DNA of 64,000 bases from Crocinitomicaceae bacterium. Its GTDB lineage: Bacteria > Bacteroidota > Bacteroidia > Flavobacteriales_D > Crocinitomicaceae. The position numbers were made by a program, and so were the translations under genes. Of this stretch, positions 1 to 64,000 are shown one piece after another. The number at the start of each line of letters is the position of its first letter. The stretch's first letter is position 1. Under the pieces are notes generated by a model. It made no database searches and was not told where the DNA came from. It was given only the letters and a program-made list of their open reading frames with translations. The stretch covers positions 248,001 to 312,000 of the forward strand of contig JAQWHI010000018.1 in assembly GCA_029249445.1 (NCBI GenBank). Direction: 5' to 3'.

Positions 1-327
1 CAAATAGAAAGCTCGAATTTTGATGAGCCGGAGCAGATAACAGAAAAAAATTATACAGCAGAGGATGTGGTATTTCGTGTTCAAATTGCAACCTCGGAAA
101 CAAAAATTTCGCTTACTGATCCACGCTTCAATGGAACTACCATATTTGAATACAAGCAAAACAATTTGTACAAATACACCACCGGAGTGTTTGTCAATGA
201 TATCAAATCTGCAAGTAATCTAAAGAAGGAATTGAGAGCAAGTGGATTTGAGCACGCTTTTGTTGTTGGCTTCTTGGGCGGAGAACGAATAAATTTGCAA
301 AAAGCTATTAACTTAGCAAAAAAATAA
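1..327 (+). CDS. N-acetylmuramoyl-L-alanine amidase, C-terminal fragment (5' end outside window)
   Basis: The reading frame is open from base 1 and stops at 325-327, so this is the 3' end of a larger gene. The visible 108 codons hold an acidic linker and then a segment beginning VVFRVQIATSE, which looks like an SPOR-type peptidoglycan-binding tail. It contains FVVGFLGGERI near the end. No catalytic part is visible. In Flavobacteriia an amidase with such a tail commonly precedes an MlaD-family gene, and the next gene here is MlaD-like, four bases downstream. The amidase identity is therefore inferred from the tail and the neighbourhood. It could be another SPOR-domain protein. Confidence 0.6.
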   Translation, partial: QIESSNFDEPEQITEKNYTAEDVVFRVQIATSETKISLTDPRFNGTTIFEYKQNNLYKYTTGVFVNDIKSASNLKKELRASGFEHAFVVGFLGGERINLQKAINLAKK

Positions 328-331
328 TGGT

Positions 332-1363
332 GTGAAGATATCTAGAGAGATTATTACAGGAATTATTACAATTGCTGCTATCGGATTTTTAGTTGCAGGA
401 GTAAACTTTTTAAAGGGAAATAGCTTCTTCGGAGGCGACCAGATTTACTACTCCTACTTCCCAAGTTCGGGAGGCGTTACGCCAGCGACCTCCGTATACA
501 TCAATGGTGTAGATGTGGGGAAAGTTTTGGAAGTTGAAAACCTTCCCAACAGCAAAGATTCCTTAAAGGCAGTGAAGATTACATTTAATATTTCGGATGA
601 AACCTTAAAATTGGCCAAGGGAACAGAGATTGAAGCAGGAGGTATTGATTTCTTCGCCAAAGGTTTGACAATTCACATGGGCGAAGGTCCTGAGTTTTTT
701 GCATCTGGTTCTACAATTGATGGTTTCGTCTCAGTTGATATGACGACCCAGGTTCAAAATTATGCAGATCCAATCAATCAAAAGCTCCAGAAAGCATTAC
801 TTTCAATTGATGGAATGGTAAATGGAATTTCTGCATTTTGGGATACAACGGCAAGTTCAGAGTTGGAATCCAGTATGAAAGAGGTGCGCAAGGCCATTCG
901 AAAATTCGGTAAAGCTGCTGATCAGATTGAAGGACTTCTTGTGGATGAGCGAATTCGACTGTCAAGAATCATGGGGAATGTTGAAGCAATTACACTGAAC
1001 CTCAAGAAAAGTAACGATTCGGTTAAAGCTATTGTGGGTAATGTCAAACGGGTTACAGATGACTTGGTAACAGCTGATTTTACTGGGACAATTGAAAACG
1101 CGAAATACACACTTGAGAAATTCAATACTATTTTAGATGCCGCCTCAGCTGGAGATGGTACCCTTGGAAAATTGATTAATGATGACCGTTTGTATATCGA
1201 ATTGCTGGAGTCAAGTAATTCATTGCAGAACTTGGTTAACGATTTGACGGTTCATCCAGAGCGATATATCCACTTTTCAGTTTTCGGGGTAAAGACAAAG
1301 GGCGTGCCTATAACAGTAGACGAAGAGAAGAAGTTGAAGCGACTTCTTAATGAAAATAATTAG
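332..1363 (+). CDS. MlaD/MCE family protein (lipid transport across the envelope)
   Basis: This 343-residue protein has one N-terminal membrane segment (about residues 5-24) and then an MCE domain (about residues 30-120), with the pattern SVYINGVDVGKV followed by GIDFFAKGLTI. A long helical region completes it. MCE proteins of this layout are the periplasmic lipid-binding part of Mla-type ABC importers that move phospholipid between outer and inner membrane. No permease or ATPase gene lies beside it, so partners must be elsewhere. The start is GTG at 332, because the nearer ATG at 327 is stopped at once. It sits four bases after the amidase gene and leads into the Fe-S operon. Confidence 0.85.
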   Translation: MKISREIITGIITIAAIGFLVAGVNFLKGNSFFGGDQIYYSYFPSSGGVTPATSVYINGVDVGKVLEVENLPNSKDSLKAVKITFNISDETLKLAKGTEIEAGGIDFFAKGLTIHMGEGPEFFASGSTIDGFVSVDMTTQVQNYADPINQKLQKALLSIDGMVNGISAFWDTTASSELESSMKEVRKAIRKFGKAADQIEGLLVDERIRLSRIMGNVEAITLNLKKSNDSVKAIVGNVKRVTDDLVTADFTGTIENAKYTLEKFNTILDAASAGDGTLGKLINDDRLYIELLESSNSLQNLVNDLTVHPERYIHFSVFGVKTKGVPITVDEEKKLKRLLNENN

Positions 1364-1379
1364 TTTAATTTTTAGATAG

Positions 1380-2690
1380 ATGATTTCAATTATCGCATTT
1401 GTTGTACTTCTCTTTGTCGGATTCGGATTCTTTGGATGGAATGTGTTCAAGGTTAGGTCGAACATTCTTCTGGGTCGTGATATCAATCGTTCTGATAACA
1501 AAAGCCAACGTTGGAAAATAATGACACTTGTCGCTTTGGGGCAAAAGAAGATGTTCACGCGTCCGATTCCTGCACTGCTTCATTTGATTATATATGCTGC
1601 ATTTGTGATCACACAAATAGAGTTAATTGAGATCATTATTGATGGGTTGACCGGATCGCATCGATTTTTCCATGAATCACTCGGTGGTTTTTACACCTTC
1701 ATGATAGGTTTTATTGAGGTATTGTCTCTTTTGGCATTGGTCGCTACGTTTGTTTTCTTAGTAAGAAGGAATTTAATTTACATTCCCCGATTCAGAATGA
1801 AAGAGATGAACGGGTGGCCGAAGATGGATGGTAACATCATCCTATTTATGGAAATCATCCTTGTCTTGTGCATATTTACTATGAATGGTTCAGATGAGGC
1901 AAGAACAGTTGCGCAGGGGGGTAGTTCCTATGGTTTTGTGCTTAGCAGTCGTATCGCTCCATTGTTTCAAGGACTGAATGTCGAAACGTTACATACATTG
2001 GAGAGAATCGGTTGGTGGGGACATATTTTTATGGTCTTCGCATTTATGAATTATTTGCCTTATTCGAAGCACTTCCACATCTTTTTGGCATTTCCAACAA
2101 CTTTTTATTCCAACCTTTGGCCAAAGGGCCGCTTCAATAACATGGAGTCGGTTACAAATGAGGTGAAATTAATGATGGATCCATCTGCAGATCCTTTTGC
2201 TGCGCCACCGGAAGGTGCTCCAGAACCGCAGAGGTTTGGTGCTAAAGATGTGCAAGATTTGACATGGAAAAACTTGTTGGACAGCTACACGTGCACAGAG
2301 TGTGGTCGTTGTACTTCGTCATGTCCAGCAAACATGACTGGAAAGTTATTGTCTCCACGAAAAATCATGATGGATACTCGAGACCGCCTTGAAGAGGTTG
2401 GGACCAATATTCGCAAGCATGGAAAAGAATTTGAAGATGGAAAATCCTTGTTGGGTGATTACATCACAGAAGAGGAGCTTTGGGCTTGTACGTCTTGCAA
2501 TGCATGCGTTCAAGAGTGTCCAGTCAATATTGATCCATTGTCGATTATTGTTGATTTAAGAAGATTTTTAGTAATGGAAGAGTCAAAAGTTCCTACAGAA
2601 CTTACCGGAATGTTAACAAATATAGAAAACAATGGTGCGCCGTGGCAATTTAGCCCTGCGGATCGATTAAATTGGGCAAATGAAGAATAG
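1380..2690 (+). CDS. Membrane-bound 4Fe-4S dicluster protein (HdrE/DsrM-like plus ferredoxin domain)
   Basis: This is a 436-residue protein. The first half has several hydrophobic segments (near residues 1-22, 60-85, 95-125, 150-170 and 215-250). Histidines in or next to these (HLIIY, WWGHIF, KHFHIF) could bind b-type haem. The C-terminal half has two ferredoxin-type CxxCxxCxxxCP motifs starting at C305 and C370. This resembles a NarI/HdrE-like quinone module fused to an HdrC-like ferredoxin. It probably passes electrons between membrane quinone and the CCG-domain protein two genes downstream. It overlaps the next gene by 11 bases. The substrate is unknown. Confidence 0.8.
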   Translation: MISIIAFVVLLFVGFGFFGWNVFKVRSNILLGRDINRSDNKSQRWKIMTLVALGQKKMFTRPIPALLHLIIYAAFVITQIELIEIIIDGLTGSHRFFHESLGGFYTFMIGFIEVLSLLALVATFVFLVRRNLIYIPRFRMKEMNGWPKMDGNIILFMEIILVLCIFTMNGSDEARTVAQGGSSYGFVLSSRIAPLFQGLNVETLHTLERIGWWGHIFMVFAFMNYLPYSKHFHIFLAFPTTFYSNLWPKGRFNNMESVTNEVKLMMDPSADPFAAPPEGAPEPQRFGAKDVQDLTWKNLLDSYTCTECGRCTSSCPANMTGKLLSPRKIMMDTRDRLEEVGTNIRKHGKEFEDGKSLLGDYITEEELWACTSCNACVQECPVNIDPLSIIVDLRRFLVMEESKVPTELTGMLTNIENNGAPWQFSPADRLNWANEE

Positions 2691-3105
2691 CAAAGATTTA
2701 ATTTCAATTGAGAAGGATGGAGAGAAATTGTCTCCAATCTTGCCTGATGATGTGAAGAATTACATGATTGATATCGACGGAACAATCTGCGATGATATCC
2801 CAAATGAGGAGACGGAGCGAATGGCAACAGCTGGATTGTATCCAGATGCTTTAGAGACCATAAATGGTTGGTTCGCTGAGGGACACATTATTACGTTTTT
2901 CACTTCTCGAATTGAGGAGCACAGAGAAGTGACTGAGAAATGGTTGAATGAGAATGGCTTTAAATACCATGGTATTGTAATGGGTAAGCCCAGAGGAGGG
3001 AATTACCATTGGATTGACAACCACATTGTACGTGCCACAAAATTTGACGGAAAATTTACCCGAATGATAGACAAAACGGCTACCATTCAGGTATTTGATG
3101 ATTAA
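2680..3105 (+). CDS. Small HAD-like hydrolase (often mislabelled phosphoheptose isomerase)
   Basis: This 141-residue protein carries HAD landmarks: DIDGTICDD (motif I with two Asp, from about residue 29), FFTSR (motif II), KPRGG (motif III lysine) and WIDNH (motif IV region). The fold suggests a phosphatase or related phosphotransfer, with unknown substrate. The start ATG lies inside the end of the preceding Fe-S gene, and the gene ends just before the CCG protein start, so all three are probably translated from one message. Placing a HAD protein between two Fe-S electron-transfer subunits is a flavobacterial habit that remains unexplained. It may be a housekeeping neighbour and not a complex member. 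Confidence 0.7.
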   Translation: MKNSKDLISIEKDGEKLSPILPDDVKNYMIDIDGTICDDIPNEETERMATAGLYPDALETINGWFAEGHIITFFTSRIEEHREVTEKWLNENGFKYHGIVMGKPRGGNYHWIDNHIVRATKFDGKFTRMIDKTATIQVFDD

Positions 3106-3109
3106 TGAT

Positions 3110-3898
3110 ATGAGTTTACACGTTCCAACAATGGCCGAAATGATGGCCGCAGGCAAGACTCCAGAAGTGCTCTTTTGGGTCGGGTGTTCGGGTAGTTTTG
3201 ACGAGAGAGCTAAGAAAATCACCAAAGCATTGGTAAAAATTCTCAATAAAACGGGAGTGGACTTTGCAGTTTTGGGTGCTGAGGAGAGTTGTACGGGAGA
3301 TCCTGCCAAGCGTGCCGGAAATGAATTTACATTTCAGATGCAGGCAATGATGAACATTCAAGTGTTGAATGGATACGAGGTGAAAAAAATCGTTACAGCT
3401 TGTCCTCACTGCTTTAACACATTGAAAAATGAGTATCCTGAGTTGGGCGGTGATTATGAAGTAATTCATCACACGCAATTGATCCAAGAGTTGATCAACC
3501 AGGGCAAATTGGCTTTAAAAGACGGAGCGACATTTAAAGGAAAGAAAATTACGTTTCATGATCCGTGTTACCTAGGCCGCGCAAATGATGTTTTTGAAGC
3601 ACCTCGATCATTGATCGAAAGTCTGGATGCCGAATTGGTCGAAATGAAACGTTGCAAGACTAAAGGACTTTGCTGCGGTGCTGGGGGGGCTCAAATGTTT
3701 AAAGAGGCCGAAAAAGGCGACAAAGAAATTAATATAGAACGCACAGAGGAGGCATTAGAGACAAATGCGGAAATTATTGCAACAGGTTGTCCATTCTGTA
3801 ATACAATGATGACTGATGGCGTAAAGAATTTTGAGAAAGAAAATGAAATTCAAGTTCTTGATGTTGCAGAATTAATAGCAAATGCGGCCGACTTGTGA
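3110..3898 (+). CDS. CCG-domain Fe-S protein (HdrD/GlpC/DsrK-like)
   Basis: The start is taken as ATG 3110 (MSLHVPTM); an upstream in-frame TTG at 3095 lies inside the previous gene. The protein has 262 residues and two cysteine-rich CCG regions. The second is canonical: DPCYLGR, then a CKTKGLCCGAGG segment, then GCPFCN, as in proteins that bind a non-cubane 4Fe-4S cluster. The first is altered: GCSGSF, ESCTGDP and CPHCFN, with Ser where the first Cys of the CC pair would be. The family accepts electrons from ferredoxin-type partners such as the product of 1380-2690. The physiological electron acceptor is unknown. Confidence 0.8.
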   Translation: MSLHVPTMAEMMAAGKTPEVLFWVGCSGSFDERAKKITKALVKILNKTGVDFAVLGAEESCTGDPAKRAGNEFTFQMQAMMNIQVLNGYEVKKIVTACPHCFNTLKNEYPELGGDYEVIHHTQLIQELINQGKLALKDGATFKGKKITFHDPCYLGRANDVFEAPRSLIESLDAELVEMKRCKTKGLCCGAGGAQMFKEAEKGDKEINIERTEEALETNAEIIATGCPFCNTMMTDGVKNFEKENEIQVLDVAELIANAADL

Positions 3899-4344
3899 TG
3901 TTTTTCCCTGAATTAGACCCCAACAGTAAGGTTTGGATATATGCCGGAAACCGGGATTTACATCCAACTGAGTCAAATTACGTGACTGATGCCTTAAACA
4001 GTTTTATTCCCCAATGGGCAGCGCATGGAGCAAGTCTTTATGGAAATGGGGTGGTGCACCGCAATCGATTTATCATCTTGGCGGTTGATGAATCAAAGGT
4101 GAGTGCATCTGGTTGTTCGATTGATACATCGGTACACTTCGTAAAGAAAATGGGGCAAGAATTAGACATTGATTTCTTGACACGAACGAACATAGTCGTG
4201 GAAAAAGATGGAGTGCTTTCGACTGTACACCTCTCAGAACTGAGCGAGTACATAGACGCTGATCTATTTAATCCGATGGTAACATCCTTGAGTGAACTCA
4301 ATGAAAAATGGAAAATTCCAGTGAGTGAAAGCCCATTCGTTTGA
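3898..4344 (+). CDS. Conserved small protein at end of Fe-S operon (misnamed ABC transporter ATPase in relatives)
   Basis: The ATG at 3898 shares its A with the TGA of the previous gene, so translation is coupled. The product is 148 residues, acidic and soluble, with no Walker A or signature motif despite the ABC ATPase label often given to relatives. It starts MFFPELDPNSKVWIYAGN and contains a conserved-looking stretch SASGCSIDTSVHFVKKMG. It closes the operon, ending seven bases before a convergent gene. Its role is unknown. Its constant position next to the CCG protein in flavobacteria suggests a link to the same electron-transfer unit. Confidence 0.65.
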   Translation: MFFPELDPNSKVWIYAGNRDLHPTESNYVTDALNSFIPQWAAHGASLYGNGVVHRNRFIILAVDESKVSASGCSIDTSVHFVKKMGQELDIDFLTRTNIVVEKDGVLSTVHLSELSEYIDADLFNPMVTSLSELNEKWKIPVSESPFV

Positions 4345-4350
4345 CGCTAC

Positions 4351-5337
4351 TTAATTCTTCTTTTTCTTATTAATTCGAATACCAGCAACCAATCGTAGCA
4401 GGTGGTAGTTGTGACTGATCTTCATTTCTTTGAATGAAGTAGATTTTAGGTCGAACTCACTTGTAAACCAAATGAAATAATTTGGTTTTGAATATCCAGC
4501 AATAAATCGAAGGTCCAAGCGCGGAGCCAATCCCAAAAATCCTCTGGTAATGGCACCTGTTGTATAAAATTTTGATTGTATTACACCTCCAAGTCCGCCG
4601 AATGCAGCCAGTTGCCAATTCCCCTTGCGAAAAGCATAAGCCAGACCCGGAACCAAGCCAACATCCATTGCGGATATCGTGCGTGCGAATGAGCGCGTCT
4701 GACTGGAATCGATTAGTGCATCTGGAGTTAATCTTCCATTTTCATTCGCGATGGTGAAATAATTAATAGTTCCTTTAACATACCACGTACCCATCGACTT
4801 ATTGAAATCTCCAACCTGCCCGAGTACGGATTGCATTTTAAAGTTCTTTGAATTGAGGTACCAAGAATTTACGGAGAGATTTGTGGAGCGAATTCCGGGG
4901 ATATAAGCATTGGGATTTAGTGCATTTAGTGTGTCGTTCCAATGGTATGCATTTTTGATCACGAATCCTTTGTAGGTGCGAAAATCAAAATCCCAAAATG
5001 TCTTTTTTACAGTAAATCTCAGTCCGAGGTCTTGAATGTCTACGTTCCCATAATTTTTTACCGATCTCAAAGTCCCCGGCAAGCCAATTCCCAATCGCAA
5101 AGAAAACCATTTGTAAGCCATGCCAAGTCCGAGAACAAATTTCTGATTGTGTCTGAACTTTAGTTTGGTTTGTTCATCTATAAAATCGTCTTTAAAATTG
5201 AACGGTGCCGATCCAAATCCCAGGTCAGAGTACAATACAATCTTATCTTTATATAGGTTGTAAGAAAGTGAGTCGTCTGTGTGAGCAGATAAAGAAGACG
5301 CAACAAGCAGAAAAAAGAATAATACAGTAGCTTTCAC
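4351..5337 (-). CDS. DUF4421 family outer-membrane barrel protein
   Basis: This 328-residue protein has a signal peptide (about residues 1-18, ending SLSAHTDD). Alternating hydrophobic/polar strands typical of an outer-membrane beta-barrel follow, including LGMAYKWFSLRLGIGLPG, the usual DUF4421 signature area. The tail is basic (INKKKKN). The start codon is GTG at 5337. A perfect TAAATTTG box ends only four bases upstream of it, so the mRNA may be leaderless. The gene is convergent with the operon at 3898-4344 and divergent from the methyltransferase at 5491. The function of DUF4421 is not known. Confidence 0.7.
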   Translation of the reverse strand: MKATVLFFFLLVASSLSAHTDDSLSYNLYKDKIVLYSDLGFGSAPFNFKDDFIDEQTKLKFRHNQKFVLGLGMAYKWFSLRLGIGLPGTLRSVKNYGNVDIQDLGLRFTVKKTFWDFDFRTYKGFVIKNAYHWNDTLNALNPNAYIPGIRSTNLSVNSWYLNSKNFKMQSVLGQVGDFNKSMGTWYVKGTINYFTIANENGRLTPDALIDSSQTRSFARTISAMDVGLVPGLAYAFRKGNWQLAAFGGLGGVIQSKFYTTGAITRGFLGLAPRLDLRFIAGYSKPNYFIWFTSEFDLKSTSFKEMKISHNYHLLRLVAGIRINKKKKN

Positions 5338-5341
5338 GTCA

Positions 5342-5349
5342 CAAATTTA
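5342..5349 (-). promoter_or_regulatory. -7 box of DUF4421 gene, four bases before the start
   Basis: The minus strand reads TAAATTTG, a perfect Bacteroidota -7 consensus (TAnnTTTG). Only four bases separate it from the GTG start at 5337. No clear -33 TTG is visible. Confidence 0.6.
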
Positions 5350-5379
5350 ATGATTCCACTTGTTTTTATGTTCTAGTTC

Positions 5380-5440
5380 ATCGGTGTCTGCCTTTTTTTT
5401 TGAAAAAATAATAGAAATCTATTTGGAGTGGGACACCGAT
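5380..5440. repeat. 9-base inverted repeat in a divergent intergenic region
   Basis: ATCGGTGTC at 5380-5388 and its exact complement GACACCGAT at 5432-5440 are separated by 43 AT-rich bases. They lie between the divergent DUF4421 gene and the methyltransferase gene. They could be paired operator half-sites or a long-loop hairpin. AGGAGG follows directly at 5441. Confidence 0.4.
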
Positions 5441-5490
5441 AGGAGGTAAAAGCGATGGTTTTTCTTACTTTTACTGTGATTATTGAAATT

Positions 5491-6267
5491 ATGAAGCAAC
5501 TTTACAAGTTTTTACTGAACAAACTGCCTCGGCCTTTGTTAATTCGCATTAGTTATGTGTTCAAATTTTTCGCTCCTATTTTTTACAAGGGCAACAATGT
5601 AGAGTGCACTGTTTGTGGTAAGTCTTTTCGAAAATTTTTATCGTACGGCTCTGATACTGCGCACCGTGAAAACGTGCTTTGTCCTTATGATTTAACATTG
5701 GAGCGTCACCGTTTGATGTGGACGTATTTGAAGGAGCATTCAAACTTTTTTGATGCTGATAAAACTATAGATGTGCTACACATTGCGCCGGAGCAATGCT
5801 TTCATAAGTTGTTTAAAGCACAAGAGAACCTCAATTACCTAACTGGAGATTTGGTTTCTCCGATTGCAGATATTCACTTTGATTTGCACAAGATTCCTTT
5901 GGACGACAACAAATTCGATGTCCTTTTTTGTAATCATGTCTTGGAGCATGTTGAGGACGCAATGCAATGCATGAGAGAATTACACCGCGTAATGAAACCA
6001 GGAGGATGGGGAATTATGCAAGTACCTCAGGATTTTAGCCGTTCGGAAACGTATGAAGACCCGAGTATTACATCGCCTGAAGAGAGAGAAAAGCATTTCT
6101 GGCAGAAGGACCATGTACGTTTGTTCGGAATGGATTACCCGGATTGGCTTGAAACTGCCGGTTTTGAAGTGGAAAGGTTTGATGTGAATGCCCATATGAG
6201 TCCTGAGCAAGTAAATCGCTTTAGAATAAATCCAAAGGAAATACTTTACATCGCCAGAAAGGTCTAA
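5491..6267 (+). CDS. Class I SAM-dependent methyltransferase
   Basis: The product is about 258 residues with the chosen ATG at 5491. A knuckle-like CTVCGKSFRKFL lies near residue 33, followed by a shortened SAM-binding fold. HIAPE takes the place of the usual glycine-rich motif I, and FCNHVLEHVEDA is the typical motif II. A MHRVMKPGG-type motif III area (LHRVMKPGGWG) follows. This is the Methyltransf_11 type, and the acceptor is unknown. An alternative ATG at 5455 has a strong AGGAGG eight bases ahead, which is rare here, but a near-consensus -7 box (TACTTTTA, 5466-5473) would exclude that start. The stop is immediately followed by the peroxidase gene. Confidence 0.75.
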   Translation: MKQLYKFLLNKLPRPLLIRISYVFKFFAPIFYKGNNVECTVCGKSFRKFLSYGSDTAHRENVLCPYDLTLERHRLMWTYLKEHSNFFDADKTIDVLHIAPEQCFHKLFKAQENLNYLTGDLVSPIADIHFDLHKIPLDDNKFDVLFCNHVLEHVEDAMQCMRELHRVMKPGGWGIMQVPQDFSRSETYEDPSITSPEEREKHFWQKDHVRLFGMDYPDWLETAGFEVERFDVNAHMSPEQVNRFRINPKEILYIARKV

Positions 6268-7248
6268 ATGCAGCGAACTCTGAATAAATATTGTTTTTTC
6301 ATTTTTGCATCCATAGTCATTTTTGTTTTTTTGCGTTGTTCTGGCTCAGCGTCGTGTGATAGCTGCTCGATCAAGGAGTTGACACAAGAAGAAAAACAAG
6401 AACTTCAGGCAGCACTCGGAAGAAATTTCTTTTTTGACAAACGATTTTCCAAAGACAATTCTATCTCTTGTTCAAGTTGTCATGTTCCAGAAAAAGCCTT
6501 TACAGATGGAAAATCACTGTCTCTTGGAGTAGGAGAGAGGGTCGGTTTTCGAAACGCTCCCACACTCTTGAATGTTAGAGATGCATCGACATTTATGTTC
6601 GATGCTGAAATTACCAGTTTAGAGCAACAAGCAATCGTTCCAATTCAAGACCATGCTGAGATGGATATGCGTATGGGGGATTTGGTTGAGAAGCTGAATA
6701 AAGATGTCCATTATGTTGATGCGGCGTTTCGCCTATATGGTCAGCCGCTTGATGCTTATGTCATCACACGAGCCCTTGCTGCTTTTGAACAAACCTTGAT
6801 TTCGGTAGACTCGCGGTTTGATCAGTTTTATGCATCACAAGATTCTAGTGTGTTGAATGCCAATGAACTGGCCGGATGGGAAGTATTCAAAAAACTCGAT
6901 TGTATTTCTTGTCATCAATTGCCTCATTTTACCGACTACAAAGCCCATACAACTCAAATGAGTTTTTATGAAAATGATTTGGGTCGTTTCCGTGTATCAG
7001 GGCAATCCAAAGATGTAGGAGCTTTTAGAACTCCATCTTTACGAAATATTGAGCTGACTGCACCCTACAAACACGACGGATCCGAGTTTGACTTAACACG
7101 TTTGGTTTCGCTTCACAGATTCGGAAATAAAGACGGAACGATTGCAATTCCAAAGGTGGATTATGAGCGCTTACAAAATGAAACTGAATTGATTGTTTCT
7201 TTTCTAGGTTCCTTAACGGATACGTCTTATCTGACTGCATTTCCCTAA
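6268..7248 (+). CDS. Di-haem cytochrome c peroxidase / MauG family protein
   Basis: This 326-residue exported protein has an N-terminal hydrophobic segment (about residues 8-24) followed by a cysteine-rich stretch that may be a lipoprotein or disulfide region. Two haem c motifs are visible: CSSCH near residue 68 and CISCH near residue 212. The family arrangement FRTPSLRN and APYKHDGS follows. These enzymes reduce hydrogen peroxide with electrons from cytochrome c, or in the MauG branch modify proteins, in the periplasm. The ATG directly abuts the stop of the methyltransferase gene (no gap), so the two are co-transcribed. Whether they work together is unknown. Confidence 0.85.
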   Translation: MQRTLNKYCFFIFASIVIFVFLRCSGSASCDSCSIKELTQEEKQELQAALGRNFFFDKRFSKDNSISCSSCHVPEKAFTDGKSLSLGVGERVGFRNAPTLLNVRDASTFMFDAEITSLEQQAIVPIQDHAEMDMRMGDLVEKLNKDVHYVDAAFRLYGQPLDAYVITRALAAFEQTLISVDSRFDQFYASQDSSVLNANELAGWEVFKKLDCISCHQLPHFTDYKAHTTQMSFYENDLGRFRVSGQSKDVGAFRTPSLRNIELTAPYKHDGSEFDLTRLVSLHRFGNKDGTIAIPKVDYERLQNETELIVSFLGSLTDTSYLTAFP

Positions 7249-7375
7249 CTGCTTTTCTTTTTTCAAATCCGTCTCTAATGAATTACTGTTTTGGATTGAC
7301 TTGCGATGCTTTAGCAATATATCGTAAGTTATTTCGTTTGTAGTGTAACCAAAAGATTTATTAACTGTTATACAT

Positions 7376-7402
7376 GTGCATGCATCCTGCAAGAGTATGC
7401 AC
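7376..7402. promoter_or_regulatory. Imperfect inverted repeat upstream of the sigma factor gene
   Basis: GTGCATGC at 7376-7383 and GTATGCAC at 7395-7402 pair at seven of eight positions around an 11-base loop. The repeat ends 24 bases before the ATG at 7427. It may be an operator or a 5' leader hairpin controlling the sigma factor. Confidence 0.3.
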
Positions 7403-7426
7403 AACTAGAACTATAAAACCAGAAAC

Positions 7427-7993
7427 ATGGAAGTGAACCCAGTTTACCACCAAGACAGCGTGCGTCTTAATGATGAGATGTTGTTGATCAATAAGGCAAA
7501 GGGTGATCCGGAGCGATTCGGACCTTTGTACAGGAAGTATCATGAGCAGATATTTCGTTATGTCCATCAACGGATGGATGATGAGGATTTGGCATTTGAT
7601 GTCACCTCGCAAGTTTTTATGAAAGCACTGATTAATTTGCACAAGTATGAGTATCGAGGGGTTCCTTTCTCATCGTGGTTGTATCGAATTGCAAAGAGTG
7701 AACTTTATCAGGCATTTAGAGACCGAAAGGGAAGACGAACTGTAAATGTGGAAAGTATGCATCTTTTCTGCATTATTGAAGATTTTGAAGAAGACGACAA
7801 TTCGCACAACAGGCAACGCTTGTTTAATTGTTTGTCTTTGCTTCGAGAGAAAGATTTGCAATTGATTGAGATGCGGTACTTTGAAAAACGCTCTTATCGA
7901 GAGATGGGAGAAATTATTGAAATTACTGAGAATACGGCCAAGGTCAGAACTTTTAGGGCTTTGGAACGATTGAGGAAACTATTTATGAAATAA
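7427..7993 (+). CDS. ECF-type RNA polymerase sigma factor
   Basis: This 188-residue protein has sigma-70 region 2 (about residues 20-95, with GPLYRKYHEQIFRYV and the -10 recognition helix FSSWLYRIAKSELYQAFRDR). Region 4 (about residues 130-186) contains IEMRYFEKRSYREMGEII and a helix-turn-helix TENTAKVRTFRALERL. There is no region 3, as expected for the extracytoplasmic function group. It redirects RNA polymerase to a special promoter set. The gene is followed nine bases later by a small membrane protein, the usual place of an anti-sigma factor. The 178 bases upstream contain an inverted repeat at 7376-7402. Confidence 0.85.
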   Translation: MEVNPVYHQDSVRLNDEMLLINKAKGDPERFGPLYRKYHEQIFRYVHQRMDDEDLAFDVTSQVFMKALINLHKYEYRGVPFSSWLYRIAKSELYQAFRDRKGRRTVNVESMHLFCIIEDFEEDDNSHNRQRLFNCLSLLREKDLQLIEMRYFEKRSYREMGEIIEITENTAKVRTFRALERLRKLFMK

Positions 7994-8002
7994 TAATTAA
8001 AA

Positions 8003-8305
8003 ATGGAGAAGATTAAAACCACTTTAGATCGTCCCTCTTTGAGTTCAGGATATATCCGTTCAAAACAGGATTTTAAGCGGGTAGAGCTGGAATATAAAAA
8101 ACTTAAACCTCCCTTGTACTCGAGGTTTTGGTTTTATGGAACAGTTGGAGTGTCGGTTATTGCTCTTTTGCTGTGTGCTGCGAAAATCACAAATTTCGAT
8201 ACAGAAAGTGACAGAAATGGAGAACGTAAAAATGACATTGCTGCAAAAATAAAGACAAGTAATCCATTGGCATTTGAAGTCAAAAACCAAAAGGAGGTAG
8301 AATAA
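8003..8305 (+). CDS. Small single-span membrane protein, candidate anti-sigma partner
   Basis: The product is 100 residues: about 45 basic cytoplasmic residues, one membrane segment (about residues 47-66, GTVGVSVIALLLCAAKI) and a short polar tail. It lies nine bases after the ECF sigma factor gene and is surely co-transcribed with it. No zinc-binding HxxxCxxC motif of the ZAS anti-sigma type is present, and I recognise no family. The position suggests a minimal membrane anti-sigma factor, which is inference. The following 238 bases hold no gene and a weak GC-rich imperfect hairpin near 8396-8445. Confidence 0.5.
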   Translation: MEKIKTTLDRPSLSSGYIRSKQDFKRVELEYKKLKPPLYSRFWFYGTVGVSVIALLLCAAKITNFDTESDRNGERKNDIAAKIKTSNPLAFEVKNQKEVE

Positions 8306-8543
8306 ACCAAAGCTGATCCGAACGATATCAAATCGCAATTTATAGCGAAAAATTAGATTTGATTTTGATTCCAGATCGTTAAATATTCAAACCTCAACCG
8401 GTCGCTTCAATGAGAAGTTTCGACGCTGTAAGCGGTTCGGTATGACTCAAAATGCATTGAATTTCATTGAAAAGTTGTTTTTATTAAAAATCATCTCTCT
8501 TTTTTGGTGTACCAATACAATATAAACCTAAATTCTTTACACG

Positions 8544-9487
8544 ATGAAGAAATCTATAATGCTATTACTTCTCATAGGAGTCTCAAATGCATTCGCGCAA
8601 CACACAAACTTTAACTCTCAAAAAAATTGGTCGCTCAACAAGAAAGAAATTTTTTTCGGGCTTGGTGCTACTCAGTTCTTAGGTGATCTTGGAGGTCAAG
8701 ATCAAGCGGGATCTGATTACAACCTTAGAGATATTGATTTACCAGCAACCTCTTTCGCAAGTATGGTTTGCTACCGTTATCGATTCAGACCTCATTGGGC
8801 AACATCTACAGTTTTGAATGTGGCCATGGTCAGCGGAGACGATAAAAACACAAAAGATATCATCCGAAATTCAAGAAATCTCCACTTTCGCTCAATGATT
8901 ATTGAGTTACAGCAGCGCCTCGAGTTTATCGTTTTTTCCAACGAAAAAGTTGGAAACAGACACAACATCAATTCGCATAGAAGAAAATCAAGAGGGCGCA
9001 ATGAACAACTTTATGTTTTTTCTGGTGCTGGAATAAGTTATTTCAACCCAAAAGCGAAGTATAACGGAAAGTGGGTCGCATTGCGACCATTGAGCACAGA
9101 GGGACAGGTTTTTGGGAAAGCAGAAGGTGAAGTTTTGGGTCTAACTGCTACGATACCCTTTGGTCTAGGACTACGAATGGGATTGGGATCGTTTTGGAGA
9201 TTGGGTATTGAAGCCTCATACATTAAAACATTCACAGATTACATTGATGATGTGCACGGAAAGTACTTCGATCCTGCAATTTTAGCAAGTGAAATTGGTC
9301 CTGAAGCGGGTATCTCTCAAATCCAAGCACTCAAAATACATCTTGGTTTGCTCCAGGACAGCAAAGAGGTGATATTGAGAATGATGCGTATTTTTACCTC
9401 AACTTGACCCTAGCGCGTAATTTGACCTATAAAAACTATGCTAAACAAAGAAAAAAGAGTGTAAAACGAGGGAAATATAGGTTTTAA
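8544..9487 (+). pseudogene. DUF6089-like outer-membrane barrel protein gene, interrupted by a one-base frameshift
   Basis: The original frame gives 287 residues to a stop at 9405-9407: a signal peptide (about residues 1-18, ending NAFAQ), then barrel strands such as EIFFGLGATQFLGDLGG. After GPEA (codon GCG 9306-9308) the frame loses barrel character. Reading +1 from TAT at 9311 instead gives YLSNPST, WFAPGQQRGD, and a final aromatic strand DAYFYLNLTLARNL with a basic tail, stopping at 9485-9487. Adding one G to the GGG at 9308-9310 restores a continuous 314-residue protein. This may be a sequencing error in a G run or a true recent loss. The family is an outer-membrane protein of unknown role, often near sigma factor genes. 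Confidence 0.75.
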
Positions 9488-9518
9488 ACCAATTGTTAAT
9501 ATTTTTTTGAAAGATATC

Positions 9519-9544
9519 AATGAGGTGGCTTCGGTCGCCTCATT
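9519..9544. terminator. Hairpin with a UUCG tetraloop, possible terminator
   Basis: Arms 9519-9529 and 9534-9544 form an 11-base stem (two G-U pairs) closed by C(TTCG)G, an unusually stable tetraloop. It follows the barrel gene stop at 9487 and precedes the pyrD -7 box. No long T run follows, so termination is likely but not certain. Confidence 0.5.
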
Positions 9545-9552
9545 GTCGTTTA

Positions 9553-9560
9553 TACCTTTG
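9553..9560 (+). promoter_or_regulatory. -7 box for pyrD
   Basis: TACCTTTG is a perfect TAnnTTTG match, 14 bases before the ATG at 9575. It overlaps the alternative GTG at 9560 and so argues for the ATG start. Confidence 0.55.
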
Positions 9561-9574
9561 TGAAAACGATTCAA

Positions 9575-10606
9575 ATGTTTAAACTTATTCGATCTGTACT
9601 ATTTCTTTTCGATCCTGAAAAGATTCATTACTTCACTGCGTGGCTGATTCGTGCCACACTCGCCATTCCTGGAATGAAAACGCTCTGGACGAAACGGTTC
9701 CGTTTGGAAGACTCAAGACTCAAAACGAAAGTATTTGGCATTGAGTTCGACAACCCTGTAGGTTTAGCGGCTGGATTTGATAAAAATGCCTCCATGTTCA
9801 ATGACTTGGCATATTGTGGTTTTGGTTTTATTGAGATTGGAACGGTAACTCCATTGGGTCAACCAGGAAATGAAAAGCCACGTTTGTTTCGCCTTAAAGA
9901 AGACGCAGGTATCATCAATCGAATGGGGTTTAACAACGATGGCGTAGATAACGCTTTGAAGAACCTCAGGATCAAAAAAACAAAATTAATTATTGGTGGG
10001 AATATTGGAAAAAACAAGAGCACACCAAATGAGGAAGCAACGCAGGATTATATTAAGTCGTTCAATGCACTTTTCGATGTTGTCGATTATTTTGTTGTTA
10101 ATGTTTCCTCTCCAAATACACCGAATTTAAGAGCATTACAAGAGAGGGAACCCTTGACTGAGCTCTTGAAGTCCTTGCAATTGGAAAATGCCAAGCAAGC
10201 AGAAAGAAAACCCATTCTCTTGAAAATTGCTCCAGACTTAACAGACGCTCAATTGAATGACATAATTGAGATCGTTCAAGAAGTGCGATTGGACGGTGTA
10301 ATTGCAACGAATACGACAATTTCTCGAGATGGACTAAAAACTTCGAACGATCGAATTGAATCTATCGGTGCAGGTGGACTTTCAGGAAAACCAGTAAAGG
10401 CACGTTCTACAGAAGTCATACGTTATTTGGCAACAAAGTCGAACAAAGCATTTCCAATTGTAGGTGTCGGCGGGATTCACTCCGCTGAAGATGCTTTGGA
10501 AAAAATGGATGCAGGTGCTGATCTTGTGCAATTGTATACTGGGTTTGTATATGAAGGACCTAAATTGGTGAAAGATATCAATAAAGCAATCCTTGCGAGA
10601 TATTAA
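9575..10606 (+). CDS. pyrD: Dihydroorotate dehydrogenase (quinone), class 2
   Basis: The product is 343 residues from ATG 9575. The N-terminal amphipathic helix region ([19 protein letters not shown]) marks the membrane-associated class 2 enzyme that oxidises dihydroorotate to orotate with quinone, step four of pyrimidine synthesis. Visible motifs are [12 protein letters not shown] for FMN and substrate binding, [11 protein letters not shown] carrying the catalytic serine and asparagine, and VGVGGI near the C-terminus. An in-frame GTG at 9560 would add five residues but falls within the -7 box. The HMG-CoA lyase gene begins 25 bases downstream. Two other pyrimidine-linked genes occur in the window (pyrG and a dihydroorotase-like gene), not clustered with it. 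Confidence 0.95.
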
Positions 10607-10631
10607 GGGTGTAATTATAAATACGATAGGT

Positions 10632-11483
10632 ATGGAAAAAATCAAACTAATTGAATGTCCTCGGGATGCGATGCAAGGTATTTCTGAGTTCATACCTACA
10701 GAAACAAAGATTGCATACATCAATACCTTATTGGAGTGTGGCTTTGATACCATTGACTTTGGTAGTTTCGTTTCACCTAAAGCAATTCCGCAAATGCGCG
10801 ATACAGCAGCCGTATTGGATGGTTTAAATCCATCAGAATCAAAATTGTTGGCCATTGTTGCGAATGAACGAGGGGCCCATGATGCCGTAGGTTTTGATCG
10901 AATCAATTGTTTGGGTTATCCTTTTTCAGTGTCCGAACAATTTCAAAAAAGAAATACCAATGCAACGATTGAAGCGTCATTTTCGCTCGTGGATGCAATT
11001 CAAAATTTGGTGCTAAAGAACAACAAAGAGTTGGTGCTTTATTTGTCAATGGGATTCGGAAATCCATACGGTGATGAGTGGTGTCCTGAGATTGTGGCTG
11101 AATGGTGCGAGAAACTTCATCGAAAATTAGGAGTATCGATAATGGCACTTTCGGACACCATTGGAGTCGCAAATCCAGATAGCGTGAATCAACTTTTTAG
11201 CCTACTGATTCCTGAGTTACCTCAAGTTGAATTTGGTGGCCACTTGCATGTATTTCCCGATGCTGCAGAAAAATTGATCGAGTCGGCGTATAATTCCGGC
11301 TGTAGACGGTTTGATGGTGCAATTAAAGGTTTTGGCGGATGTCCAATGGCAGCCGATGATCTAACTGGGAACATGCCTACTGAATCGATGATTTCTTGGT
11401 TTGAGAGTCAAGCATTGGAACATTCTGTGAACAAGGAGAAATTTGATGTTTCAATGGAGAAAGCACTAAATATCTTTCCGTAA
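10632..11483 (+). CDS. Hydroxymethylglutaryl-CoA lyase
   Basis: The product is 283 residues from ATG 10632 (MEKIKLIECPRDAMQG); the in-frame TTG at 10593 lies in the end of pyrD. The fold is an HMGL-like TIM barrel: ECPRDAMQG takes the place of the usual EVGPRDGLQ, FGSFVSPKAIPQM follows, GGHLH carries metal-binding histidines, and FGGCPMA near the C-terminus holds the catalytic cysteine. The enzyme splits HMG-CoA into acetyl-CoA and acetoacetate in leucine breakdown. The Gly-loop is somewhat altered, so a related lyase acting on another acyl-CoA is possible. No leucine-degradation neighbours are present. Confidence 0.85.
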   Translation: MEKIKLIECPRDAMQGISEFIPTETKIAYINTLLECGFDTIDFGSFVSPKAIPQMRDTAAVLDGLNPSESKLLAIVANERGAHDAVGFDRINCLGYPFSVSEQFQKRNTNATIEASFSLVDAIQNLVLKNNKELVLYLSMGFGNPYGDEWCPEIVAEWCEKLHRKLGVSIMALSDTIGVANPDSVNQLFSLLIPELPQVEFGGHLHVFPDAAEKLIESAYNSGCRRFDGAIKGFGGCPMAADDLTGNMPTESMISWFESQALEHSVNKEKFDVSMEKALNIFP

Positions 11484-11503
11484 CTTTCCGATGAATTTGA
11501 ATT

Positions 11504-12148
11504 ATGAGAACAATGAAATTTATTTTGCCCTTATTCCTTTCCTTCATGGTCTTGCTTTCGTGCGGTGAGGATGTGACCAATGATACGCCGGAGAAAAAGT
11601 CCAAAACTGTGACGGATCATGTTACAAATTTCAGTGGAAATTCATTTGAAGATGTATCAGATGTTGACTTGCTTCAGGAGCTTGATATTTGCGTATTGAA
11701 AGATTCATTGGGCGGAACAGCAGAATGTAGTCCCGAGAATTTTGAAATCTTACCATTCAAAAATGATACACCTACAAAAGATGCTTTTATCGTTGAAATA
11801 AAGGCAGGCATTCGTTTAAAAAATGAAGTGAAGCCACTTCCTCCTGTTCGACATATCGCTGTTTACGAGCGAATCAATGGAACACTTGCTCGTGTCAATG
11901 GTTTTCGTGGAAATTTTGTTGGATTTCAAGATGGGGAAGAGGCCAAAGATATCATTGTCGCACATTATCTCGTTGAGGAGGAAACCTTGTTTTTGTGCCT
12001 GTACGAGTGGAATGGAACACGGTTCATGTTCAAATCAATCGAAGGGCTTGATTACGGTGATGGAGTTATGACATTGAATGCTTCATCTCGAGAGGCTGTA
12101 ACTGAAGAGGTGTACTCCAATCTAATCAAGAGCAATTTGATATTTTAG
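11504..12148 (+). CDS. Uncharacterised lipoprotein
   Basis: This 214-residue protein has a lipoprotein signal peptide: hydrophobic residues 6-18, then LLSCGED with the lipidation cysteine near residue 20. The mature part is acidic at first and then mixed, with no motif I recognise. A near-consensus -7 box (TGAATTTG, 11492-11499) ends four bases before the ATG. It is convergent with the T9SS gene at 12215, and the 66 bases between contain no obvious terminator. It probably sits in the outer or inner membrane facing the periplasm. The function is unknown. Confidence 0.65.
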   Translation: MRTMKFILPLFLSFMVLLSCGEDVTNDTPEKKSKTVTDHVTNFSGNSFEDVSDVDLLQELDICVLKDSLGGTAECSPENFEILPFKNDTPTKDAFIVEIKAGIRLKNEVKPLPPVRHIAVYERINGTLARVNGFRGNFVGFQDGEEAKDIIVAHYLVEEETLFLCLYEWNGTRFMFKSIEGLDYGDGVMTLNASSREAVTEEVYSNLIKSNLIF

Positions 12149-12214
12149 CGAATGACTGAAAAGGCAGCCGCTCCCGCAATTTCACAATTCAGAGTTGAAT
12201 CTGACTTTAAGTGG

Positions 12215-13009
12215 CTATTGAACTACGATTCGCTCGAATTGAGAGTGGCCTTCATTGAAAATTCGAAGCATATAAACACCTTTACTTCTCGATGTCAAAT
12301 CAAGGGTTGAGTTCGTGATCTTTTCGATACAAACTCCAGATGAAGTGTACAGTTCAGCGCAATCAAACCTACCTTTAATATGAACAAAGTCTGTTGCTGG
12401 GTTAGGGGAGACAGAAACCCATGAAACTTCAGGTGATTGCAAACCAACGGGATCATTTGTAACTACTGAAATGGAATCGATGTACAACTGAAATCCATCA
12501 TTGGTTCTGTTGACAAATGCAATGTGTACCGAATCATTGTTGAGCCCGGCTTGACTTAGATTTACTTCCCGGTAATTCCATTCAAACAATTCATCATTGA
12601 CATAGAGTAGGGTATCTGTGAAGCTTGTAAGTGCATTATCTGTTTTTGATGCAAGTACCATATAACTATCAGGATAGGAGGGGTCTTGAGATTTTGCATC
12701 CCAATATAAAATATTCCCGTAGTCACTGAGACCGATTTTTGGAGTAATTAGCCAACGGTCAGCCTGGCCAACTGGACTAAAAAAAGATGTGGAGCCAACG
12801 ATGGTATCTGACGTATTTGTTGGGTCAACCAATTCAATCCAAGCTGCTGTGTAGTTGCTGACTGCAGGAGCAGGAGTGAGGCCATCATTATCGATAACAG
12901 TAAAGTCGGTTGGAAGTCCATTTTGGAAATCTTCCGAATAGACAGTTGTCTGCCCAATAGAACAGAACGAAAAGAACGACAGTGTAAAGATGTAAATTGT
13001 TTTAGTCAT
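12215..13009 (-). CDS. T9SS type A secreted protein with choice-of-anchor/cleaved-adhesin domain
   Basis: This 264-residue protein has a signal peptide (residues 1-19, ending CSIGQ). A jelly-roll-like domain follows (about 22-175) that begins YSEDFQNGLP and contains AWIELVDPTN and RWLITPKI, typical of choice-of-anchor J / cleaved adhesin domains that bind carbohydrate or surfaces. The final 75 residues are a type A sorting domain: VSVSPNPATDFVHI, then KGVYMLRI, ending ERIVVQ. It is exported by Sec, then carried across the outer membrane by the type IX system and anchored or released. Its promoter (-7 at 13014-13021) overlaps the 3' end of the upstream gene. Confidence 0.85.
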   Translation of the reverse strand: MTKTIYIFTLSFFSFCSIGQTTVYSEDFQNGLPTDFTVIDNDGLTPAPAVSNYTAAWIELVDPTNTSDTIVGSTSFFSPVGQADRWLITPKIGLSDYGNILYWDAKSQDPSYPDSYMVLASKTDNALTSFTDTLLYVNDELFEWNYREVNLSQAGLNNDSVHIAFVNRTNDGFQLYIDSISVVTNDPVGLQSPEVSWVSVSPNPATDFVHIKGRFDCAELYTSSGVCIEKITNSTLDLTSRSKGVYMLRIFNEGHSQFERIVVQ

Positions 13010-13013
13010 GCCA

Positions 13014-13021
13014 CAAAATTA
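13014..13021 (-). promoter_or_regulatory. -7 box of the T9SS gene, four bases before ATG
   Basis: The minus strand reads TAATTTTG, a perfect -7 consensus, four bases from the ATG at 13009. TTG (-33) lies 16 bases upstream, at 13038-13040 on the plus strand, inside the end of the DUF4268 gene. A leaderless transcript is predicted. Confidence 0.65.
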
Positions 13022-13032
13022 GTGTTTTATAC

Positions 13033-13497
13033 TTATTCAACGAGGTTAATTAGAATATCTTTGAACTCTTGATAAAAGACATCAAAATGAATCAATTTGC
13101 TCTCTAGAAAAGTCTCAATAGCAGCATGGTCTTTTTTGTTGTAGAAATTCAATGTTGGTGCTTCCCAAACAATTCTTGAAACGGTTCTTCCATTGAATTG
13201 ATGGTCGCTCTCGTTCCATCCTGTAGCTTTGCCGATTTCAGTTTCCATAACGACTTTTAACTCTGTCATTTGCTCCCAAATGATCGATCTAATTCCATCA
13301 TCTTTCGGCTGAATATCAAAACAAAAGCGAACGCCTTTCGAATCTGCCTCGAGCCGAATGTATACATCCTTTACGTCGGAAGGATAGTTGATCCAATTGA
13401 TTCCCCGACCATTTGACGATTTGTGATTGCGCATTTTTTTTCGAAAGCGATCCCAAAATTCTGTATTTAATTGCTTCTGTTCTTCTCTAGAAAACAT
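13033..13497 (-). CDS. DUF4268 domain protein
   Basis: The product is 154 residues from ATG 13497 (MFSREEQKQLNTEFWDRF). The whole length matches the DUF4268 pattern: an N-terminal helix EEQKQLNTEFW, RGINWINYP, RFCFDIQPKDDGI in the middle and RIVWEAP further on. DUF4268 also occurs as the C-terminal half of larger restriction-like proteins, but stand-alone forms like this are common in flavobacteria and have no known activity. The in-frame extension to 13590 is rejected because a perfect -7 box ends five bases before ATG 13497. The gene is divergent from the rhodanese gene and shares a palindromic site with it. Confidence 0.75.
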   Translation of the reverse strand: MFSREEQKQLNTEFWDRFRKKMRNHKSSNGRGINWINYPSDVKDVYIRLEADSKGVRFCFDIQPKDDGIRSIIWEQMTELKVVMETEIGKATGWNESDHQFNGRTVSRIVWEAPTLNFYNKKDHAAIETFLESKLIHFDVFYQEFKDILINLVE

Positions 13498-13502
13498 AAT
13501 CG

Positions 13503-13510
13503 CAAAGGTA
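13503..13510 (-). promoter_or_regulatory. -7 box of DUF4268 gene, five bases before ATG
   Basis: The minus strand reads TACCTTTG, five bases from the ATG at 13497. A TTG 15 bases further upstream could be the -33 element and lies within the palindrome at 13521-13536. Confidence 0.65.
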
Positions 13511-13520
13511 ATTGAATCTT

Positions 13521-13536
13521 TGTAACAAGTGTTACA
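13521..13536. promoter_or_regulatory. 16-base palindrome resembling a CRP/FNR-family operator
   Basis: TGTAACA-AG-TGTTACA is a perfect 7+2+7 inverted repeat between the divergent DUF4268 and rhodanese genes. Relative to the best -7 box of the rhodanese gene (13558-13565) its centre falls near -40, the place of a class II activator site. On the other strand it overlaps the DUF4268 -33 region. Confidence 0.55.
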
Positions 13537-13557
13537 TATGGAATGCACCAGTTCATC

Positions 13558-13565
13558 TATATTTA
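13558..13565 (+). promoter_or_regulatory. Candidate -7 box for rhodanese gene
   Basis: TATATTTA matches seven of eight -7 positions and lies 16 bases before the ATG at 13582. There is no -33 TTG at the right distance, which is consistent with activator dependence through 13521-13536. Confidence 0.4.
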
Positions 13566-13581
13566 CAAGTTTGGTAAATAC

Positions 13582-13956
13582 ATGAGGCAACTTATAGCTT
13601 TTGGATTAATACTTGGTTTGATGGCCTGCTCAACAGAGGCGCAAGAAAGTAGCACTCAATCAACTTACAGGATAATAACAGTTGATGAATTCAAAGAGAA
13701 AATGAACACTGAAAACGTTCAAATTATCGACGTTCGTACTTCACAAGAGTTTTTGCGAGGAACAATTTATGGAGCTATGCATATTGACGTATTGAATTCA
13801 AACTTTGAAAAAAAAATAAAAGAACTTGACCCAACTCGTCCGACCCTCGTTTTTTGTGCCAAAGGTTCACGAAGTGCAAAAGCAAGTGCAATAATGAAAG
13901 GTCTGTCGTTTGTTGAAATTTATGATTTATCTGGTGGATTTGCTGGATTTCGTTAA
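13582..13956 (+). CDS. Rhodanese-like domain lipoprotein
   Basis: The product is 124 residues from ATG 13582; the in-frame ATG at 13543 is excluded because the promoter would lie inside it. The lipoprotein signal is residues 1-15 (GLMACSTEA). A single rhodanese domain follows: VQIIDVRTSQEF, AMHIDVLN, and the active-site loop LVFCAKGSRS with C92 as the predicted sulfur-carrying cysteine. Rhodaneses move sulfane sulfur between thiosulfate or persulfides and thiophilic acceptors. This one should face the periplasm. The upstream palindrome suggests control by a CRP/FNR-family regulator. A strong terminator follows at 14008-14043. Confidence 0.85.
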   Translation: MRQLIAFGLILGLMACSTEAQESSTQSTYRIITVDEFKEKMNTENVQIIDVRTSQEFLRGTIYGAMHIDVLNSNFEKKIKELDPTRPTLVFCAKGSRSAKASAIMKGLSFVEIYDLSGGFAGFR

Positions 13957-14007
13957 TCGCTTGAAGCTATCTACTATTCCCTAATCTACCATTTATTATT
14001 TATGCTC

Positions 14008-14043
14008 AAATTCGTCTTGGTCCTGACCAAGACGAATTTTTTT
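14008..14043 (+). terminator. Strong intrinsic terminator
   Basis: Arms 14008-14022 and 14025-14039 are exact complements (15 bases), followed by T residues to 14043. It terminates the rhodanese transcript. Confidence 0.9.
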
Positions 14044-14127
14044 GTCTTATAAATCGGAGTTGTAGTACTTGGTCTTTAATACAGCATTGAGAGGAATTAT
14101 TTTTCTGTTATTAAAGTTCTTTATGCT

Positions 14128-14135
14128 TATTTTTG
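14128..14135 (+). promoter_or_regulatory. Candidate -7 box for the hydrolase gene
   Basis: TATTTTTG is a perfect consensus match about 64 bases before the ATG at 14200. Confidence 0.4.
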
Positions 14136-14199
14136 CCACTCAATATCACACAGTTGATTTTGAATTGCGTCTGTTGTTCAGATCAAATTTTATATATCA

Positions 14200-15216
14200 A
14201 TGGATTCGTTAACTCAAATAGTATTAGGTGCGGCAGTAGGAGAGGCCGTACTTGGTCGAAAAGTTGGAACTCGAGCAATGCTTTGGGGTGCTATAGCTGG
14301 AACCATTCCGGATTTGGATGTCTTTCTAAGAAGTTTTGTAGATCCAATTACGGCAACAGAAATGCACAGAGGCTTTTCTCATTCCATTGTTTTTGCCGTT
14401 CTGATGGCTCCAGTTTTGGGTTGGATTGCCGAGAAAATACATAAAAAAAGAAAAGTTGGAAGGATACCGTGGTCCTGGTTGTTTTTCTGGGCTTTGGTCA
14501 CACACCCGATGCTTGACAACCATACGACATGGGGGACACAATTTTTTTGGCCGTTTGACTACCGGGTTGCTTACCAAAACATTTTTGTTGTAGATCCGCT
14601 CTATACATTGCCATTTTTGGCCTTTACAATGGCAGCGATGTTCCATAAGCGCAACAATCCCAGACGTCAAAAGCTAAACACGATTGGTCTGATTGTAAGT
14701 AGCACATATATGGTACTGACCATTGCCTTGAAGGGTATTTCTTTTGTTAAATTTGAAAATAGCCTTGAAAAAAACAAAATTGAGTATCTTGAGATGGATA
14801 CACGTCCAACACCTCTCAATACTGTACTTTGGAATGCTCAAATTCAGACAGAGGGAGGTATTCGATTGGCCTATTATTCATTTCTGGATTCAAAGGAGAT
14901 TTCTTTTTCGAATGAAATTCCTAAAAACGGCAAGTTGTTGGAGCCATACATGGATCAAGCGGAGGTGAAACAAATCGTGAAAATTTCCGCAGGATGGTAT
15001 TTTGTTCAGCAGGAGGAAGATTTCTTGTATTTCTATGATACCCGCTTTGGGCAATTTGGTTTTGACCCTGATCGTTCTCCTTTTATGTGGAAATACAAGT
15101 TAACTCCGGCAGGAAATAACAAGGTTACTGTAGAACGTGTGCCGCCGGATTTAAGTGAAATTGGGGGTGTAGGTACAGCTTTTTCGGACCTGTGGAATCG
15201 AATAAGAGGGAATTGA
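14200..15216 (+). CDS. YdjM-type membrane metal-dependent hydrolase
   Basis: The product is 338 residues. The start MDSLTQIVLGAAVGEAVLG, then GTIPDLDV with a metal-binding Asp pair, HRGFSHS and HPMLDNHT, are the hallmarks of the YdjM/LexA-binding, inner-membrane-associated hydrolase family related to phospholipase C-type metal sites. About four membrane segments lie in the first 180 residues (near 55-75, 92-105, 130-150 and 165-185). The rest is a soluble domain of unknown role. The biochemical substrate is not established for the family. It is convergent with the small membrane protein gene at 15236-15625. Confidence 0.8.
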   Translation: MDSLTQIVLGAAVGEAVLGRKVGTRAMLWGAIAGTIPDLDVFLRSFVDPITATEMHRGFSHSIVFAVLMAPVLGWIAEKIHKKRKVGRIPWSWLFFWALVTHPMLDNHTTWGTQFFWPFDYRVAYQNIFVVDPLYTLPFLAFTMAAMFHKRNNPRRQKLNTIGLIVSSTYMVLTIALKGISFVKFENSLEKNKIEYLEMDTRPTPLNTVLWNAQIQTEGGIRLAYYSFLDSKEISFSNEIPKNGKLLEPYMDQAEVKQIVKISAGWYFVQQEEDFLYFYDTRFGQFGFDPDRSPFMWKYKLTPAGNNKVTVERVPPDLSEIGGVGTAFSDLWNRIRGN

Positions 15217-15235
15217 GATGGCTCCAGAAGAGGAT

Positions 15236-15625
15236 TTAGTCATTTGATTTTTGACGCAAATTCCTTATTGTGAACTGTGCTGTAAGCGAAGCGAGTAAGA
15301 TGGTAATTGCCAGATTACACAGCAATCCAAGACCAATATTTAAATCTTGGCGCGTTTCGGTTTGTGTGTAAATAGAAACTGAGACAATAATAAAAATTGA
15401 GAAAAATACATTTGAAAGCGACAGTAAGCCTACGAGAAAGGACATGTATTTGGAAACGGTGAAAAACACAAATACGACATTTACAAACGCGACAAATGCG
15501 GAAATAATGGCAAGTGGAAATTCTCGTCCAAATAAAGATTCATTCCCATTTGATGTGTAGGGGAGAAATAATGTTGAGAACATAAACGCCAACAACAGCG
15601 CAAAAAAGACCTTCATTTTTTTCAT
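15236..15625 (-). CDS. Small four-helix membrane protein, uncharacterised
   Basis: The product is 129 residues from ATG 15625 (MKKMKVFFALLLAF). Four hydrophobic stretches are visible, near residues 4-22, 38-58, 62-85 and 98-118, with short loops and a basic C-terminal tail (RNLRQKSND). I recognise no family. It lies convergent with the hydrolase gene and shares its far upstream flank with a 14-base repeat (15683-15696). It may be monocistronic. An upstream extension to 15661 is possible but would add polar residues ahead of the signal-like helix. Confidence 0.5.
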   Translation of the reverse strand: MKKMKVFFALLLAFMFSTLFLPYTSNGNESLFGREFPLAIISAFVAFVNVVFVFFTVSKYMSFLVGLLSLSNVFFSIFIIVSVSIYTQTETRQDLNIGLGLLCNLAITILLASLTAQFTIRNLRQKSND

Positions 15626-15682
15626 ATAATTAAGTATAGTGAATTTTTTGAGAATTAACAATGAAGCAAATGCGCTCTATTA

Positions 15683-16192
15683 CTATTTAACATAATATTA
15701 ATTATAGGGCAAGTGTGGCGTACGTGTATGCTTCAAAGTCGATGATAGTTCAATGATGGTTATTGATCATTAAAAAAAGGCTTGATTAAATCAAGCTTTT
15801 TCCGTTGTTGTTATTGGATTCAAAAAATTATCAATCAAGTTAATATTAATTGTTTAACAACAACTATGGCATCAATTGAAATAAGGTAGAAATATCAGTT
15901 CACAAGACTCCCGATAAAGATTAATGGATGATTTAAACAACAAATCATTCAAATCAGTACAGCCTTTTCGATTGTATGAAGACAAATAGCAAGAAAATGC
16001 TATTAAAAACGGGCGGCTTAGTGTTCTCATGTTTCAAATCTAATAAATAATTAAAAAATAATTGAACTAAAATTTAGGTCACTATTGTAATCCTAAAAGG
16101 CAAAAAAATAGTCAGAACAAACGCTACAACCTGCTGTTCTTAGCAATTGCGGTATAGTCCACAACCCGAACTCAAGTTCTATTTAACATAAT
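15683..16192 (+). repeat. Two copies of a 14-base direct repeat
   Basis: CTATTTAACATAAT occurs at 15683-15696 and again at 16179-16192, bounding the empty intergenic region. The first copy lies upstream of the minus-strand membrane protein gene. The second touches the stop codon of the next minus-strand gene. Confidence 0.55.
15772..15802. terminator. Bidirectional terminator-like hairpin in gene-free region
   Basis: GCTTGATT (15780-15787), a single A, and AATCAAGC (15789-15796) form an exact stem, with an A run before and a T run after. It can terminate either strand. No annotated gene ends directly before it. Confidence 0.6.
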
Positions 16193-16618
16193 CTAATGTT
16201 TGGCAATTCTTTTGTTTTCTAGATCAACGATACTTTTTAAATGACGGTAACACAGTTCTGCCAGCTCTTTCAATCCTTCAGAAGTTGCTTCCATTCTATG
16301 GCGTAGTGCTTTGTTCATATTGTAGGTTAGGGAGTTGATGTGGTGGCACATAAGTAGGGAATCCGTGTAGGACAGATCAGACCTACTAATGGAATCTCCA
16401 TCGAGGTAATACGTTAAATTTGAAATAAAATCAGCTTCTAAATTCTGTATGGTTTGTTCATCAAACCAAATAACAAGAGATGTCTCGTAGAGGCAACAGC
16501 AGTATTTCTTTGCGCCGGGGTTACTGCCCATGGCCTTTGGGTCGGAACACCCCTTTCGATTGCACGAAATCAAATAGCACAGCAATACCAACAGAAAAAT
16601 GAGGTTTAGTCTTTTCAT
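16193..16618 (-). CDS. Small cysteine-rich lipoprotein, uncharacterised
   Basis: The product is 141 residues from ATG 16618 (MKRLNLIFLLVLLCYLISC). It has a lipoprotein signal with the lipid cysteine near residue 19. Next comes CSDPKAMGSNPGAKKYCCC, a degenerate form of the CTDPxAxNYNPxA motif common in Bacteroidota surface proteins. The rest is helical, with TYNMNKALRHRM and ELCYRHLKS. A near-consensus -7 box (TATATTTA, plus strand 16624-16631) ends five bases before the ATG, another probable leaderless transcript. The function is unknown. Confidence 0.6.
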   Translation of the reverse strand: MKRLNLIFLLVLLCYLISCNRKGCSDPKAMGSNPGAKKYCCCLYETSLVIWFDEQTIQNLEADFISNLTYYLDGDSISRSDLSYTDSLLMCHHINSLTYNMNKALRHRMEATSEGLKELAELCYRHLKSIVDLENKRIAKH

Positions 16619-17001
16619 AACATTAAATATAATCGGAATCAAGACATGATTTTTGCCAAAATTTCTCGATTCTTGGATTCTTAAATGCTGAATTACCAGC
16701 AAGAAATTAAAACAATCACTTGTCGGTATGAAATATTAGTTTTCAAGGCCAATAGGCTAATTGAGTACGATTTATTGGTTCGTAAATTATGCTGTCAGCA
16801 TTAAAATTACTATATTGATTTGCGCTGCGACATTGGAACCTTAATTGTTTTCAACGAATTCAGATGAGCTGGAACAAACCTGTTTGTCGGATGCATTTAG
16901 TTGCTTTTTACAGTGAACCAAATCACGGACAACGCCTTGTTGTGTTTGTTGTTTGTATCGGTTGTTGATTGTCGTATGTGCCACACAAACTCGTTTAAAG
17001 A
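16619..17001. other. 383-base gap upstream of the hybrid kinase
   Basis: Apart from the -7 box for the minus-strand lipoprotein (16624-16631), I see no gene, no terminator and no clear promoter for the kinase. The last 100 bases are rich in TTGT repeats. Confidence 0.5.
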
Positions 17002-19740
17002 TTGATAGATAAAGAAAAATATGAAGATGTATTGAGAGAAGAGCGCGCAGCTAGAAAGCGTGCAGAACTTCGCTTGGAAGAAAAAAGCAAAGAACTTGCC
17101 GCAGCGAAACAACAACTCAAGCAATTCGGTGAGGCGATGGCGCAACAGGAAAACCTGAGTGTCCTGTTCGATAAACACCCCTTCCCCATTCTCGTCTACC
17201 AATCGACGGATTATAAAATTCTTGCCATCAATGACATCGCTATAGAGAAATATGGCTATTCAAAAGCGGAATTTCTCTCAAAAAATATCCTTGACCTGCA
17301 CCCAGAATCAGAATTGAAACAAGTCAAAAAACACCTCAAAGCAGTAAATAAAGGACTCAATGAAGAAGTCGAATGGACACACGTAGATGCCCATTCAAAT
17401 GAATTTCATGTTGTTGCGAGAGGAAATGACGTGATCTTTAATGCGACTGAGGCACGCATGGTCGTGATTGAGGATGTGACAGAAAAAAGAATGTTGGAGC
17501 TCGAAAAAGAGAAGCAAAAACAACAATACCAGGACCTCATTGAGTCGTCAAGCGATATCATCTATCGCATTGATGAAAATGGACATTTTTCGTATGTAAA
17601 CCCGGCAGGCGTCAAACTCACTGGGTATTCGCAGAAGAAATTACTGAAGATGAATTTCATTGACCTTATCGCACCGAACTACAAAAAACGTGTCAATAGT
17701 TTTTACCGCTTCCAATTTGAAAACAAAGTGACCACGACTTATACAGAGTTTCCAATACTCCGAAAAGACGGTACGGAAGTTTGGCTCGGACAGAATGTTG
17801 AGACCTCACCTTTAGAATCCTCCAAAGGAATGGTTTTCAATGCCACTGGGCGTGACATCACAGAACGTAAAAAATTACAAAAAGCACTACTGCGCAGCGA
17901 AGAGAAATACAGATCCGTCATTGAGAACATGAAATTGGGGCTTATGGAAGTTGATCCAGAAGGCAATATCATAAAAGCATATCCACAATTTTGTCGACTC
18001 TCTGGGTACACAGCAGATGAATTAAAAGGTAAAAAAGGAATGGATTTCCTTCTCGACAATGACGGCAAGGAATTGTACAAGAAACAACTTGCAGACCGAA
18101 AGAATGGAGATCCAAATGTCTATGAAATACAACTTGTCCGAAAGGATGGGTCAAAAAAATGGGTGCTCGTCAGTGGTGCACCGTTCTATGATGAATACAA
18201 CCGCTTTAAAGGCTCCTTTGGAATGCACTTGGATATCACTGAACAAAAGATGTTGGAAAAAGAGCTCAAAGTAGCACGCTTCAATGCCGAAGAAGCATTG
18301 AAATCCAAAGAATTGTTCTTGGCAAATATCAGTCATGAAATTCGCACACCATTGAATGCTATTGTTGGAATTTCAGAATTGATGGGTGAGAAAAACCTTG
18401 ATGACAAGACTTTGGCGCAAGTCAACCACTTGAAACACTCAGGCAAAGGATTGTTGGCACTGATCAATGAGCTTCTTTTGGTGTCCAAGATGGACGCAAA
18501 AAAAGAACGTCTGGAATTGCGACCAATGAACTTAAACAAAAGTTTGAGTCAATCGTTCTATCTATTTGAAAATCAAGCAAAAAAGAAAGAGTTTGATTAC
18601 GTTTTAGAATTGAACTTAGATCCAGAGCTCATTTATGAATTCGACGCCAATAAAATGGAGCAAGTCGTCTACAACTTGCTCTCCAACGCAATTAAATTCA
18701 CGTCTTATGGAGAAGTGAAACTCACGGCCAATGTCTTCAGTTCTTCTCCAGAGAGTGATGTGATTCAGATCATTGTTAAAGACACGGGTATTGGAATTCC
18801 AGAAGATGATCTCGAAGTTATTTTTGAGAATTTTGAACAAGCGAAAAACAATGAAAGAGGTGAATTTGGCGGCACTGGACTGGGATTGCCAATCGTCAAA
18901 AAGATTTTGAATTTGATGGATGGTAAAATCAATGTTTCCTCCTCCAACAATACAACCACGTTTGAAGTGTACATCCGAATGATGAAGGCATCAACACCAA
19001 AAGAACGCACGAAGCAATTGGACAATGAGATGGCCAGACAGTCACTCAACGGAATAAAGATTTTAGTTGCCGAAGACAATAAGGTAAACCAATTCTTAAT
19101 CGAAAGTCAACTGCAAACTCTTGGTGCTTCATTTACAATCGTCTCTGACGGTTCAGAGGCAATCGAATACTTGAAAAGTACTCCTGTTGATTTCGTGTTG
19201 ATGGACATGCGAATGCGTAATATTGATGGTGTGACAGCTACACAGGTGCTGCGAAATGAAGTCGGATTGGAAGAACTTCCAATTATTGGAATTACGGCCA
19301 ATGCAGATGAATTCAATCGACAAAAATGCATAGATTCTGGAATGAATGGCATCCTAACAAAACCCTACACACTTGGTGAACTCGCAAGAATTATTGAGAA
19401 ATATTCAACGAAAGGTTCAACTTCAAATGGTGTATCCCCTGCCCTCACGGAACCAACCTTGAATAAGGAATTGAATCAAATTTTTGTTGAAGATTCCAAA
19501 GCCAAAATAAAGACACTCACAAAATGCATAGAAACTAAAAAGGAACAAGAAATCAAAGAGATTTGTCACAGCCTTCGCCCCTCCTTGATTTATCTGAATG
19601 AAAATAAATTGGCCGAATTGACACGGAAAATTGAATACGAAGAGTGCGAAGTGCTCGACGAAGCAAAGCAATTCGTGCGTGAATTAAGGAATTTGCTCTC
19701 GAAATTGGAAGAACCCGAACTGTCATCATCAATGACATAA
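17002..19740 (+). CDS. PAS-domain hybrid histidine kinase with receiver and Hpt domains
   Basis: The product is 912 residues. An N-terminal coiled coil (about 5-45) precedes three PAS domains (about 50-160, 170-290 and 297-420), a HisKA domain with SHEIRTPLNA (phospho-acceptor H445), and an ATPase domain with N-box NAIKFT and loops DTGIGIP and GTGLGL. A receiver domain (VAEDNKVN, phospho-acceptor D735 in LMDMRM) and a C-terminal Hpt-like helix bundle (H856 in ICHSLRP) complete it. There is no membrane segment, so it senses a cytoplasmic signal. The start is TTG at 17002, because a stop lies at 16996-16998 and the first ATG would cut the coiled coil. The next gene is a single receiver protein, the likely output. 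Confidence 0.9.
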   Translation: MIDKEKYEDVLREERAARKRAELRLEEKSKELAAAKQQLKQFGEAMAQQENLSVLFDKHPFPILVYQSTDYKILAINDIAIEKYGYSKAEFLSKNILDLHPESELKQVKKHLKAVNKGLNEEVEWTHVDAHSNEFHVVARGNDVIFNATEARMVVIEDVTEKRMLELEKEKQKQQYQDLIESSSDIIYRIDENGHFSYVNPAGVKLTGYSQKKLLKMNFIDLIAPNYKKRVNSFYRFQFENKVTTTYTEFPILRKDGTEVWLGQNVETSPLESSKGMVFNATGRDITERKKLQKALLRSEEKYRSVIENMKLGLMEVDPEGNIIKAYPQFCRLSGYTADELKGKKGMDFLLDNDGKELYKKQLADRKNGDPNVYEIQLVRKDGSKKWVLVSGAPFYDEYNRFKGSFGMHLDITEQKMLEKELKVARFNAEEALKSKELFLANISHEIRTPLNAIVGISELMGEKNLDDKTLAQVNHLKHSGKGLLALINELLLVSKMDAKKERLELRPMNLNKSLSQSFYLFENQAKKKEFDYVLELNLDPELIYEFDANKMEQVVYNLLSNAIKFTSYGEVKLTANVFSSSPESDVIQIIVKDTGIGIPEDDLEVIFENFEQAKNNERGEFGGTGLGLPIVKKILNLMDGKINVSSSNNTTTFEVYIRMMKASTPKERTKQLDNEMARQSLNGIKILVAEDNKVNQFLIESQLQTLGASFTIVSDGSEAIEYLKSTPVDFVLMDMRMRNIDGVTATQVLRNEVGLEELPIIGITANADEFNRQKCIDSGMNGILTKPYTLGELARIIEKYSTKGSTSNGVSPALTEPTLNKELNQIFVEDSKAKIKTLTKCIETKKEQEIKEICHSLRPSLIYLNENKLAELTRKIEYEECEVLDEAKQFVRELRNLLSKLEEPELSSSMT

Positions 19741-19796
19741 ACGAAGCATGAAAAGACACTCACATTCAGTTGGACAAACAATGAAACCACTTTAAA

Positions 19797-20240
19797 ATGA
19801 AAAAAACGATTAAAATATTTATTCTAGAAGACAACCGGCATTTTGGCAATGTACTGAAAGCACACCTCAGTCAAGAGGGGCGTGAAGTCTCTTATTTCGA
19901 CTCAGAACTGACCATGATCGCCCAACTGGATGAGAAGCCGGATATTCTGATTCTGGATCACCAACTCGAGTATTGCACAGGCCTTGAGGTTCTAGAAATC
20001 GTAAAACGAAAATGTGGAACCGATACACATGTCATCTACCTTTCCGCTCAAGAGTATTTGGATGTGACCTTAAAAGCATTGAAAAACGGCGCATTGGAAT
20101 ACATAGAGAAAAGTTCAAATCCACTAAGAGGGCTTGAAAGGGTTATTGCTAAGCTCTCCAGCCATACCGAGTGCTTTACGATTCCATTGGATTTAGAAGT
20201 GTACCGCACCGATTCTGACGATTATCTCACATCCGCGTGA
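19797..20240 (+). CDS. Single-domain response regulator
   Basis: The product is 147 residues. It is a CheY-like receiver with acidic pair IFILEDN, phospho-acceptor D54 (LILDHQL), a Ser in VIYLSAQ and conserved K105 (IEKSS). No DNA-binding output domain follows; only about 35 residues of tail remain. It lies 56 bases after the hybrid kinase gene, so it probably receives phosphate from the kinase's Hpt histidine and acts through protein contact. No promoter is visible in the gap, which supports co-transcription. Confidence 0.85.
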   Translation: MKKTIKIFILEDNRHFGNVLKAHLSQEGREVSYFDSELTMIAQLDEKPDILILDHQLEYCTGLEVLEIVKRKCGTDTHVIYLSAQEYLDVTLKALKNGALEYIEKSSNPLRGLERVIAKLSSHTECFTIPLDLEVYRTDSDDYLTSA

Positions 20241-20262
20241 TTATTTTAAAGACAGGAACGAG

Positions 20263-20270
20263 TACCTTTG
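20263..20270 (+). promoter_or_regulatory. -7 box of small basic protein gene, five bases before ATG
   Basis: TACCTTTG, a perfect -7 consensus, ends five bases before the ATG at 20276. No clear TTG -33 is visible; TTTT lies at about the right distance. Confidence 0.5.
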
Positions 20271-20275
20271 GAACA

Positions 20276-20419
20276 ATGGCAAAACAAAAAAATACAGCAA
20301 ATAAGAAGAAGCACACACGGCTTTTGAATCAAAAGAAAGCTAAAAAACGAAATGCAAAGATTTTGTTGGCTGAGCGCTTGAAGGAAGTCATGCGCAAAGC
20401 AAAGGAATCAGAGGAGTAG
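20276..20419 (+). CDS. Small lysine-rich protein (47 residues)
   Basis: The product starts MAKQKNTANKKKHTRLLNQ and has 13 Lys and 4 Arg in 47 residues, with an amphipathic helix in the second half (ILLAERLKEVMRKAKE). Such a composition suggests nucleic-acid or ribosome binding, but no family is recognised. The ATG at 20276 is preferred over an in-frame one at 20237 because a perfect -7 box ends five bases before it. It ends one base before the convergent helicase gene, itself lysine-rich at its C-terminus. Confidence 0.55.
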   Translation: MAKQKNTANKKKHTRLLNQKKAKKRNAKILLAERLKEVMRKAKESEE

Positions 20420-20420
20420 A

Positions 20421-21779
20421 CTATCCCCTTTTTTGTCGTTTGTGATACGTCTTGTCCCCTTTTGTTTGCGGCTTTTTGTACTTCCGTTTCTTTTTGTTCT
20501 TTTTTGAATTGCCCAAATTCACTTTTTTATTTTTTTCTTTTTTCTCGTGAAGTCCAGTAGTTGTTTTGATCGTACCTTTCTCGTTACGGTTCTCATTCTT
20601 GAGCATCGCGTCCACCGGTCGCTCCTCAGGAAGCAGCGTTTTTGAGATGGCAACTTCTCGTGGAAACGAAACTTCAGGTATTCTGTAACTCATCAATTGT
20701 TCAATCTCGGACTTAAACACCTGTTCTTTTTCAGTGAACATTAAGATTGCATTCCCTTCTCGCTCTGCCCGACCTGTTCGACCAATACGGTGCATATAGT
20801 TCTCAGGGTAGGCAGGTACATCGAGATTGATGACGTGAGAAATAGTATCGAGATCGAGACCACGTGCCATAATGTCCGTTGAAACAAGTATTCTATTTTT
20901 ACCTTCATCGAATTCCTCAATGGAACGAATTCTGTAATTCTGTGATTTGTTGGAGTGAATGATGCATGTTTCTTCTCCAAATTCCTCTTCCAATCCTTCA
21001 AATACACGGTCTGCACTTTTCTTATTTGATGTAAATACCAATACTTTTGAAAACTCCTCTCGGTTCTTAAGCAGGTGTTTCAGCAGATTTACCTTTGTGA
21101 AAAAGTTTTCTGCAGCATAACAAACTTGTGCGATGTTATCCAAAGGTGTACCGCTTACAGCAATCGATATTTTCGTTGGTGCGATAAAAAAGTCATCAAT
21201 TAAATTGTCTACATATTCTGTCATTGTTGCCGAAAACATAATGTTATGACGGCGCTCTGGCAGCAGTTCTAATATGTTGGTGATTTGCGTTTTGAACCCC
21301 AAGTCCAACATAACATCTACTTCGTCAATGATTAACTTTTTAATGGTTTTTACCGAGAGGGATTGATTGATAATTAAATCGTACAAGCGTCCTGGAGTTG
21401 CCACTATTATGTCAGATCCTTCATACAATTCAGCAGATTGACGTTTGATATTGACACCACCATATACACCAATTACGCGAGTACTCATGTATTTTACAAA
21501 CCCCTCGATTTCATTAACGACTTGTATAACCAACTCTCTGGTTGGAACAACCACCAATATTCTTGGAGATACTTGTTTTGAGAACGTCAGTTCTTCGAGA
21601 ACAGGAAGCATATATGCCAGTGTTTTTCCTGTGCCTGTTTGCGCAATACCCACAACATCTTTCCCTGATAGAATTACAGAAAATGATGCTTTCTGAATTG
21701 GAGTGGGTTCCTCAAACCCCAAATCAATGATAGCATTGTTTAGCTGCTTTTTAAGTTGGAATTGATTGAAGGAAGACAT
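20421..21779 (-). CDS. DEAD-box-type RNA helicase with DEVD motif
   Basis: The product is 452 residues. It shows Q-motif TPIQKASF (about residues 26-33), Walker A AQTGTGKT (46-53), PTREL (79-83), motif II as DEVD (152-155) in place of DEAD, SAT in motif III and HRIGRTGRA in motif VI. A long basic tail (about 405-452) is rich in Lys and ends YHKRQKRG, likely for RNA binding. RNA helicases of this group unwind short duplexes in ribosome assembly or mRNA decay. A -7 box lies at 21794-21801. It is convergent with the small basic protein gene with a one-base gap. Confidence 0.9.
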   Translation of the reverse strand: MSSFNQFQLKKQLNNAIIDLGFEEPTPIQKASFSVILSGKDVVGIAQTGTGKTLAYMLPVLEELTFSKQVSPRILVVVPTRELVIQVVNEIEGFVKYMSTRVIGVYGGVNIKRQSAELYEGSDIIVATPGRLYDLIINQSLSVKTIKKLIIDEVDVMLDLGFKTQITNILELLPERRHNIMFSATMTEYVDNLIDDFFIAPTKISIAVSGTPLDNIAQVCYAAENFFTKVNLLKHLLKNREEFSKVLVFTSNKKSADRVFEGLEEEFGEETCIIHSNKSQNYRIRSIEEFDEGKNRILVSTDIMARGLDLDTISHVINLDVPAYPENYMHRIGRTGRAEREGNAILMFTEKEQVFKSEIEQLMSYRIPEVSFPREVAISKTLLPEERPVDAMLKNENRNEKGTIKTTTGLHEKKEKNKKVNLGNSKKNKKKRKYKKPQTKGDKTYHKRQKRG

Positions 21780-21793
21780 GCTCTAATTTTTTA

Positions 21794-21801
21794 CAAAGTT
21801 A
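21794..21801 (-). promoter_or_regulatory. -7 box for the RNA helicase gene
   Basis: The minus strand reads TAACTTTG, a perfect -7 consensus, 14 bases before the ATG at 21779. Confidence 0.5.
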
Positions 21802-21823
21802 AGTGATCGATTGAAAAGCACGC

Positions 21824-23377
21824 TTACCAATCAATAGGAAAATAATCCTTTAGGAATTTCCCGGACCAATGTTTCCCTGTTTTGATGCCATCAAATAGTG
21901 GATCCATAACACGTGCAGCACCGTCAACAATATCTAAAGGCGGTTGAAAATCATGCTCTTTTTCCTTCTTCTTTGATAAATGAACTGGATCCTCATCGGT
22001 GACCCATCCTGTATCAACGGCATTCATATAAATCCCATATTTTGCAAAATCTGAGGCTGAAGTATGGGTCATCATGTTGAGCGCGGCTTTTGCCATATTG
22101 GTATGTGGATGTCGGTCTTCTTTGTGAAAACGATGGAACTTACCTTCCATGGCGGAAACGTTGATGATGTGTTTCATTCCGGTAGTTTCTTTTTTCATAA
22201 GCGCAGCAAGGCGATTGCACAATACAAAGGGGGCAATAGAGTTCACCAGCTGAACTTCAACCATCTCGGGAGTCTCAATTTCACCAAGCTTTAACCGCCA
22301 GCTGTTTGTTCTTCTCAAGTCAACCTGTTGAAGGTCTGCATCAAGCTTGCCTTCCGGAAAAACCTCGGAGGCTGCCAATGAATTGTCAAAACTGTAAGGT
22401 ATTTGAGAGAGCTTCGCAGATGCACGAATTCCAACACCAGGTTCAGACCCATGCCAGGTAACAACAGATGCACTATTTTTTGAATTCGATATTGTTCCAG
22501 AAAGGTGCTGTAGTTCTTGTAAACACATCGTATGATCAGACAACACCAATTGAGCATATTCCGGCAATTTTTCAATGGGCATTTCCTCATTTGGCATCAG
22601 ATGGGCATAGAAGCCCGCAGGACGTCTTACAGTTTGAGCGGCATTGTTGATTAAGATGTCCAGTCGATCGTATTGCTGCTCTATCATATTGCAGAAAATC
22701 TCAACGCTTGGAATGTGTCTTAGGTCCAACCCATGAATTTTCAAACGGTTCCCCCATTCGGTAAAATCTTTTTCTTTAGAGAATCGCAAAGCAGAATCCA
22801 CAGGAAATCGTGTTGTTGCGACTACCGTAGCTCCGGCACGAAGCATCATTAAGGTAATGTGGTATCCAATTTTGAGGCGAGAGCCAGTAACAATGGCAAC
22901 TTGACCTGACAAATCTTCTGTTTGAAACCGTTTCGCATAGTTTAAGTCGCCACATTCATCACACATGGCATCATAAAAGTGATGTAATTTTGAATATTCT
23001 TTTTTGCACACATAGCAATTACGTGGTGAGGACAAGTGCTTTGTATCTTTCGCTTCCGTGGATTGTTCGATGAGTTTTGGAGCGACAAAAATTGACGCTT
23101 CTCTGGCGCTGCGAATCCCAGTTTCTTTTCGGGCATGCTTGTCGCGTTCTTGCAATTTCCTTCGCTCCGCCTTTTTGGCGTTTTTTCTTCTCTTTTGAAA
23201 TTCTTCACGATTGGGCCTTGAAAGCAGACCGCTGGCTTTCATTAATGCAATACGAATTTCTTCAGGCAGTTCAAGCAATTGATTTGTATCATCCAGCAAC
23301 TTGTGGAGTGTGTCGATACAATCCTCAACTTGATTGAGCAATCTATTTTGTCCTTCCGGCTGTTTTTCTTCGTGCAT
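21824..23377 (-). CDS. Zinc-ribbon plus SDR-fold protein lacking the catalytic tyrosine
   Basis: The product is 517 residues from ATG 23377 ([10 protein letters not shown]); a TTG at 23392 is also in frame but falls in the upstream terminator. It has an N-terminal helical, basic region (about 1-115), then a zinc-knuckle-like CYVCKKE...CDECG unit, then an SDR Rossmann domain (from about 155) with [16 protein letters not shown] and VSAMEG. Where SDRs have YxxxK, this protein has TNMAK, so normal proton transfer is doubtful. The neighbouring AALNMMT is typical of a conserved family of this kind. Substrate and role are unknown. It follows the cold-shock gene on the same strand beyond a terminator. 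Confidence 0.7.
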
Positions 23378-23391
23378 TACAATTGACACCA

Positions 23392-23424
23392 ATAAAAAAG
23401 CCCAATCTATGTTGATTGAGCTTT
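23392..23424 (-). terminator. Intrinsic terminator after the cold-shock gene
   Basis: Arms GCCCAATC (23400-23407) and GATTGAGC (23414-23421) pair with one G-U. On the minus strand a T run follows (plus-strand A run 23394-23399). It separates the cold-shock gene from the SDR gene. Confidence 0.8.
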
Positions 23425-23440
23425 CAAGTTTTTGGACTGC

Positions 23441-23893
23441 TTATTTGTCTAGATTCACCTTTACCGCAACCATTCCTTTAGGGCCTTTCTCAAGCTCAAA
23501 ATTCACCAGGTTTCCTTCAGTGATTTCATCGTTGCAATTGTTGATGTGAACAAAATAACTTTCTTGAGAATCCATTTCTTTAATGAAGCCATACCCCTTG
23601 CTGTGCTCAAAGAAGCTGACACGACCTTTATGTATCGGGTCATATTCTACTTCTTCTTTTTTAGGAACACCAATATCTATATTTTCAGCCTTGATTTCTA
23701 CTTTTTTCTTTGTAGGATCTGGAGGTGTACTTGAAATATTTCCAAATTCATCAACATAGGCCATCATGTTATCGAGCCCTCCGCCTTCGGAATTCGATTT
23801 GCGCTCTTCTCTGCGCATTGCTTTTTCTTTCTTCTTTTGCTGCTTTCTCTTTTCTTTTTCTTTCTTTCCGAAAGTTTCACTTGACCTTGCCAT
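23441..23893 (-). CDS. Cold-shock domain protein with basic N-terminal extension
   Basis: The product is 150 residues. The first 40 are strongly charged and helical (KKEKEKRKQQKKKEK). A linker follows, and then a cold-shock domain from about residue 88: GRVSFFEHSKGYGFI carries RNP1 and SYFVHI carries RNP2, with an FELEKGPKG loop. It binds single-stranded RNA or DNA as a chaperone. The extended N-terminus is typical of a Bacteroidota form rather than the short CspA type. The gene has its own -7 box (23932-23939) and terminator (23392-23424). Confidence 0.88.
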   Translation of the reverse strand: MARSSETFGKKEKEKRKQQKKKEKAMRREERKSNSEGGGLDNMMAYVDEFGNISSTPPDPTKKKVEIKAENIDIGVPKKEEVEYDPIHKGRVSFFEHSKGYGFIKEMDSQESYFVHINNCNDEITEGNLVNFELEKGPKGMVAVKVNLDK

Positions 23894-23931
23894 ATCCTTT
23901 TTTGCTTAATTTCTTTGTCTTTTGGACACCA

Positions 23932-23939
23932 CAAATGTA
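23932..23939 (-). promoter_or_regulatory. -7 box for the cold-shock gene
   Basis: The minus strand reads TACATTTG, a perfect -7 consensus, 38 bases before the ATG at 23893. The resulting leader of about 35 bases is longer than at most genes here. Confidence 0.5.
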
Positions 23940-24064
23940 ATGGTTCTCTTTTTAGAATGCGAACTTACTTGTTCAAACTTGTAAACAATTGGAGGTTCAG
24001 GACAAACAAAAAACGCCTGATTCTGTAGAATTCTTGCGTCGATTTATTTGAGAAACTCATAAAA

Positions 24065-24097
24065 CAAAAAGCCCTGATGAAACTTCATCAGGGCTTT
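24065..24097 (-). terminator. Intrinsic terminator after the T9SS thioredoxin gene
   Basis: Arms 24068-24081 and 24084-24097 are exact complements (AAAGCCCTGATGAA and its reverse complement). On the minus strand T residues follow. Confidence 0.85.
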
Positions 24098-24115
24098 GCA
24101 ATGGTTTAATGTCAA

Positions 24116-24937
24116 TTATTTCAGAACTGACAAATTCAGTTGTGTTGAACTTTCTCCGGTCGTCACATTGACTATATAATTGCCCGAACTAAGTTCATTT
24201 GTATTAAGTTCAAACGAATTCTCACCTTCAATTCCTTTGTAGGAATGTGAAGCAACTTGCTCGCCAAGAAGGTTGTGCACAGATAGAACTACTTCGTTTT
24301 CAGACTTCAACACCAATGAAACTGTTGTGTTTTCATTTGATGGATTTGGAAATAAGTTGATGTTGTTTCCAAATGCATTCTCTGTAATTCCCGAATTAGC
24401 GCACGCCATCACTGTTGGGCTGAATGATACTCCACTAAATGCGTTATCAAACGTTGCAACTGAACTTACTGGGAAGATGTCTGCCAACTTCACGTTACCA
24501 TCAGATCCAATTAAAACAATTGTTGGGAATGCTGAAACTCCATAAGCACTGACTACAGCGTTACCACCTCCGTCATTGCCACTCACAGAAGGTCCGGGAT
24601 TAGATCCTGAAAATGAAGCCTCATAGGCAAGAACATCAGCGTCAGAGTCACCGGTATCAATTGAAATAACAAATAAATCTCCTTCATTACAACCGTATTT
24701 ATTGTAAAGTTCTGTTACGTATGGCGCAACAGCCTGACATGGCCCACATGTTGTAAAGAAAAAGTCAATTAGTACCCACTTTCCTGATCCTGTTATCGCT
24801 GTAAGATCATGTGTGACACCATGTACATCTGTCACAGTAAAAGTTGGTGCAGCAGTACCGACTGGCACTGAAGTTTGAGCAAATACCGATAGTGCTGATA
24901 AAGCTGTAAAAACTGTTGAGAATAATATTTTTTTCAT
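24116..24937 (-). CDS. Thioredoxin-fold protein with T9SS type A sorting domain
   Basis: The product is 273 residues. It has a signal peptide (1-20, ending SVFAQ) and a TlpA-like thioredoxin domain (about 25-170) starting VGTAAPTFTVTD, with the redox motif CGPCQAV near residue 63 and a cis-proline region SAFPTIVLI. The sorting domain is NNINLFPNPSNENTTVSL to the end. It should be secreted through the type IX system, giving an extracellular or surface disulfide oxidoreductase. It has its own terminator. The nearest promoter match is TATTTTAG about 24 bases upstream, one mismatch from consensus. Confidence 0.85.
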   Translation of the reverse strand: MKKILFSTVFTALSALSVFAQTSVPVGTAAPTFTVTDVHGVTHDLTAITGSGKWVLIDFFFTTCGPCQAVAPYVTELYNKYGCNEGDLFVISIDTGDSDADVLAYEASFSGSNPGPSVSGNDGGGNAVVSAYGVSAFPTIVLIGSDGNVKLADIFPVSSVATFDNAFSGVSFSPTVMACANSGITENAFGNNINLFPNPSNENTTVSLVLKSENEVVLSVHNLLGEQVASHSYKGIEGENSFELNTNELSSGNYIVNVTTGESSTQLNLSVLK

Positions 24938-25133
24938 ATTTCGTATGTTTAATTGTTCGTCTAAAATAGGGACTCTATTCTAAGAATCAAAATTTAACTT
25001 GTTCAAAACACCGCTTCGTTACTGAACATACGAAATATTAAAAACAAAATCCTATAATATGTTAATGTTTAAAACCTCTTCTTTTCTTACATTTTTGAGA
25101 AATGAATACATTTTTTTTTACTCAAATATTAAT

Positions 25134-25346
25134 TCACTCTTTGATTCCTAAGGTGTATACAATAGTTTTTACCCTTCCTACACTACCGTCTTGGAGACGC
25201 ACTTTTATACCGTGAGGATGGAATTTTGATTTGGTCAAAATATCCTTTACGACGCCTTCATGAGTACTGCCAGTCGATTGGTCTTTTTTTAATACAACTT
25301 GCACAGTCGAACCAACAGTGATATTGCATCTATTTTTTCCATCCAT
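25134..25346 (-). CDS. YwbE family protein
   Basis: The product is 70 residues. The whole chain matches YwbE: an N-terminal NRCNITVGSTVQVVLKKDQ segment, EGVVKDILT in the middle, and SKFHPHGIKVRLQDG with GRVKTIV near the end. The family is small and beta-rich with KOW-like features, and its function is unknown. It begins 19 bases after the class IV aminotransferase gene on the same strand, so the rhomboid, aminotransferase and ywbE genes probably form one transcript. The preceding gap (24938-25133) holds nothing recognisable. Confidence 0.8.
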   Translation of the reverse strand: MDGKNRCNITVGSTVQVVLKKDQSTGSTHEGVVKDILTKSKFHPHGIKVRLQDGSVGRVKTIVYTLGIKE

Positions 25347-25365
25347 AATCGCTTCGTAAAGCTGC

Positions 25366-26214
25366 TTAATCGGTTGAACGCCATTTTTTATTCAACAGTT
25401 CAATCAACAATTTTGATGTATTGTTAAAGTATCTTTTTGTTCGATATCCCCCTACCCACAGAATGCCTTGTATGGCATTGGTTAAGAATATTTCATCAGC
25501 AACCAGCAGATTTTGTGGTAAAATATTGCATTCATAAACTTTCATTCCATTGGCGATCGCAAGATTAATAATTTGCATACGCATTGTACCTGCAAGGCAG
25601 CCTTCTTCAAGTCCTGGGGTGTACAAAGCACCATTACTAACAACAAACAGGTTGGCGGCTGTACTCTCCAAAATTCCTCCAGCCGTGTTACTAATTAGAA
25701 CGTCATCCAAATCTTTTTCTTTGGCAGCAATAGATGCCAAAATATAGATCAAGCCGTTTTTTGTTTTGTAATTTGACAAATTGGACTTTGCCTTTTTTAA
25801 ATCGGCAAAGAGGTCAATTTCAAGACCCCGTTGATTTAAGCTGAAATTATTTGTTTCAAGCGGATACACTTCAATAAAGAATTCTACTTCATTTGATTCT
25901 GGACTGTAAGTCCCTCCTGTTGAACGATCCAACGAGATACGGCACTTCCCTCCTTCCAGAATTTCCGATCGTTGCAGTAGATCAATAATTTTTTCTTCAA
26001 AGAATGAAGCGGAAAAGTAACTTGGAGGACGCATTTTTATGATCTCAGCACCTTCCATCAGGCGCACGATGTGATTGTCCAAATTAACAGGCATTCCACG
26101 AATGATTCGAATGCTTTCAAATACACCATCACCATAGAGATGACCTCGATTGCCCGAATGAATTGTGGGGCCATCGTTGCTTAATATTGTTCCGTTACTA
26201 TTTACGTATAACAT
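25366..26214 (-). CDS. Class IV PLP-dependent aminotransferase / aminodeoxychorismate lyase-like
   Basis: The product is 282 residues. It has fold type IV features: HLYGDGVFESIRI near residue 26, the PLP lysine in NYKTKNGLIYIL (about residue 150), the phosphate-binding ISNTAGGILEST loop and EGCLAGTMR. Members are branched-chain or D-amino-acid aminotransferases or the PabC lyase of folate synthesis. The motifs do not decide between them, although the length and the lack of branched-chain neighbours fit PabC. It lies two bases after the rhomboid gene stop on the same strand and is co-transcribed with it. Confidence 0.8.
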   Translation of the reverse strand: MLYVNSNGTILSNDGPTIHSGNRGHLYGDGVFESIRIIRGMPVNLDNHIVRLMEGAEIIKMRPPSYFSASFFEEKIIDLLQRSEILEGGKCRISLDRSTGGTYSPESNEVEFFIEVYPLETNNFSLNQRGLEIDLFADLKKAKSNLSNYKTKNGLIYILASIAAKEKDLDDVLISNTAGGILESTAANLFVVSNGALYTPGLEEGCLAGTMRMQIINLAIANGMKVYECNILPQNLLVADEIFLTNAIQGILWVGGYRTKRYFNNTSKLLIELLNKKWRSTD

Positions 26215-26216
26215 AT

Positions 26217-26867
26217 TTATATAAAGTAACTTAAAAATTCCTTTCCCTTGTCAATATTGATGATTAAAATGTACGCAATACCAAATAAAGCGCCCCCAAT
26301 ATGTGCATCATGTGCAATATTTCCTCCGCCACGGCGGTCGGCAAAATATTCAAATGCCAAATAGAGAGGACCAAAAATATATGCTGGGATAGGAAAAGGG
26401 ATAAACATTAAATGAATTGTCATTCCTGGATTCCAAATAATTGCAGCAAAGACAACGGAAGAAACAGCTCCAGAAGCCCCTAGGGAACTGTAACTCGGAT
26501 TGTTGTGATGACGTAAATAGGGAATCAACGTAGCGAATAGACCACCAAAAATGTACAATATTAAAAAATGAAATTGACCTTTTAATGAACCGTAGGTATC
26601 GACGAGGGTATCATCTACTCCAACATATCTGAGTTCCCCTGTATCGAGAAAAACACCTCCCAAAAAATACAGCGCAAACATATTAAATCCAAGGTGCATG
26701 TAATCAGCATGGATGAACATATGTCCAAAAACTCTGGTATAATTATTGCCGTTTTTAACTTCATATGGAATGTAAAGCAACTTACGGCTGATTTCGTTAT
26801 TCGTGAAAGCTAAAATTGATACAACAGCAGTAACCAATACAATAATGTTCAATACATTTAAGACCAT
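26217..26867 (-). CDS. Rhomboid family intramembrane serine protease
   Basis: The product is 216 residues with about six membrane segments. The conserved HADYMHLGFNMFAL loop region (about 53-66) marks the rhomboid fold. Catalytic serine S132 is in SLGASGAV, and catalytic histidine H189 is in AHIGGALFG. It cleaves within the membrane. Neighbours (aminotransferase, YwbE) give no substrate hint. The gene is divergent from the L,D-transpeptidase gene at 26938, with 70 bases between. Confidence 0.9.
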   Translation of the reverse strand: MVLNVLNIIVLVTAVVSILAFTNNEISRKLLYIPYEVKNGNNYTRVFGHMFIHADYMHLGFNMFALYFLGGVFLDTGELRYVGVDDTLVDTYGSLKGQFHFLILYIFGGLFATLIPYLRHHNNPSYSSLGASGAVSSVVFAAIIWNPGMTIHLMFIPFPIPAYIFGPLYLAFEYFADRRGGGNIAHDAHIGGALFGIAYILIINIDKGKEFLSYFI

Positions 26868-26926
26868 TTGAAAATCAGATATGATGAATTTTATATATCA
26901 AGGTGGTTAAATTAACGAATTCTAAA

Positions 26927-26934
26927 TACATTTA
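26927..26934 (+). promoter_or_regulatory. Near-consensus -7 box three bases before the L,D-transpeptidase ATG
   Basis: TACATTTA matches seven of eight -7 positions and ends three bases before the ATG at 26938. This is another candidate leaderless start. Confidence 0.4.
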
Positions 26935-26937
26935 GGC

Positions 26938-28521
26938 ATGAAATCACTGCTCGCTTTTTCGCTGCTAGTCCTTGTGTTATTCTCTTGTTCGGAAACAAAG
27001 GAAGAGACTGAGACTATTCAGAGTTTTGAATATCAAGACATTAGTGTTGATGATAAGATCAAAACAGCCCTGTCAACTGAATACCTCACCTCCTTTGGAA
27101 TGGTACCTTCCACCTTGGATTACTTGAAAGATTATTACCAAAAGCGAAATTACCAGCCCCGATGGATTGAAGGCGAAAAGCTGACTGAAGAGGGATTGGC
27201 GTTGAAAGAGGTATTGCTCGATAATTCTGTTTTAGGACTCCCAAAACATAGATTTGATTATTGTACAACCACCAATTTCATTCAAGATGAACTCTGCATT
27301 ACAGCATTAACAGCACAAATCATTCATGATTTGAAAAATGGTGTTATCAATTTTGAAACCAAAGAGAAGAATACCAAAGGATACATTCCAGCCGATCTAT
27401 TTGATGAACTTGTTGTGTTTGAATCAGATCAGGATATGCGTCAACAATTTATGAAATTCGGACCAGATGATTCTACGTACAGAACAATTGGTCTTGGACT
27501 TATTTCGCTTGTCACCAACTACCCAATTGATACAACTATATTTGAAATTAAGTCTGCCAAATACGATTCAACACAAGCCCTTTTAAAAGCAGGTGATGCG
27601 CTCGTTTCCAAAGGCTATCTCAAGGAAGGTGTGAACGATAGCTTGATGATAACCGAAGCTTTATTGACATTCCAAATCGAAAATGGACTAAAACCAGATG
27701 GGATTGTTGGCAAATACACATCTATGGCACTCAACGAAAGTACTTATCACAAAGTGGAACGAATTGTATTAGCAATGGACAAGCTTAGGTCACAACGTAA
27801 GTATCCAAACAAGTACATTCAAATCAATATTCCAGAATACAAATTGCGCCTGTTTCACAGCGACAGCGTTAAAAGTGAGCACAACATAGTAGTTGGGAAA
27901 TACAAAAGTCAAACACCAGAATTGGAGTCCAAACTAAAAAAAATGGTGGTGTATCCATTTTGGAATGTACCGTATTCAATTTCAAGTCGTGAAATACTAC
28001 CCGCAGTCAAACGCAATCTGAACTACCTCGCTGAGCACAATTATAAAATTTACAAAAAGGGAGAAGAAATTGATCCCTCCACCGTTAATTGGAGTTCTAT
28101 TCAACGAAATGCCTTCCCATTCCGAGTTGTCCAACAGCCTGGGTATTCAAATGCCCTAGGGATCATTAAATTTTACTTTTACAATGAGCACAATGTCTAT
28201 TTCCATGACACTCCGAGTAAACGACTTTTTTACTCAGATGTACGCGCCTATTCACACGGATGCATGCGGACGCAATATCCAGTTGATTTAGCAAAAGCAA
28301 TTTTGGAGCTGGATAGAACTTCACGAAAGCGAAATAATGTGACACCTGACACCTTGGACAGTTTGATATCACGAGCAGAAAACATACAAGTAAAATTGGT
28401 AGATCCAATTCCTATTTATGTAGATTATCTAACGGTTGTGAAAAAAGGAAATGCAATGGTGATGCATTTGGATATTTATGGACGCGATGAAGAATACCTT
28501 CAAATATTACGAGAGAAATAG
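26938..28521 (+). CDS. L,D-transpeptidase, YcbB-like, lipoprotein
   Basis: The product is 527 residues. It has a lipoprotein signal (LVLFSCSET, Cys near residue 17) and an N-terminal helical domain. A peptidoglycan-binding helix set follows (about 210-265, AGDALVSKGYL and ENGLKPDGIVGKYT). The YkuD-type catalytic domain (about 290-480) has FHDTPSK and SHGCMR with nucleophile C442. It makes 3-3 cross-links in peptidoglycan or attaches proteins to it, in the periplasm. YcbB-type enzymes are of similar size. It is followed 29 bases later by rpe. Confidence 0.9.
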   Translation: MKSLLAFSLLVLVLFSCSETKEETETIQSFEYQDISVDDKIKTALSTEYLTSFGMVPSTLDYLKDYYQKRNYQPRWIEGEKLTEEGLALKEVLLDNSVLGLPKHRFDYCTTTNFIQDELCITALTAQIIHDLKNGVINFETKEKNTKGYIPADLFDELVVFESDQDMRQQFMKFGPDDSTYRTIGLGLISLVTNYPIDTTIFEIKSAKYDSTQALLKAGDALVSKGYLKEGVNDSLMITEALLTFQIENGLKPDGIVGKYTSMALNESTYHKVERIVLAMDKLRSQRKYPNKYIQINIPEYKLRLFHSDSVKSEHNIVVGKYKSQTPELESKLKKMVVYPFWNVPYSISSREILPAVKRNLNYLAEHNYKIYKKGEEIDPSTVNWSSIQRNAFPFRVVQQPGYSNALGIIKFYFYNEHNVYFHDTPSKRLFYSDVRAYSHGCMRTQYPVDLAKAILELDRTSRKRNNVTPDTLDSLISRAENIQVKLVDPIPIYVDYLTVVKKGNAMVMHLDIYGRDEEYLQILREK

Positions 28522-28550
28522 GAAATTTAGTACTATTGTTAAAAAAAAAT

Positions 28551-29207
28551 ATGCCAACGATAGCTCCATCTGTATTGTCCTGTGATTTTGCCAACGTTCA
28601 ACGTGATGTTGAAATGATCAATAACTCAAACGCTGACTGGTTCCACATTGATGTAATGGACGGTGTTTTCGTTCCAAATATTTCGTTTGGATTCCCAGTT
28701 TTGAAAGCAATTAACAAACACGCTAGAAAACCTCTAGATTGTCATTTAATGATTGAAAATCCCGATCAATATGTTGCGGAATTTGCAAAATGTGGCGCTG
28801 CAATTCTAACTGTTCACTTTGAAGCTTGTACCCATCTTCATAGAACGATTCAGCTCATTAAGTCAAATGGTATGAAAGCAGGAGTTGCATTGAACCCGCA
28901 CACTTCAGTGGATGTTCTAAAAACCATCATAGAAGATGTTGACTTGGTACTAATTATGTCCGTAAATCCAGGTTTTGGTGGTCAGAAATTTATCGCCAAT
29001 GCTATTGATAAAGTGCAAGAAACTCGGAACCTAATCGATGCATCTAAGAGTAAAGCCGTAATTGAAGTAGATGGGGGCGTAAATCTCGAAACAGGACAAC
29101 TTCTCATAAATGCAGGTGCAGACGCTCTTGTTGCCGGTAGTTTTGTGTTTGGATCTCAAAACCCTTCACAAACGATATCGGATTTAAAGCAACTTTCAGT
29201 TGGTTAA
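28551..29207 (+). CDS. rpe: Ribulose-phosphate 3-epimerase
   Basis: The product is 218 residues from ATG 28551 (MPTIAPSVLSCDF); a TTG at 28536 in frame is less likely. Signature motifs are FHIDVMDGVFVPN with the metal-binding His and Asp, DCHLMIENP, VNPGFGGQKF and EVDGGVN. It interconverts ribulose 5-phosphate and xylulose 5-phosphate in the pentose phosphate pathway, in the cytoplasm. Length and motif order match the family fully. It probably shares a transcript with the L,D-transpeptidase gene, though TACTATTG eleven bases upstream of the ATG could be its own weak promoter. Confidence 0.95.
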   Translation: MPTIAPSVLSCDFANVQRDVEMINNSNADWFHIDVMDGVFVPNISFGFPVLKAINKHARKPLDCHLMIENPDQYVAEFAKCGAAILTVHFEACTHLHRTIQLIKSNGMKAGVALNPHTSVDVLKTIIEDVDLVLIMSVNPGFGGQKFIANAIDKVQETRNLIDASKSKAVIEVDGGVNLETGQLLINAGADALVAGSFVFGSQNPSQTISDLKQLSVG

Positions 29208-29296
29208 TACCCCTTAAGTTTGAATTCATTGTTTGGTTTTTTGCCTTGAAAAGAATCCAAACAAGTAACAAATTGTTTTAAATTCGTTAGTTGGAT

Positions 29297-30400
29297 ATGA
29301 AGTTTCTATTAAACATAGTAATTGTTCTTTCGACATTCTTTTGTTTTGGACAGAACACAACGCACTTAGATCAGCATGAACTGATCTTGGATAGCTTACT
29401 TCGCGAATTAAGGGCAGCACGCAACGATGAGCAAAAAGACAGTTGCAATTCAAAATTCAAAAAAAGTCTCGAGCTCTTTGTGCAAAATGAACAGGCACTC
29501 ACCCACTCCTTCACCAAATTGAAAACTGTTGGTATAATTGACAGTCCTGACGAATTGGTCCGTATCATTAACTGGAATGTTGAACGCGATAACATGGAAC
29601 ATGATTATTTCTGTTATGTACTTCGCTATGACAAACGGAAGAAGAAATACAAAGTTTCAGAGTTGAAAGATGTTTCTTTTGGAATGCCTTCACAGCCCTC
29701 AGGGATGCTTACAGAAAATGATTGGTATGGTGCCTTGTACTACAAGATAATTCCTATTAAAAAAGGATCACGGCAAATGTACACCCTTTTGGGATGGGAC
29801 CACAACTCATCCATGAGTCAAATGAAATTGATTGATGTAATGTATTTCTCGGGGACAAAGGTAAAACTCGGCAGTCCTGTATTCAAAATGGGAGGGTCGA
29901 CTTCTTATCGTTTGTTTTTTGAGCACTCCAAAAAAACATCAATGTATTTGAATTATGAGGCCAGTCGAAAACGAATAATGATGGATCATTTGTCCCCCGA
30001 ATCACCGGCACTGAAAGATTTCAGGTCCTTCTATGTTCCAGATTTATCCTATGATTCCTTTACCTTTACTGGAAACAAATGGGTCTTAAAAGAGGATGTG
30101 ATTGGTGTAAATGAATATGATGGAGAGGGTCAAAAACAAACTATTTATGTGCAAGGACGCTCCGGTGAAATTGAGAAGAAAAAGGTAAAAAAGATGTGGG
30201 AGAACCCATCAAATCCGAGTGCACCAGCAGGTGGAAATAAACATGTGGCCGTAACTCCAGAAACGGAAGAGAATAAAGATCGGAAAGATAAAAATGTTCC
30301 TTCTCTGAAAGAGGATAAAAAGAAAGACAAACGGACTATTGGAGAATTTTCAAGCGTCACTGGACAAAAAAAATGGTGGCAACGAAAGAGAAAAAGATAA
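29297..30400 (+). CDS. Secreted protein of unknown function
   Basis: The product is 367 residues from ATG 29297 (MKFLLNIVIVLSTFFCFGQ), with a Sec signal peptide ending about residue 19. The mature part has an aromatic, beta-rich middle (DNMEHDYFCYVLRYDKRK, QMYTLLGWDHN). A charged, lysine-rich tail (about 300-367) includes EENKDRKDKN and ends WWQRKRKR. There is no sorting domain, so it may stay in the periplasm. I recognise no named family. The gene is flanked by rpe and a universal stress protein gene, with 125 bases to the latter. Confidence 0.6.
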   Translation: MKFLLNIVIVLSTFFCFGQNTTHLDQHELILDSLLRELRAARNDEQKDSCNSKFKKSLELFVQNEQALTHSFTKLKTVGIIDSPDELVRIINWNVERDNMEHDYFCYVLRYDKRKKKYKVSELKDVSFGMPSQPSGMLTENDWYGALYYKIIPIKKGSRQMYTLLGWDHNSSMSQMKLIDVMYFSGTKVKLGSPVFKMGGSTSYRLFFEHSKKTSMYLNYEASRKRIMMDHLSPESPALKDFRSFYVPDLSYDSFTFTGNKWVLKEDVIGVNEYDGEGQKQTIYVQGRSGEIEKKKVKKMWENPSNPSAPAGGNKHVAVTPETEENKDRKDKNVPSLKEDKKKDKRTIGEFSSVTGQKKWWQRKRKR

Positions 30401-30525
30401 TTCCAAAGTATAAAACTTTAATTAGTAGTTCATAGATGCTCATTTAATCAGAAATCTTTTGACTGGAATTGTGGTATCTGATGTGCAATTTGTAATTTCA
30501 TATTGAACGAATTATACCGCAAGCG

Positions 30526-31329
30526 ATGAGTAAAAATTTATACATAGTTCCTTATGACTTCACTCCAGTAAGTGAAAAAGCGCTTCATTACGCTCTTTTT
30601 TTAGGAAAGCACGTACATACTGAAATACAGCTTCTACATCTTGCTAAGGACAAAGAGACGGGGTTAATTATGAAAAGGAAGCTCGATAAATTAAGAGCGG
30701 AGATTCAAGTCCCCGAGGGTGTTGAGCTCTCAGCTTTAACGAAAGTTGGTACTATATTTTCTGATATCGGTCGAATTGCAAAAGAAGAGCATGCACAACT
30801 GATTATTATGGGCACACATGGCAAGCGAGGGATGCAATCATTCACCGGCAGCCATGCATTAAAAGTCATTGTAAGCGCAGATTGCCCTTTTTTAGTAGTG
30901 CAAAAAAACACAGTAGTTGAAGAAATCGACACGATTGCAGTACCGATTGATTTAACTAAGGAAAGCCTTCAAATTATCAATGTCGCAGGTGATATGGCCC
31001 ATATGCTTGATGCTAAAGTTCATGTTTTGGCTGAAAAGCAGTCAGATGAAATTTTGAATCAACGGCTACAGAACCGTCTTTCAATTGTGAAAGGACAATA
31101 CGAGGATCGAAACAATTCTGCCGAAGTATATCTACTTCAGAAAAGAAATTTCTACACCCGTATCATTGATCATGTAGATTCCAAGAACTGTGGGATGATT
31201 GCAATTTCTTATCATACTGAAGCTTTATTCCCTCAATTTGATAATTTTGCATCGAATTTGATGATGAACAAGCAAGAATTACCACTATTGATTTTAAATT
31301 CAAAGCAGGCATCATCGCTATATTTTTAA
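30526..31329 (+). CDS. Universal stress protein, two-domain
   Basis: The product is 267 residues. The N-terminal Usp domain (about 1-130) starts with YIVPYDFTPVSEKALHYAL and has the ATP-type motif GTHGKRGMQSFTGSHA (G-2x-G-9x-G/S). The second half (about 133-267) is a degenerate Usp domain that lacks this motif. Such tandem proteins are soluble stress-response factors, and the first domain may bind ATP. The gene is separated by only six bases from the CvfB-like gene and is probably co-transcribed with it. Confidence 0.88.
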   Translation: MSKNLYIVPYDFTPVSEKALHYALFLGKHVHTEIQLLHLAKDKETGLIMKRKLDKLRAEIQVPEGVELSALTKVGTIFSDIGRIAKEEHAQLIIMGTHGKRGMQSFTGSHALKVIVSADCPFLVVQKNTVVEEIDTIAVPIDLTKESLQIINVAGDMAHMLDAKVHVLAEKQSDEILNQRLQNRLSIVKGQYEDRNNSAEVYLLQKRNFYTRIIDHVDSKNCGMIAISYHTEALFPQFDNFASNLMMNKQELPLLILNSKQASSLYF

Positions 31330-31335
31330 AACTTA

Positions 31336-32163
31336 ATGAAAATAGGTCAGGTTAATGAGTTGAAACTACTCAGGTTTACATCTGTTGGAGCATATCTTGG
31401 TGATGAAGAGGACAACGATGTTTTACTCCCAAACAAATACCTTACAGACGATCTTGACGTTGATGATAGTGTGGAAGTATTTATCTATCGTGATTCTGAG
31501 GATCGAATTGTTGCTACTACTGAGCGACCGTATATTGAGCTTTTTCACTTCGCTTATTTAAAGGTGAAAGAAGTGAATTTCTTTGGTGCGTTTATGGACT
31601 GGGGATTGGAGAAAGACTTGATGGTTCCATTTAAGGAGCAAAACTTAAAATTTGAAGAAGGTCGTTACTACCTCGTTTATCTTGACTTAGATGAATCTAC
31701 AGATCGTTTATACGGATCGGCAAAGGTGAATAAATTTTTGCACGAATGTAAAAAGGAGTATGATCCGGAGCAATTGATCGATATCATGATTTGTGACACA
31801 ACCGACTTGGGCGTTAAAGTCATCGTTGATGGAATTTATTCAGGGCTTATTTTTAAAAATGACATCAGCCGCCAACTAAAGCGAGGCGAAAAAACGTTTG
31901 GATACATTTCAAAAGTCAGAGAGGATGGAAAGCTAGATGTCCGCCTAGACAAAACGAGCCGTACCAAGATATCTGATTCGGCTCAAGTACTAATGGAAAT
32001 TTTAGAGAATAAAAAATACATTCCACTAACAGACAAAAGTGATCCCGATGAGATCAGAGCTGTTGTTGGAATGAGTAAGAAGACATTTAAACAAGCCGTT
32101 GGAAATCTATACAAGCAACGACTGATAACAATTGAAGTTTCAGGCATCTACCTCGTAGAATAG
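31336..32163 (+). CDS. CvfB-like S1-domain RNA-binding protein
   Basis: The product is 275 residues. It matches the CvfB layout: three S1-type OB folds (about 1-65, 66-135, 140-215), with GAFMDWGLEKDLMVPF and GYISKVREDGKLDVRL as recognisable strands, then a winged-helix C-terminus (about 225-275). Related proteins in firmicutes regulate virulence or RNA decay. It lies six bases after the universal stress gene. A 142-base gap follows before pyrG, which has its own -7 box. Confidence 0.85.
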   Translation: MKIGQVNELKLLRFTSVGAYLGDEEDNDVLLPNKYLTDDLDVDDSVEVFIYRDSEDRIVATTERPYIELFHFAYLKVKEVNFFGAFMDWGLEKDLMVPFKEQNLKFEEGRYYLVYLDLDESTDRLYGSAKVNKFLHECKKEYDPEQLIDIMICDTTDLGVKVIVDGIYSGLIFKNDISRQLKRGEKTFGYISKVREDGKLDVRLDKTSRTKISDSAQVLMEILENKKYIPLTDKSDPDEIRAVVGMSKKTFKQAVGNLYKQRLITIEVSGIYLVE

Positions 32164-32266
32164 CAATGAATACAAGATGTTTTTCTTTTGTTTCTCAACA
32201 GCGAATTAATCAATAGAGTGAATGGTCTGAAAATAATCTGTCAAATTCTGCTATTCATGTACTTAA

Positions 32267-33913
<1,647 letters not shown>

Positions 33914-33933
33914 TTATTAGAAACGAACAAAAA

Positions 33934-35850
33934 ATGGATAGAAATACTGTCGTAGGACTAGTTTTAATTGGACTCATACTCTCGGTCTTCACTTTCTTTA
34001 ATCAACCCTCAAAAGAAGAACAAGAACAAATGGCTGAAAAAGCCAAACAAGAGCAGTTGGCCAAAACAAATGCGGAAAAAAGCCAAGATAAAAATGTGAA
34101 TGAGCTCGACCCCGTTCCTCAAATGGATAGTTTAGGAAACGAAATCATAGCTGATACCTCTATGGCTGTGCAGCCTGTCGTACCAGTTGCTTCAATCAAA
34201 GACAGTCTAATTACGCTAGAAACGGACAAATTTGAAATCGACTTCAACACACTTGGTGGTATCATTGCTTCTGTGCGATTGAAGGAATTTGAATCATACA
34301 ACGACTATGCGAAAGATTTGGGCAAGGAAAACGCGCCTATTGAGGCTGTTGAGTTGTTCAGAAATGGTGATGCTTCAAACAGCATACTTTTGCCTATGAA
34401 AGGGCAAGACCTAAACACGGCTGATATTCAGTTCAAAGTTAAAGAACAAACAGGCAATAGAATTGTATTTGAATATCAGGGAGAAGACGATGAAAATATT
34501 CAATTCATTTATACCCTGAAACAGGGTCAGTACGACTTGGATTATGACGTTAAAATTCGTGGATTTGCCGGAAAAGTAACGCCTAAAAATGTAATGTTCA
34601 ATTGGAATACAGCCTACAGGAAAACGGAACGTTTGTTCAGCGAGCAACGGCGTGTTTCAACAGTTTGTTTCAACTATAAAGATGAAGGATTTTCTTATTT
34701 GAGTGAAATGTCTGAGAGTGAAGAGAATGCTGAAGATGAAGTGGACTGGGTGAATTTTAAGCAGAGCTACTTCTCCTCTTTTATACATCCCAAGACACCA
34801 TTTGGAAAGTCAGGCTCAAAGTTTGAAGCTAAAAATTATGACGATGATCATGAACGAGCTTGGACCAATCTACGTGATTTTTCAACAACACTAAACATGA
34901 ACCTTACAGATGTAGATGACGCTTCATTTAGTATGAATTGGTTCTTTGGTCCAAATGACTTTAAAGTACTCACTTCATATGAGTCGGATTACGATCAGAT
35001 CTTGAACTATGGTTGGGGAATTTTTAGATGGATCAATATCTATGCAATTCAACCGCTTTTCAATATCTTCCAATCTACAGGTTTGGCCATTGGATTTGTG
35101 ATATTGATTCTAACCATCATCATCAAGGGAGCTTTAATGCCAATCCAATGGAAAATGTACACGTCGTCTGCAAAAATGAGAATACTCAAGCCAGAAATGG
35201 AAGAGCTCGCTGCGAAGTATCCAAACAAAGAAGACGCAATGAAAAAGCAAATGGAAACAATGACGCTCTACCGTGAATCCGGGGCAAGTCCATTGTCCGG
35301 GTGTGTTCCTATGTTGATTCAGATGCCAATACTTTTAGCCGTGTTCCGCTTCTTTCCTTCTACATTCGATTTGAGGCAAAAGTCATTCCTTTGGGCAGAA
35401 GATCTATCATCTTATGATTCTATAGTTGACCTTCCATTTGACATTTGGTTTTATGGTGATCATATCAGTTTGTTTACCCTTTTAATGGCAGGAACAACGC
35501 TTATTTACACATTTATCAACAGCAGTAACATGCAAACACCGACGCAACCGGGTATGCCCAACATGAAGGTGATCATGTACTTCTTCCCGATTATGATGAT
35601 CTTTTTCTTCAATAATTATTCATCAGGATTGAGTTATTACTACTTCATTTCTACATTGATGTCAATATTAATTATGTTGTCAATTAAAAAGTTTTTTGTC
35701 GATGAAGAAAAGTTAAAAGCAAAAATGGCAGCTAGAAAACAATCTGCCGCTGCAAATGGTGGAAGTAAAAAAGGAAAGTCAAAATTTCAAGAACGTCTTG
35801 AGCAAATGCAAAAGGCGCAAATGGAACAACGAAAGAACAAAAGAAAATAG
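33934..35850 (+). CDS. yidC: Membrane protein insertase YidC
   Basis: The product is 638 residues. One N-terminal membrane segment (about 6-22) is followed by a large periplasmic beta-sandwich (about 90-350). The conserved insertase core with five membrane segments runs from about residue 360, including MPIQWKMYTSSAKMRILKPE, GASPLSGCVPMLIQMPIL and PIMMIFFFNNYSSGLSYYY. The tail is very basic (KKGKSKFQERLEQMQKAQ) and probably contacts ribosomes. It inserts and folds inner-membrane proteins alone or with SecYEG. It lies in an operon with pyrG and ends at a terminator (35875-35904). Confidence 0.96.
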   Translation: MDRNTVVGLVLIGLILSVFTFFNQPSKEEQEQMAEKAKQEQLAKTNAEKSQDKNVNELDPVPQMDSLGNEIIADTSMAVQPVVPVASIKDSLITLETDKFEIDFNTLGGIIASVRLKEFESYNDYAKDLGKENAPIEAVELFRNGDASNSILLPMKGQDLNTADIQFKVKEQTGNRIVFEYQGEDDENIQFIYTLKQGQYDLDYDVKIRGFAGKVTPKNVMFNWNTAYRKTERLFSEQRRVSTVCFNYKDEGFSYLSEMSESEENAEDEVDWVNFKQSYFSSFIHPKTPFGKSGSKFEAKNYDDDHERAWTNLRDFSTTLNMNLTDVDDASFSMNWFFGPNDFKVLTSYESDYDQILNYGWGIFRWINIYAIQPLFNIFQSTGLAIGFVILILTIIIKGALMPIQWKMYTSSAKMRILKPEMEELAAKYPNKEDAMKKQMETMTLYRESGASPLSGCVPMLIQMPILLAVFRFFPSTFDLRQKSFLWAEDLSSYDSIVDLPFDIWFYGDHISLFTLLMAGTTLIYTFINSSNMQTPTQPGMPNMKVIMYFFPIMMIFFFNNYSSGLSYYYFISTLMSILIMLSIKKFFVDEEKLKAKMAARKQSAAANGGSKKGKSKFQERLEQMQKAQMEQRKNKRK

Positions 35851-35874
35851 TTGTTTAAACGAATATAGACATAC

Positions 35875-35904
35875 AAAGCTCAGGTAGGTTGCCTGGGCTT
35901 TTTT
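35875..35904 (+). terminator. Intrinsic terminator after yidC
   Basis: AAAGCTCAGG (35875-35884) and CCTGGGCTTT (35892-35901) pair with G-U, followed by a T run. Confidence 0.85.
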
Positions 35905-36035
35905 CAGTTTTATTACTTTTACTAATCATGAAACGCATTTATTTCCATATTCGATTCCATTTTGAAACTTAAGTAGGAGACAAAGAAAAGCAACTAATTT
36001 CATGTTTTTATCGTTTATTTTACAAACTGGCTATA

Positions 36036-37769
36036 ATGACTCGATTACTCTCCCTTCTATTTATTTGTTTTACCGTTGTTGCGTATTCTCAAACCTTTGA
36101 TTGGTTGGTCACTGGCGGTGGCGATCTTTCTGACAAAGGGACCACCGTTGTTATTGATGCAGATGGCAACTCATATATCACAGGTTATTACAATGAAGAG
36201 GCAGACTTTGGACCGCTAAACACAGGTTTTTCTTTCGAAAAAAGTAAAGAAGTTTTTGTTGCAAAGCTGGATCCTAATGGCAATTATTTATGGGTCAGGA
36301 ATGGACTCAATTATTACGATGACCGTGGACTTGGATTGTGCGTCGATCCTTCAGGAAATTCATATGTAACAGGAACATGTTGGGGTGGGCTTGAATTTGG
36401 ACCTTTGAGTGTGTACAATTCCACATCCTATACGGATCAAATTTTCGTTACAAAAATAGATCCCAACGGAAATATAATTTGGATGAAAAATGCAGGTGTC
36501 GACTTCGCAGCCGTATTCCCATATTGTGATGATCATGGTTTGGATTTAGTATCGGATAGTCAGGGCAATATTTATGTAACTGGCTTCCTGTCAAATGCAG
36601 ATTTTGACGATCACCCTGCAGTATTCGATGCGATTACAATTAATGTAGCTGCATTTGACACTTTGGCATATGTTGCAAAATTATCGAATGATGGAAACTG
36701 GCAGTGGGTTCGAACGTTCGAAGGAATAGTTGATCACCGCGACAATGGTATTGGAGTCGATGATGAGAATAATGTATATGTGGTCGGTGGTTTTACTGGA
36801 ACAAAGGAATTCGGTACTGAAACGTTGACCAGTGAGGGCGAAGTCGATGTATTTGTAGTAAAATACTTGCCAAATGGTATATTTCAATGGGCTGCTCAAG
36901 CAGGAGGAGAACTAAAAGATCGGGGCAACGCAATTGTTGATGGTCACGATGGTTATATGTACGTAGCGGGAGAGTTTCGTGATGTCTGTAAATTTGGCTC
37001 TCAAGAGTTGAACAACTACGGAGGACCAAAAGGTCGCGATATTTTTGCAGCGAAATTAACCAAGACAGGAGAATGGGTTTGGGCCTCTAAAGCCGGATCA
37101 AAAAAAGGCAGCGATCGAGCAAATTCTATTACTTCGAATTATCAAGGCAATATATTCCTAACTGGTCAATTTAGCAGTGACGCAAAGTTTGGTGCGAATG
37201 AAATCGATTCAAGTGGTGACAGCGTTCAAGTTTTCATTTCTGCGATAGATACAAATGGCGTATGGCGGTGGGTAAAACAAGGCGGTGGTCCAAGCCATGA
37301 TCGAGGCAACGGAATCGTAGCTGATGATGGCTGTAACTTATGGGTAATTGGATATTTTGCGGATACTATATCATTTGATGGACTAACAGAAATACCGCTA
37401 AAAGGGAAAGATATTTTTACCACAAAGCTATCGAATGTTTGTTTCGATTATTCAACACCACCTCTACCTCCTGCACCTGAAGAACCAGAAGTTTGCATAC
37501 TTGATGTGCCAAATGTTTTTACTCCGAACAGCGATGGATTCAATGAGATTATTTATTTCACGAATGAATGTAACGTTGCAATGGAGGCCTACGTGTTGAA
37601 TCGTTGGGGTGATGTGGTATTCAAAACAACCGATCCAAATCAAGGATGGGATGGTTTAAAGTCAAATGGGGATGTAGTAACGGATGGTGCTTACTTCTAT
37701 TCTGTCAAAGCCAAGTTTAAAAATGAGCCACACCAGGAAAAGCATGGTTTCATTAATGTCATAAAATAA
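36036..37769 (+). CDS. SBBP-repeat T9SS type B (gliding motility-associated C-terminal) protein
   Basis: The product is 577 residues. It has a signal peptide (1-18, ending VVAYSQ), then about eight beta-propeller-like repeats (about 20-460) of the SBBP type. Units follow the pattern G-DxSGNxYxTGxF followed by FVAKLDPNG. The final 85 residues are a gliding-motility-associated (type B) sorting domain: VPNVFTPNSDGFNEI, VLNRWGDVVF, GWDG and DGAYFYSVKA. Type B cargo leaves through the type IX system and often stays surface-bound. The role of the propeller is unknown, possibly adhesion. The gene is monocistronic after the yidC terminator. Confidence 0.88.
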   Translation: MTRLLSLLFICFTVVAYSQTFDWLVTGGGDLSDKGTTVVIDADGNSYITGYYNEEADFGPLNTGFSFEKSKEVFVAKLDPNGNYLWVRNGLNYYDDRGLGLCVDPSGNSYVTGTCWGGLEFGPLSVYNSTSYTDQIFVTKIDPNGNIIWMKNAGVDFAAVFPYCDDHGLDLVSDSQGNIYVTGFLSNADFDDHPAVFDAITINVAAFDTLAYVAKLSNDGNWQWVRTFEGIVDHRDNGIGVDDENNVYVVGGFTGTKEFGTETLTSEGEVDVFVVKYLPNGIFQWAAQAGGELKDRGNAIVDGHDGYMYVAGEFRDVCKFGSQELNNYGGPKGRDIFAAKLTKTGEWVWASKAGSKKGSDRANSITSNYQGNIFLTGQFSSDAKFGANEIDSSGDSVQVFISAIDTNGVWRWVKQGGGPSHDRGNGIVADDGCNLWVIGYFADTISFDGLTEIPLKGKDIFTTKLSNVCFDYSTPPLPPAPEEPEVCILDVPNVFTPNSDGFNEIIYFTNECNVAMEAYVLNRWGDVVFKTTDPNQGWDGLKSNGDVVTDGAYFYSVKAKFKNEPHQEKHGFINVIK

Positions 37770-37792
37770 GCCCTTCAAAATAGGTGCCTAGT

Positions 37793-38266
37793 TTACTTTT
37801 CAGGAACTGGCTCATCTCTAAGTTCAATAAACTTGTCAATTTTTTCATTCTCAATAAGAACAGTTAGGTTGTAATATACAAGTGACCACTTCCCTTTAGT
37901 TTTCACCAAAACACCGCTTCCTCTGCAACCACGCATCCACGTGTTTAACTTTTCATCGAACCACGCTATTTTTTTATTTTTAGAGAAGGCCCACTTGCGC
38001 GATGACGGCTTGAAGTCCCATGTTCGACCACTATCAAAATAAGGTTTACAGAAGGCTGCAAATTCACTTTTTGTCCAACGTTCCCCCGGCGCAGTTCCAA
38101 GGAATACGAAGGAGGTATCCATTGCACCAAAATAGTATTCGAAGTCAGCCTTACTTGCAGAGATATGCCAATTATCAATTTGAGTATTTAGTTTATTTGT
38201 TAGATCAAGCGGTGAAATTGAACTCAACAATAGCAATAACGACATTAATAAAAAGAATTGCTTCAT
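37793..38266 (-). CDS. Exported NTF2/SnoaL-like (DUF4440-type) protein
   Basis: The product is 157 residues from ATG 38266 (MKQFFLLMSLLLLLSS). It has a signal peptide (about 1-18), then an NTF2-like cone-shaped fold with HISASKADFEYYFGAMD, FVFLGTAPGERWTKSEF and GSGVLVKTKGKWSLVYYNLT. This is typical of nuclear-transport-factor-2-like proteins with a DUF4440/SnoaL_3 pattern. No catalytic role can be assigned. The start lies just past the terminator of the subtilase gene, which helps fix it; an in-frame TTG at 38284 would be inside the hairpin. Confidence 0.75.
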   Translation of the reverse strand: MKQFFLLMSLLLLLSSISPLDLTNKLNTQIDNWHISASKADFEYYFGAMDTSFVFLGTAPGERWTKSEFAAFCKPYFDSGRTWDFKPSSRKWAFSKNKKIAWFDEKLNTWMRGCRGSGVLVKTKGKWSLVYYNLTVLIENEKIDKFIELRDEPVPEK

Positions 38267-38282
38267 TATTTCTTGGTGTTTC

Positions 38283-38319
38283 AAAAAAAATCCCGGCCAA
38301 AGGGAGCTCAGCCGGGATT
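38283..38319 (-). terminator. Intrinsic terminator after the subtilase gene
   Basis: AATCCCGGC (38289-38297) and GCCGGGATT (38311-38319) are exact complements. The minus-strand T run is the plus-strand A run at 38283-38290. Confidence 0.88.
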
Positions 38320-38339
38320 AATCTATTGTATAGTTTGTT

Positions 38340-39935
38340 TTATTTTTCCTTTTCCAAGCAAAGCTCAACAGCTTCGTACAAATTGATTACTCCACCTGTT
38401 ACAGATAAGTTCCCAAAATCAACCATGTCAGAAGTCGTCGTCATATTTCCGGTAAAACCTCCCGGTGCTACAACACTTTCTCCTTTGTAAACTGTTGCCG
38501 AAGCAAGAAGTATATCTTTTACTTCTTTCATAGATAAATTCGGGAAGTATGATTTCAAAAATGCAGCGGCTCCAGCAACCATTGGGCAAGCCATTGAAGT
38601 TCCTTGTATGGCAGCATAATCACTTTGTGGCACTGAGTTGTAAATCTCAAGTCCAGGTGCAAATACGTCTACTCCTTTTTTACCATAATTAGAAAATGAC
38701 GCTGGCAAGTCGTTGCCCATTGTTGACATTTGATACGTCAATTCTTCTATTTTAGCTTGTTTTCCTTTTGCTCCAGCTTTCATCACTTTCTTTTGAAGAT
38801 TCTTGAACGGAACCTTCTCTCCAAAACGAGTGCTCGCACCAATTGTCAAGAAATGGTCTAATTTCTCTTCTTGAAATGGATACATTGAAGTTGGATAGTT
38901 TGGCTCTTCGTCAATGTCTTTTCCGTCGTTTCCTGCTGCATGTACCAACAAAACACCTTTAGAATCAGCATATTGGAAAGCCTCAAAAACTTTCTCAGCA
39001 TGAGGTGAATAGGCCTTTCCGAAAGACATATTAATTACTTGAGCACCATTGTCAACTGCATATCGTATGGCAAGCGCCACATCTTTATCAAATTCATCAC
39101 CATTTGGAACAGCTCTTACCGACATAAGTTTGACGTCATGCGCAACACCATCACCTCCGATTCCATTTCCTCTGATTGCACCAACTATACCTCCAACATG
39201 AGTTCCGTGAAATGCATCTGGACCTTCAACATCATTGTTACCATAATTCACATCTGTGAAATCATCTGGATTGTCACCTACAAGTGCACGTCCGTTAAAG
39301 TCTGGATTGTATAGTACATTTAACTGATCCTCAAAATAATCTCTCGCACGCTCAAGATTTGCTTTCTGATCATCAGACGCTCCTGCCATTCTCTTTTCAA
39401 CCATTCCAAGAACCATTTCAGCATATTCTCGCTTTGATTCAACCTCTTCTTTTACTTCAACGTACAACTCATATTCTGCAATATCCTCGTCGCTTGTTAA
39501 TGTTATTGGTTGTTCACCGTATTTTTTTGAGAGCTCAGCATAAATACGAGTCATTTCAAGTCGGATGTCATTTGCATTTTCACCTTCTGCATTTCCTAAG
39601 AAATTCCATCCGTGTACGTCATCGATATAACCGTTATTATCATCATCAATTCCATTTGCTGGAATTTCGTCTTCATTTACCCAAATCTTGTCTTGAAGAT
39701 CAACATGCTCGATGTCCATACCAGAATCGATAATAGCGACAATAACCGTACTTGTTTCTCTGCCTTTTACCTTTTCATATGCTTTTTCAGTGAGCATTCC
39801 CGTTCCACCTCCATTGTACCAATTCAAGATTTCTTTTCTGACATTCTCCTCTTTCGGTTCATCCTGAGCATGGAGTGAATTCGTGAAACCAATCGCGAAG
39901 ACTGCCAATGAAAGTTTGATGATTGTTTTATTCAT
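38340..39935 (-). CDS. S8 family serine protease (subtilase) with large insertion
   Basis: The product is 531 residues. It has a signal peptide (about 1-23, ending LHAQD) and the subtilase triad: D70 in AIIDSGMD, H243 in FHGTHVGG, S447 in QGTSMACP. Between Asp and His lies an unusual helical and acidic insertion (about residues 110-235), typical of one Bacteroidota branch. There is no type IX sorting domain, so it is probably periplasmic. It is divergent from a second subtilase gene that has such a domain. It ends at a strong terminator. Confidence 0.92.
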   Translation of the reverse strand: MNKTIIKLSLAVFAIGFTNSLHAQDEPKEENVRKEILNWYNGGGTGMLTEKAYEKVKGRETSTVIVAIIDSGMDIEHVDLQDKIWVNEDEIPANGIDDDNNGYIDDVHGWNFLGNAEGENANDIRLEMTRIYAELSKKYGEQPITLTSDEDIAEYELYVEVKEEVESKREYAEMVLGMVEKRMAGASDDQKANLERARDYFEDQLNVLYNPDFNGRALVGDNPDDFTDVNYGNNDVEGPDAFHGTHVGGIVGAIRGNGIGGDGVAHDVKLMSVRAVPNGDEFDKDVALAIRYAVDNGAQVINMSFGKAYSPHAEKVFEAFQYADSKGVLLVHAAGNDGKDIDEEPNYPTSMYPFQEEKLDHFLTIGASTRFGEKVPFKNLQKKVMKAGAKGKQAKIEELTYQMSTMGNDLPASFSNYGKKGVDVFAPGLEIYNSVPQSDYAAIQGTSMACPMVAGAAAFLKSYFPNLSMKEVKDILLASATVYKGESVVAPGGFTGNMTTTSDMVDFGNLSVTGGVINLYEAVELCLEKEK

Positions 39936-40044
39936 GTTATTTTTTTTAGAGTATTAATTCAGGTAAAAATAGAATATTCTGATCAAATACGACAAAAATT
40001 TACTGATAAGACGTATATATATGTAAACGAAAACCGACCGAACC

Positions 40045-42372
40045 ATGTTGAAATCTAATTTCACCACCTTATTGTCTTTAATTCTTATTTTGTATGTTGG
40101 TGATGTGCTTGGTCAAAAATTAGGTTTTCATCAAATTCTTGAATCATCTCCTGATGAGATAACAGTCTTTTGTATACCGAACAATAGCGGAAATATTGAA
40201 TTGCTTGAAGAAGATCAAGTTAAAACTAAATACAGTACATCATCATGGCTTTTCATAAGCGCGACTCCACGTTGGATTGATCTGCGTAAAAAAGAAGGGC
40301 AACTGGATGATTTTTATTTTGAATATGCGCCTCCAGTAGCACTAGACGACACATCGCGATTGATACATTCGGTAAATCAAGTACATTCAGGTTTAGCGCC
40401 TTTAGAGGCTCCCTATACTGGAGATGGAGTGATTATTGGAATTGTTGATCAAGGACTGGATTGGCAGCATCCAGATTTTCAGTTTTCAAATGGAGATACC
40501 CGTGTTTTAAAATATTGGGACCATTCAAACAATGGACCTAACACACCAATGGCATACGGCTATGGGCAGCTTTGGGATAGTACTGATATCAATAATGGAA
40601 CGTGCACGAGCCTCGAAGAATCAACTGCTCACGGGACAAGTGTCGCGGGTATTGCTCTTGGGAATGGTAACGCAAATGGCACCAATAAAGGTATGGCCCC
40701 CGCTGCATCAATAATTGTAGTTGAATCCAATTTTAGCTTGCCCAATTGGACACTGACCATCGCCGATGCTATAGATTTTATATTCAATGAGGCTGAATTA
40801 CTTGGTATGCCGGCCGTGGTAAACCTGAGTTTGGGTACTTATCTCGGAAGTCATGACGGCAATGACCCAGCAAGTGAGGCCATTGAGATGCTTCTGGATG
40901 AATCACCCGGTCGAATTGTTGTTAGTGCAGCCGGGAATTCAGGTACCCAAGGTTCTTACCATCATCAGAATAGCCCAAATGTAATGGATACGAACTTCGT
41001 TTGGTTTGAAAACAATCCGTCTGGGACTTTGGGAGCAAACACAATTTTTTTCGATTTATGGTCAGATACAAGCGAAATGCATTGGAAATATGCTATTGGA
41101 GCCGACTCTCCTGCCCCAACCTATGACTTTAAGGGAAGAACAGAGTTCAGCGACCCATCGACTTCAATCGGAATTACCAAATACGATACCTTATGGAGCG
41201 GTTCAAACCGTTTTGCAACATTTGAAGTTTATACTGAAATTGTAAACGGTAATTTTCACATGCAATTCTATGCTACGAATGTGGATTCAGTAGACTACTT
41301 ATACAGATTTGAAACTACCGGTACCGGTAAATACGACTTATGGAGCGGGGAGTGGATTGGATTCAATGATATGGTAACTGCACCTCCAACTCCACTTGAG
41401 ATGCCAGCCATTTCCAATTATATTATTCCTGACTCGAATCAAACTATTGTTTCGTCTTGGAATTGTTCAGAAAAGGTTATATCTGTTGGAAATATCAGAA
41501 ATAGAAACTCTTTTACTGATTTGAATGCAACGACTACATTCGGAACATTTCAGTCTGGAGAGCTTAGCCCGAATTCATCAAAGGGTCCGAATCGACATCA
41601 TGTAATTAAACCTGATGTTATTGCAACCGGCGATTGGTTACTTGGAGCGGGGCCATTATGGCTGTTACAGAATGCGGCATACAATAGTCTCATTGACTCT
41701 GGTGGGTGGCATGTTAGAAATGGGGGGACGTCCATGGCCTCACCTGTTGTGTCTGGAATTGCAGCGCTGTATTTGGAGCGCTGCAAAAAGGCATCCTACG
41801 ATAAATTTAAGGAAGATCTACAATCCAGCTCATTTTCGGATCAGTTTACAGGTGCAGTTCCTAATAATTTTTGTGGCGTTGGAAAAATAAATGCATTGGC
41901 TCTATTGCAAGAACAGTTGATTCCAGCACAACCCTCAATTAGCTGGATTGGAAATTCTTCACTTGCTTCTACCCCTTCAGACTTCTATCAATGGTATCTC
42001 GATGGATCCGTTCTAAATGGAGAAACCAATCAAATCCATATCGGAATATCTCCCTTTGGTTCGTATGAAGTAGAGATAACCAATATGGACGGATGCTCTT
42101 CTTTGTCCAATCCTTACCTCGCCTCTGTTGGTTTGAATGAAAAGAAATTAGAACCACTTATTGTTGCTCCGAATCCCTCACACTCAACCATTCAAATTTT
42201 ATCTAACCTATTGCTAAATGAGGCCTTTGCCATTGATTGTACTGGAAGATGTTCTCAGCTTCAAGCGATTGGAGCGAATGAGTTTGACGTTTCAAATCTT
42301 GCACGAGGGATTTATTCCCTTGTTGTGAATACAAATGCAGGTAAGAAACAAACGAAGATTGTTATCAATTGA
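40045..42372 (+). CDS. T9SS-secreted S8 family serine protease
   Basis: The product is 775 residues. It has a signal peptide (about 1-23, ending VLGQK) and a propeptide-like section (about 24-110). The subtilase domain has D135 in GIVDQGLD, H196 in TAHGTSVAG and S563 in GGTSMASP. An insert of about 200 residues lies between the AAGNSG oxyanion region and the Ser block. The end (about 705-775) is a type A sorting domain with VAPNPSHSTIQI and ARGIYSLVV. It should be an extracellular protease. It is divergent from the periplasmic subtilase. Confidence 0.92.
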   Translation: MLKSNFTTLLSLILILYVGDVLGQKLGFHQILESSPDEITVFCIPNNSGNIELLEEDQVKTKYSTSSWLFISATPRWIDLRKKEGQLDDFYFEYAPPVALDDTSRLIHSVNQVHSGLAPLEAPYTGDGVIIGIVDQGLDWQHPDFQFSNGDTRVLKYWDHSNNGPNTPMAYGYGQLWDSTDINNGTCTSLEESTAHGTSVAGIALGNGNANGTNKGMAPAASIIVVESNFSLPNWTLTIADAIDFIFNEAELLGMPAVVNLSLGTYLGSHDGNDPASEAIEMLLDESPGRIVVSAAGNSGTQGSYHHQNSPNVMDTNFVWFENNPSGTLGANTIFFDLWSDTSEMHWKYAIGADSPAPTYDFKGRTEFSDPSTSIGITKYDTLWSGSNRFATFEVYTEIVNGNFHMQFYATNVDSVDYLYRFETTGTGKYDLWSGEWIGFNDMVTAPPTPLEMPAISNYIIPDSNQTIVSSWNCSEKVISVGNIRNRNSFTDLNATTTFGTFQSGELSPNSSKGPNRHHVIKPDVIATGDWLLGAGPLWLLQNAAYNSLIDSGGWHVRNGGTSMASPVVSGIAALYLERCKKASYDKFKEDLQSSSFSDQFTGAVPNNFCGVGKINALALLQEQLIPAQPSISWIGNSSLASTPSDFYQWYLDGSVLNGETNQIHIGISPFGSYEVEITNMDGCSSLSNPYLASVGLNEKKLEPLIVAPNPSHSTIQILSNLLLNEAFAIDCTGRCSQLQAIGANEFDVSNLARGIYSLVVNTNAGKKQTKIVIN

Positions 42373-42431
42373 TTGAGCGGATCTATTTTGAGCTTTTTAT
42401 TCAATTCGAATGGTTCCAAACTTCTTTTTCT

Positions 42432-42439
42432 TATTTTTG
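42432..42439 (+). promoter_or_regulatory. -7 box for the DUF5606 gene
   Basis: TATTTTTG is a perfect -7 consensus, 18 bases before the ATG at 42458. Confidence 0.5.
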
Positions 42440-42457
42440 ATTTCTTAAAATTTTAAA

Positions 42458-42985
42458 ATGGATTTATCAGGATTAATCTCAATTTCCGGACGACCAGGTT
42501 TGTTTGTGGTTGTAGCGCAAGGAAAAAATAGTATAATCGTTCAATCTTTGATCGACAACAAACGCTTCCCAGCCTATTCAACCGATCGTATCTCTGCTTT
42601 GGAGGACATCAGTATCTACACATACGATGATGATAAACCATTGAATGAAATCTTTGCAAGTATCTTTGAAAAGCAACAAGGAAAAGAAGGTCCATCACAC
42701 AAAGAAGATCTTTCAGTACTTCAAGACTACCTTTCAGGTATCTTACCTGACTATAATGAAGAGCGCGTTTATCCATCTGACATCAAAAAACTTTTTCAAT
42801 GGTACAATCTCTTGCTAAAAACCGGAAAGTTTGAGACTCTTGAAGATAAGAAGCAGTCAGAAACGGATGCAACTGAAGATGTGGCAGAAGCCAAACCAAC
42901 GGTAAAGTCAAAAAAAACTACAGCTAAGAAAACGACCGCAAAAAAACCTGTAGCAAAGAAGCCCGCGGCAAAGAAAAAAGATTAA
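42458..42985 (+). CDS. DUF5606 protein with histone-H1-like lysine/alanine tail
   Basis: The product is 175 residues. The N-terminal domain (about 1-125) is DUF5606: MDLSGLISISGRPGLFVVVAQ, RFPAYSTDRISALEDISIY and SDIKKLFQWYNLLLKTG. The last 30 residues are Lys/Ala/Thr repeats (TTAKKTTAKKPVAKKPAAKKK) of the sort that binds DNA or RNA. The function of DUF5606 is unknown, and the tail suggests nucleic-acid or ribosome contact. The gene has its own promoter and a terminator at 43006-43035, so it is monocistronic. Confidence 0.8.
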   Translation: MDLSGLISISGRPGLFVVVAQGKNSIIVQSLIDNKRFPAYSTDRISALEDISIYTYDDDKPLNEIFASIFEKQQGKEGPSHKEDLSVLQDYLSGILPDYNEERVYPSDIKKLFQWYNLLLKTGKFETLEDKKQSETDATEDVAEAKPTVKSKKTTAKKTTAKKPVAKKPAAKKKD

Positions 42986-43005
42986 AATCAACATTTAATA
43001 TTTAG

Positions 43006-43035
43006 AGCTCCATCATACCCTGGTGGGGCTTTTTT
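43006..43035 (+). terminator. Intrinsic terminator after the DUF5606 gene
   Basis: AGCTCCATCA (43006-43015) and TGGTGGGGCT (43021-43030) pair with two G-U pairs, followed by a T run. The next gene starts at 43042. Confidence 0.8.
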
Positions 43036-43041
43036 GTAACT

Positions 43042-44757
43042 ATGAATATTTCAAAACCAAAAAGACAGTTTGTCGACACCAAATTAGTTGTTGACTCCTG
43101 GGAGTCGATAGAGGGATACTACAACAATCTAATCCAGCGTGAAATAAATTCCAAGGAGGATTTTATTTATTGGCTGCGAGATCAAAGTGAACTGGAGGCC
43201 ATTCTTGAGGAAGATGCGGCTTGGAGATACATCAAAATGACGATTGATACAAAAGACGAAGTACTAAGTAATGCATACACCTTTTTTGTTGCTAACATCC
43301 AACCGAAAATCGCACCAATGGAGGATCAAATGAATCGAAAATTGTATGCGAGCAAATACATTGATGAGCTGAGTGTAGATCCTGCCTTTGAAATTCTTTT
43401 CCGAAGCATTAAAAAAGCCCTCGATTTATACAGAGAAGAAAATGTAAGTATCCAATCAGACATTTCTAAAGAAAGTCAAAAGTTTGGTGCACTTTCAGCA
43501 GCACAGAGTATTGAATACAAGGGAGAGCGTTTAACGATGCAAAAGGCTGCACTCTTACTGAAAGAAATAGACGAGTCAGTAAGAAAGGAAGCCTTCGAGA
43601 AAATGGCCAATCGAAGACGCAATGATATAGAGGAATTTGATTCACTATTCAATTCATTGTTATCCAAACGACATAAGATTGCAATCAATGCTGGCTTTGA
43701 CAATTTTAGAGATTATAAAATGCAAGCAATGGGTCGCTTTGATTATACTGTTGCGGATTGCGAAGACTTTCATAAATCAGTAAAATCAGTCATTGTGCCA
43801 TTGGTGCGAAAAATCCAGAAAGAGCGTTTGGATAAGTTGGGTAAAACCGAATTTAAACCGTGGGATACAGATGTTGATCCTGAAGGTAAAGCACCATTAA
43901 AACCGTTCGATAGTGGGAAAGAATTACTGAACGGAACAATAAATATGTTCAATCGAATTGACCCATATTTTGGTGATTGTCTGGCAACAATGGCAAGAAT
44001 GAATCATTTGGATCTTGAATCGAAAGAAGGAAAATCCCCTGGAGGCTACAATTATCCACTCTATGAAATCGGTGTACCTTTTATATTTATGAATGCTGTG
44101 GGATCGCACAGAGACCTCGTAACTATGGTGCATGAGGGCGGGCACGCAATACACTCATTTTTAAGTCGAGACCTCGAACTAACTGGCTTCAAAAATCTAC
44201 CCTCAGAGGTCGCTGAATTGGCATCTATGTCAATGGAATTGCTTTCAATGGATCAGTGGGGTGAGTTTTACCCCAACTCGAAAGATTTAAACCGTGCTAT
44301 TCGAGAACAACTTGAAACTATTTTGAAATTGTTACCGTGGATCGCACAAGTGGACGAATTTCAACACTGGATTTACATCAACCATAAACATACTAACGCA
44401 GCTCGAACATCAAAGTGGCTGGAACTTTCAGAAAGCTATGGAACAGGATTAACAGATTGGACAAATTATGAAGACGTATTAGGAAACTCTTGGCAGCGTC
44501 AACTTCACATCTTCGAGGTTCCTTTCTATTACATTGAATATGGAATAGCCCAATTGGGAGCACTCGGAGTTTGGAAAAACAGTCTTACAGACAAACAAGA
44601 GGCCATTGAAGCCTACAAAAGTGCCCTAAAATTAGCATATACGAGAAGTATCCCTGAAATCTATAAAACTGCAAATATAAAATTTGATTTTACGGAGAGT
44701 CATATTTCAGAGCTTGCTGCCTTCATAGAGAATAAGTTAGCGGAGCTTGATGTTTAA
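43042..44757 (+). CDS. M3 family oligoendopeptidase (PepF-like)
   Basis: The product is 571 residues. It has an M3 metallopeptidase fold with HEGGH (H364, H368 zinc ligands, with the Glu between them catalytic) and the downstream third ligand region in PSEVAELASMSMELLS. C-terminal helices carry the SYGTGL substrate-binding region. These enzymes cut short peptides in the cytoplasm; no signal peptide is present. It starts seven bases after the previous terminator, so its promoter is unclear and read-through is possible. The 86 bases after its stop lead into the tRNA promoter. Confidence 0.92.
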   Translation: MNISKPKRQFVDTKLVVDSWESIEGYYNNLIQREINSKEDFIYWLRDQSELEAILEEDAAWRYIKMTIDTKDEVLSNAYTFFVANIQPKIAPMEDQMNRKLYASKYIDELSVDPAFEILFRSIKKALDLYREENVSIQSDISKESQKFGALSAAQSIEYKGERLTMQKAALLLKEIDESVRKEAFEKMANRRRNDIEEFDSLFNSLLSKRHKIAINAGFDNFRDYKMQAMGRFDYTVADCEDFHKSVKSVIVPLVRKIQKERLDKLGKTEFKPWDTDVDPEGKAPLKPFDSGKELLNGTINMFNRIDPYFGDCLATMARMNHLDLESKEGKSPGGYNYPLYEIGVPFIFMNAVGSHRDLVTMVHEGGHAIHSFLSRDLELTGFKNLPSEVAELASMSMELLSMDQWGEFYPNSKDLNRAIREQLETILKLLPWIAQVDEFQHWIYINHKHTNAARTSKWLELSESYGTGLTDWTNYEDVLGNSWQRQLHIFEVPFYYIEYGIAQLGALGVWKNSLTDKQEAIEAYKSALKLAYTRSIPEIYKTANIKFDFTESHISELAAFIENKLAELDV

Positions 44758-44772
44758 AATATCATATTTCTC

Positions 44773-44807
44773 TTATTTCAGTCGAATAAAACACTTGTCT
44801 GAAATAA
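44773..44807. repeat. 9-base inverted repeat upstream of the tRNA
   Basis: TTATTTCAG (44773-44781) and CTGAAATAA (44799-44807) are exact complements with 17 bases between. It overlaps the -33 region of the tRNA promoter and lies just after the peptidase gene. It could be an operator or a weak terminator. Confidence 0.45.
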
Positions 44808-44824
44808 AATTACTGTTATATTTG
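44796..44824 (+). promoter_or_regulatory. tRNA promoter: -33 TTG and -7 TATATTTG
   Basis: TTG at 44796-44798 and TATATTTG at 44817-44824 (perfect -7) are 18 bases apart, 19 bases before the mature tRNA 5' end. This is an internal control for the -7 motif used elsewhere in the window. Confidence 0.75.
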
Positions 44825-44843
44825 CACGCGAAAACGCACGAAT

Positions 44844-44917
44844 GGCGAGGTAGCTCAGTTGGTTAGAGCGCGGGATTCATAACCCCGAGGTCGGGAGTTC
44901 AAATCTCCCTCTCGCTA
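44844..44917 (+). tRNA. tRNA-Met (anticodon CAT)
   Basis: This is a 74-base cloverleaf. The acceptor stem is GGCGAGG with TCTCGCT (G-U at both ends), the D arm is GCTC/GAGC, the anticodon loop is TTCATAA, and the T arm is GGGAG-TTCAAAT-CTCCC. The discriminator is A. CCA is not encoded. The anticodon stem has an A31-C39 mismatch. Elongator methionine is most likely; initiator or the TilS-modified isoleucine tRNA cannot be excluded from sequence alone. Confidence 0.9.
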
Positions 44918-44948
44918 CTCCCGAAAACACTGGGTTTTCGATAAAAAT

Positions 44949-44973
44949 GGCTTCTGAAAGGGAGCCTTTTTTT
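44949..44973 (+). terminator. Intrinsic terminator after the tRNA
   Basis: GGCTTC (44949-44954) pairs with GGAGCC (about 44961-44966), followed by seven T residues. A weaker hairpin CGAAAAC/GTTTTCG lies before it. Confidence 0.75.
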
Positions 44974-45322
44974 GTTAGGGGGGTACAATTTGATTTATTA
45001 CTGTAATATTCACGCGATTTCCGGTTTATTCGTTCCTCTAAAATGGTCTTGTATGTTTTTTCTAGAATAATGAACGATTTGATGGTTCGATTGAGGGGTT
45101 TATAATCTTTCAATAGCGCTGCTATTCAAAGATTTTTTGTCTCAAAAAAGAATAAAATTTCTGCATCAATTCTGCACACCTTATTTCATAACAACCCCTA
45201 AAAAGGTTGATGCGTAAGTTATTAACATTCTAAATACTTTCTTTAAATCGTCATTTTTTAGAGGAAAAGAATGACTATATTGCAACTTTTATTATTTGTT
45301 TTCAGAATTTCATTAAAAAATT
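44974..45322. other. 349-base gap without a gene
   Basis: No gene is visible between the tRNA terminator and the START-like gene. The sequence is AT-rich and I see no integrase remnant, attachment-site repeat of the tRNA end, or structured RNA. Confidence 0.5.
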
Positions 45323-45709
45323 ATGGAAAAACAGAGATTTGAACTAGAATACCTATTAAAAACATCTCCAAAAGCATTAGATAACATGATCAGTACTCCA
45401 AGTGGGTTAAGTGAATGGTTTGCAGATGATGTTAATATCAAGGATGATATCTACAGTTTTATTTGGGACGGTAGCGAAGAAGAAGCACGCCTAATCACGA
45501 AAAAACCAAATTCCAAAGTAAAATGGAAATGGTTAGAAGACGAAGAAGACGAAATTGATGCTTTCTTTGAATTGCGTTTTGAAGTTGATCCTATGACCAA
45601 AGTTGTCATACTTTCGATTACAGATTTTGCTGAAGATGATGAGGTCGATGAAGCGAAGCGCCTCTGGGACCAACAAATCAGTGAACTAAAGAGAGTTCTT
45701 GGAGCTTAA
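45323..45709 (+). CDS. START-like (AHSA1-type) domain protein
   Basis: The product is 128 residues. A helix-grip START/SRPBCC fold covers the full length: RFELEYLLKTSPKALDNMIS, then PSGLSEWFADDV, then FIWDGSEEEARLI and a C-terminal helix LWDQQISELKRVLG. It is acidic and soluble. The family binds hydrophobic ligands or acts as a chaperone, and the ligand of this flavobacterial branch is unknown. It is regularly found just before an LptF/G permease gene, as here with a 62-base gap, which hints at a link to envelope lipid handling. Confidence 0.8.
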   Translation: MEKQRFELEYLLKTSPKALDNMISTPSGLSEWFADDVNIKDDIYSFIWDGSEEEARLITKKPNSKVKWKWLEDEEDEIDAFFELRFEVDPMTKVVILSITDFAEDDEVDEAKRLWDQQISELKRVLGA

Positions 45710-45771
45710 ATCAATATACTTCATTTTCTTTCGTTACTTTTTACTAAACTTCGAATGGTAAAATAAGAGAA

Positions 45772-47262
45772 TTGAAACGATTATATTTTTTCAGCATACG
45801 GTCTTTTGCGGGTCCTTTTCTGGCGACGTTCGCAATATCTATGTTCATTTTGATCATGCAATTCTTTTGGCTGTACATCGATGATCTTTTGGGAAAAGGT
45901 TTACAAGTTACTGTTATAATTGAACTCCTCTTCTATGTATCCGCCAGTTTGATACCGCTCGCGCTGCCATTGGCAATACTCCTCTCCTCTATTATGACTT
46001 TTGGTAACCTATCCGAAAACAATGAACTCACAGCACTAAAATCATCGGGGCAATCGCTATATAAAATTATTCGCCCGCTTCTGGTCGTGGTAGTTATCAT
46101 CGCACTTGGTACATTTTATTTTGCAAACTATGTGATTCCCGTCGCAAACTTGAAATGGCAATCACTCATCTTCGATATTCAAAACACAAAAATATCAACA
46201 ATCATCACGCCTGGCGTATATAGCCATGAACTTGATGGTTATGTTATTAAAGTAGATGAAGGCAAAGGAAATACATTCCAAGGGGTGTTAATTCACGATC
46301 ACACAACACCAAATGAAATCAAAACTGTACGTGCTGAATCAGGAAAAATCTATAAATCACGCAATGGAAAATACTTGTTTTTCGAGATGAAAAATGGCAG
46401 CGTCCTAGAAGAACTCGAGCCTCAAACACCCCAGTTCAACTCTGGAAAAAGAGTCGTTAGTAAATATGCAAGTCATTCAGCGCGTCGTTCTTCCTTTGAT
46501 CACGCAACATATAAAATAGATGTCTCCGGATTTGATCTTCAACGCTCGAAGGAGGATCTTTTGAAAGACAAACACGAAATGCTCAATGTATTTCAAATTA
46601 ACACTGCAATGGATTCGATTCAACGGAAAGGACAAGACATCATTAATAATTTCTTATTGAGTATTAAAGGTTTGCACCCCTATCTTGCAGCACATTCATA
46701 TCAAAAACATTCAATAAAACAATTAGAAGATAAAGAAGAAAGAGAGCGCACATTGCAGGTTCAAGACTATTCAATTGATTTTGAACAACTCGAATCCACA
46801 CAACAGATCGCAGCAATCGAGAAAGCTCAAGCAGCGATTCGAAAAACAAAGAAAAACCTCATTGGTCAACGTGATTTCATGAAGAGTCTTGAAAAAGACA
46901 TGGATAATTATATGGTCGAATTCAATAAAAAGTTTGCGTTAACTGCGGCAATACTAATTTTGTTCTTCATTGGTGCACCTCTTGGAGCTGTTGTCAGAAA
47001 AGGTGGTTTTGGCGCTCCAGTAGTAATTGCTGCACTTCTTTTTATGATCTACTTTGTTCTGCTCTCAATTGGCGACAATTTAACGAAAACAGGCACGCTT
47101 ACACCATTCGTTGGAATGTGGTTTCCCTCAATGGTTTTGGCACCAATGGCAGTTTTTTTGATGTATTCAGCAGCAAATGACCATCCCGTCAATACCCGAG
47201 AATATTGGATTAAATTAATTCGGCGTGTTGTTAAATCAATTACGTTAAATAAGGCACAATGA
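45772..47262 (+). CDS. LptF/LptG family permease
   Basis: The product is 496 residues. Membrane segments lie near residues 12-35, 50-75 and 100-118, with three more near the C-terminus (about 392-412, 418-440 and 447-465). A jelly-roll periplasmic domain lies between. N-terminal LATFAISMFILIMQFFWLY and the GNLSENNELTALKSSG coupling-helix region are typical. It forms the membrane part of the LPS export ABC transporter with LptB. The middle is longer than in proteobacteria because of a helical insert (about 260-390). The start appears to be TTG at 45772; an ATG at 45755 is stopped after two codons. It overlaps the next gene by four bases. Confidence 0.88.
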   Translation: MKRLYFFSIRSFAGPFLATFAISMFILIMQFFWLYIDDLLGKGLQVTVIIELLFYVSASLIPLALPLAILLSSIMTFGNLSENNELTALKSSGQSLYKIIRPLLVVVVIIALGTFYFANYVIPVANLKWQSLIFDIQNTKISTIITPGVYSHELDGYVIKVDEGKGNTFQGVLIHDHTTPNEIKTVRAESGKIYKSRNGKYLFFEMKNGSVLEELEPQTPQFNSGKRVVSKYASHSARRSSFDHATYKIDVSGFDLQRSKEDLLKDKHEMLNVFQINTAMDSIQRKGQDIINNFLLSIKGLHPYLAAHSYQKHSIKQLEDKEERERTLQVQDYSIDFEQLESTQQIAAIEKAQAAIRKTKKNLIGQRDFMKSLEKDMDNYMVEFNKKFALTAAILILFFIGAPLGAVVRKGGFGAPVVIAALLFMIYFVLLSIGDNLTKTGTLTPFVGMWFPSMVLAPMAVFLMYSAANDHPVNTREYWIKLIRRVVKSITLNKAQ

Positions 47263-48431
47263 AAACGTTGTACATTTCTAGTAAGCCTTGTTTTCCTGCG
47301 ATTGATGGAGGATGCGTAGCTTCCCTAAATTTTTTAACCAATTTACTCAATGAAGGTGTCGACATTACCTATCTTACAATTGGTACCCGTAAGCATCCCT
47401 TTCGGCTGGATGCCTTCCCTCCTGACCTGAGGACGAAAATTAAACCTTCTGCCGTAACTATACAGACGGGTATCAATTTTTTTTCAGCTTTCATCTCCCT
47501 CTTCAATAACAAATCATATAATATTGAACGTTTTTTTAGTGAGGAAGTTGAAGCCAAGATTCTTGATGAGTTGTCAAGAAGTTCTTATGACATTGTTTTA
47601 TTAGATGGTTTGTATGTAACACCATACATGAACCAAATCAGAGCAAAATTTGATGGGAAAATTCTTGTTCGAACGCACAATGTGGAGTTCAAAATTTGGG
47701 AAGATTTAGCAAAAAATGAAAAAAGGAGCTTAAAGGGTTGGTATCTGAACAAACTTGCCAAAGACTTAAAAAGATACGAATGTTCTATTTTGAAGGAAGC
47801 AGATGGTGTTATAACTATTTCCAATGACGACTCTATTCAATTCGATAAACTAAAAATTAAAAATATTACTTCAATCCCTTTCACTATAGAGCCCTCAGCC
47901 TCAGTGCATGATTACTCCAATCAATCTCTTTTTCATATTGGTGCGATGAATTGGGAACCAAATATTGAAGCTGTTCAGTATGTTTTGGACCTTATGCCAC
48001 AATTGCGATCAGTTGACTCGCAACTCGAGTTTATTATTGCTGGAATGCACTCCAAAGAAAAATTTCAATCGAATCCCCAAGATGGAATTGTTGTAATGGG
48101 GTATGTTGAGGATTTAGAAAGGTTTGCAAATAATATGGGAATATTGATAACACCTATTCAGTCAGGTTCTGGTGTTCGAATAAAAATTCTCGAAATGATG
48201 GCACAAGGAGTACCAATAATAACAACTTCAATCGGTGCCCAAGGATTAATAGACTTCGAGGCGTTGAGAATTGCAGACACCAAAGCAGAACTTTTGAATG
48301 CGATTCATGAATTGCGAATCAATGAAACATCCCGAAGTGAACTCGGTCTTGCAGCAAAGCGTTATATTGCAAAGCATCATGATCCCAAAACGATAAGAAA
48401 GAAACTCATTGCGTTTATCCAATCAACATAG
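47259..48431 (+). CDS. Glycosyltransferase, GT4-like (group 1)
   Basis: The product is 390 residues. It has a GT-B fold. The N-terminal domain starts KTLYISSKPCFPAIDGGCVASL with a nucleotide-sugar type beginning. The C-terminal domain has HIGAMNWEPNIEAVQYVLDL, VVMGYVEDLERF, TPIQSGSGVRIKILEMMAQG and GAQGL, as in group 1 transferases with the EX7E-like region. The start ATG overlaps the stop of the LptF/G gene by four bases, and the next transferase gene overlaps its end. This suggests joint synthesis and export of a surface glycan or lipopolysaccharide part. The sugar is unknown. Confidence 0.85.
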   Translation: MKTLYISSKPCFPAIDGGCVASLNFLTNLLNEGVDITYLTIGTRKHPFRLDAFPPDLRTKIKPSAVTIQTGINFFSAFISLFNNKSYNIERFFSEEVEAKILDELSRSSYDIVLLDGLYVTPYMNQIRAKFDGKILVRTHNVEFKIWEDLAKNEKRSLKGWYLNKLAKDLKRYECSILKEADGVITISNDDSIQFDKLKIKNITSIPFTIEPSASVHDYSNQSLFHIGAMNWEPNIEAVQYVLDLMPQLRSVDSQLEFIIAGMHSKEKFQSNPQDGIVVMGYVEDLERFANNMGILITPIQSGSGVRIKILEMMAQGVPIITTSIGAQGLIDFEALRIADTKAELLNAIHELRINETSRSELGLAAKRYIAKHHDPKTIRKKLIAFIQST

Positions 48432-49590
48432 GCCAAAGCTACTTGTGATCCTCTCAAGATTCCCCTATCCCCTTGAAAAAGGAGATAAATTGAGAGCGTT
48501 TTATCAGATAAAAGAGCTTTCCAAAACATTTGAGATCACTCTTTTTACATTGTCAGACAGTGATATTAAAAGCGAATATATTAATGAAGTAATGAAGTAT
48601 TGCTCGAAGGTCGAAATTCATTACCTAAAACCGCTTATTCGACTATTTCATTTGACACGCGCACTCTTCTCTGAATTGCCTATTCAGACTGGGTACTTTT
48701 ACTCGTACAAGGCAAGGCGAAAAATTAAACATTTAATTCAAGTTGACGATTACAAACATATTTATTGTCAGTTGATTCGAACAACTGAATATGTGAAAGA
48801 CATACATCACATTCCAAAAACTTTGGATTATATGGATGCCTTAAGTTCAGGAATTGAAAGGCGCATCGATCGCCAACCAATTTATAAAAAGTGGTTGTTT
48901 AAATTGGAAGCAAAAAGGTTAGCGAACTACGAGCGTCACATCTTTGACTTTTTTGAATTCAGAACGATAATCAGTGATCAAGACAGACAATTGATCAACC
49001 ATCCGGACAGCGATAAGATTCATTGCATTCCGAATGGCATTGATACCTATTTTTTTGAAGCCATAAAACGAACAGAGAAATATGATTTTGTTTTTGTCGG
49101 CAACATGAATTATCCACCTAATATCGATGTTGTAAAGTACATCACAAAACATTTATTGCCAGAATTCCCCGATGCTACTTTACTTGTTTCCGGGGCTGAA
49201 CCACACAATTCTATTGTAAATTTGGCGAATTCAAATTCACAAGTTACGCTCACAGGTTGGGTAGATGATATTAGAGCCTCTTACGCTGATGCTAAGATAT
49301 TTCTTGCTCCAATGATGATTGGCACTGGGATGCAAAATAAACTTCTCGAAGCGATGGCTATGCAAACACCTTGTATTACAACAGATCTTGCAAACAATGC
49401 AATCAAGGCAGAGCATAACGTACATATACTGGTTGGAAACACAAAAGAAGAATTGATTGAAGCTATGAAGCTGCTACTTGAAGACCATGCACTAAAAGAA
49501 AAGATTGCAAAGGAGGGGCAGATATACGTAAAAACGAACTACAATTGGGAAAAATCTACTGAAAAGCTAAGAGGTTTTTTAGAACACTAA
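48409..49590 (+). CDS. Glycosyltransferase, GT4-like, with non-ATG start
   Basis: The product is 393 residues. It has a GT-B fold with N-terminal LLVILSRFPYPLEKGDKLRAF, and C-terminal FVGNMNYPPNIDVVKYIT, LTGWVDDIRASYADA and MMIGTGMQNKLLEAMAMQTP. No ATG occurs before the first beta strand. The first possible start is TTG at 48409, 23 bases inside the previous gene; a GTG further on would cut strand one. It is close in design to the preceding transferase, probably an old duplication. It acts with it on the same glycan. Confidence 0.82.
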   Translation: MRLSNQHRPKLLVILSRFPYPLEKGDKLRAFYQIKELSKTFEITLFTLSDSDIKSEYINEVMKYCSKVEIHYLKPLIRLFHLTRALFSELPIQTGYFYSYKARRKIKHLIQVDDYKHIYCQLIRTTEYVKDIHHIPKTLDYMDALSSGIERRIDRQPIYKKWLFKLEAKRLANYERHIFDFFEFRTIISDQDRQLINHPDSDKIHCIPNGIDTYFFEAIKRTEKYDFVFVGNMNYPPNIDVVKYITKHLLPEFPDATLLVSGAEPHNSIVNLANSNSQVTLTGWVDDIRASYADAKIFLAPMMIGTGMQNKLLEAMAMQTPCITTDLANNAIKAEHNVHILVGNTKEELIEAMKLLLEDHALKEKIAKEGQIYVKTNYNWEKSTEKLRGFLEH

Positions 49591-49641
49591 TCCTACAAAT
49601 TTATTCATACATCAAATATCATATAAGTGGGATATTTGGAG

Positions 49642-49649
49642 TAATTTTG
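49642..49649 (+). promoter_or_regulatory. -7 box for ribBA
   Basis: TAATTTTG is a perfect -7 consensus, 17 bases before the ATG at 49667. No FMN riboswitch-like leader fits in this short gap. Confidence 0.5.
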
Positions 49650-49666
49650 TGCAAAACTAAGAATTG

Positions 49667-50881
49667 ATGCAAGTGAAGCTGAATACAATTGAAGAAGCAA
49701 TTGAGGAAATCAAAAACGGTAAGGTTGTTATTGTTGTCGACGATGAAGACAGAGAAAATGAAGGAGATTTCTTAACTGCTGCGCGTAACATCACGCCAGA
49801 GATTATCAACTTTATGGTAACTCACGGTCGCGGTCTAGTTTGCGCTCCTATTGTTGAAGACCATTGTGACGCTTTGGGTTTGGACCTTATGGTACAGTCA
49901 AATTCAGCAGCATACGAAACACCTTTTACAGTTTCAGTCGATCTCATAGGACATGGCTGTACGACAGGTATTAGCGCAAGTGATCGTGCAAAGACGGTTC
50001 AAGCTCTCATTGATCCAGAAATACGACCTGAAGAACTTGGAAAACCTGGACATATCTTTCCTTTAAGAGCAAAAAAAGGTGGTGTTTTGAGACGAGCAGG
50101 ACATACTGAAGCAGCGATTGATCTTTCAAGAATGGCTGGATTTGAACCAGCGGGTGTCATAGTTGAAATTTTAAATGAAGACGGTACCATGGCCCGCTTG
50201 CCGCAACTGATGGAAATTGCGGAAAAATTTGACATGAAAATTGTTTCCATTGAAGACTTAATCAAATTCAGATTAAAGAACGAATCATTGGTTGAGCCTT
50301 TAATTGATGTACGGATGCCAACATTAGATGGTGATTTTGACTTGCACTTGTTTAAGGAAACCAACACCGAGAAAGAGCATTTAGCTCTGGTTAAGGGTTC
50401 GTGGGAGAAAGATGAGCCTATATTGATTCGAGTACACTCGTCTTGTATGACAGGAGATATATTTGGCTCTTGCCGATGTGATTGCGGTCCGCAGCTTCAA
50501 AAATCAATGCAACTGATTGAAAAAGAAGGTAAAGGTGTAATCGTTTATATGAACCAAGAGGGACGTGGAATTGGTTTGGCAAACAAAATGAAAGCCTACA
50601 AACTCCAAGAGGAAGGGTATGATACGCTTGAAGCAAATCTAAAATTAGGATTCAAAGGTGATGAACGCGACTATGGGATCGGTGCGCAGATTATTCGCTC
50701 GCTCGGCGTTTCAAAAATGCGATTAATGTCAAACAACCCTACCAAACGAACCGGATTAATTGGTTATGGACTTGAGGTAATTGAAAATGTTCCACTTGAG
50801 ATTGAAAGCAATAAGCACAACGAATTGTATTTGAAAACGAAACGAGATAAAATGGGTCACTCTCTTAATCTTAAAAAATAA
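49667..50881 (+). CDS. ribBA: Bifunctional 3,4-dihydroxy-2-butanone 4-phosphate synthase / GTP cyclohydrolase II
   Basis: The product is 404 residues. The RibB half (1-200) starts [18 protein letters not shown] and holds [11 protein letters not shown] with the catalytic acidic cluster and RRAGHTEA. The RibA half (about 205-404) has [12 protein letters not shown] zinc cysteines and [10 protein letters not shown]. It makes two early precursors of riboflavin. A TTG codon just before the ATG is in frame but not needed. It has its own promoter and runs into the LolD-like gene with a single base between. No riboflavin-responsive leader is apparent. Confidence 0.96.
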
Positions 50882-50882
50882 C

Positions 50883-51536
50883 ATGTTAACAGCTAGTGGA
50901 ATTACAAAATCTTACGATGACCTTCAAATATTAAAGGGAATCAACCTGAGCATTCAGGACAGTGAGGTGGTTTCAATAGTTGGAGCATCTGGAGCTGGAA
51001 AAACAACACTCTTACAAATACTAGGAACACTTGACCGTCCAGACCAAGGTGAAGTTATCATAAACGGTATTCATCCTTTCAACCTCTCTGCAAAAAAATT
51101 ATCGGCCTTCAGAAATAGATCCGTTGGATTTGTTTTTCAATTTCATCAGTTGCTCCCGGAATTCACCGCATTGGAGAATATCGCACTTCCCGCTTTAATT
51201 AAAGGACTTAATCACAAAGACGCCACTACTGAGGCAGGGAAATTGCTCGATCTACTGGGGTTGGCAGACCGTGCGAAACACATGCCTAACCAACTTTCTG
51301 GAGGAGAGCAGCAGCGGATTGCAGTAGCTCGTTCACTGATCAACCGTCCAGATGTTATCTTTGCAGATGAACCATCTGGGAACTTGGACAGCAAAAATTC
51401 AAACGAACTTCATCAGTTATTTTTTCGTTTGAGAAATGAATTAAAGCAGTCGTTTATTATTGTAACACACAATGAGGAATTGGCGAATATGACTGATCGA
51501 AAGCTCACGATGCGTGATGGGTTAATTCTAGAATAA
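50883..51536 (+). CDS. ABC transporter ATP-binding protein, LolD-like
   Basis: The product is 217 residues. Walker A is GASGAGKTT (about residues 35-43), the Q-loop is in [16 protein letters not shown], the signature is [11 protein letters not shown], Walker B is VIFADEP and the H-loop is VTHNEE. Length and the [14 protein letters not shown] section match the LolD/MacB-type group that extracts lipoproteins from, or acts on substrates at, the inner membrane. No permease partner is adjacent, so the substrate is not fixed. It lies one base after ribBA. Confidence 0.88.
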
Positions 51537-51594
51537 AAAGCCTGTTTCTTCTTAAATACAATTTTAAGTACAGTTTTACAGAAGATTATCACTC

Positions 51595-52347
51595 ATGAAC
51601 ACGAATGAATTAAAAGAGTACTTAGATTTTAAAGTAAATCAATACAATACCATCGAGTTTGTAAAAACAGATCCCATTCGTCTTATTCATGGTTTTCATA
51701 AAAAAGAAGATATTGAAATTGTGGGGTTCTTAATTGCAACAATTGCATGGGGTAAGCGCCAAATGATCATCAAAAATGGTGAACGATTAATTGAGCTTAT
51801 GGGAAATACACCGCACGAATTTGTCATGAACTATGAATCTAAAAAACCATTAAAATTTGTACATAGAACGTTTAATGGAACTGATTTGGATTTCTTTTTT
51901 CGAAGCCTTCGTAATATCTATACTCTCCACGGTAGTCTTGAGGCGGTTTTTTCTCCACATCAATCTTTTCCAGGAATCAAGGGTCGAATCATCAATTTTC
52001 GCGAAGCATTCCTCGAAACTGACCATGAAAAAAGATCTGAAAAACACATTTCGAATCCTCTAAAAAACTCCGCTGCCAAGCGTATAAATATGTTTTTAAG
52101 GTGGATGGTCCGGAAAGACAATTGTGGTGTAGATTTGGGTATTTGGAAATCAATACGGCCATCTGAATTGTGCATTCCGTTGGATGTTCATACAGCGCGA
52201 TGGGCAGAAAACCTTGAAATTAAAACCCGCAAACAAAACGATTGGAAAGCATTGGAAGAAATCATGACGGTTTTTAGAGAACTAGATCCTAAAGATCCCT
52301 CAAAATATGACTTTGCTCTTTTTGGAATCGGTGTTTTTGAAACCTAA
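51595..52347 (+). CDS. TIGR02757 family protein
   Basis: The product is 250 residues. It matches TIGR02757 along its length: KTDPIRLIHGFHKKEDIEI, IATIAWGKRQMIIKNGERL, then ADW-like regions replaced by RWMVRKDNCGVDLGIWKSI, and CIPLDVHTARWAENL. It is mainly alpha-helical with a helix-hairpin-helix-like end (KDPSKYDFALFGIG). The family resembles DNA glycosylase-type folds, but the activity is not established. It is cytoplasmic and common in Bacteroidota. It sits 58 bases after the LolD-like gene; the gap lacks a clear -7 box. Confidence 0.85.
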   Translation: MNTNELKEYLDFKVNQYNTIEFVKTDPIRLIHGFHKKEDIEIVGFLIATIAWGKRQMIIKNGERLIELMGNTPHEFVMNYESKKPLKFVHRTFNGTDLDFFFRSLRNIYTLHGSLEAVFSPHQSFPGIKGRIINFREAFLETDHEKRSEKHISNPLKNSAAKRINMFLRWMVRKDNCGVDLGIWKSIRPSELCIPLDVHTARWAENLEIKTRKQNDWKALEEIMTVFRELDPKDPSKYDFALFGIGVFET

Positions 52348-52402
52348 TTCTTAACAATCGAAATTATAATGACCATTTCTAATTGAGAGTTCATATTTCG
52401 GT

Positions 52403-52410
52403 TATCTTTG
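52403..52410 (+). promoter_or_regulatory. -7 box four bases before the BatA-like gene ATG
   Basis: TATCTTTG is a perfect -7 consensus and ends four bases before the ATG at 52415. TTG at 52383-52385 lies 17 bases upstream as -33. This is the best-formed leaderless-type promoter on the plus strand. Confidence 0.7.
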
Positions 52411-52414
52411 AAAT

Positions 52415-54442
52415 ATGAAGTTTTTGTACCCTCAATTCCTATGGGCGCTCCTAGTGCTGGCGATTCCGATCATCATTCACTTATTTAATTTTAAAAAGTA
52501 CAAAACTCTCTATTTCTCTAGCCTAAGCTTTATAAAGCATGTAGATCAGAAAACAAGATCTACACAACGACTAAAACATCTATTGATTCTTGCCATGCGT
52601 CTTCTGGCATTTATATTTATAGTGATTGCATTTGCGCAACCATATTTCCCCACGGAAAAGGAAGGTTTGGATTCCAAAAAATCAATTCTCTGCTTTTATA
52701 TCGACAATTCGTTCTCCATGCAGGCGCACGGGCCGGAGGGTGAATTGTTGTCTGAAGCGCGAGAGAAAGTGAAGGATATTATTGAGTCATCTGCAATGGA
52801 TACTCGATTTTTAATAGGTACAAATGAAATGTCAGGGCGTGAAGAGCGCCTACTTAATCGTAGGCAGGCATTTGAAAAAATTGATGAGATTCAATTGTGT
52901 CCTCTTCCACGAAGTTTATCGAAGGTTCTTGATTGGCAAATGGAAGTTTTAAAAGACCTTCGAGCCGAAACCAAAACTCGAGTAAATCACTTTATTTTTA
53001 GTGATTTTCAAAGGGCTGGTGTTGAAGAAATTAATCCATCCAAAGACAATACTACTTATTTCCCAACACGCTTGATTCCAGAAAAAAAAGGGAATGTTTG
53101 TATCGATTCAGTCTGGTTTACCTCACCAATTCATCAGATTGGAACAAGTAAAGAATTAAATATTCGAGTTGCCAACTTCCAAGATGAGTCAATTGAAAAC
53201 CTCGAACTTAAAATAAAAATTGAGTCCTATGAAAAAACAGTGTTTATTGATGTTCCAAGTCAGAGAACTACGACAACAGCTGTTTCTTTCACAGACAAAT
53301 CAGCTGGAGTTAAAAAAGGGGAAATCAATGTAGTTGATGAGCATGTTCTTTTTGATGACACCTATTATATATCTTACGAAGTTGAGGAACATAGCAATGT
53401 ATTTATTATAGACGGAGAGGATGCGATTACCGGCCTACATATCGTTTATGAAATAAATGACTTTTATAATACTCAAATAAAAAAGAGCACAGAGGTCACT
53501 AAAGAAGACTTTAAACAACAAGACATCGTAATTATTAATGGGGTGAATACGATTTCTTCAGGGTTGGGAATGTATTTAAATGAATTCATGAGCACAGGCG
53601 GTTCAGTAACACTATTTCCTGGGAAAACACCTAACTTAAAGGCTTGGAATGTTTTACTTTCGAAAAATCAGCTTCCTCTTCTTGGGGAAACGGTTCGTTC
53701 TGGAAATAGAATAAAAACATTGAATTATGCCGATCCATTTTTTGATGGGGTTTTTGAGTCAAAACCGAAAGATTTGAATTTACCAAGTGTGTCTTCGACC
53801 TTCCGAGCAATCAAATCAAATATACGTTCGACGGACTTAATCATCCTACAAAATGGGTTGCCCCTACTGTCCTACTGTCAATCAAAAGGAAATGCTTTTA
53901 TGTTTTACAGTTCAATACATGAAGACTTCGGGAATTTTTCTCGGGATGCTCTTTTTACGACTATTTTGCTGAGATCAGCAGAATTATCAAAAAGAAAGCA
54001 GCCCCTTGCCATTGATATTGGTAGTGATGCACAATTTCCACTATTTAAAAAAAATGATTCAAAAAATGCAATACATCTAAAAGGAAATGGGCTTGATTTT
54101 ATTCCGCAAATCAATGAAATTGGCGGTGTTAAGTACCTTACAATTAATAAGATGGATAATTTCACGCAACTACTAGCAGGTAACTTTTTGATTGCAAGTA
54201 ACAAAATACTCGGATCGATCAGTTTGAATTACAATCGCAGTGAGTCAAAATTAAATTATTACAGTCCAAAAGAAGTGCAGAAGATGTTCGCCGGGACTGA
54301 ATTTGAGTACAATGAGATTAGCAGCAAAAGTGCTTTATCAACAGAAAATATTGGCAAACCATTTTCGTATTGGAAAATTTGTATTGTTTTAACGCTTATT
54401 TTTGTGCTTAGCGAAATGGTTTTGGTCCGAATATTTAAATAA
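52415..54442 (+). CDS. BatA-domain membrane protein (vWA-like)
   Basis: The product is 675 residues. The N-terminus is the aerotolerance-regulator (BatA) domain: MKFLYPQFLWALLVLAIPII, then HLFNFKKYK, then a second membrane segment (about 60-77, LLAFIFIVIAFAQPYF). A von Willebrand-like domain follows (about 90-210) with FYIDNSFSMQA, a DxSxS-type metal site reduced to DNSFS. Beta-rich periplasmic domains fill the middle, and a last membrane segment lies near 652-670. It may be an envelope stress or maturation factor. The next gene starts nine bases on and is part of the same operon. Confidence 0.82.
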   Translation: MKFLYPQFLWALLVLAIPIIIHLFNFKKYKTLYFSSLSFIKHVDQKTRSTQRLKHLLILAMRLLAFIFIVIAFAQPYFPTEKEGLDSKKSILCFYIDNSFSMQAHGPEGELLSEAREKVKDIIESSAMDTRFLIGTNEMSGREERLLNRRQAFEKIDEIQLCPLPRSLSKVLDWQMEVLKDLRAETKTRVNHFIFSDFQRAGVEEINPSKDNTTYFPTRLIPEKKGNVCIDSVWFTSPIHQIGTSKELNIRVANFQDESIENLELKIKIESYEKTVFIDVPSQRTTTTAVSFTDKSAGVKKGEINVVDEHVLFDDTYYISYEVEEHSNVFIIDGEDAITGLHIVYEINDFYNTQIKKSTEVTKEDFKQQDIVIINGVNTISSGLGMYLNEFMSTGGSVTLFPGKTPNLKAWNVLLSKNQLPLLGETVRSGNRIKTLNYADPFFDGVFESKPKDLNLPSVSSTFRAIKSNIRSTDLIILQNGLPLLSYCQSKGNAFMFYSSIHEDFGNFSRDALFTTILLRSAELSKRKQPLAIDIGSDAQFPLFKKNDSKNAIHLKGNGLDFIPQINEIGGVKYLTINKMDNFTQLLAGNFLIASNKILGSISLNYNRSESKLNYYSPKEVQKMFAGTEFEYNEISSKSALSTENIGKPFSYWKICIVLTLIFVLSEMVLVRIFK

Positions 54443-54451
54443 TATAGTCAG

Positions 54452-55708
54452 ATGAACATTCTTATCAAAAAGGCAAAAATTATCGACAAAAACTCCTCCT
54501 TTGACGGTAAGACAATGGATTTACTTATCGAAGATGGTACAATTACTCAAATTGCTGAATCAATAGACAAAAAGGATCTTTCATGTATCGAAAAAGAGGG
54601 ACTCCACGTTTCTATGGGTTGGGTTGAATTAAAAGCTGATTTTTGCGATCCAGGAATGGAACATAAAGAAACCATAGGTTCGGGACTTAATGCAGCTGCA
54701 TTTGGTGGATATACTCATGTAGGAGTTCTACCAGTAACCGATCCAGTAGTCGACGGTAAAAGTCAAATACAATACATTCAACTCAAATCAAATGGGCATG
54801 TTTCAAGTGCACACCCGATTGGTGCATTGACAGTTGGTATGAATGGAGAAAACTTGTCAGAAATGTACGACATGTATCAAAATGGTGTGCAACTTTTTTC
54901 CGACGATATCAACCCTTGTCACTCAGGAATAATGTACCGTGCACTGCTCTATTCACGTAATTTTGGAGGAACAGTTGTTGGTTTTTCTAAAAATCATGAC
55001 ATCGCTGGCAAGGGGGTTGTAAACGAAGGAATTGCGTCCACTAAGACGGGACTCAAAGCTGACGCATCAATTGGAGAAATCATCGAGATTGAACGAAATA
55101 TCCGATTGGTCGAATACACCAATGGCAACTTACACTTAACAGGAGTATCAACTGCTGAAGGAGTAGATTTAATAAGAAAGGCAAAAGCCAAAGGATTCAA
55201 TGTTACAGCAGATGTTCATGCAGTCAACTTAATTTACAACGAGGAGGCAGTACTCGGATTTGACACAAATTTCAAAGTTTTACCTCCATTGCGCTTTGAA
55301 AATGATCGCAAAGCGCTCTGGAAAGGTCTGAAAGATGGTACAATTGATACAATTGTAACTGACCATCGTCCTCACAATAAAGAAGAGAAAGATATAGAGT
55401 TCGATTTGGCTGCATATGGAACAATCGGCCTCCAGACAAATTACGCCTCACTTAACATTGCAGATGAGTTCGAACTCGGGTCTGTAATTAATGCTTTAGC
55501 GCACAATTCGAGAACTATCTTAGGTCTTGATCAACAGTCGATTGAAATTGGAACAACTGCAGATTTGACACTTTTTCAACCCGAAAAAGAATGGAGATTT
55601 AAGAACGACGATATCTTTTCGAGCACACATAACACGCCATATGTTGAAAAACTGATGAAGGGGTTCGTTGTTGGAGTCATTAATAACGGTAAATTAGTGT
55701 CCAAATAA
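54452..55708 (+). CDS. Dihydroorotase-like protein lacking metal ligands
   Basis: The product is 418 residues. The overall sequence is amidohydrolase/dihydroorotase: an N-terminal beta-sandwich, DPGMEHKETI and TDHRPHNKEEK. The zinc-binding HxH (usually DLHVHLREPG) has become ELKADFCDPG, the second His pair (EVTPHH) is DVHAVN, and the HVST histidine is GVST. So the normal binuclear metal centre seems absent. Such pseudo-enzymes occur beside real dihydroorotase in several bacteria and can be structural partners of aspartate transcarbamoylase. It shares a promoter with the BatA-like gene. Confidence 0.82.
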   Translation: MNILIKKAKIIDKNSSFDGKTMDLLIEDGTITQIAESIDKKDLSCIEKEGLHVSMGWVELKADFCDPGMEHKETIGSGLNAAAFGGYTHVGVLPVTDPVVDGKSQIQYIQLKSNGHVSSAHPIGALTVGMNGENLSEMYDMYQNGVQLFSDDINPCHSGIMYRALLYSRNFGGTVVGFSKNHDIAGKGVVNEGIASTKTGLKADASIGEIIEIERNIRLVEYTNGNLHLTGVSTAEGVDLIRKAKAKGFNVTADVHAVNLIYNEEAVLGFDTNFKVLPPLRFENDRKALWKGLKDGTIDTIVTDHRPHNKEEKDIEFDLAAYGTIGLQTNYASLNIADEFELGSVINALAHNSRTILGLDQQSIEIGTTADLTLFQPEKEWRFKNDDIFSSTHNTPYVEKLMKGFVVGVINNGKLVSK

Positions 55709-55713
55709 GGTGA

Positions 55714-56268
55714 ATGATTTCCAAACGTAGCTTCATAAAACAATTTTTCAAACACAGACAAATGGTTGGCTCCATTCGGCCTAGCTCAAGGTTTCTTGGC
55801 GAGAAAATGCTAGAAAATATTGATTTTATACGTTCAAAATCACTCATAGAACTCGGTCCTGGATGTGGCGTATTCACAGACATGATTATTGATCGAATGG
55901 CTCCAGATGCATCATTATTGGTTTTTGAACTGAATGATGAATTTTACGATTCATTAAACACGAGAATTAATGATCCGCGTGTGACCATCATTCATGACTC
56001 TGCTGAACATTTAGAGAAGTATATACATGATGGAAAGAAAATAGATGCTGTTGTTTCATCACTGCCACTAATGGTATTTCCAGAAACTGTTAGAGACAAT
56101 GTTGTTAATGTGTCACACAAGGTTCTGAAATCAGCTGGAATTTACATGCAGTTTCAGTATTCGCTCCAATCAAAGAAACTATTGAAGGCTATCTTTAATG
56201 ATGTCTCAATCAAGTTCACAACAAAAAACTTTCCACCGGCATTTATATATACATGTCGGAAAAAGTAA
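55714..56268 (+). CDS. SAM-dependent methyltransferase (phospholipid/rRNA dimethylase-like)
   Basis: The product is 184 residues. SAM-binding motif I is IELGPGCGVFTDMI (about residues 44-57), motif II is the acidic FELNDEF, and SSLPLMVF takes the place of the NPPY-like motif IV. The beginning FFKHRQMVGSIRPSSRFL is typical of PmtA-like phospholipid N-methyltransferases and their relatives. Substrate not proven. The start ATG at 55714 follows the DHOase-like stop by five bases, and its end overlaps the pseudouridine synthase start by 16 bases, so the three are translated from one message. Confidence 0.75.
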   Translation: MISKRSFIKQFFKHRQMVGSIRPSSRFLGEKMLENIDFIRSKSLIELGPGCGVFTDMIIDRMAPDASLLVFELNDEFYDSLNTRINDPRVTIIHDSAEHLEKYIHDGKKIDAVVSSLPLMVFPETVRDNVVNVSHKVLKSAGIYMQFQYSLQSKKLLKAIFNDVSIKFTTKNFPPAFIYTCRKK

Positions 56269-56831
56269 CAAATAGAGATTACTTCGCACTCTATAAGCCC
56301 TATGGATTTCTCTGTCAATTTACGGGTGAAGAAAGCGATCAGTTACTTGGTGATTTGTATACTTTTCCCAAAGATGTTTATTCTATCGGTCGTTTGGATA
56401 AAGACAGTGAAGGCCTACTTTTATTAACAAACGACAATCAATACAAAACACAACTCCTTGATCCAAAAAATCATAAATACAAAACCTATTGGGTACAAGT
56501 AGAAGGATCAATAACAAAAACAGCAGTTGAAAAATTATGTTCTGGAACAATCCAAATCAATCACAAAGGAAAGAAACACAAAGTCGACCAAGCGCTCTGC
56601 AAAACAATAGCACCACCAGACCTTCCTGAGCGAGTTCCTTCGATACGGACAAGGCTTCACATCCCGACGTCATGGATTGAATTGAAGATCACAGAAGGAA
56701 AAAATAGACAGGTGAGAAAAATGACTGCTGCAATCGGTTTTCCAACCCTCCGCTTGATACGCACTGCAATGGGATCAGTTCAGCTTCAAGATCTTAAACC
56801 AGGTGAGGTTCGCAGAATTTTTCCAACTTAG
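56253..56831 (+). CDS. Pseudouridine synthase, RluE/RsuA family
   Basis: The product is 192 residues. It has the catalytic motif IGRLDKDSEGLLLLTND with the catalytic Asp, then PKNHKYKTYWVQVEG, and the C-terminal TEGKNRQVRKMTAAIG. No S4 domain precedes it, as in RluE, which modifies 23S rRNA (U2457 in E. coli numbering). The start MSEKVTNRDYFALYKPYGF overlaps the methyltransferase gene by 16 bases. It is convergent with the TonB-type receptor gene, with eight bases between and no terminator visible. Confidence 0.9.
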   Translation: MSEKVTNRDYFALYKPYGFLCQFTGEESDQLLGDLYTFPKDVYSIGRLDKDSEGLLLLTNDNQYKTQLLDPKNHKYKTYWVQVEGSITKTAVEKLCSGTIQINHKGKKHKVDQALCKTIAPPDLPERVPSIRTRLHIPTSWIELKITEGKNRQVRKMTAAIGFPTLRLIRTAMGSVQLQDLKPGEVRRIFPT

Positions 56832-56839
56832 AGAATCAA

Positions 56840-59266
56840 TTAAAGCCCCATGCCTCCTTGGGAGGTAGGTTTTAGTTTCTTGCTACTTTCGTATTTCCCA
56901 AACTTGAATGACGCAGTAATGAAAAAACGTCTTGTCAACCACTTGTATTGACTTACCTGTCGAACCCCCTCTTGAATCAACTCCAAATCGAAACCCCGTG
57001 TATCAAAAATATCTGTGACCCTCGTTCCAATTGATAATTTCTTATTCAACAATCGTTTTTCAAATGAAATATCAATTCCTGTCCGAGGTTGTACAATACC
57101 TTGGGGAGATATACGCGGTGCACGATAAGATGCATTTATCTGAACCGTCGCAGTTTTATCCCAGAAGTCAGCACTACCGATGTATTTAAATCCCCAATTG
57201 ACTCCACTATTGTTCCAATCCGTCTCAGGATCTGAATTTGTATACACAATGTAATTGCCATTAAACGAGATGGTGTTTTTCCACCATTTGAACGGTTTAT
57301 AAATCAAGACAAGTTCTGAACCTGTACTCTCGCTATTATCAATGTTTCCATAGGTTACAATGGCTGTATTGTTTTCTCTATAAAACTTAACTCGATTTAT
57401 AACATCGCGTGTCCTCCTATGAAACATACTGAATGTTGCAATTAATTTCTTTGACGTGTAAGAGTAACTAAAATCGTATGAGTCGATATACTCTGGTTCC
57501 AAATTTGGATTTCCACTTCTCAGATTGAAAGGATCTGCATAGCTCGTAAACGGATTCAGTTGTCTTGCGCGCGGGCGATTGATTCGCTTACTATAACTCA
57601 GACCCAACTCGGTTTTATCATTGAATTTGTACTTAAGATGTCCTGATGGGAAAACGTTTCTATAGGTGTTAGTGTAGTTATTCGAGTCTCCAATAAGAAC
57701 CGGATCTTGCTGTGCGAATTCTCCACGGAGTCCAATCTGGTACTTAAAATTTCCTATCTCCTGGCCAAAAATACCATACGCACTATATATTGCACCATTG
57801 TATTGGTAATCAAAGTTCGCAACAGTATCCTCTAAATATTGACCGCTCAAGGTATCTAAAGTTTGTGAGCTTGTAGAAAGGATTTCTGAGTTCAAAATTG
57901 CCTTTGATCCGGTTTCGATGCGTGCATTAATTTCTTTTAAAATATAACTAAAGTCAATTTGAGCTGTCGTAAGTGAACTAACCTGATCATTTCTCAACTG
58001 CTGATATAACGGTTGTTGTGAAGTAGGACTTCCATTGGCACTCAAATAATTTTCAATATAGAAACCTTCTATTGCCTTCTCTCCGATTGATTGATAAGCA
58101 ACGACTGACAACTCTCCTTTACTCTCTTTTAATTTCCATCCATAATTTAAATTCAAGTCCAAATTTTTATTCCTGCGTGGGTCACGAGACAATCGATCCC
58201 AACGATCAACAATTGCTTTGTTTCCGTCGAACAATTGGTTGCTTAAATCTCCTGTTCGCTCACGAAAACCATTTATAAATGTTCCTGAAAAACCAATTGT
58301 ATGATTGTTATTGATGAAATAATCGGTTCCGAGAACAAATGTATTCCCCTCTTTAAAATCAGTACCAATTCTATCCTGTTCAAGAACAATCGTACTGTCT
58401 GAAACTACCTCACGTTCGAGCGTGCTTAGGTAATTTCGAAATCCACGAAACTGGTTGTACGAATAATTTGTATAAAGATTAAATCGTTCGTTACGATAGC
58501 TTAATGCCACATTCGCTTCAAATTGCTGACCGGATGTAAATGATACACCACCGAGCGTTGAGGAGACTATTCCATTAAAGCCCTTTAATTTATTTTTTTT
58601 CATCACTATATTGATTATACCAGAGGTCCCATCGGGGTCGTATTTTGCTGAGGGATTCGTTACAACTTCAATACGTTGAATTGAATTTGCTGGAAGGGCA
58701 TCTAATAGGTTCTGTCCATCTCCTAGTACGAGGCCACTTGGGCGGCCATCAATCAAAATCGTGACATTCCCATCACCTCTTAAGCTAATATTTCCGTTCT
58801 GATCAATATCAATAGAGGGAATATTGTTTAAAACATCATTGACAGTGCCTCCTCTTACTGCGATATCGTCCTGCACATTGTATATCTTTTTGTCGATACC
58901 AGCTTTTAAAACATCCAATGAACCGGTCGCAACAATATCATCAAGTTGAAGGGATTCACTAATTTCAAGTTTTACAATCCCGAGATCTCGACTCTGTCCA
59001 TCCTCAAAAAGAAGTGGATTGAGTGTAAAGCTTGAAAAATTGGTAAATGAAATTTTCAGGAAGTAGTTTCCATTGTTTATAGCTCGTAGTTTGAAAGTAC
59101 CATCTTGATTGGTGTAAATTCCAGCAACCACTGTTGAATCTTTAGAGTCAAACAATCGGACAGATGCAAATTCAAGGGGGCCATCAGCATCCATAACTCT
59201 ACCTGAGATACTTTGAGCATGTAGGTTTAAAGATGACAAAAGAAGAAATATGAGGAGAAAACGCAT
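56840..59266 (-). CDS. TonB-dependent receptor-like outer membrane protein
   Basis: The product is 808 residues. It has a signal peptide (about 1-17, LNLHAQS), a carboxypeptidase-regulatory-like beta-sandwich (about 20-110, ISGRVMDADGPLEFASVRL) and a plug domain (about 120-225) with VQDDIAVRGGTVNDVLNNIP and RGDGNVTILIDGRPSG. The large barrel ends RRFFITASFKFGKYESSKK. This is the outer membrane beta-barrel family of Bacteroidota that may import a nutrient or secrete a signal. No SusD gene is adjacent. The OsmC gene ends three bases upstream on the same strand, so it may be in the marR/osmC transcript. Confidence 0.88.
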   Translation of the reverse strand: MRFLLIFLLLSSLNLHAQSISGRVMDADGPLEFASVRLFDSKDSTVVAGIYTNQDGTFKLRAINNGNYFLKISFTNFSSFTLNPLLFEDGQSRDLGIVKLEISESLQLDDIVATGSLDVLKAGIDKKIYNVQDDIAVRGGTVNDVLNNIPSIDIDQNGNISLRGDGNVTILIDGRPSGLVLGDGQNLLDALPANSIQRIEVVTNPSAKYDPDGTSGIINIVMKKNKLKGFNGIVSSTLGGVSFTSGQQFEANVALSYRNERFNLYTNYSYNQFRGFRNYLSTLEREVVSDSTIVLEQDRIGTDFKEGNTFVLGTDYFINNNHTIGFSGTFINGFRERTGDLSNQLFDGNKAIVDRWDRLSRDPRRNKNLDLNLNYGWKLKESKGELSVVAYQSIGEKAIEGFYIENYLSANGSPTSQQPLYQQLRNDQVSSLTTAQIDFSYILKEINARIETGSKAILNSEILSTSSQTLDTLSGQYLEDTVANFDYQYNGAIYSAYGIFGQEIGNFKYQIGLRGEFAQQDPVLIGDSNNYTNTYRNVFPSGHLKYKFNDKTELGLSYSKRINRPRARQLNPFTSYADPFNLRSGNPNLEPEYIDSYDFSYSYTSKKLIATFSMFHRRTRDVINRVKFYRENNTAIVTYGNIDNSESTGSELVLIYKPFKWWKNTISFNGNYIVYTNSDPETDWNNSGVNWGFKYIGSADFWDKTATVQINASYRAPRISPQGIVQPRTGIDISFEKRLLNKKLSIGTRVTDIFDTRGFDLELIQEGVRQVSQYKWLTRRFFITASFKFGKYESSKKLKPTSQGGMGL

Positions 59267-59269
59267 GTG

Positions 59270-59656
59270 CTATAAGAGCTTAAATTCAATTGAGTTTTTT
59301 AACATCTTGACAATAGGGCAACGTTCCGAAATAAGAATCAAACGCTGCCTCTGTTCTTCTGAGAGTGAACCTTCAAATTGAACTGTTTTATTGATTTGGG
59401 CTTTGTCTTTATTATCAATGAGTTGAAGTTCAATAAACACATTCTGTAAATCCCAGTTTTTCCGTTTTGCATACATTTTCATTGTAATCAGCTTACAGCT
59501 AATCAATGACGTTAACAAAAGTTCAGTAGGTGTCGGCCCTAAATCCAATCCGCCGTCGGAGATTGACTGATCTGCCAACAAATAGTGCAAACGCGAGGAT
59601 GTCTCTACCGTATAGGCTTCTTTTAACTTACCACTAACTTTAACCTCTTGATGCAT
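59270..59656 (-). CDS. OsmC family protein
   Basis: The product is 128 residues. It has an OsmC/Ohr fold with DLGPTPTELLLTSLISCKLITM holding the first redox Cys, and SERCPIVKML holding the second. The layout fits the YhfA/OsmC-like branch more than true Ohr. These proteins reduce organic hydroperoxides using the two cysteines. It overlaps the end of the marR gene by 17 bases, so translation is coupled, and the regulator probably senses the same stress. It is followed three bases later by the receptor gene. Confidence 0.88.
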   Translation of the reverse strand: MHQEVKVSGKLKEAYTVETSSRLHYLLADQSISDGGLDLGPTPTELLLTSLISCKLITMKMYAKRKNWDLQNVFIELQLIDNKDKAQINKTVQFEGSLSEEQRQRLILISERCPIVKMLKNSIEFKLL

Positions 59657-60098
59657 TTCTTATTTTATCGAGTAGTTCGCTTAATTGATCTGCATCCTCA
59701 TCAGTTATTGGTGGGACTAAGATATTTTCTTGTTCTTTAAGAGCAGCATCGATAGTTTTTAAAAGTTCTAGGCCAGAAGCTGTTATTTTTACATATATAA
59801 CCCTACCATCCGATGCACATCTCTCACGAGAAATCAAATTCTTCGCTATGAGTTTGTCCATTAATCGAGTAGTATTTGGCGACTTCTCTATCATTCGGTC
59901 CTTTACCGTGTTTACCGCGATAGCCTCCGCTGCCCCTCTTAGAATCCGCAATATATTGAATTGTGGCATGGACAAATCAAACTGAGACATAAAAACCCCC
60001 TGTTTTGTACCGATCAAATTAGATGTGTATCGGAGATTTATAGCTGCTCTGCTCTGCGGACTGGTGAACTTAGTTTGAATTTCTTCATTAATATTCAT
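59640..60098 (-). CDS. MarR family transcriptional regulator
   Basis: The product is 152 residues. The winged helix-turn-helix covers about residues 40-105: DLSMPQFNILRILRG, NTVKDRMIEKSPNTTRLMD, and the wing ISRERCASDGRVIYVKIT. The N-terminal and C-terminal helices form the dimer region. There is no N-terminal reactive Cys as in OhrR; one Cys sits in the wing. It heads the marR-osmC(-receptor) transcript. A 10-base palindrome lies between the -33 and -7 of its own promoter, and its -7 box ends four bases before the ATG. Confidence 0.9.
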   Translation of the reverse strand: MNINEEIQTKFTSPQSRAAINLRYTSNLIGTKQGVFMSQFDLSMPQFNILRILRGAAEAIAVNTVKDRMIEKSPNTTRLMDKLIAKNLISRERCASDGRVIYVKITASGLELLKTIDAALKEQENILVPPITDEDADQLSELLDKIRNASRG

Positions 60099-60102
60099 GG
60101 CA

Positions 60103-60110
60103 CAAATATA
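60103..60110 (-). promoter_or_regulatory. -7 box four bases before the marR ATG
   Basis: The minus strand reads TATATTTG, a perfect -7 consensus, four bases from the ATG at 60098. TTG (-33) lies 19 bases upstream. A leaderless message is predicted. Confidence 0.7.
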
Positions 60111-60112
60111 GA

Positions 60113-60122
60113 TACCATGGTA
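60113..60122. promoter_or_regulatory. Palindrome TACCATGGTA inside the marR promoter
   Basis: This perfect 10-base palindrome sits in the spacer between the -33 and -7 elements of the marR gene. Binding of the MarR protein here would block its own promoter, the usual autoregulation in this family. Confidence 0.5.
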
Positions 60123-60217
60123 GTATATTCAAAATTAAAAGGAACAAACATAAGCCACAATTCGAATTGACAGCATTAAAAGAAATTTTCTTATTTTTAG
60201 ATAAAAATACGCTTATT

Positions 60218-60604
60218 ATGAAAAATTTTGTCTTTGTAACGATTTCTTTCGCTTTGTTGATGTTGACAGCAAGTTGTGGTTCTGATCCTGTTAACCATGC
60301 AGATTCAATCTGTAATTGTTTAAAGGAAGGTGGGCTGAACAGTTCACTTTCATTGATGGAGCTTGATGACCTAGAAGATTCAATGGATGATGAAGAAGTT
60401 GCTGCATGTGTACTTAATGTTTTTCGAAAAATGGAAGATGATATGTCTGACATGAGTAAAAATGACAAGAAAGAATACACAAAAGAATTTTTAAAAGGAG
60501 TGGTTGATACAGAGTGTTCTGATTTAATATTAAATGCAGTCCCTTACGACATGTTAGGTCTCGCGCTAACAGGAGCCGAATCAGAACTTTTAAGAAGTTT
60601 TTAA
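60218..60604 (+). CDS. Small lipoprotein, uncharacterised
   Basis: The product is 128 residues from ATG 60218 (MKNFVFVTISFALLMLTASC). It has a lipoprotein signal with Cys near residue 20. The mature part is acidic and helical, with four further cysteines (DSICNCLKEGG, AACVLNV, TECSDLI) that could form disulfides, and runs of Asp/Glu (MELDDLEDSMDDEEV). I recognise no named domain. It is convergent with the beta-mannosidase gene, six bases apart. An upstream in-frame ATG at 60167 is less likely. Confidence 0.6.
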   Translation: MKNFVFVTISFALLMLTASCGSDPVNHADSICNCLKEGGLNSSLSLMELDDLEDSMDDEEVAACVLNVFRKMEDDMSDMSKNDKKEYTKEFLKGVVDTECSDLILNAVPYDMLGLALTGAESELLRSF

Positions 60605-60609
60605 TAGTC

Positions 60610-63096
60610 TTATAACCACTTGATATCAAACTCATCTGGGGCCACATCGCCAGAGTATTTTACCTCAATTCGATGTTGTCCAGGAATCAGACTCATAAAA
60701 TTTTTGCTGAATTTTACTCCAGTCTGATCGCTTGTTATCCATGCATCACGTATAAAACGTTCATTATTGATTCGCAAGACAAGCGATTTATCGGATGGGT
60801 TGATGCTCTCAATTGTCATTTCTACATCTCCTGAGGATGCTTTGGCATACCTTTTTGAGAGAATATTAAAGGAGCGCTTGTGCTCTATGCCAAGATGATC
60901 GTTCCAAGCGAATACGAGATGAACGTTCTTTTTTCCTCGTTGCTTTTCCGACAATACATTTAGTGGAAGAGATTTTTGGCCATTTACAGTTGTATTTTGA
61001 ACTACTATTTGATCGATCTTCGTGCCCTTTAAGTCATAGATTGTACAGCGAATATTGCAATCAAAGGTGTCAACAACATCGGACACCAAGTAATAGTCAA
61101 CATCATCTATACTATTGAACTTCTCGACAACAGTAACTTCCTTGTAATCGTCTTTGATTCGGTATTGCAACGCCTTCCAATTCCCGAAATAATCACGACT
61201 TGCCCAAGACGGCGCTGGCCAACAATCATTCACTTGCCAATACAGTGTACCGCCACACCTTGGCGCATCAATTCGGTGGCCTGCCACGGCCATGCTCACT
61301 GCAATTGATTGAGTCAATTGTGAGTAATACACAAAATCTTCAAACGATTTTGGTGTTCCAAATAGCTTTTTTGCATGCTTTAAAATCATGGAATTCCCCA
61401 CATAACTTTTTTGATGGTGCTTCATTACGGGTGCATTTAAATCCCACTCTTCTTTTTTAGAGAATGAAGACAAAGTTGTATATTCTGGAAAGCTCTGAAA
61501 TCCATACTCTGCATTAAAACGACCAATTTTTTTACCAAAATCTTCTAATGGATCATTTCCATGCCACACACCCCAATAGTGCTGGGAGCCATGATTATAA
61601 AGCTCCATTTTCCCCCAATTACTCAAGGGAGAAGTATGTATGTACGGGATATTTGTATAACGTGCTACCATTTCAGGAGCAAGCCCCTTAAATAAACGAT
61701 CATATGAAGACTCAATCTCGCGCGCCGTCTTCCCAAAAAGTCCATATTTTATTTGAAACCCCCAATTGCCCCATGCAACTTCTACCTCATTGTTGCCATT
61801 GAATTGAACTACACTCGGGTGAGAAGCAATTCTGGGGATTTGATAATCAAACTCATTAGTAACATTTGCAATAAATTCATCGTCTCCTGGATACATTGAA
61901 CAGGCAAACATAAAATCTTGCCAAACCATCAGTCCAAGTCGATCGCAGGTTTCATAGAAAATATCATCCGGATAATATCCGCCTCCCCAGACACGAATCA
62001 TATTAAAATTCGACTCTGCCATATCCTCAACAAGTCTAACAATAGCTTGATCGGTCACCCGAGCCGGAAATATATCTTGCGGAATGTAGTCACCACCTTT
62101 TGAGAATATACGACGTCCATTGATTTTAAAGTAATAACTAGTACCCCACTCATCTTTCTCTTGGATCAACTCTGATGTCTTAATTCCATACTTTAATTTA
62201 CAACTATCAATTACCTGATTATTAATAGTATATAGTAAAATATTTTGATCATAAATATTTTGTTCTCCATGCCCGCGCGGCCACCAAAGCTTTGGATTTT
62301 TCACCTTTATGACGCGTGTCATTTGACCGTTATTTAAAGCGACCATCTCATTTTGGAGCCCTTCTCCTTGCCAACTATAATTCGCTAGGCGGTCGACAGC
62401 CATTTCTAACATAAACTCTATAGTCGCCTCGGATTCGCTAATCGCTAAAATCTTTACACTTTTATTTATAATTCGATTTTCATTATACGAGTGAAGTGCT
62501 GCAGGCTTGTTGAATCCTATAGTATTCAAACGAAGCGCCCAATCCCATCCAAACTGATATTGTGGTTTACGCGTGTATGGCGCAATTGCAACATCGTGAA
62601 CATCATTTGGTGCAGGAAGCTGGTAACTCTTATTTTTCCACATTTCAGCATGATATAATACAGGCGGAGTAATCACAACAGTTATTTCATTGACACCAAC
62701 TTTTAAGTAGGGTTTTATTTGTACTGAATGTGGTATGAAGGCATTTTCACATACCAAAACCTTCGTTCCATTTACAAAAACACTTCCATAAGTATCGACC
62801 GAACCAAAGTACAATTCATTAAATTCATAATTTAGTTGCTCTTCTTCAATTAATATAATTGACTTAAACTCCCATGGCTGCTCTTCAAACCAGCTGAATT
62901 TATTTTCATTTGTGCCATAGAATGGGTCTGGCATTTCACCGTTCTCGATGAATGCCTCTTGGACAGAGCCATACGATCCAAGATCCATCCATTGTATTTT
63001 TTTTGGATGAAAAAAGGACCATTCTATGCTATCAATTTTTTGTGTATAGACTTTTTGACCCATTACAAATAGAACAATTAGAACAATATATTTCAT
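60610..63096 (-). CDS. Glycoside hydrolase family 2 beta-mannosidase
   Basis: The product is 828 residues. It has a signal peptide (about 1-18, ending KVYTQ), a GH2 sugar-binding jelly roll (about 25-190) and an immunoglobulin-like domain. The TIM barrel (about 290-590) carries GGDYIPQDIFPARV, MIRVWGGGYYPDD, acid/base Glu in FNGNNEVEVAW and nucleophile Glu in RFNAEYGFQSFPEY. This pattern is that of beta-mannosidases, which remove the beta-1,4-mannose from the core of N-glycans or from mannans. It starts four bases after the glycosylasparaginase gene ends, on the same strand. Confidence 0.9.
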   Translation of the reverse strand: MKYIVLIVLFVMGQKVYTQKIDSIEWSFFHPKKIQWMDLGSYGSVQEAFIENGEMPDPFYGTNENKFSWFEEQPWEFKSIILIEEEQLNYEFNELYFGSVDTYGSVFVNGTKVLVCENAFIPHSVQIKPYLKVGVNEITVVITPPVLYHAEMWKNKSYQLPAPNDVHDVAIAPYTRKPQYQFGWDWALRLNTIGFNKPAALHSYNENRIINKSVKILAISESEATIEFMLEMAVDRLANYSWQGEGLQNEMVALNNGQMTRVIKVKNPKLWWPRGHGEQNIYDQNILLYTINNQVIDSCKLKYGIKTSELIQEKDEWGTSYYFKINGRRIFSKGGDYIPQDIFPARVTDQAIVRLVEDMAESNFNMIRVWGGGYYPDDIFYETCDRLGLMVWQDFMFACSMYPGDDEFIANVTNEFDYQIPRIASHPSVVQFNGNNEVEVAWGNWGFQIKYGLFGKTAREIESSYDRLFKGLAPEMVARYTNIPYIHTSPLSNWGKMELYNHGSQHYWGVWHGNDPLEDFGKKIGRFNAEYGFQSFPEYTTLSSFSKKEEWDLNAPVMKHHQKSYVGNSMILKHAKKLFGTPKSFEDFVYYSQLTQSIAVSMAVAGHRIDAPRCGGTLYWQVNDCWPAPSWASRDYFGNWKALQYRIKDDYKEVTVVEKFNSIDDVDYYLVSDVVDTFDCNIRCTIYDLKGTKIDQIVVQNTTVNGQKSLPLNVLSEKQRGKKNVHLVFAWNDHLGIEHKRSFNILSKRYAKASSGDVEMTIESINPSDKSLVLRINNERFIRDAWITSDQTGVKFSKNFMSLIPGQHRIEVKYSGDVAPDEFDIKWL

Positions 63097-63100
63097 TTAC

Positions 63101-64000
63101 CTACCAATTTCGATCATAACTCGCATCAATCATTTTTTCCATTTTAGCGGTTTGAATTGCATAGTTAAAACCGTAATAAACAGAGTGCGCTCCGACATTA
63201 CCAAATTTATCAAGCGCCAAAAAGCCTACCTGTAGGCCTGTCAAGTCTTCGTGCTTGGCGATGATACGTTCAACAGCCATTTCACAAGACTCCTGTGGAG
63301 TAAACCCTTGACGCATTAATTCAACAACAGTATGACTTCCTGCAATCCTTATAACGGCCTCCCCAAGCCCTGTGGCACATGCGGCACCTACCTCATTATC
63401 AACAAATAGTCCAGCTCCGATAATCGGAGAATCACCGACTCGACCTGGCAATTTGTAACCCCATCCACTTGTTGTACATGAACCACTGAGATTTCCTTCC
63501 TTATCGAGAGCCAGCATTCCGATTGTATCATGATTCTCATTGTTAATCTCAGGATGTTTCAACTTGGCCTTTTCATCCCTCTTCCACTCTTTCCATTCTT
63601 TTTTCACCTCTTTCAAAGGTGTTTTAACCTTTAGAAACCCTTGTTTTAATGCAAATGCTTTTGCACCTTTTCCCACAAGCATCACATGCGGGGTTTCTTC
63701 CATAACCTTTCTTGCCACAGATATTGGATGATCAATACCCTCTAAGCAAGCCACAGCTCCACAATTGGAGTTCTCATCCATTATGCAGGCATCTAATGTT
63801 AAATGACCATCACGATCTGGTCGACCTCCGATGCCAACACTTCGATTGTTTATATCAGCTTCTGTAATTCGAACGCCAGCTTCGACAGCATCCAAAGCTC
63901 TGCCTGAACTCCCCAAAACCTTCCAAGCAGCAGTATTTGCATCAACACCATGTTTCCAGGTAGATATTACGATAGGTTCGATTGGAACTATTTTTCGTTT
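63101..64000 (-). CDS. Glycosylasparaginase (N4-(beta-N-acetylglucosaminyl)-L-asparaginase), N-terminus outside window
   Basis: The frame is open to the window edge (64000). The visible part is 299 residues beginning around PIVISTWKHG and WKVLGSSGRALDAVEAG. The N-terminal nucleophile site is NHDTIGMLAL (Thr after autocleavage). GGRPDRDGHLTLDACIMD and the substrate loop RVGDSPIIGAG with GLGEAVIR follow. This is the Ntn-hydrolase family that splits GlcNAc from asparagine, ending N-glycoprotein breakdown. Its stop lies four bases before the beta-mannosidase start. A signal peptide cannot be judged because the beginning is missing. Confidence 0.9.
   Translation of the reverse strand, partial: KRKIVPIEPIVISTWKHGVDANTAAWKVLGSSGRALDAVEAGVRITEADINNRSVGIGGRPDRDGHLTLDACIMDENSNCGAVACLEGIDHPISVARKVMEETPHVMLVGKGAKAFALKQGFLKVKTPLKEVKKEWKEWKRDEKAKLKHPEINNENHDTIGMLALDKEGNLSGSCTTSGWGYKLPGRVGDSPIIGAGLFVDNEVGAACATGLGEAVIRIAGSHTVVELMRQGFTPQESCEMAVERIIAKHEDLTGLQVGFLALDKFGNVGAHSVYYGFNYAIQTAKMEKMIDASYDRNW

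Follow-up and report, generated by a model that had tools for sequence, protein, structure and literature searches.

Six genes in the window, the whole 64,000-nucleotide stretch of DNA analysed, carry a TAnnTTTG box at so short a distance from the start codon that their messages may begin at the codon itself. The first-pass annotation had placed six perfect boxes 4–5 bases before start codons and direct reading located all of them at those coordinates, four with a gap (the number of bases between box and start codon) of 4 and two with a gap of 5 (Table 1). The near matches it had listed, with gaps of 3–5, are likewise present, each with a single mismatch. The box corresponds to the TAnnTTTG -7 element found upstream of genes in housekeeping (sigma-ABfr) promoters. 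Pfam assignments agree with the claim that the genes concerned are mostly unrelated, as they encode a DUF4421 protein, a Cleaved_Adhesin/Por_Secre_tail protein, a DUF4268 protein, a MarR regulator, a BatA and a 47-residue basic protein, the last of which had no match in a Pfam scan. The N-terminus that follows the GTG start of the DUF4421 protein is signal-peptide-like as judged by eye. The tRNA-Met gene, put forward as a control, has the box at the distance reported for it, and the tRNA was the sole Rfam match in the 64-kb window at gathering scores. A leadered control is provided by a gene that we take, from its sequence, to be pyrG.

Table 1. Boxes, genes and associated sites. Positions refer to the window unless preceded by a locus label; gap, bases between box and start codon.
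Feature	Sequence	Position	Strand	Remark
DUF4421 gene (PF14391)		4351-5337	-	GTG start
-7 box, DUF4421 gene	TAAATTTG	5342-5349	-	gap 4 to GTG 5337
Secreted protein gene		12215-13009	-	Cleaved_Adhesin and Por_Secre_tail domains
-7 box, secreted protein gene	TAATTTTG	13014-13021	-	gap 4 to ATG 13009
DUF4268 gene (PF14088)		13033-13497	-	Pfam
-7 box, DUF4268 gene	TACCTTTG	13503-13510	-	gap 5 to ATG 13497
-7 box, 47-aa ORF	TACCTTTG	20263-20270	+	gap 5 to ATG 20276
47-aa basic protein		20276-20419	+	ORF
-7 box, BatA-like gene	TATCTTTG	52403-52410	+	gap 4 to ATG 52415
BatA-like gene, predicted leaderless		52415-54442	+	PF07584
MarR-family regulator gene, predicted leaderless		59640-60098	-	PF01047
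-7 box, MarR gene	TATATTTG	60103-60110	-	gap 4 to ATG 60098
Palindrome (probable MarR operator)	TACCATGGTA	60113-60122	-	2 bases upstream of MarR -7 box
TTG of -33-like element		60130-60132	-	spacer 19 to MarR -7 box
Near-match box	TGAATTTG	11492		gap 4
Near-match box	TATATTTA	16624		gap 5
Near-match box	TACATTTA	26927		gap 3
-7 box, leadered control (presumably pyrG)		32272-32279	+	26 bases before ATG 32306
-7 box, tRNA control		44817-44824	+	19 bases before tRNA-Met 44844-44918
Further palindrome site	TACCATGGTA	2965		inside ORF
Further palindrome site	TACCATGGTA	L019:3173-3182		upstream of YceI gene
Further palindrome site	TACCATGGTA	L025:19520-19529		
BatA loci at gap 7		L214, L218, L219, L220, L222, L227, L228, L229		
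Sample genes fitting nucleotide metabolism		L026:6133-6774, L031:16384-16932, L038:16111-17253, L019:13516-14088		box at gap 4–5

With high confidence, the six boxes are best read as promoters for the housekeeping sigma factor of Bacteroidota that give rise to leaderless messages. The -7 element, TAnnTTTG, would occupy about -12 to -5 and RNA polymerase would start 4–5 bases after it, so that transcription would begin on the initial base of the start codon or on the one preceding it. With its AUG or GUG at or almost at the 5' end, the resulting mRNA would have to be translated with no contacts upstream of the codon, by the leaderless route, in which initiation takes place on an intact 70S ribosome or on a 30S subunit preloaded with initiator tRNA. 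The preloaded 30S subunit is described as such a route in PMC10783764. Both the 5' ends at the start codon and the route of translation are predicted from the boxes, their spacing and their conservation. In the mapping of Flavobacterium johnsoniae transcripts the box lies at -12 to -5 and many promoters have 4 or 5 nt between box and start site (PMC6847099); this spacing would place the start site of the present promoters at the start codon. The claim that the message starts at or beside the start codon thus appears well grounded, since a spacing peak is found in 800 kb outside the window, the gap is conserved in most BatA and MarR orthologues and the F. johnsoniae spacing agrees.

The box per se is not enriched in the window, where 79 copies are found against 69.4 ± 8.5 in shuffles. 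Its placement is beyond chance, as had been estimated roughly, because five boxes lie 4–5 bases before called starts, a number not attained in any of 5000 circular shifts of the boxes (mean 0.076, maximum 2). This count is based on 57 called starts, with the BatA start, missed by the crude caller, added by hand; the caller ignores ORFs shorter than 60 residues and the 47-residue gene, the weakest case of the six, is therefore left out. With any ATG in the window accepted, gaps 4 and 5 together account for 9 cases, whereas gaps 7–59 average 1.28 each (Poisson p = 0.0014), while ATG and GTG together give 10 against 1.94 per gap (p = 0.007).

A sharp genome-wide peak at 4–5 bases had been set as a check on the proposal, and such a peak was found in 800 kb of the genome. 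The draft genome comprises 2.33 Mb in 23 contigs, the window spanning 248001-312000 of contig C10. An 800-kb sample lying outside the window was taken from four contigs, and a crude caller based on codon usage (at least 60 residues) yielded 633 genes. A perfect box at gap 4–5 precedes 19 of these, compared with 14 at the twelve flanking gaps 0–3 and 6–13 (binomial p = 9e-9), the counts at gaps 0 to 13 being 1, 0, 1, 0, 12, 7, 2, 3, 3, 0, 2, 0, 2 and 0. A separate broad group of 96 perfect boxes occupies gaps 14–45. From the flanking gaps about 2 of the 19 cases would be due to chance, leaving about 17 after subtraction of the background. Boxes with one mismatch also peak at gap 4, with 26 cases against 1–15 at each of the other gaps from 0 to 39 (689 genes, window included), and as a rough estimate the gap 4–5 arrangement applies to 5–6% of called genes in all. 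A count of all ATGs in the first 400 kb, with no ORF filter, displays no peak; the peak emerges when ATGs are limited to ORFs of at least 80 residues or to called starts. ORFs of at least 80 residues with the box at gap 4–5 in the 800 kb start with ATG (24), GTG (6) or TTG (4), and relative to neighbouring gaps ATG is far above, GTG slightly above and TTG not above. The start codons of leaderless-type genes are thus mostly AUG, as expected for leaderless mRNA. No significant excess of such genes was seen in the window, where 4 of 56 called genes have the box at gap 4–5 compared with 19 of 633 in the sample (Fisher p = 0.11). A function shared by the 19 sample genes was also sought and rejected, as the Pfam scan gave mixed families with no single theme, including DnaB, URO-D, tRNA_Me_trans, PurK, formyl transferase and ABC transporters; one gene had no Pfam match and another had matches only below the curated cut-off. 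Four of the 19 fit nucleotide metabolism by Pfam (phosphoribosyl transferases, PurK and formyl transferase; Table 1). At L007:6630-9003 divergent genes for a DnaB-type helicase and a Methyltransf_30 protein both have the box at gap 4, with starts about 116 bases apart.

Conservation of the gap was followed for BatA, MarR, DUF4421, DUF4268 and pyrG, each searched in 40 genomes of the family (own included), with 28–30 loci examined for each. In each locus the closest in-frame ATG within 15 codons, or failing that the closest GTG, served as the start, and loci lacking one were dropped (7 of 28 for DUF4421, 1 of 30 for MarR). Among the 30 BatA loci a perfect box lies at gap 4 in 13 and at gap 5 in 7; the remaining ten comprise four with a one-mismatch box at gap 4–5 and six with neither. 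Similarly, 19 of the 29 scorable MarR loci have a perfect box at gap 4, the others displaying gap 7 (three), gaps of 17 or more (six) or only a one-mismatch box at gap 4 (one). Orthologues align from residue 1 in 30/30 loci for BatA and in 21/30 for MarR. In the leadered control pyrG the box is found 23–30 bases before the ATG in 29/30 loci, and the spread of gaps differs between BatA and pyrG (Levene p = 0.003, a value computed on orthologues, which are not independent). Where the promoter is kept, BatA and MarR hold it at a nearly constant distance from the start codon, and pyrG does so less strictly. The pyrG leader is itself fairly constant in the family and could hold regulation.

The arrangement is poorly conserved at the DUF4421, DUF4268 and 47-residue genes, where few relatives or none share it. 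A perfect box at gap 4–5 occurs in 3/30 DUF4268 loci (own included) and 18 have no box in 60 bases; the ORF is open upstream to a TTG at 13590, but the 30 loci have ATG or GTG at the position of 13497. For DUF4421, 3 of the 21 scorable loci (28 examined) have gap 4–5 and five more gap 6, and the GTG start with gap 4 is also found in a locus of the same genus (L102). Relatives of the 47-residue gene were found in 2 of 39 other family genomes, neither with gap 4–5: the one of the same genus (L334) has no box in the 60 bases upstream and the other carries TAACTTTG at gap 7.

The BatA search was extended to a contig database, from which the best 80 of at least 594 matching stretches were taken. 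A perfect box at gap 4–6 is present in 37 of these 80 and a one-mismatch box at gap 4–5 in 4, whereas 14 have a box only at 7 or more and 25 have none; four loci lacking an ATG at the aligned place (L231, L237, L242 and L268) are kept in the count. The 25 top loci of the 80 (L189-L213) all have the perfect box at gap 4–6, and their labels are mostly Flavobacteriales or Crocinitomicaceae metagenome bins, with Fluviicola and Lishizhenia also present and some labels surely wrong (Kuenenia). Eight of the same best 80 have a gap of exactly 7, three of them Pedobacter and the rest Flavobacteriales and others (Table 1). Six of these eight end in TTA before the ATG, perhaps reflecting leaders of 1–3 nt.

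The base at which transcription would begin can be compared with that of leadered genes. In 102 leadered genes of the genome the frequency of A is highest at the fifth base after the box (0.54) and next highest at base 6 (0.48), in agreement with a gap of 4, where base 5 is the A of the ATG. The base at -1 is C or T in 34 of the 37 BatA loci with a box at gap 4–6, which are related sequences drawn from the best 80 of at least 594, and in the genome's own leaderless-type set the same preference is not significant (16/23 vs 37/72, p = 0.15). Among the MarR promoters, a TTG at spacer 19 is found in 12 of the 17 that were selected for having the palindrome, the box and gap 4. No peak of TTG at a spacer of about 19 appears for BatA (19 and 27 promoters), nor in 23 leaderless-type or 100 leadered genes of the genome. 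A -33 element for the whole leaderless class was thus not found and is clear only at MarR; it was also weak in F. johnsoniae.

The MarR promoter includes a conserved palindrome, the feature expected of autoregulation, in 23/30 loci. It appears there as TACCNNGGTA, and in 19 of the 23 the perfect box starts 12 bases from the start of the palindrome. In the window it occurs as TACCATGGTA at 60113-60122 and is the probable MarR operator. As it lies between the -33-like TTG and the -7 box, MarR probably represses its own leaderless promoter, a reading based on position and conservation. The sequence is found at four places in the whole genome (Table 1), including one upstream of a YceI gene that is itself of leaderless type, with a box at gap 4. 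MarR autoregulation with YceI as second target is likely. The sites at MarR, YceI and L025 would delimit a probable small MarR regulon. In MarR-type autoregulation the regulator's gene has a palindromic site inside its own promoter. The present promoter shares this organization and differs in being of leaderless type, with its putative operator located in the spacer between -33 and -7.

Not all loci agree with the leaderless reading, as 10/30 BatA and 10/29 MarR loci have no perfect box at gap 4–5 and one of the six genes, DUF4421, starts with GTG. These genes might instead have very short leaders, with transcription starting 1–3 bases upstream of the codon, or a later start codon might be used, possibilities that we regard as unlikely while giving them real weight. 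Gaps of 6–7 do occur, the gap being 6 in five DUF4421 loci, 7 in three MarR loci and exactly 7 in eight BatA loci (the latter among the best 80 of at least 594), and start-site choice at the box varies by a base in F. johnsoniae (PMC6847099). Against short leaders, the genome peak is sharp at gap 4–5, while the use of a later codon is opposed by the alignment of orthologues from residue 1 at BatA and MarR.

It is very improbable that TAnnTTTG is a translation signal in RNA, with transcription coming from further upstream. The same box is found 14–45 bases before many leadered genes and 19 before the tRNA, and its distance to the MarR palindrome is fixed, with a TTG at spacer 19; nothing direct speaks for such a signal, the nearest point being that Bacteroidota initiation uses bases upstream of the start (PMC6847099). 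Chance placement of a common A+T-rich 8-mer might be suspected from the lack of over-representation in the window, from the unfiltered all-ATG count in 400 kb and from the poorly conserved 47-residue and DUF4268 cases, and single genes may still owe their box to it. For the whole set chance is ruled out by the shift test, the sample histogram with its peak at called genes and the BatA and MarR orthologues, and we give it scarcely any credence.

Leaderless-type promoters, as the boxes at gap 4–5 are best read, are used unevenly between lineages. Among called genes the ratio of boxes at gap 4–5 to those at leadered gaps 14–45 is 19 to 96 in the own sample, 15 to 31 in a genome of another family of the class (G206), 9 to 10 in a family of the same phylum (f33, 290 kb of four genomes) and 2 to 50 in a family of the same order (f13, 400 kb of two genomes), the twelve flanking gaps holding 14, 15, 6 and 6 boxes, respectively. 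Counts over whole genomes with any ATG are a rough guide only, because gaps 4 and 9 differ in reading-frame phase, and the called-gene histograms are preferred. By this guide gap 4 exceeds gap 9 in 44/60 genomes of the order, including 10/11 of the own family, 10/10 of f9, 2/6 of f13 and 4/10 of f3, and two contrasting families among 148 genomes of the phylum give 8/8 (f33) and 1/18 (f32). On balance we lean slightly towards the view that leaderless initiation in Bacteroidota is a selected, gene-specific state, held at BatA and MarR through most of the family, whose use by lineages would range from almost none to about half of the boxes near gene starts.

Leaderless mRNAs are a kind already known and a minority class in the phylum. 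In Flavobacterium psychrophilum 5.5% of the mRNAs mapped for 890 CDSs are leaderless (PMC9723704), in Bacteroides thetaiotaomicron about 3.7% of 5' UTRs are shorter than 10 nt (PMC7366714), and in F. johnsoniae, where 241/434 candidates were kept as probable promoters, 87% of the transcripts predicted to have such a promoter carry leaders of more than 10 nt, leaving 13% by subtraction; the conclusion drawn for F. johnsoniae by its authors is that leadered transcripts are the majority (PMC6847099). The present genes resemble these in the housekeeping box, the start-site spacing and the minority status. In contrast, they are recognized here from sequence alone, with their conservation among orthologues, the palindrome at MarR and the difference between lineages as additions. 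Leaderless genes detected by a Pribnow-like signal, which likewise have a -10-like box a short and constant distance upstream of the start codon, are abundant in Actinobacteria and Deinococcus-Thermus; that 2011 survey reported the signal in 1/37 Bacteroidetes/Chlorobi genomes (2.4% of genes), and its authors note that Pribnow-like promoters alone were detectable and Bacteroidetes perhaps underestimated (PMC3160421). A 2017 study suggested that Pribnow boxes of leaderless mRNAs might underlie the A+T-rich biases before Bacteroidetes starts, citing earlier reports in which the leaderless fraction is high, yet finds the bias not simply so explained (PMC5397173). In 2024 leaderless mRNAs were linked with some Flavobacteriia whose 16S rRNA lacks CCUCC (PMC10783764); a search for the 16S rRNA 3' end with two motifs, which would tell whether the anti-Shine-Dalgarno sequence is kept, gave no match in the stretches searched. 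Literature searches on leaderless genes in Crocinitomicaceae, on Bacteroidota start sites and on conserved leaderless genes in Bacteroidetes returned no papers, a weak indication of absence as subscription journals are mostly uncovered. As far as searched, conservation at particular genes and uneven use between lineages are less documented. The present analysis adds the conserved spacing at particular genes, the probable operator in one of these promoters and the differences between lineages.

In annotation the true start codon can usefully be recognized by a box 4–5 bases ahead of it. The phylum generally makes no use of Shine-Dalgarno pairing (PMC10783764), which bears on how Bacteroidota ribosomes find starts. 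Genes predicted to be leaderless through most of the family are natural test cases, with BatA and MarR to be compared with leadered neighbours for dependence on initiation factors or stress. Similarly, the translation factors of f13, which has almost no such genes, could be compared with those of f33, which has many in a small sample.
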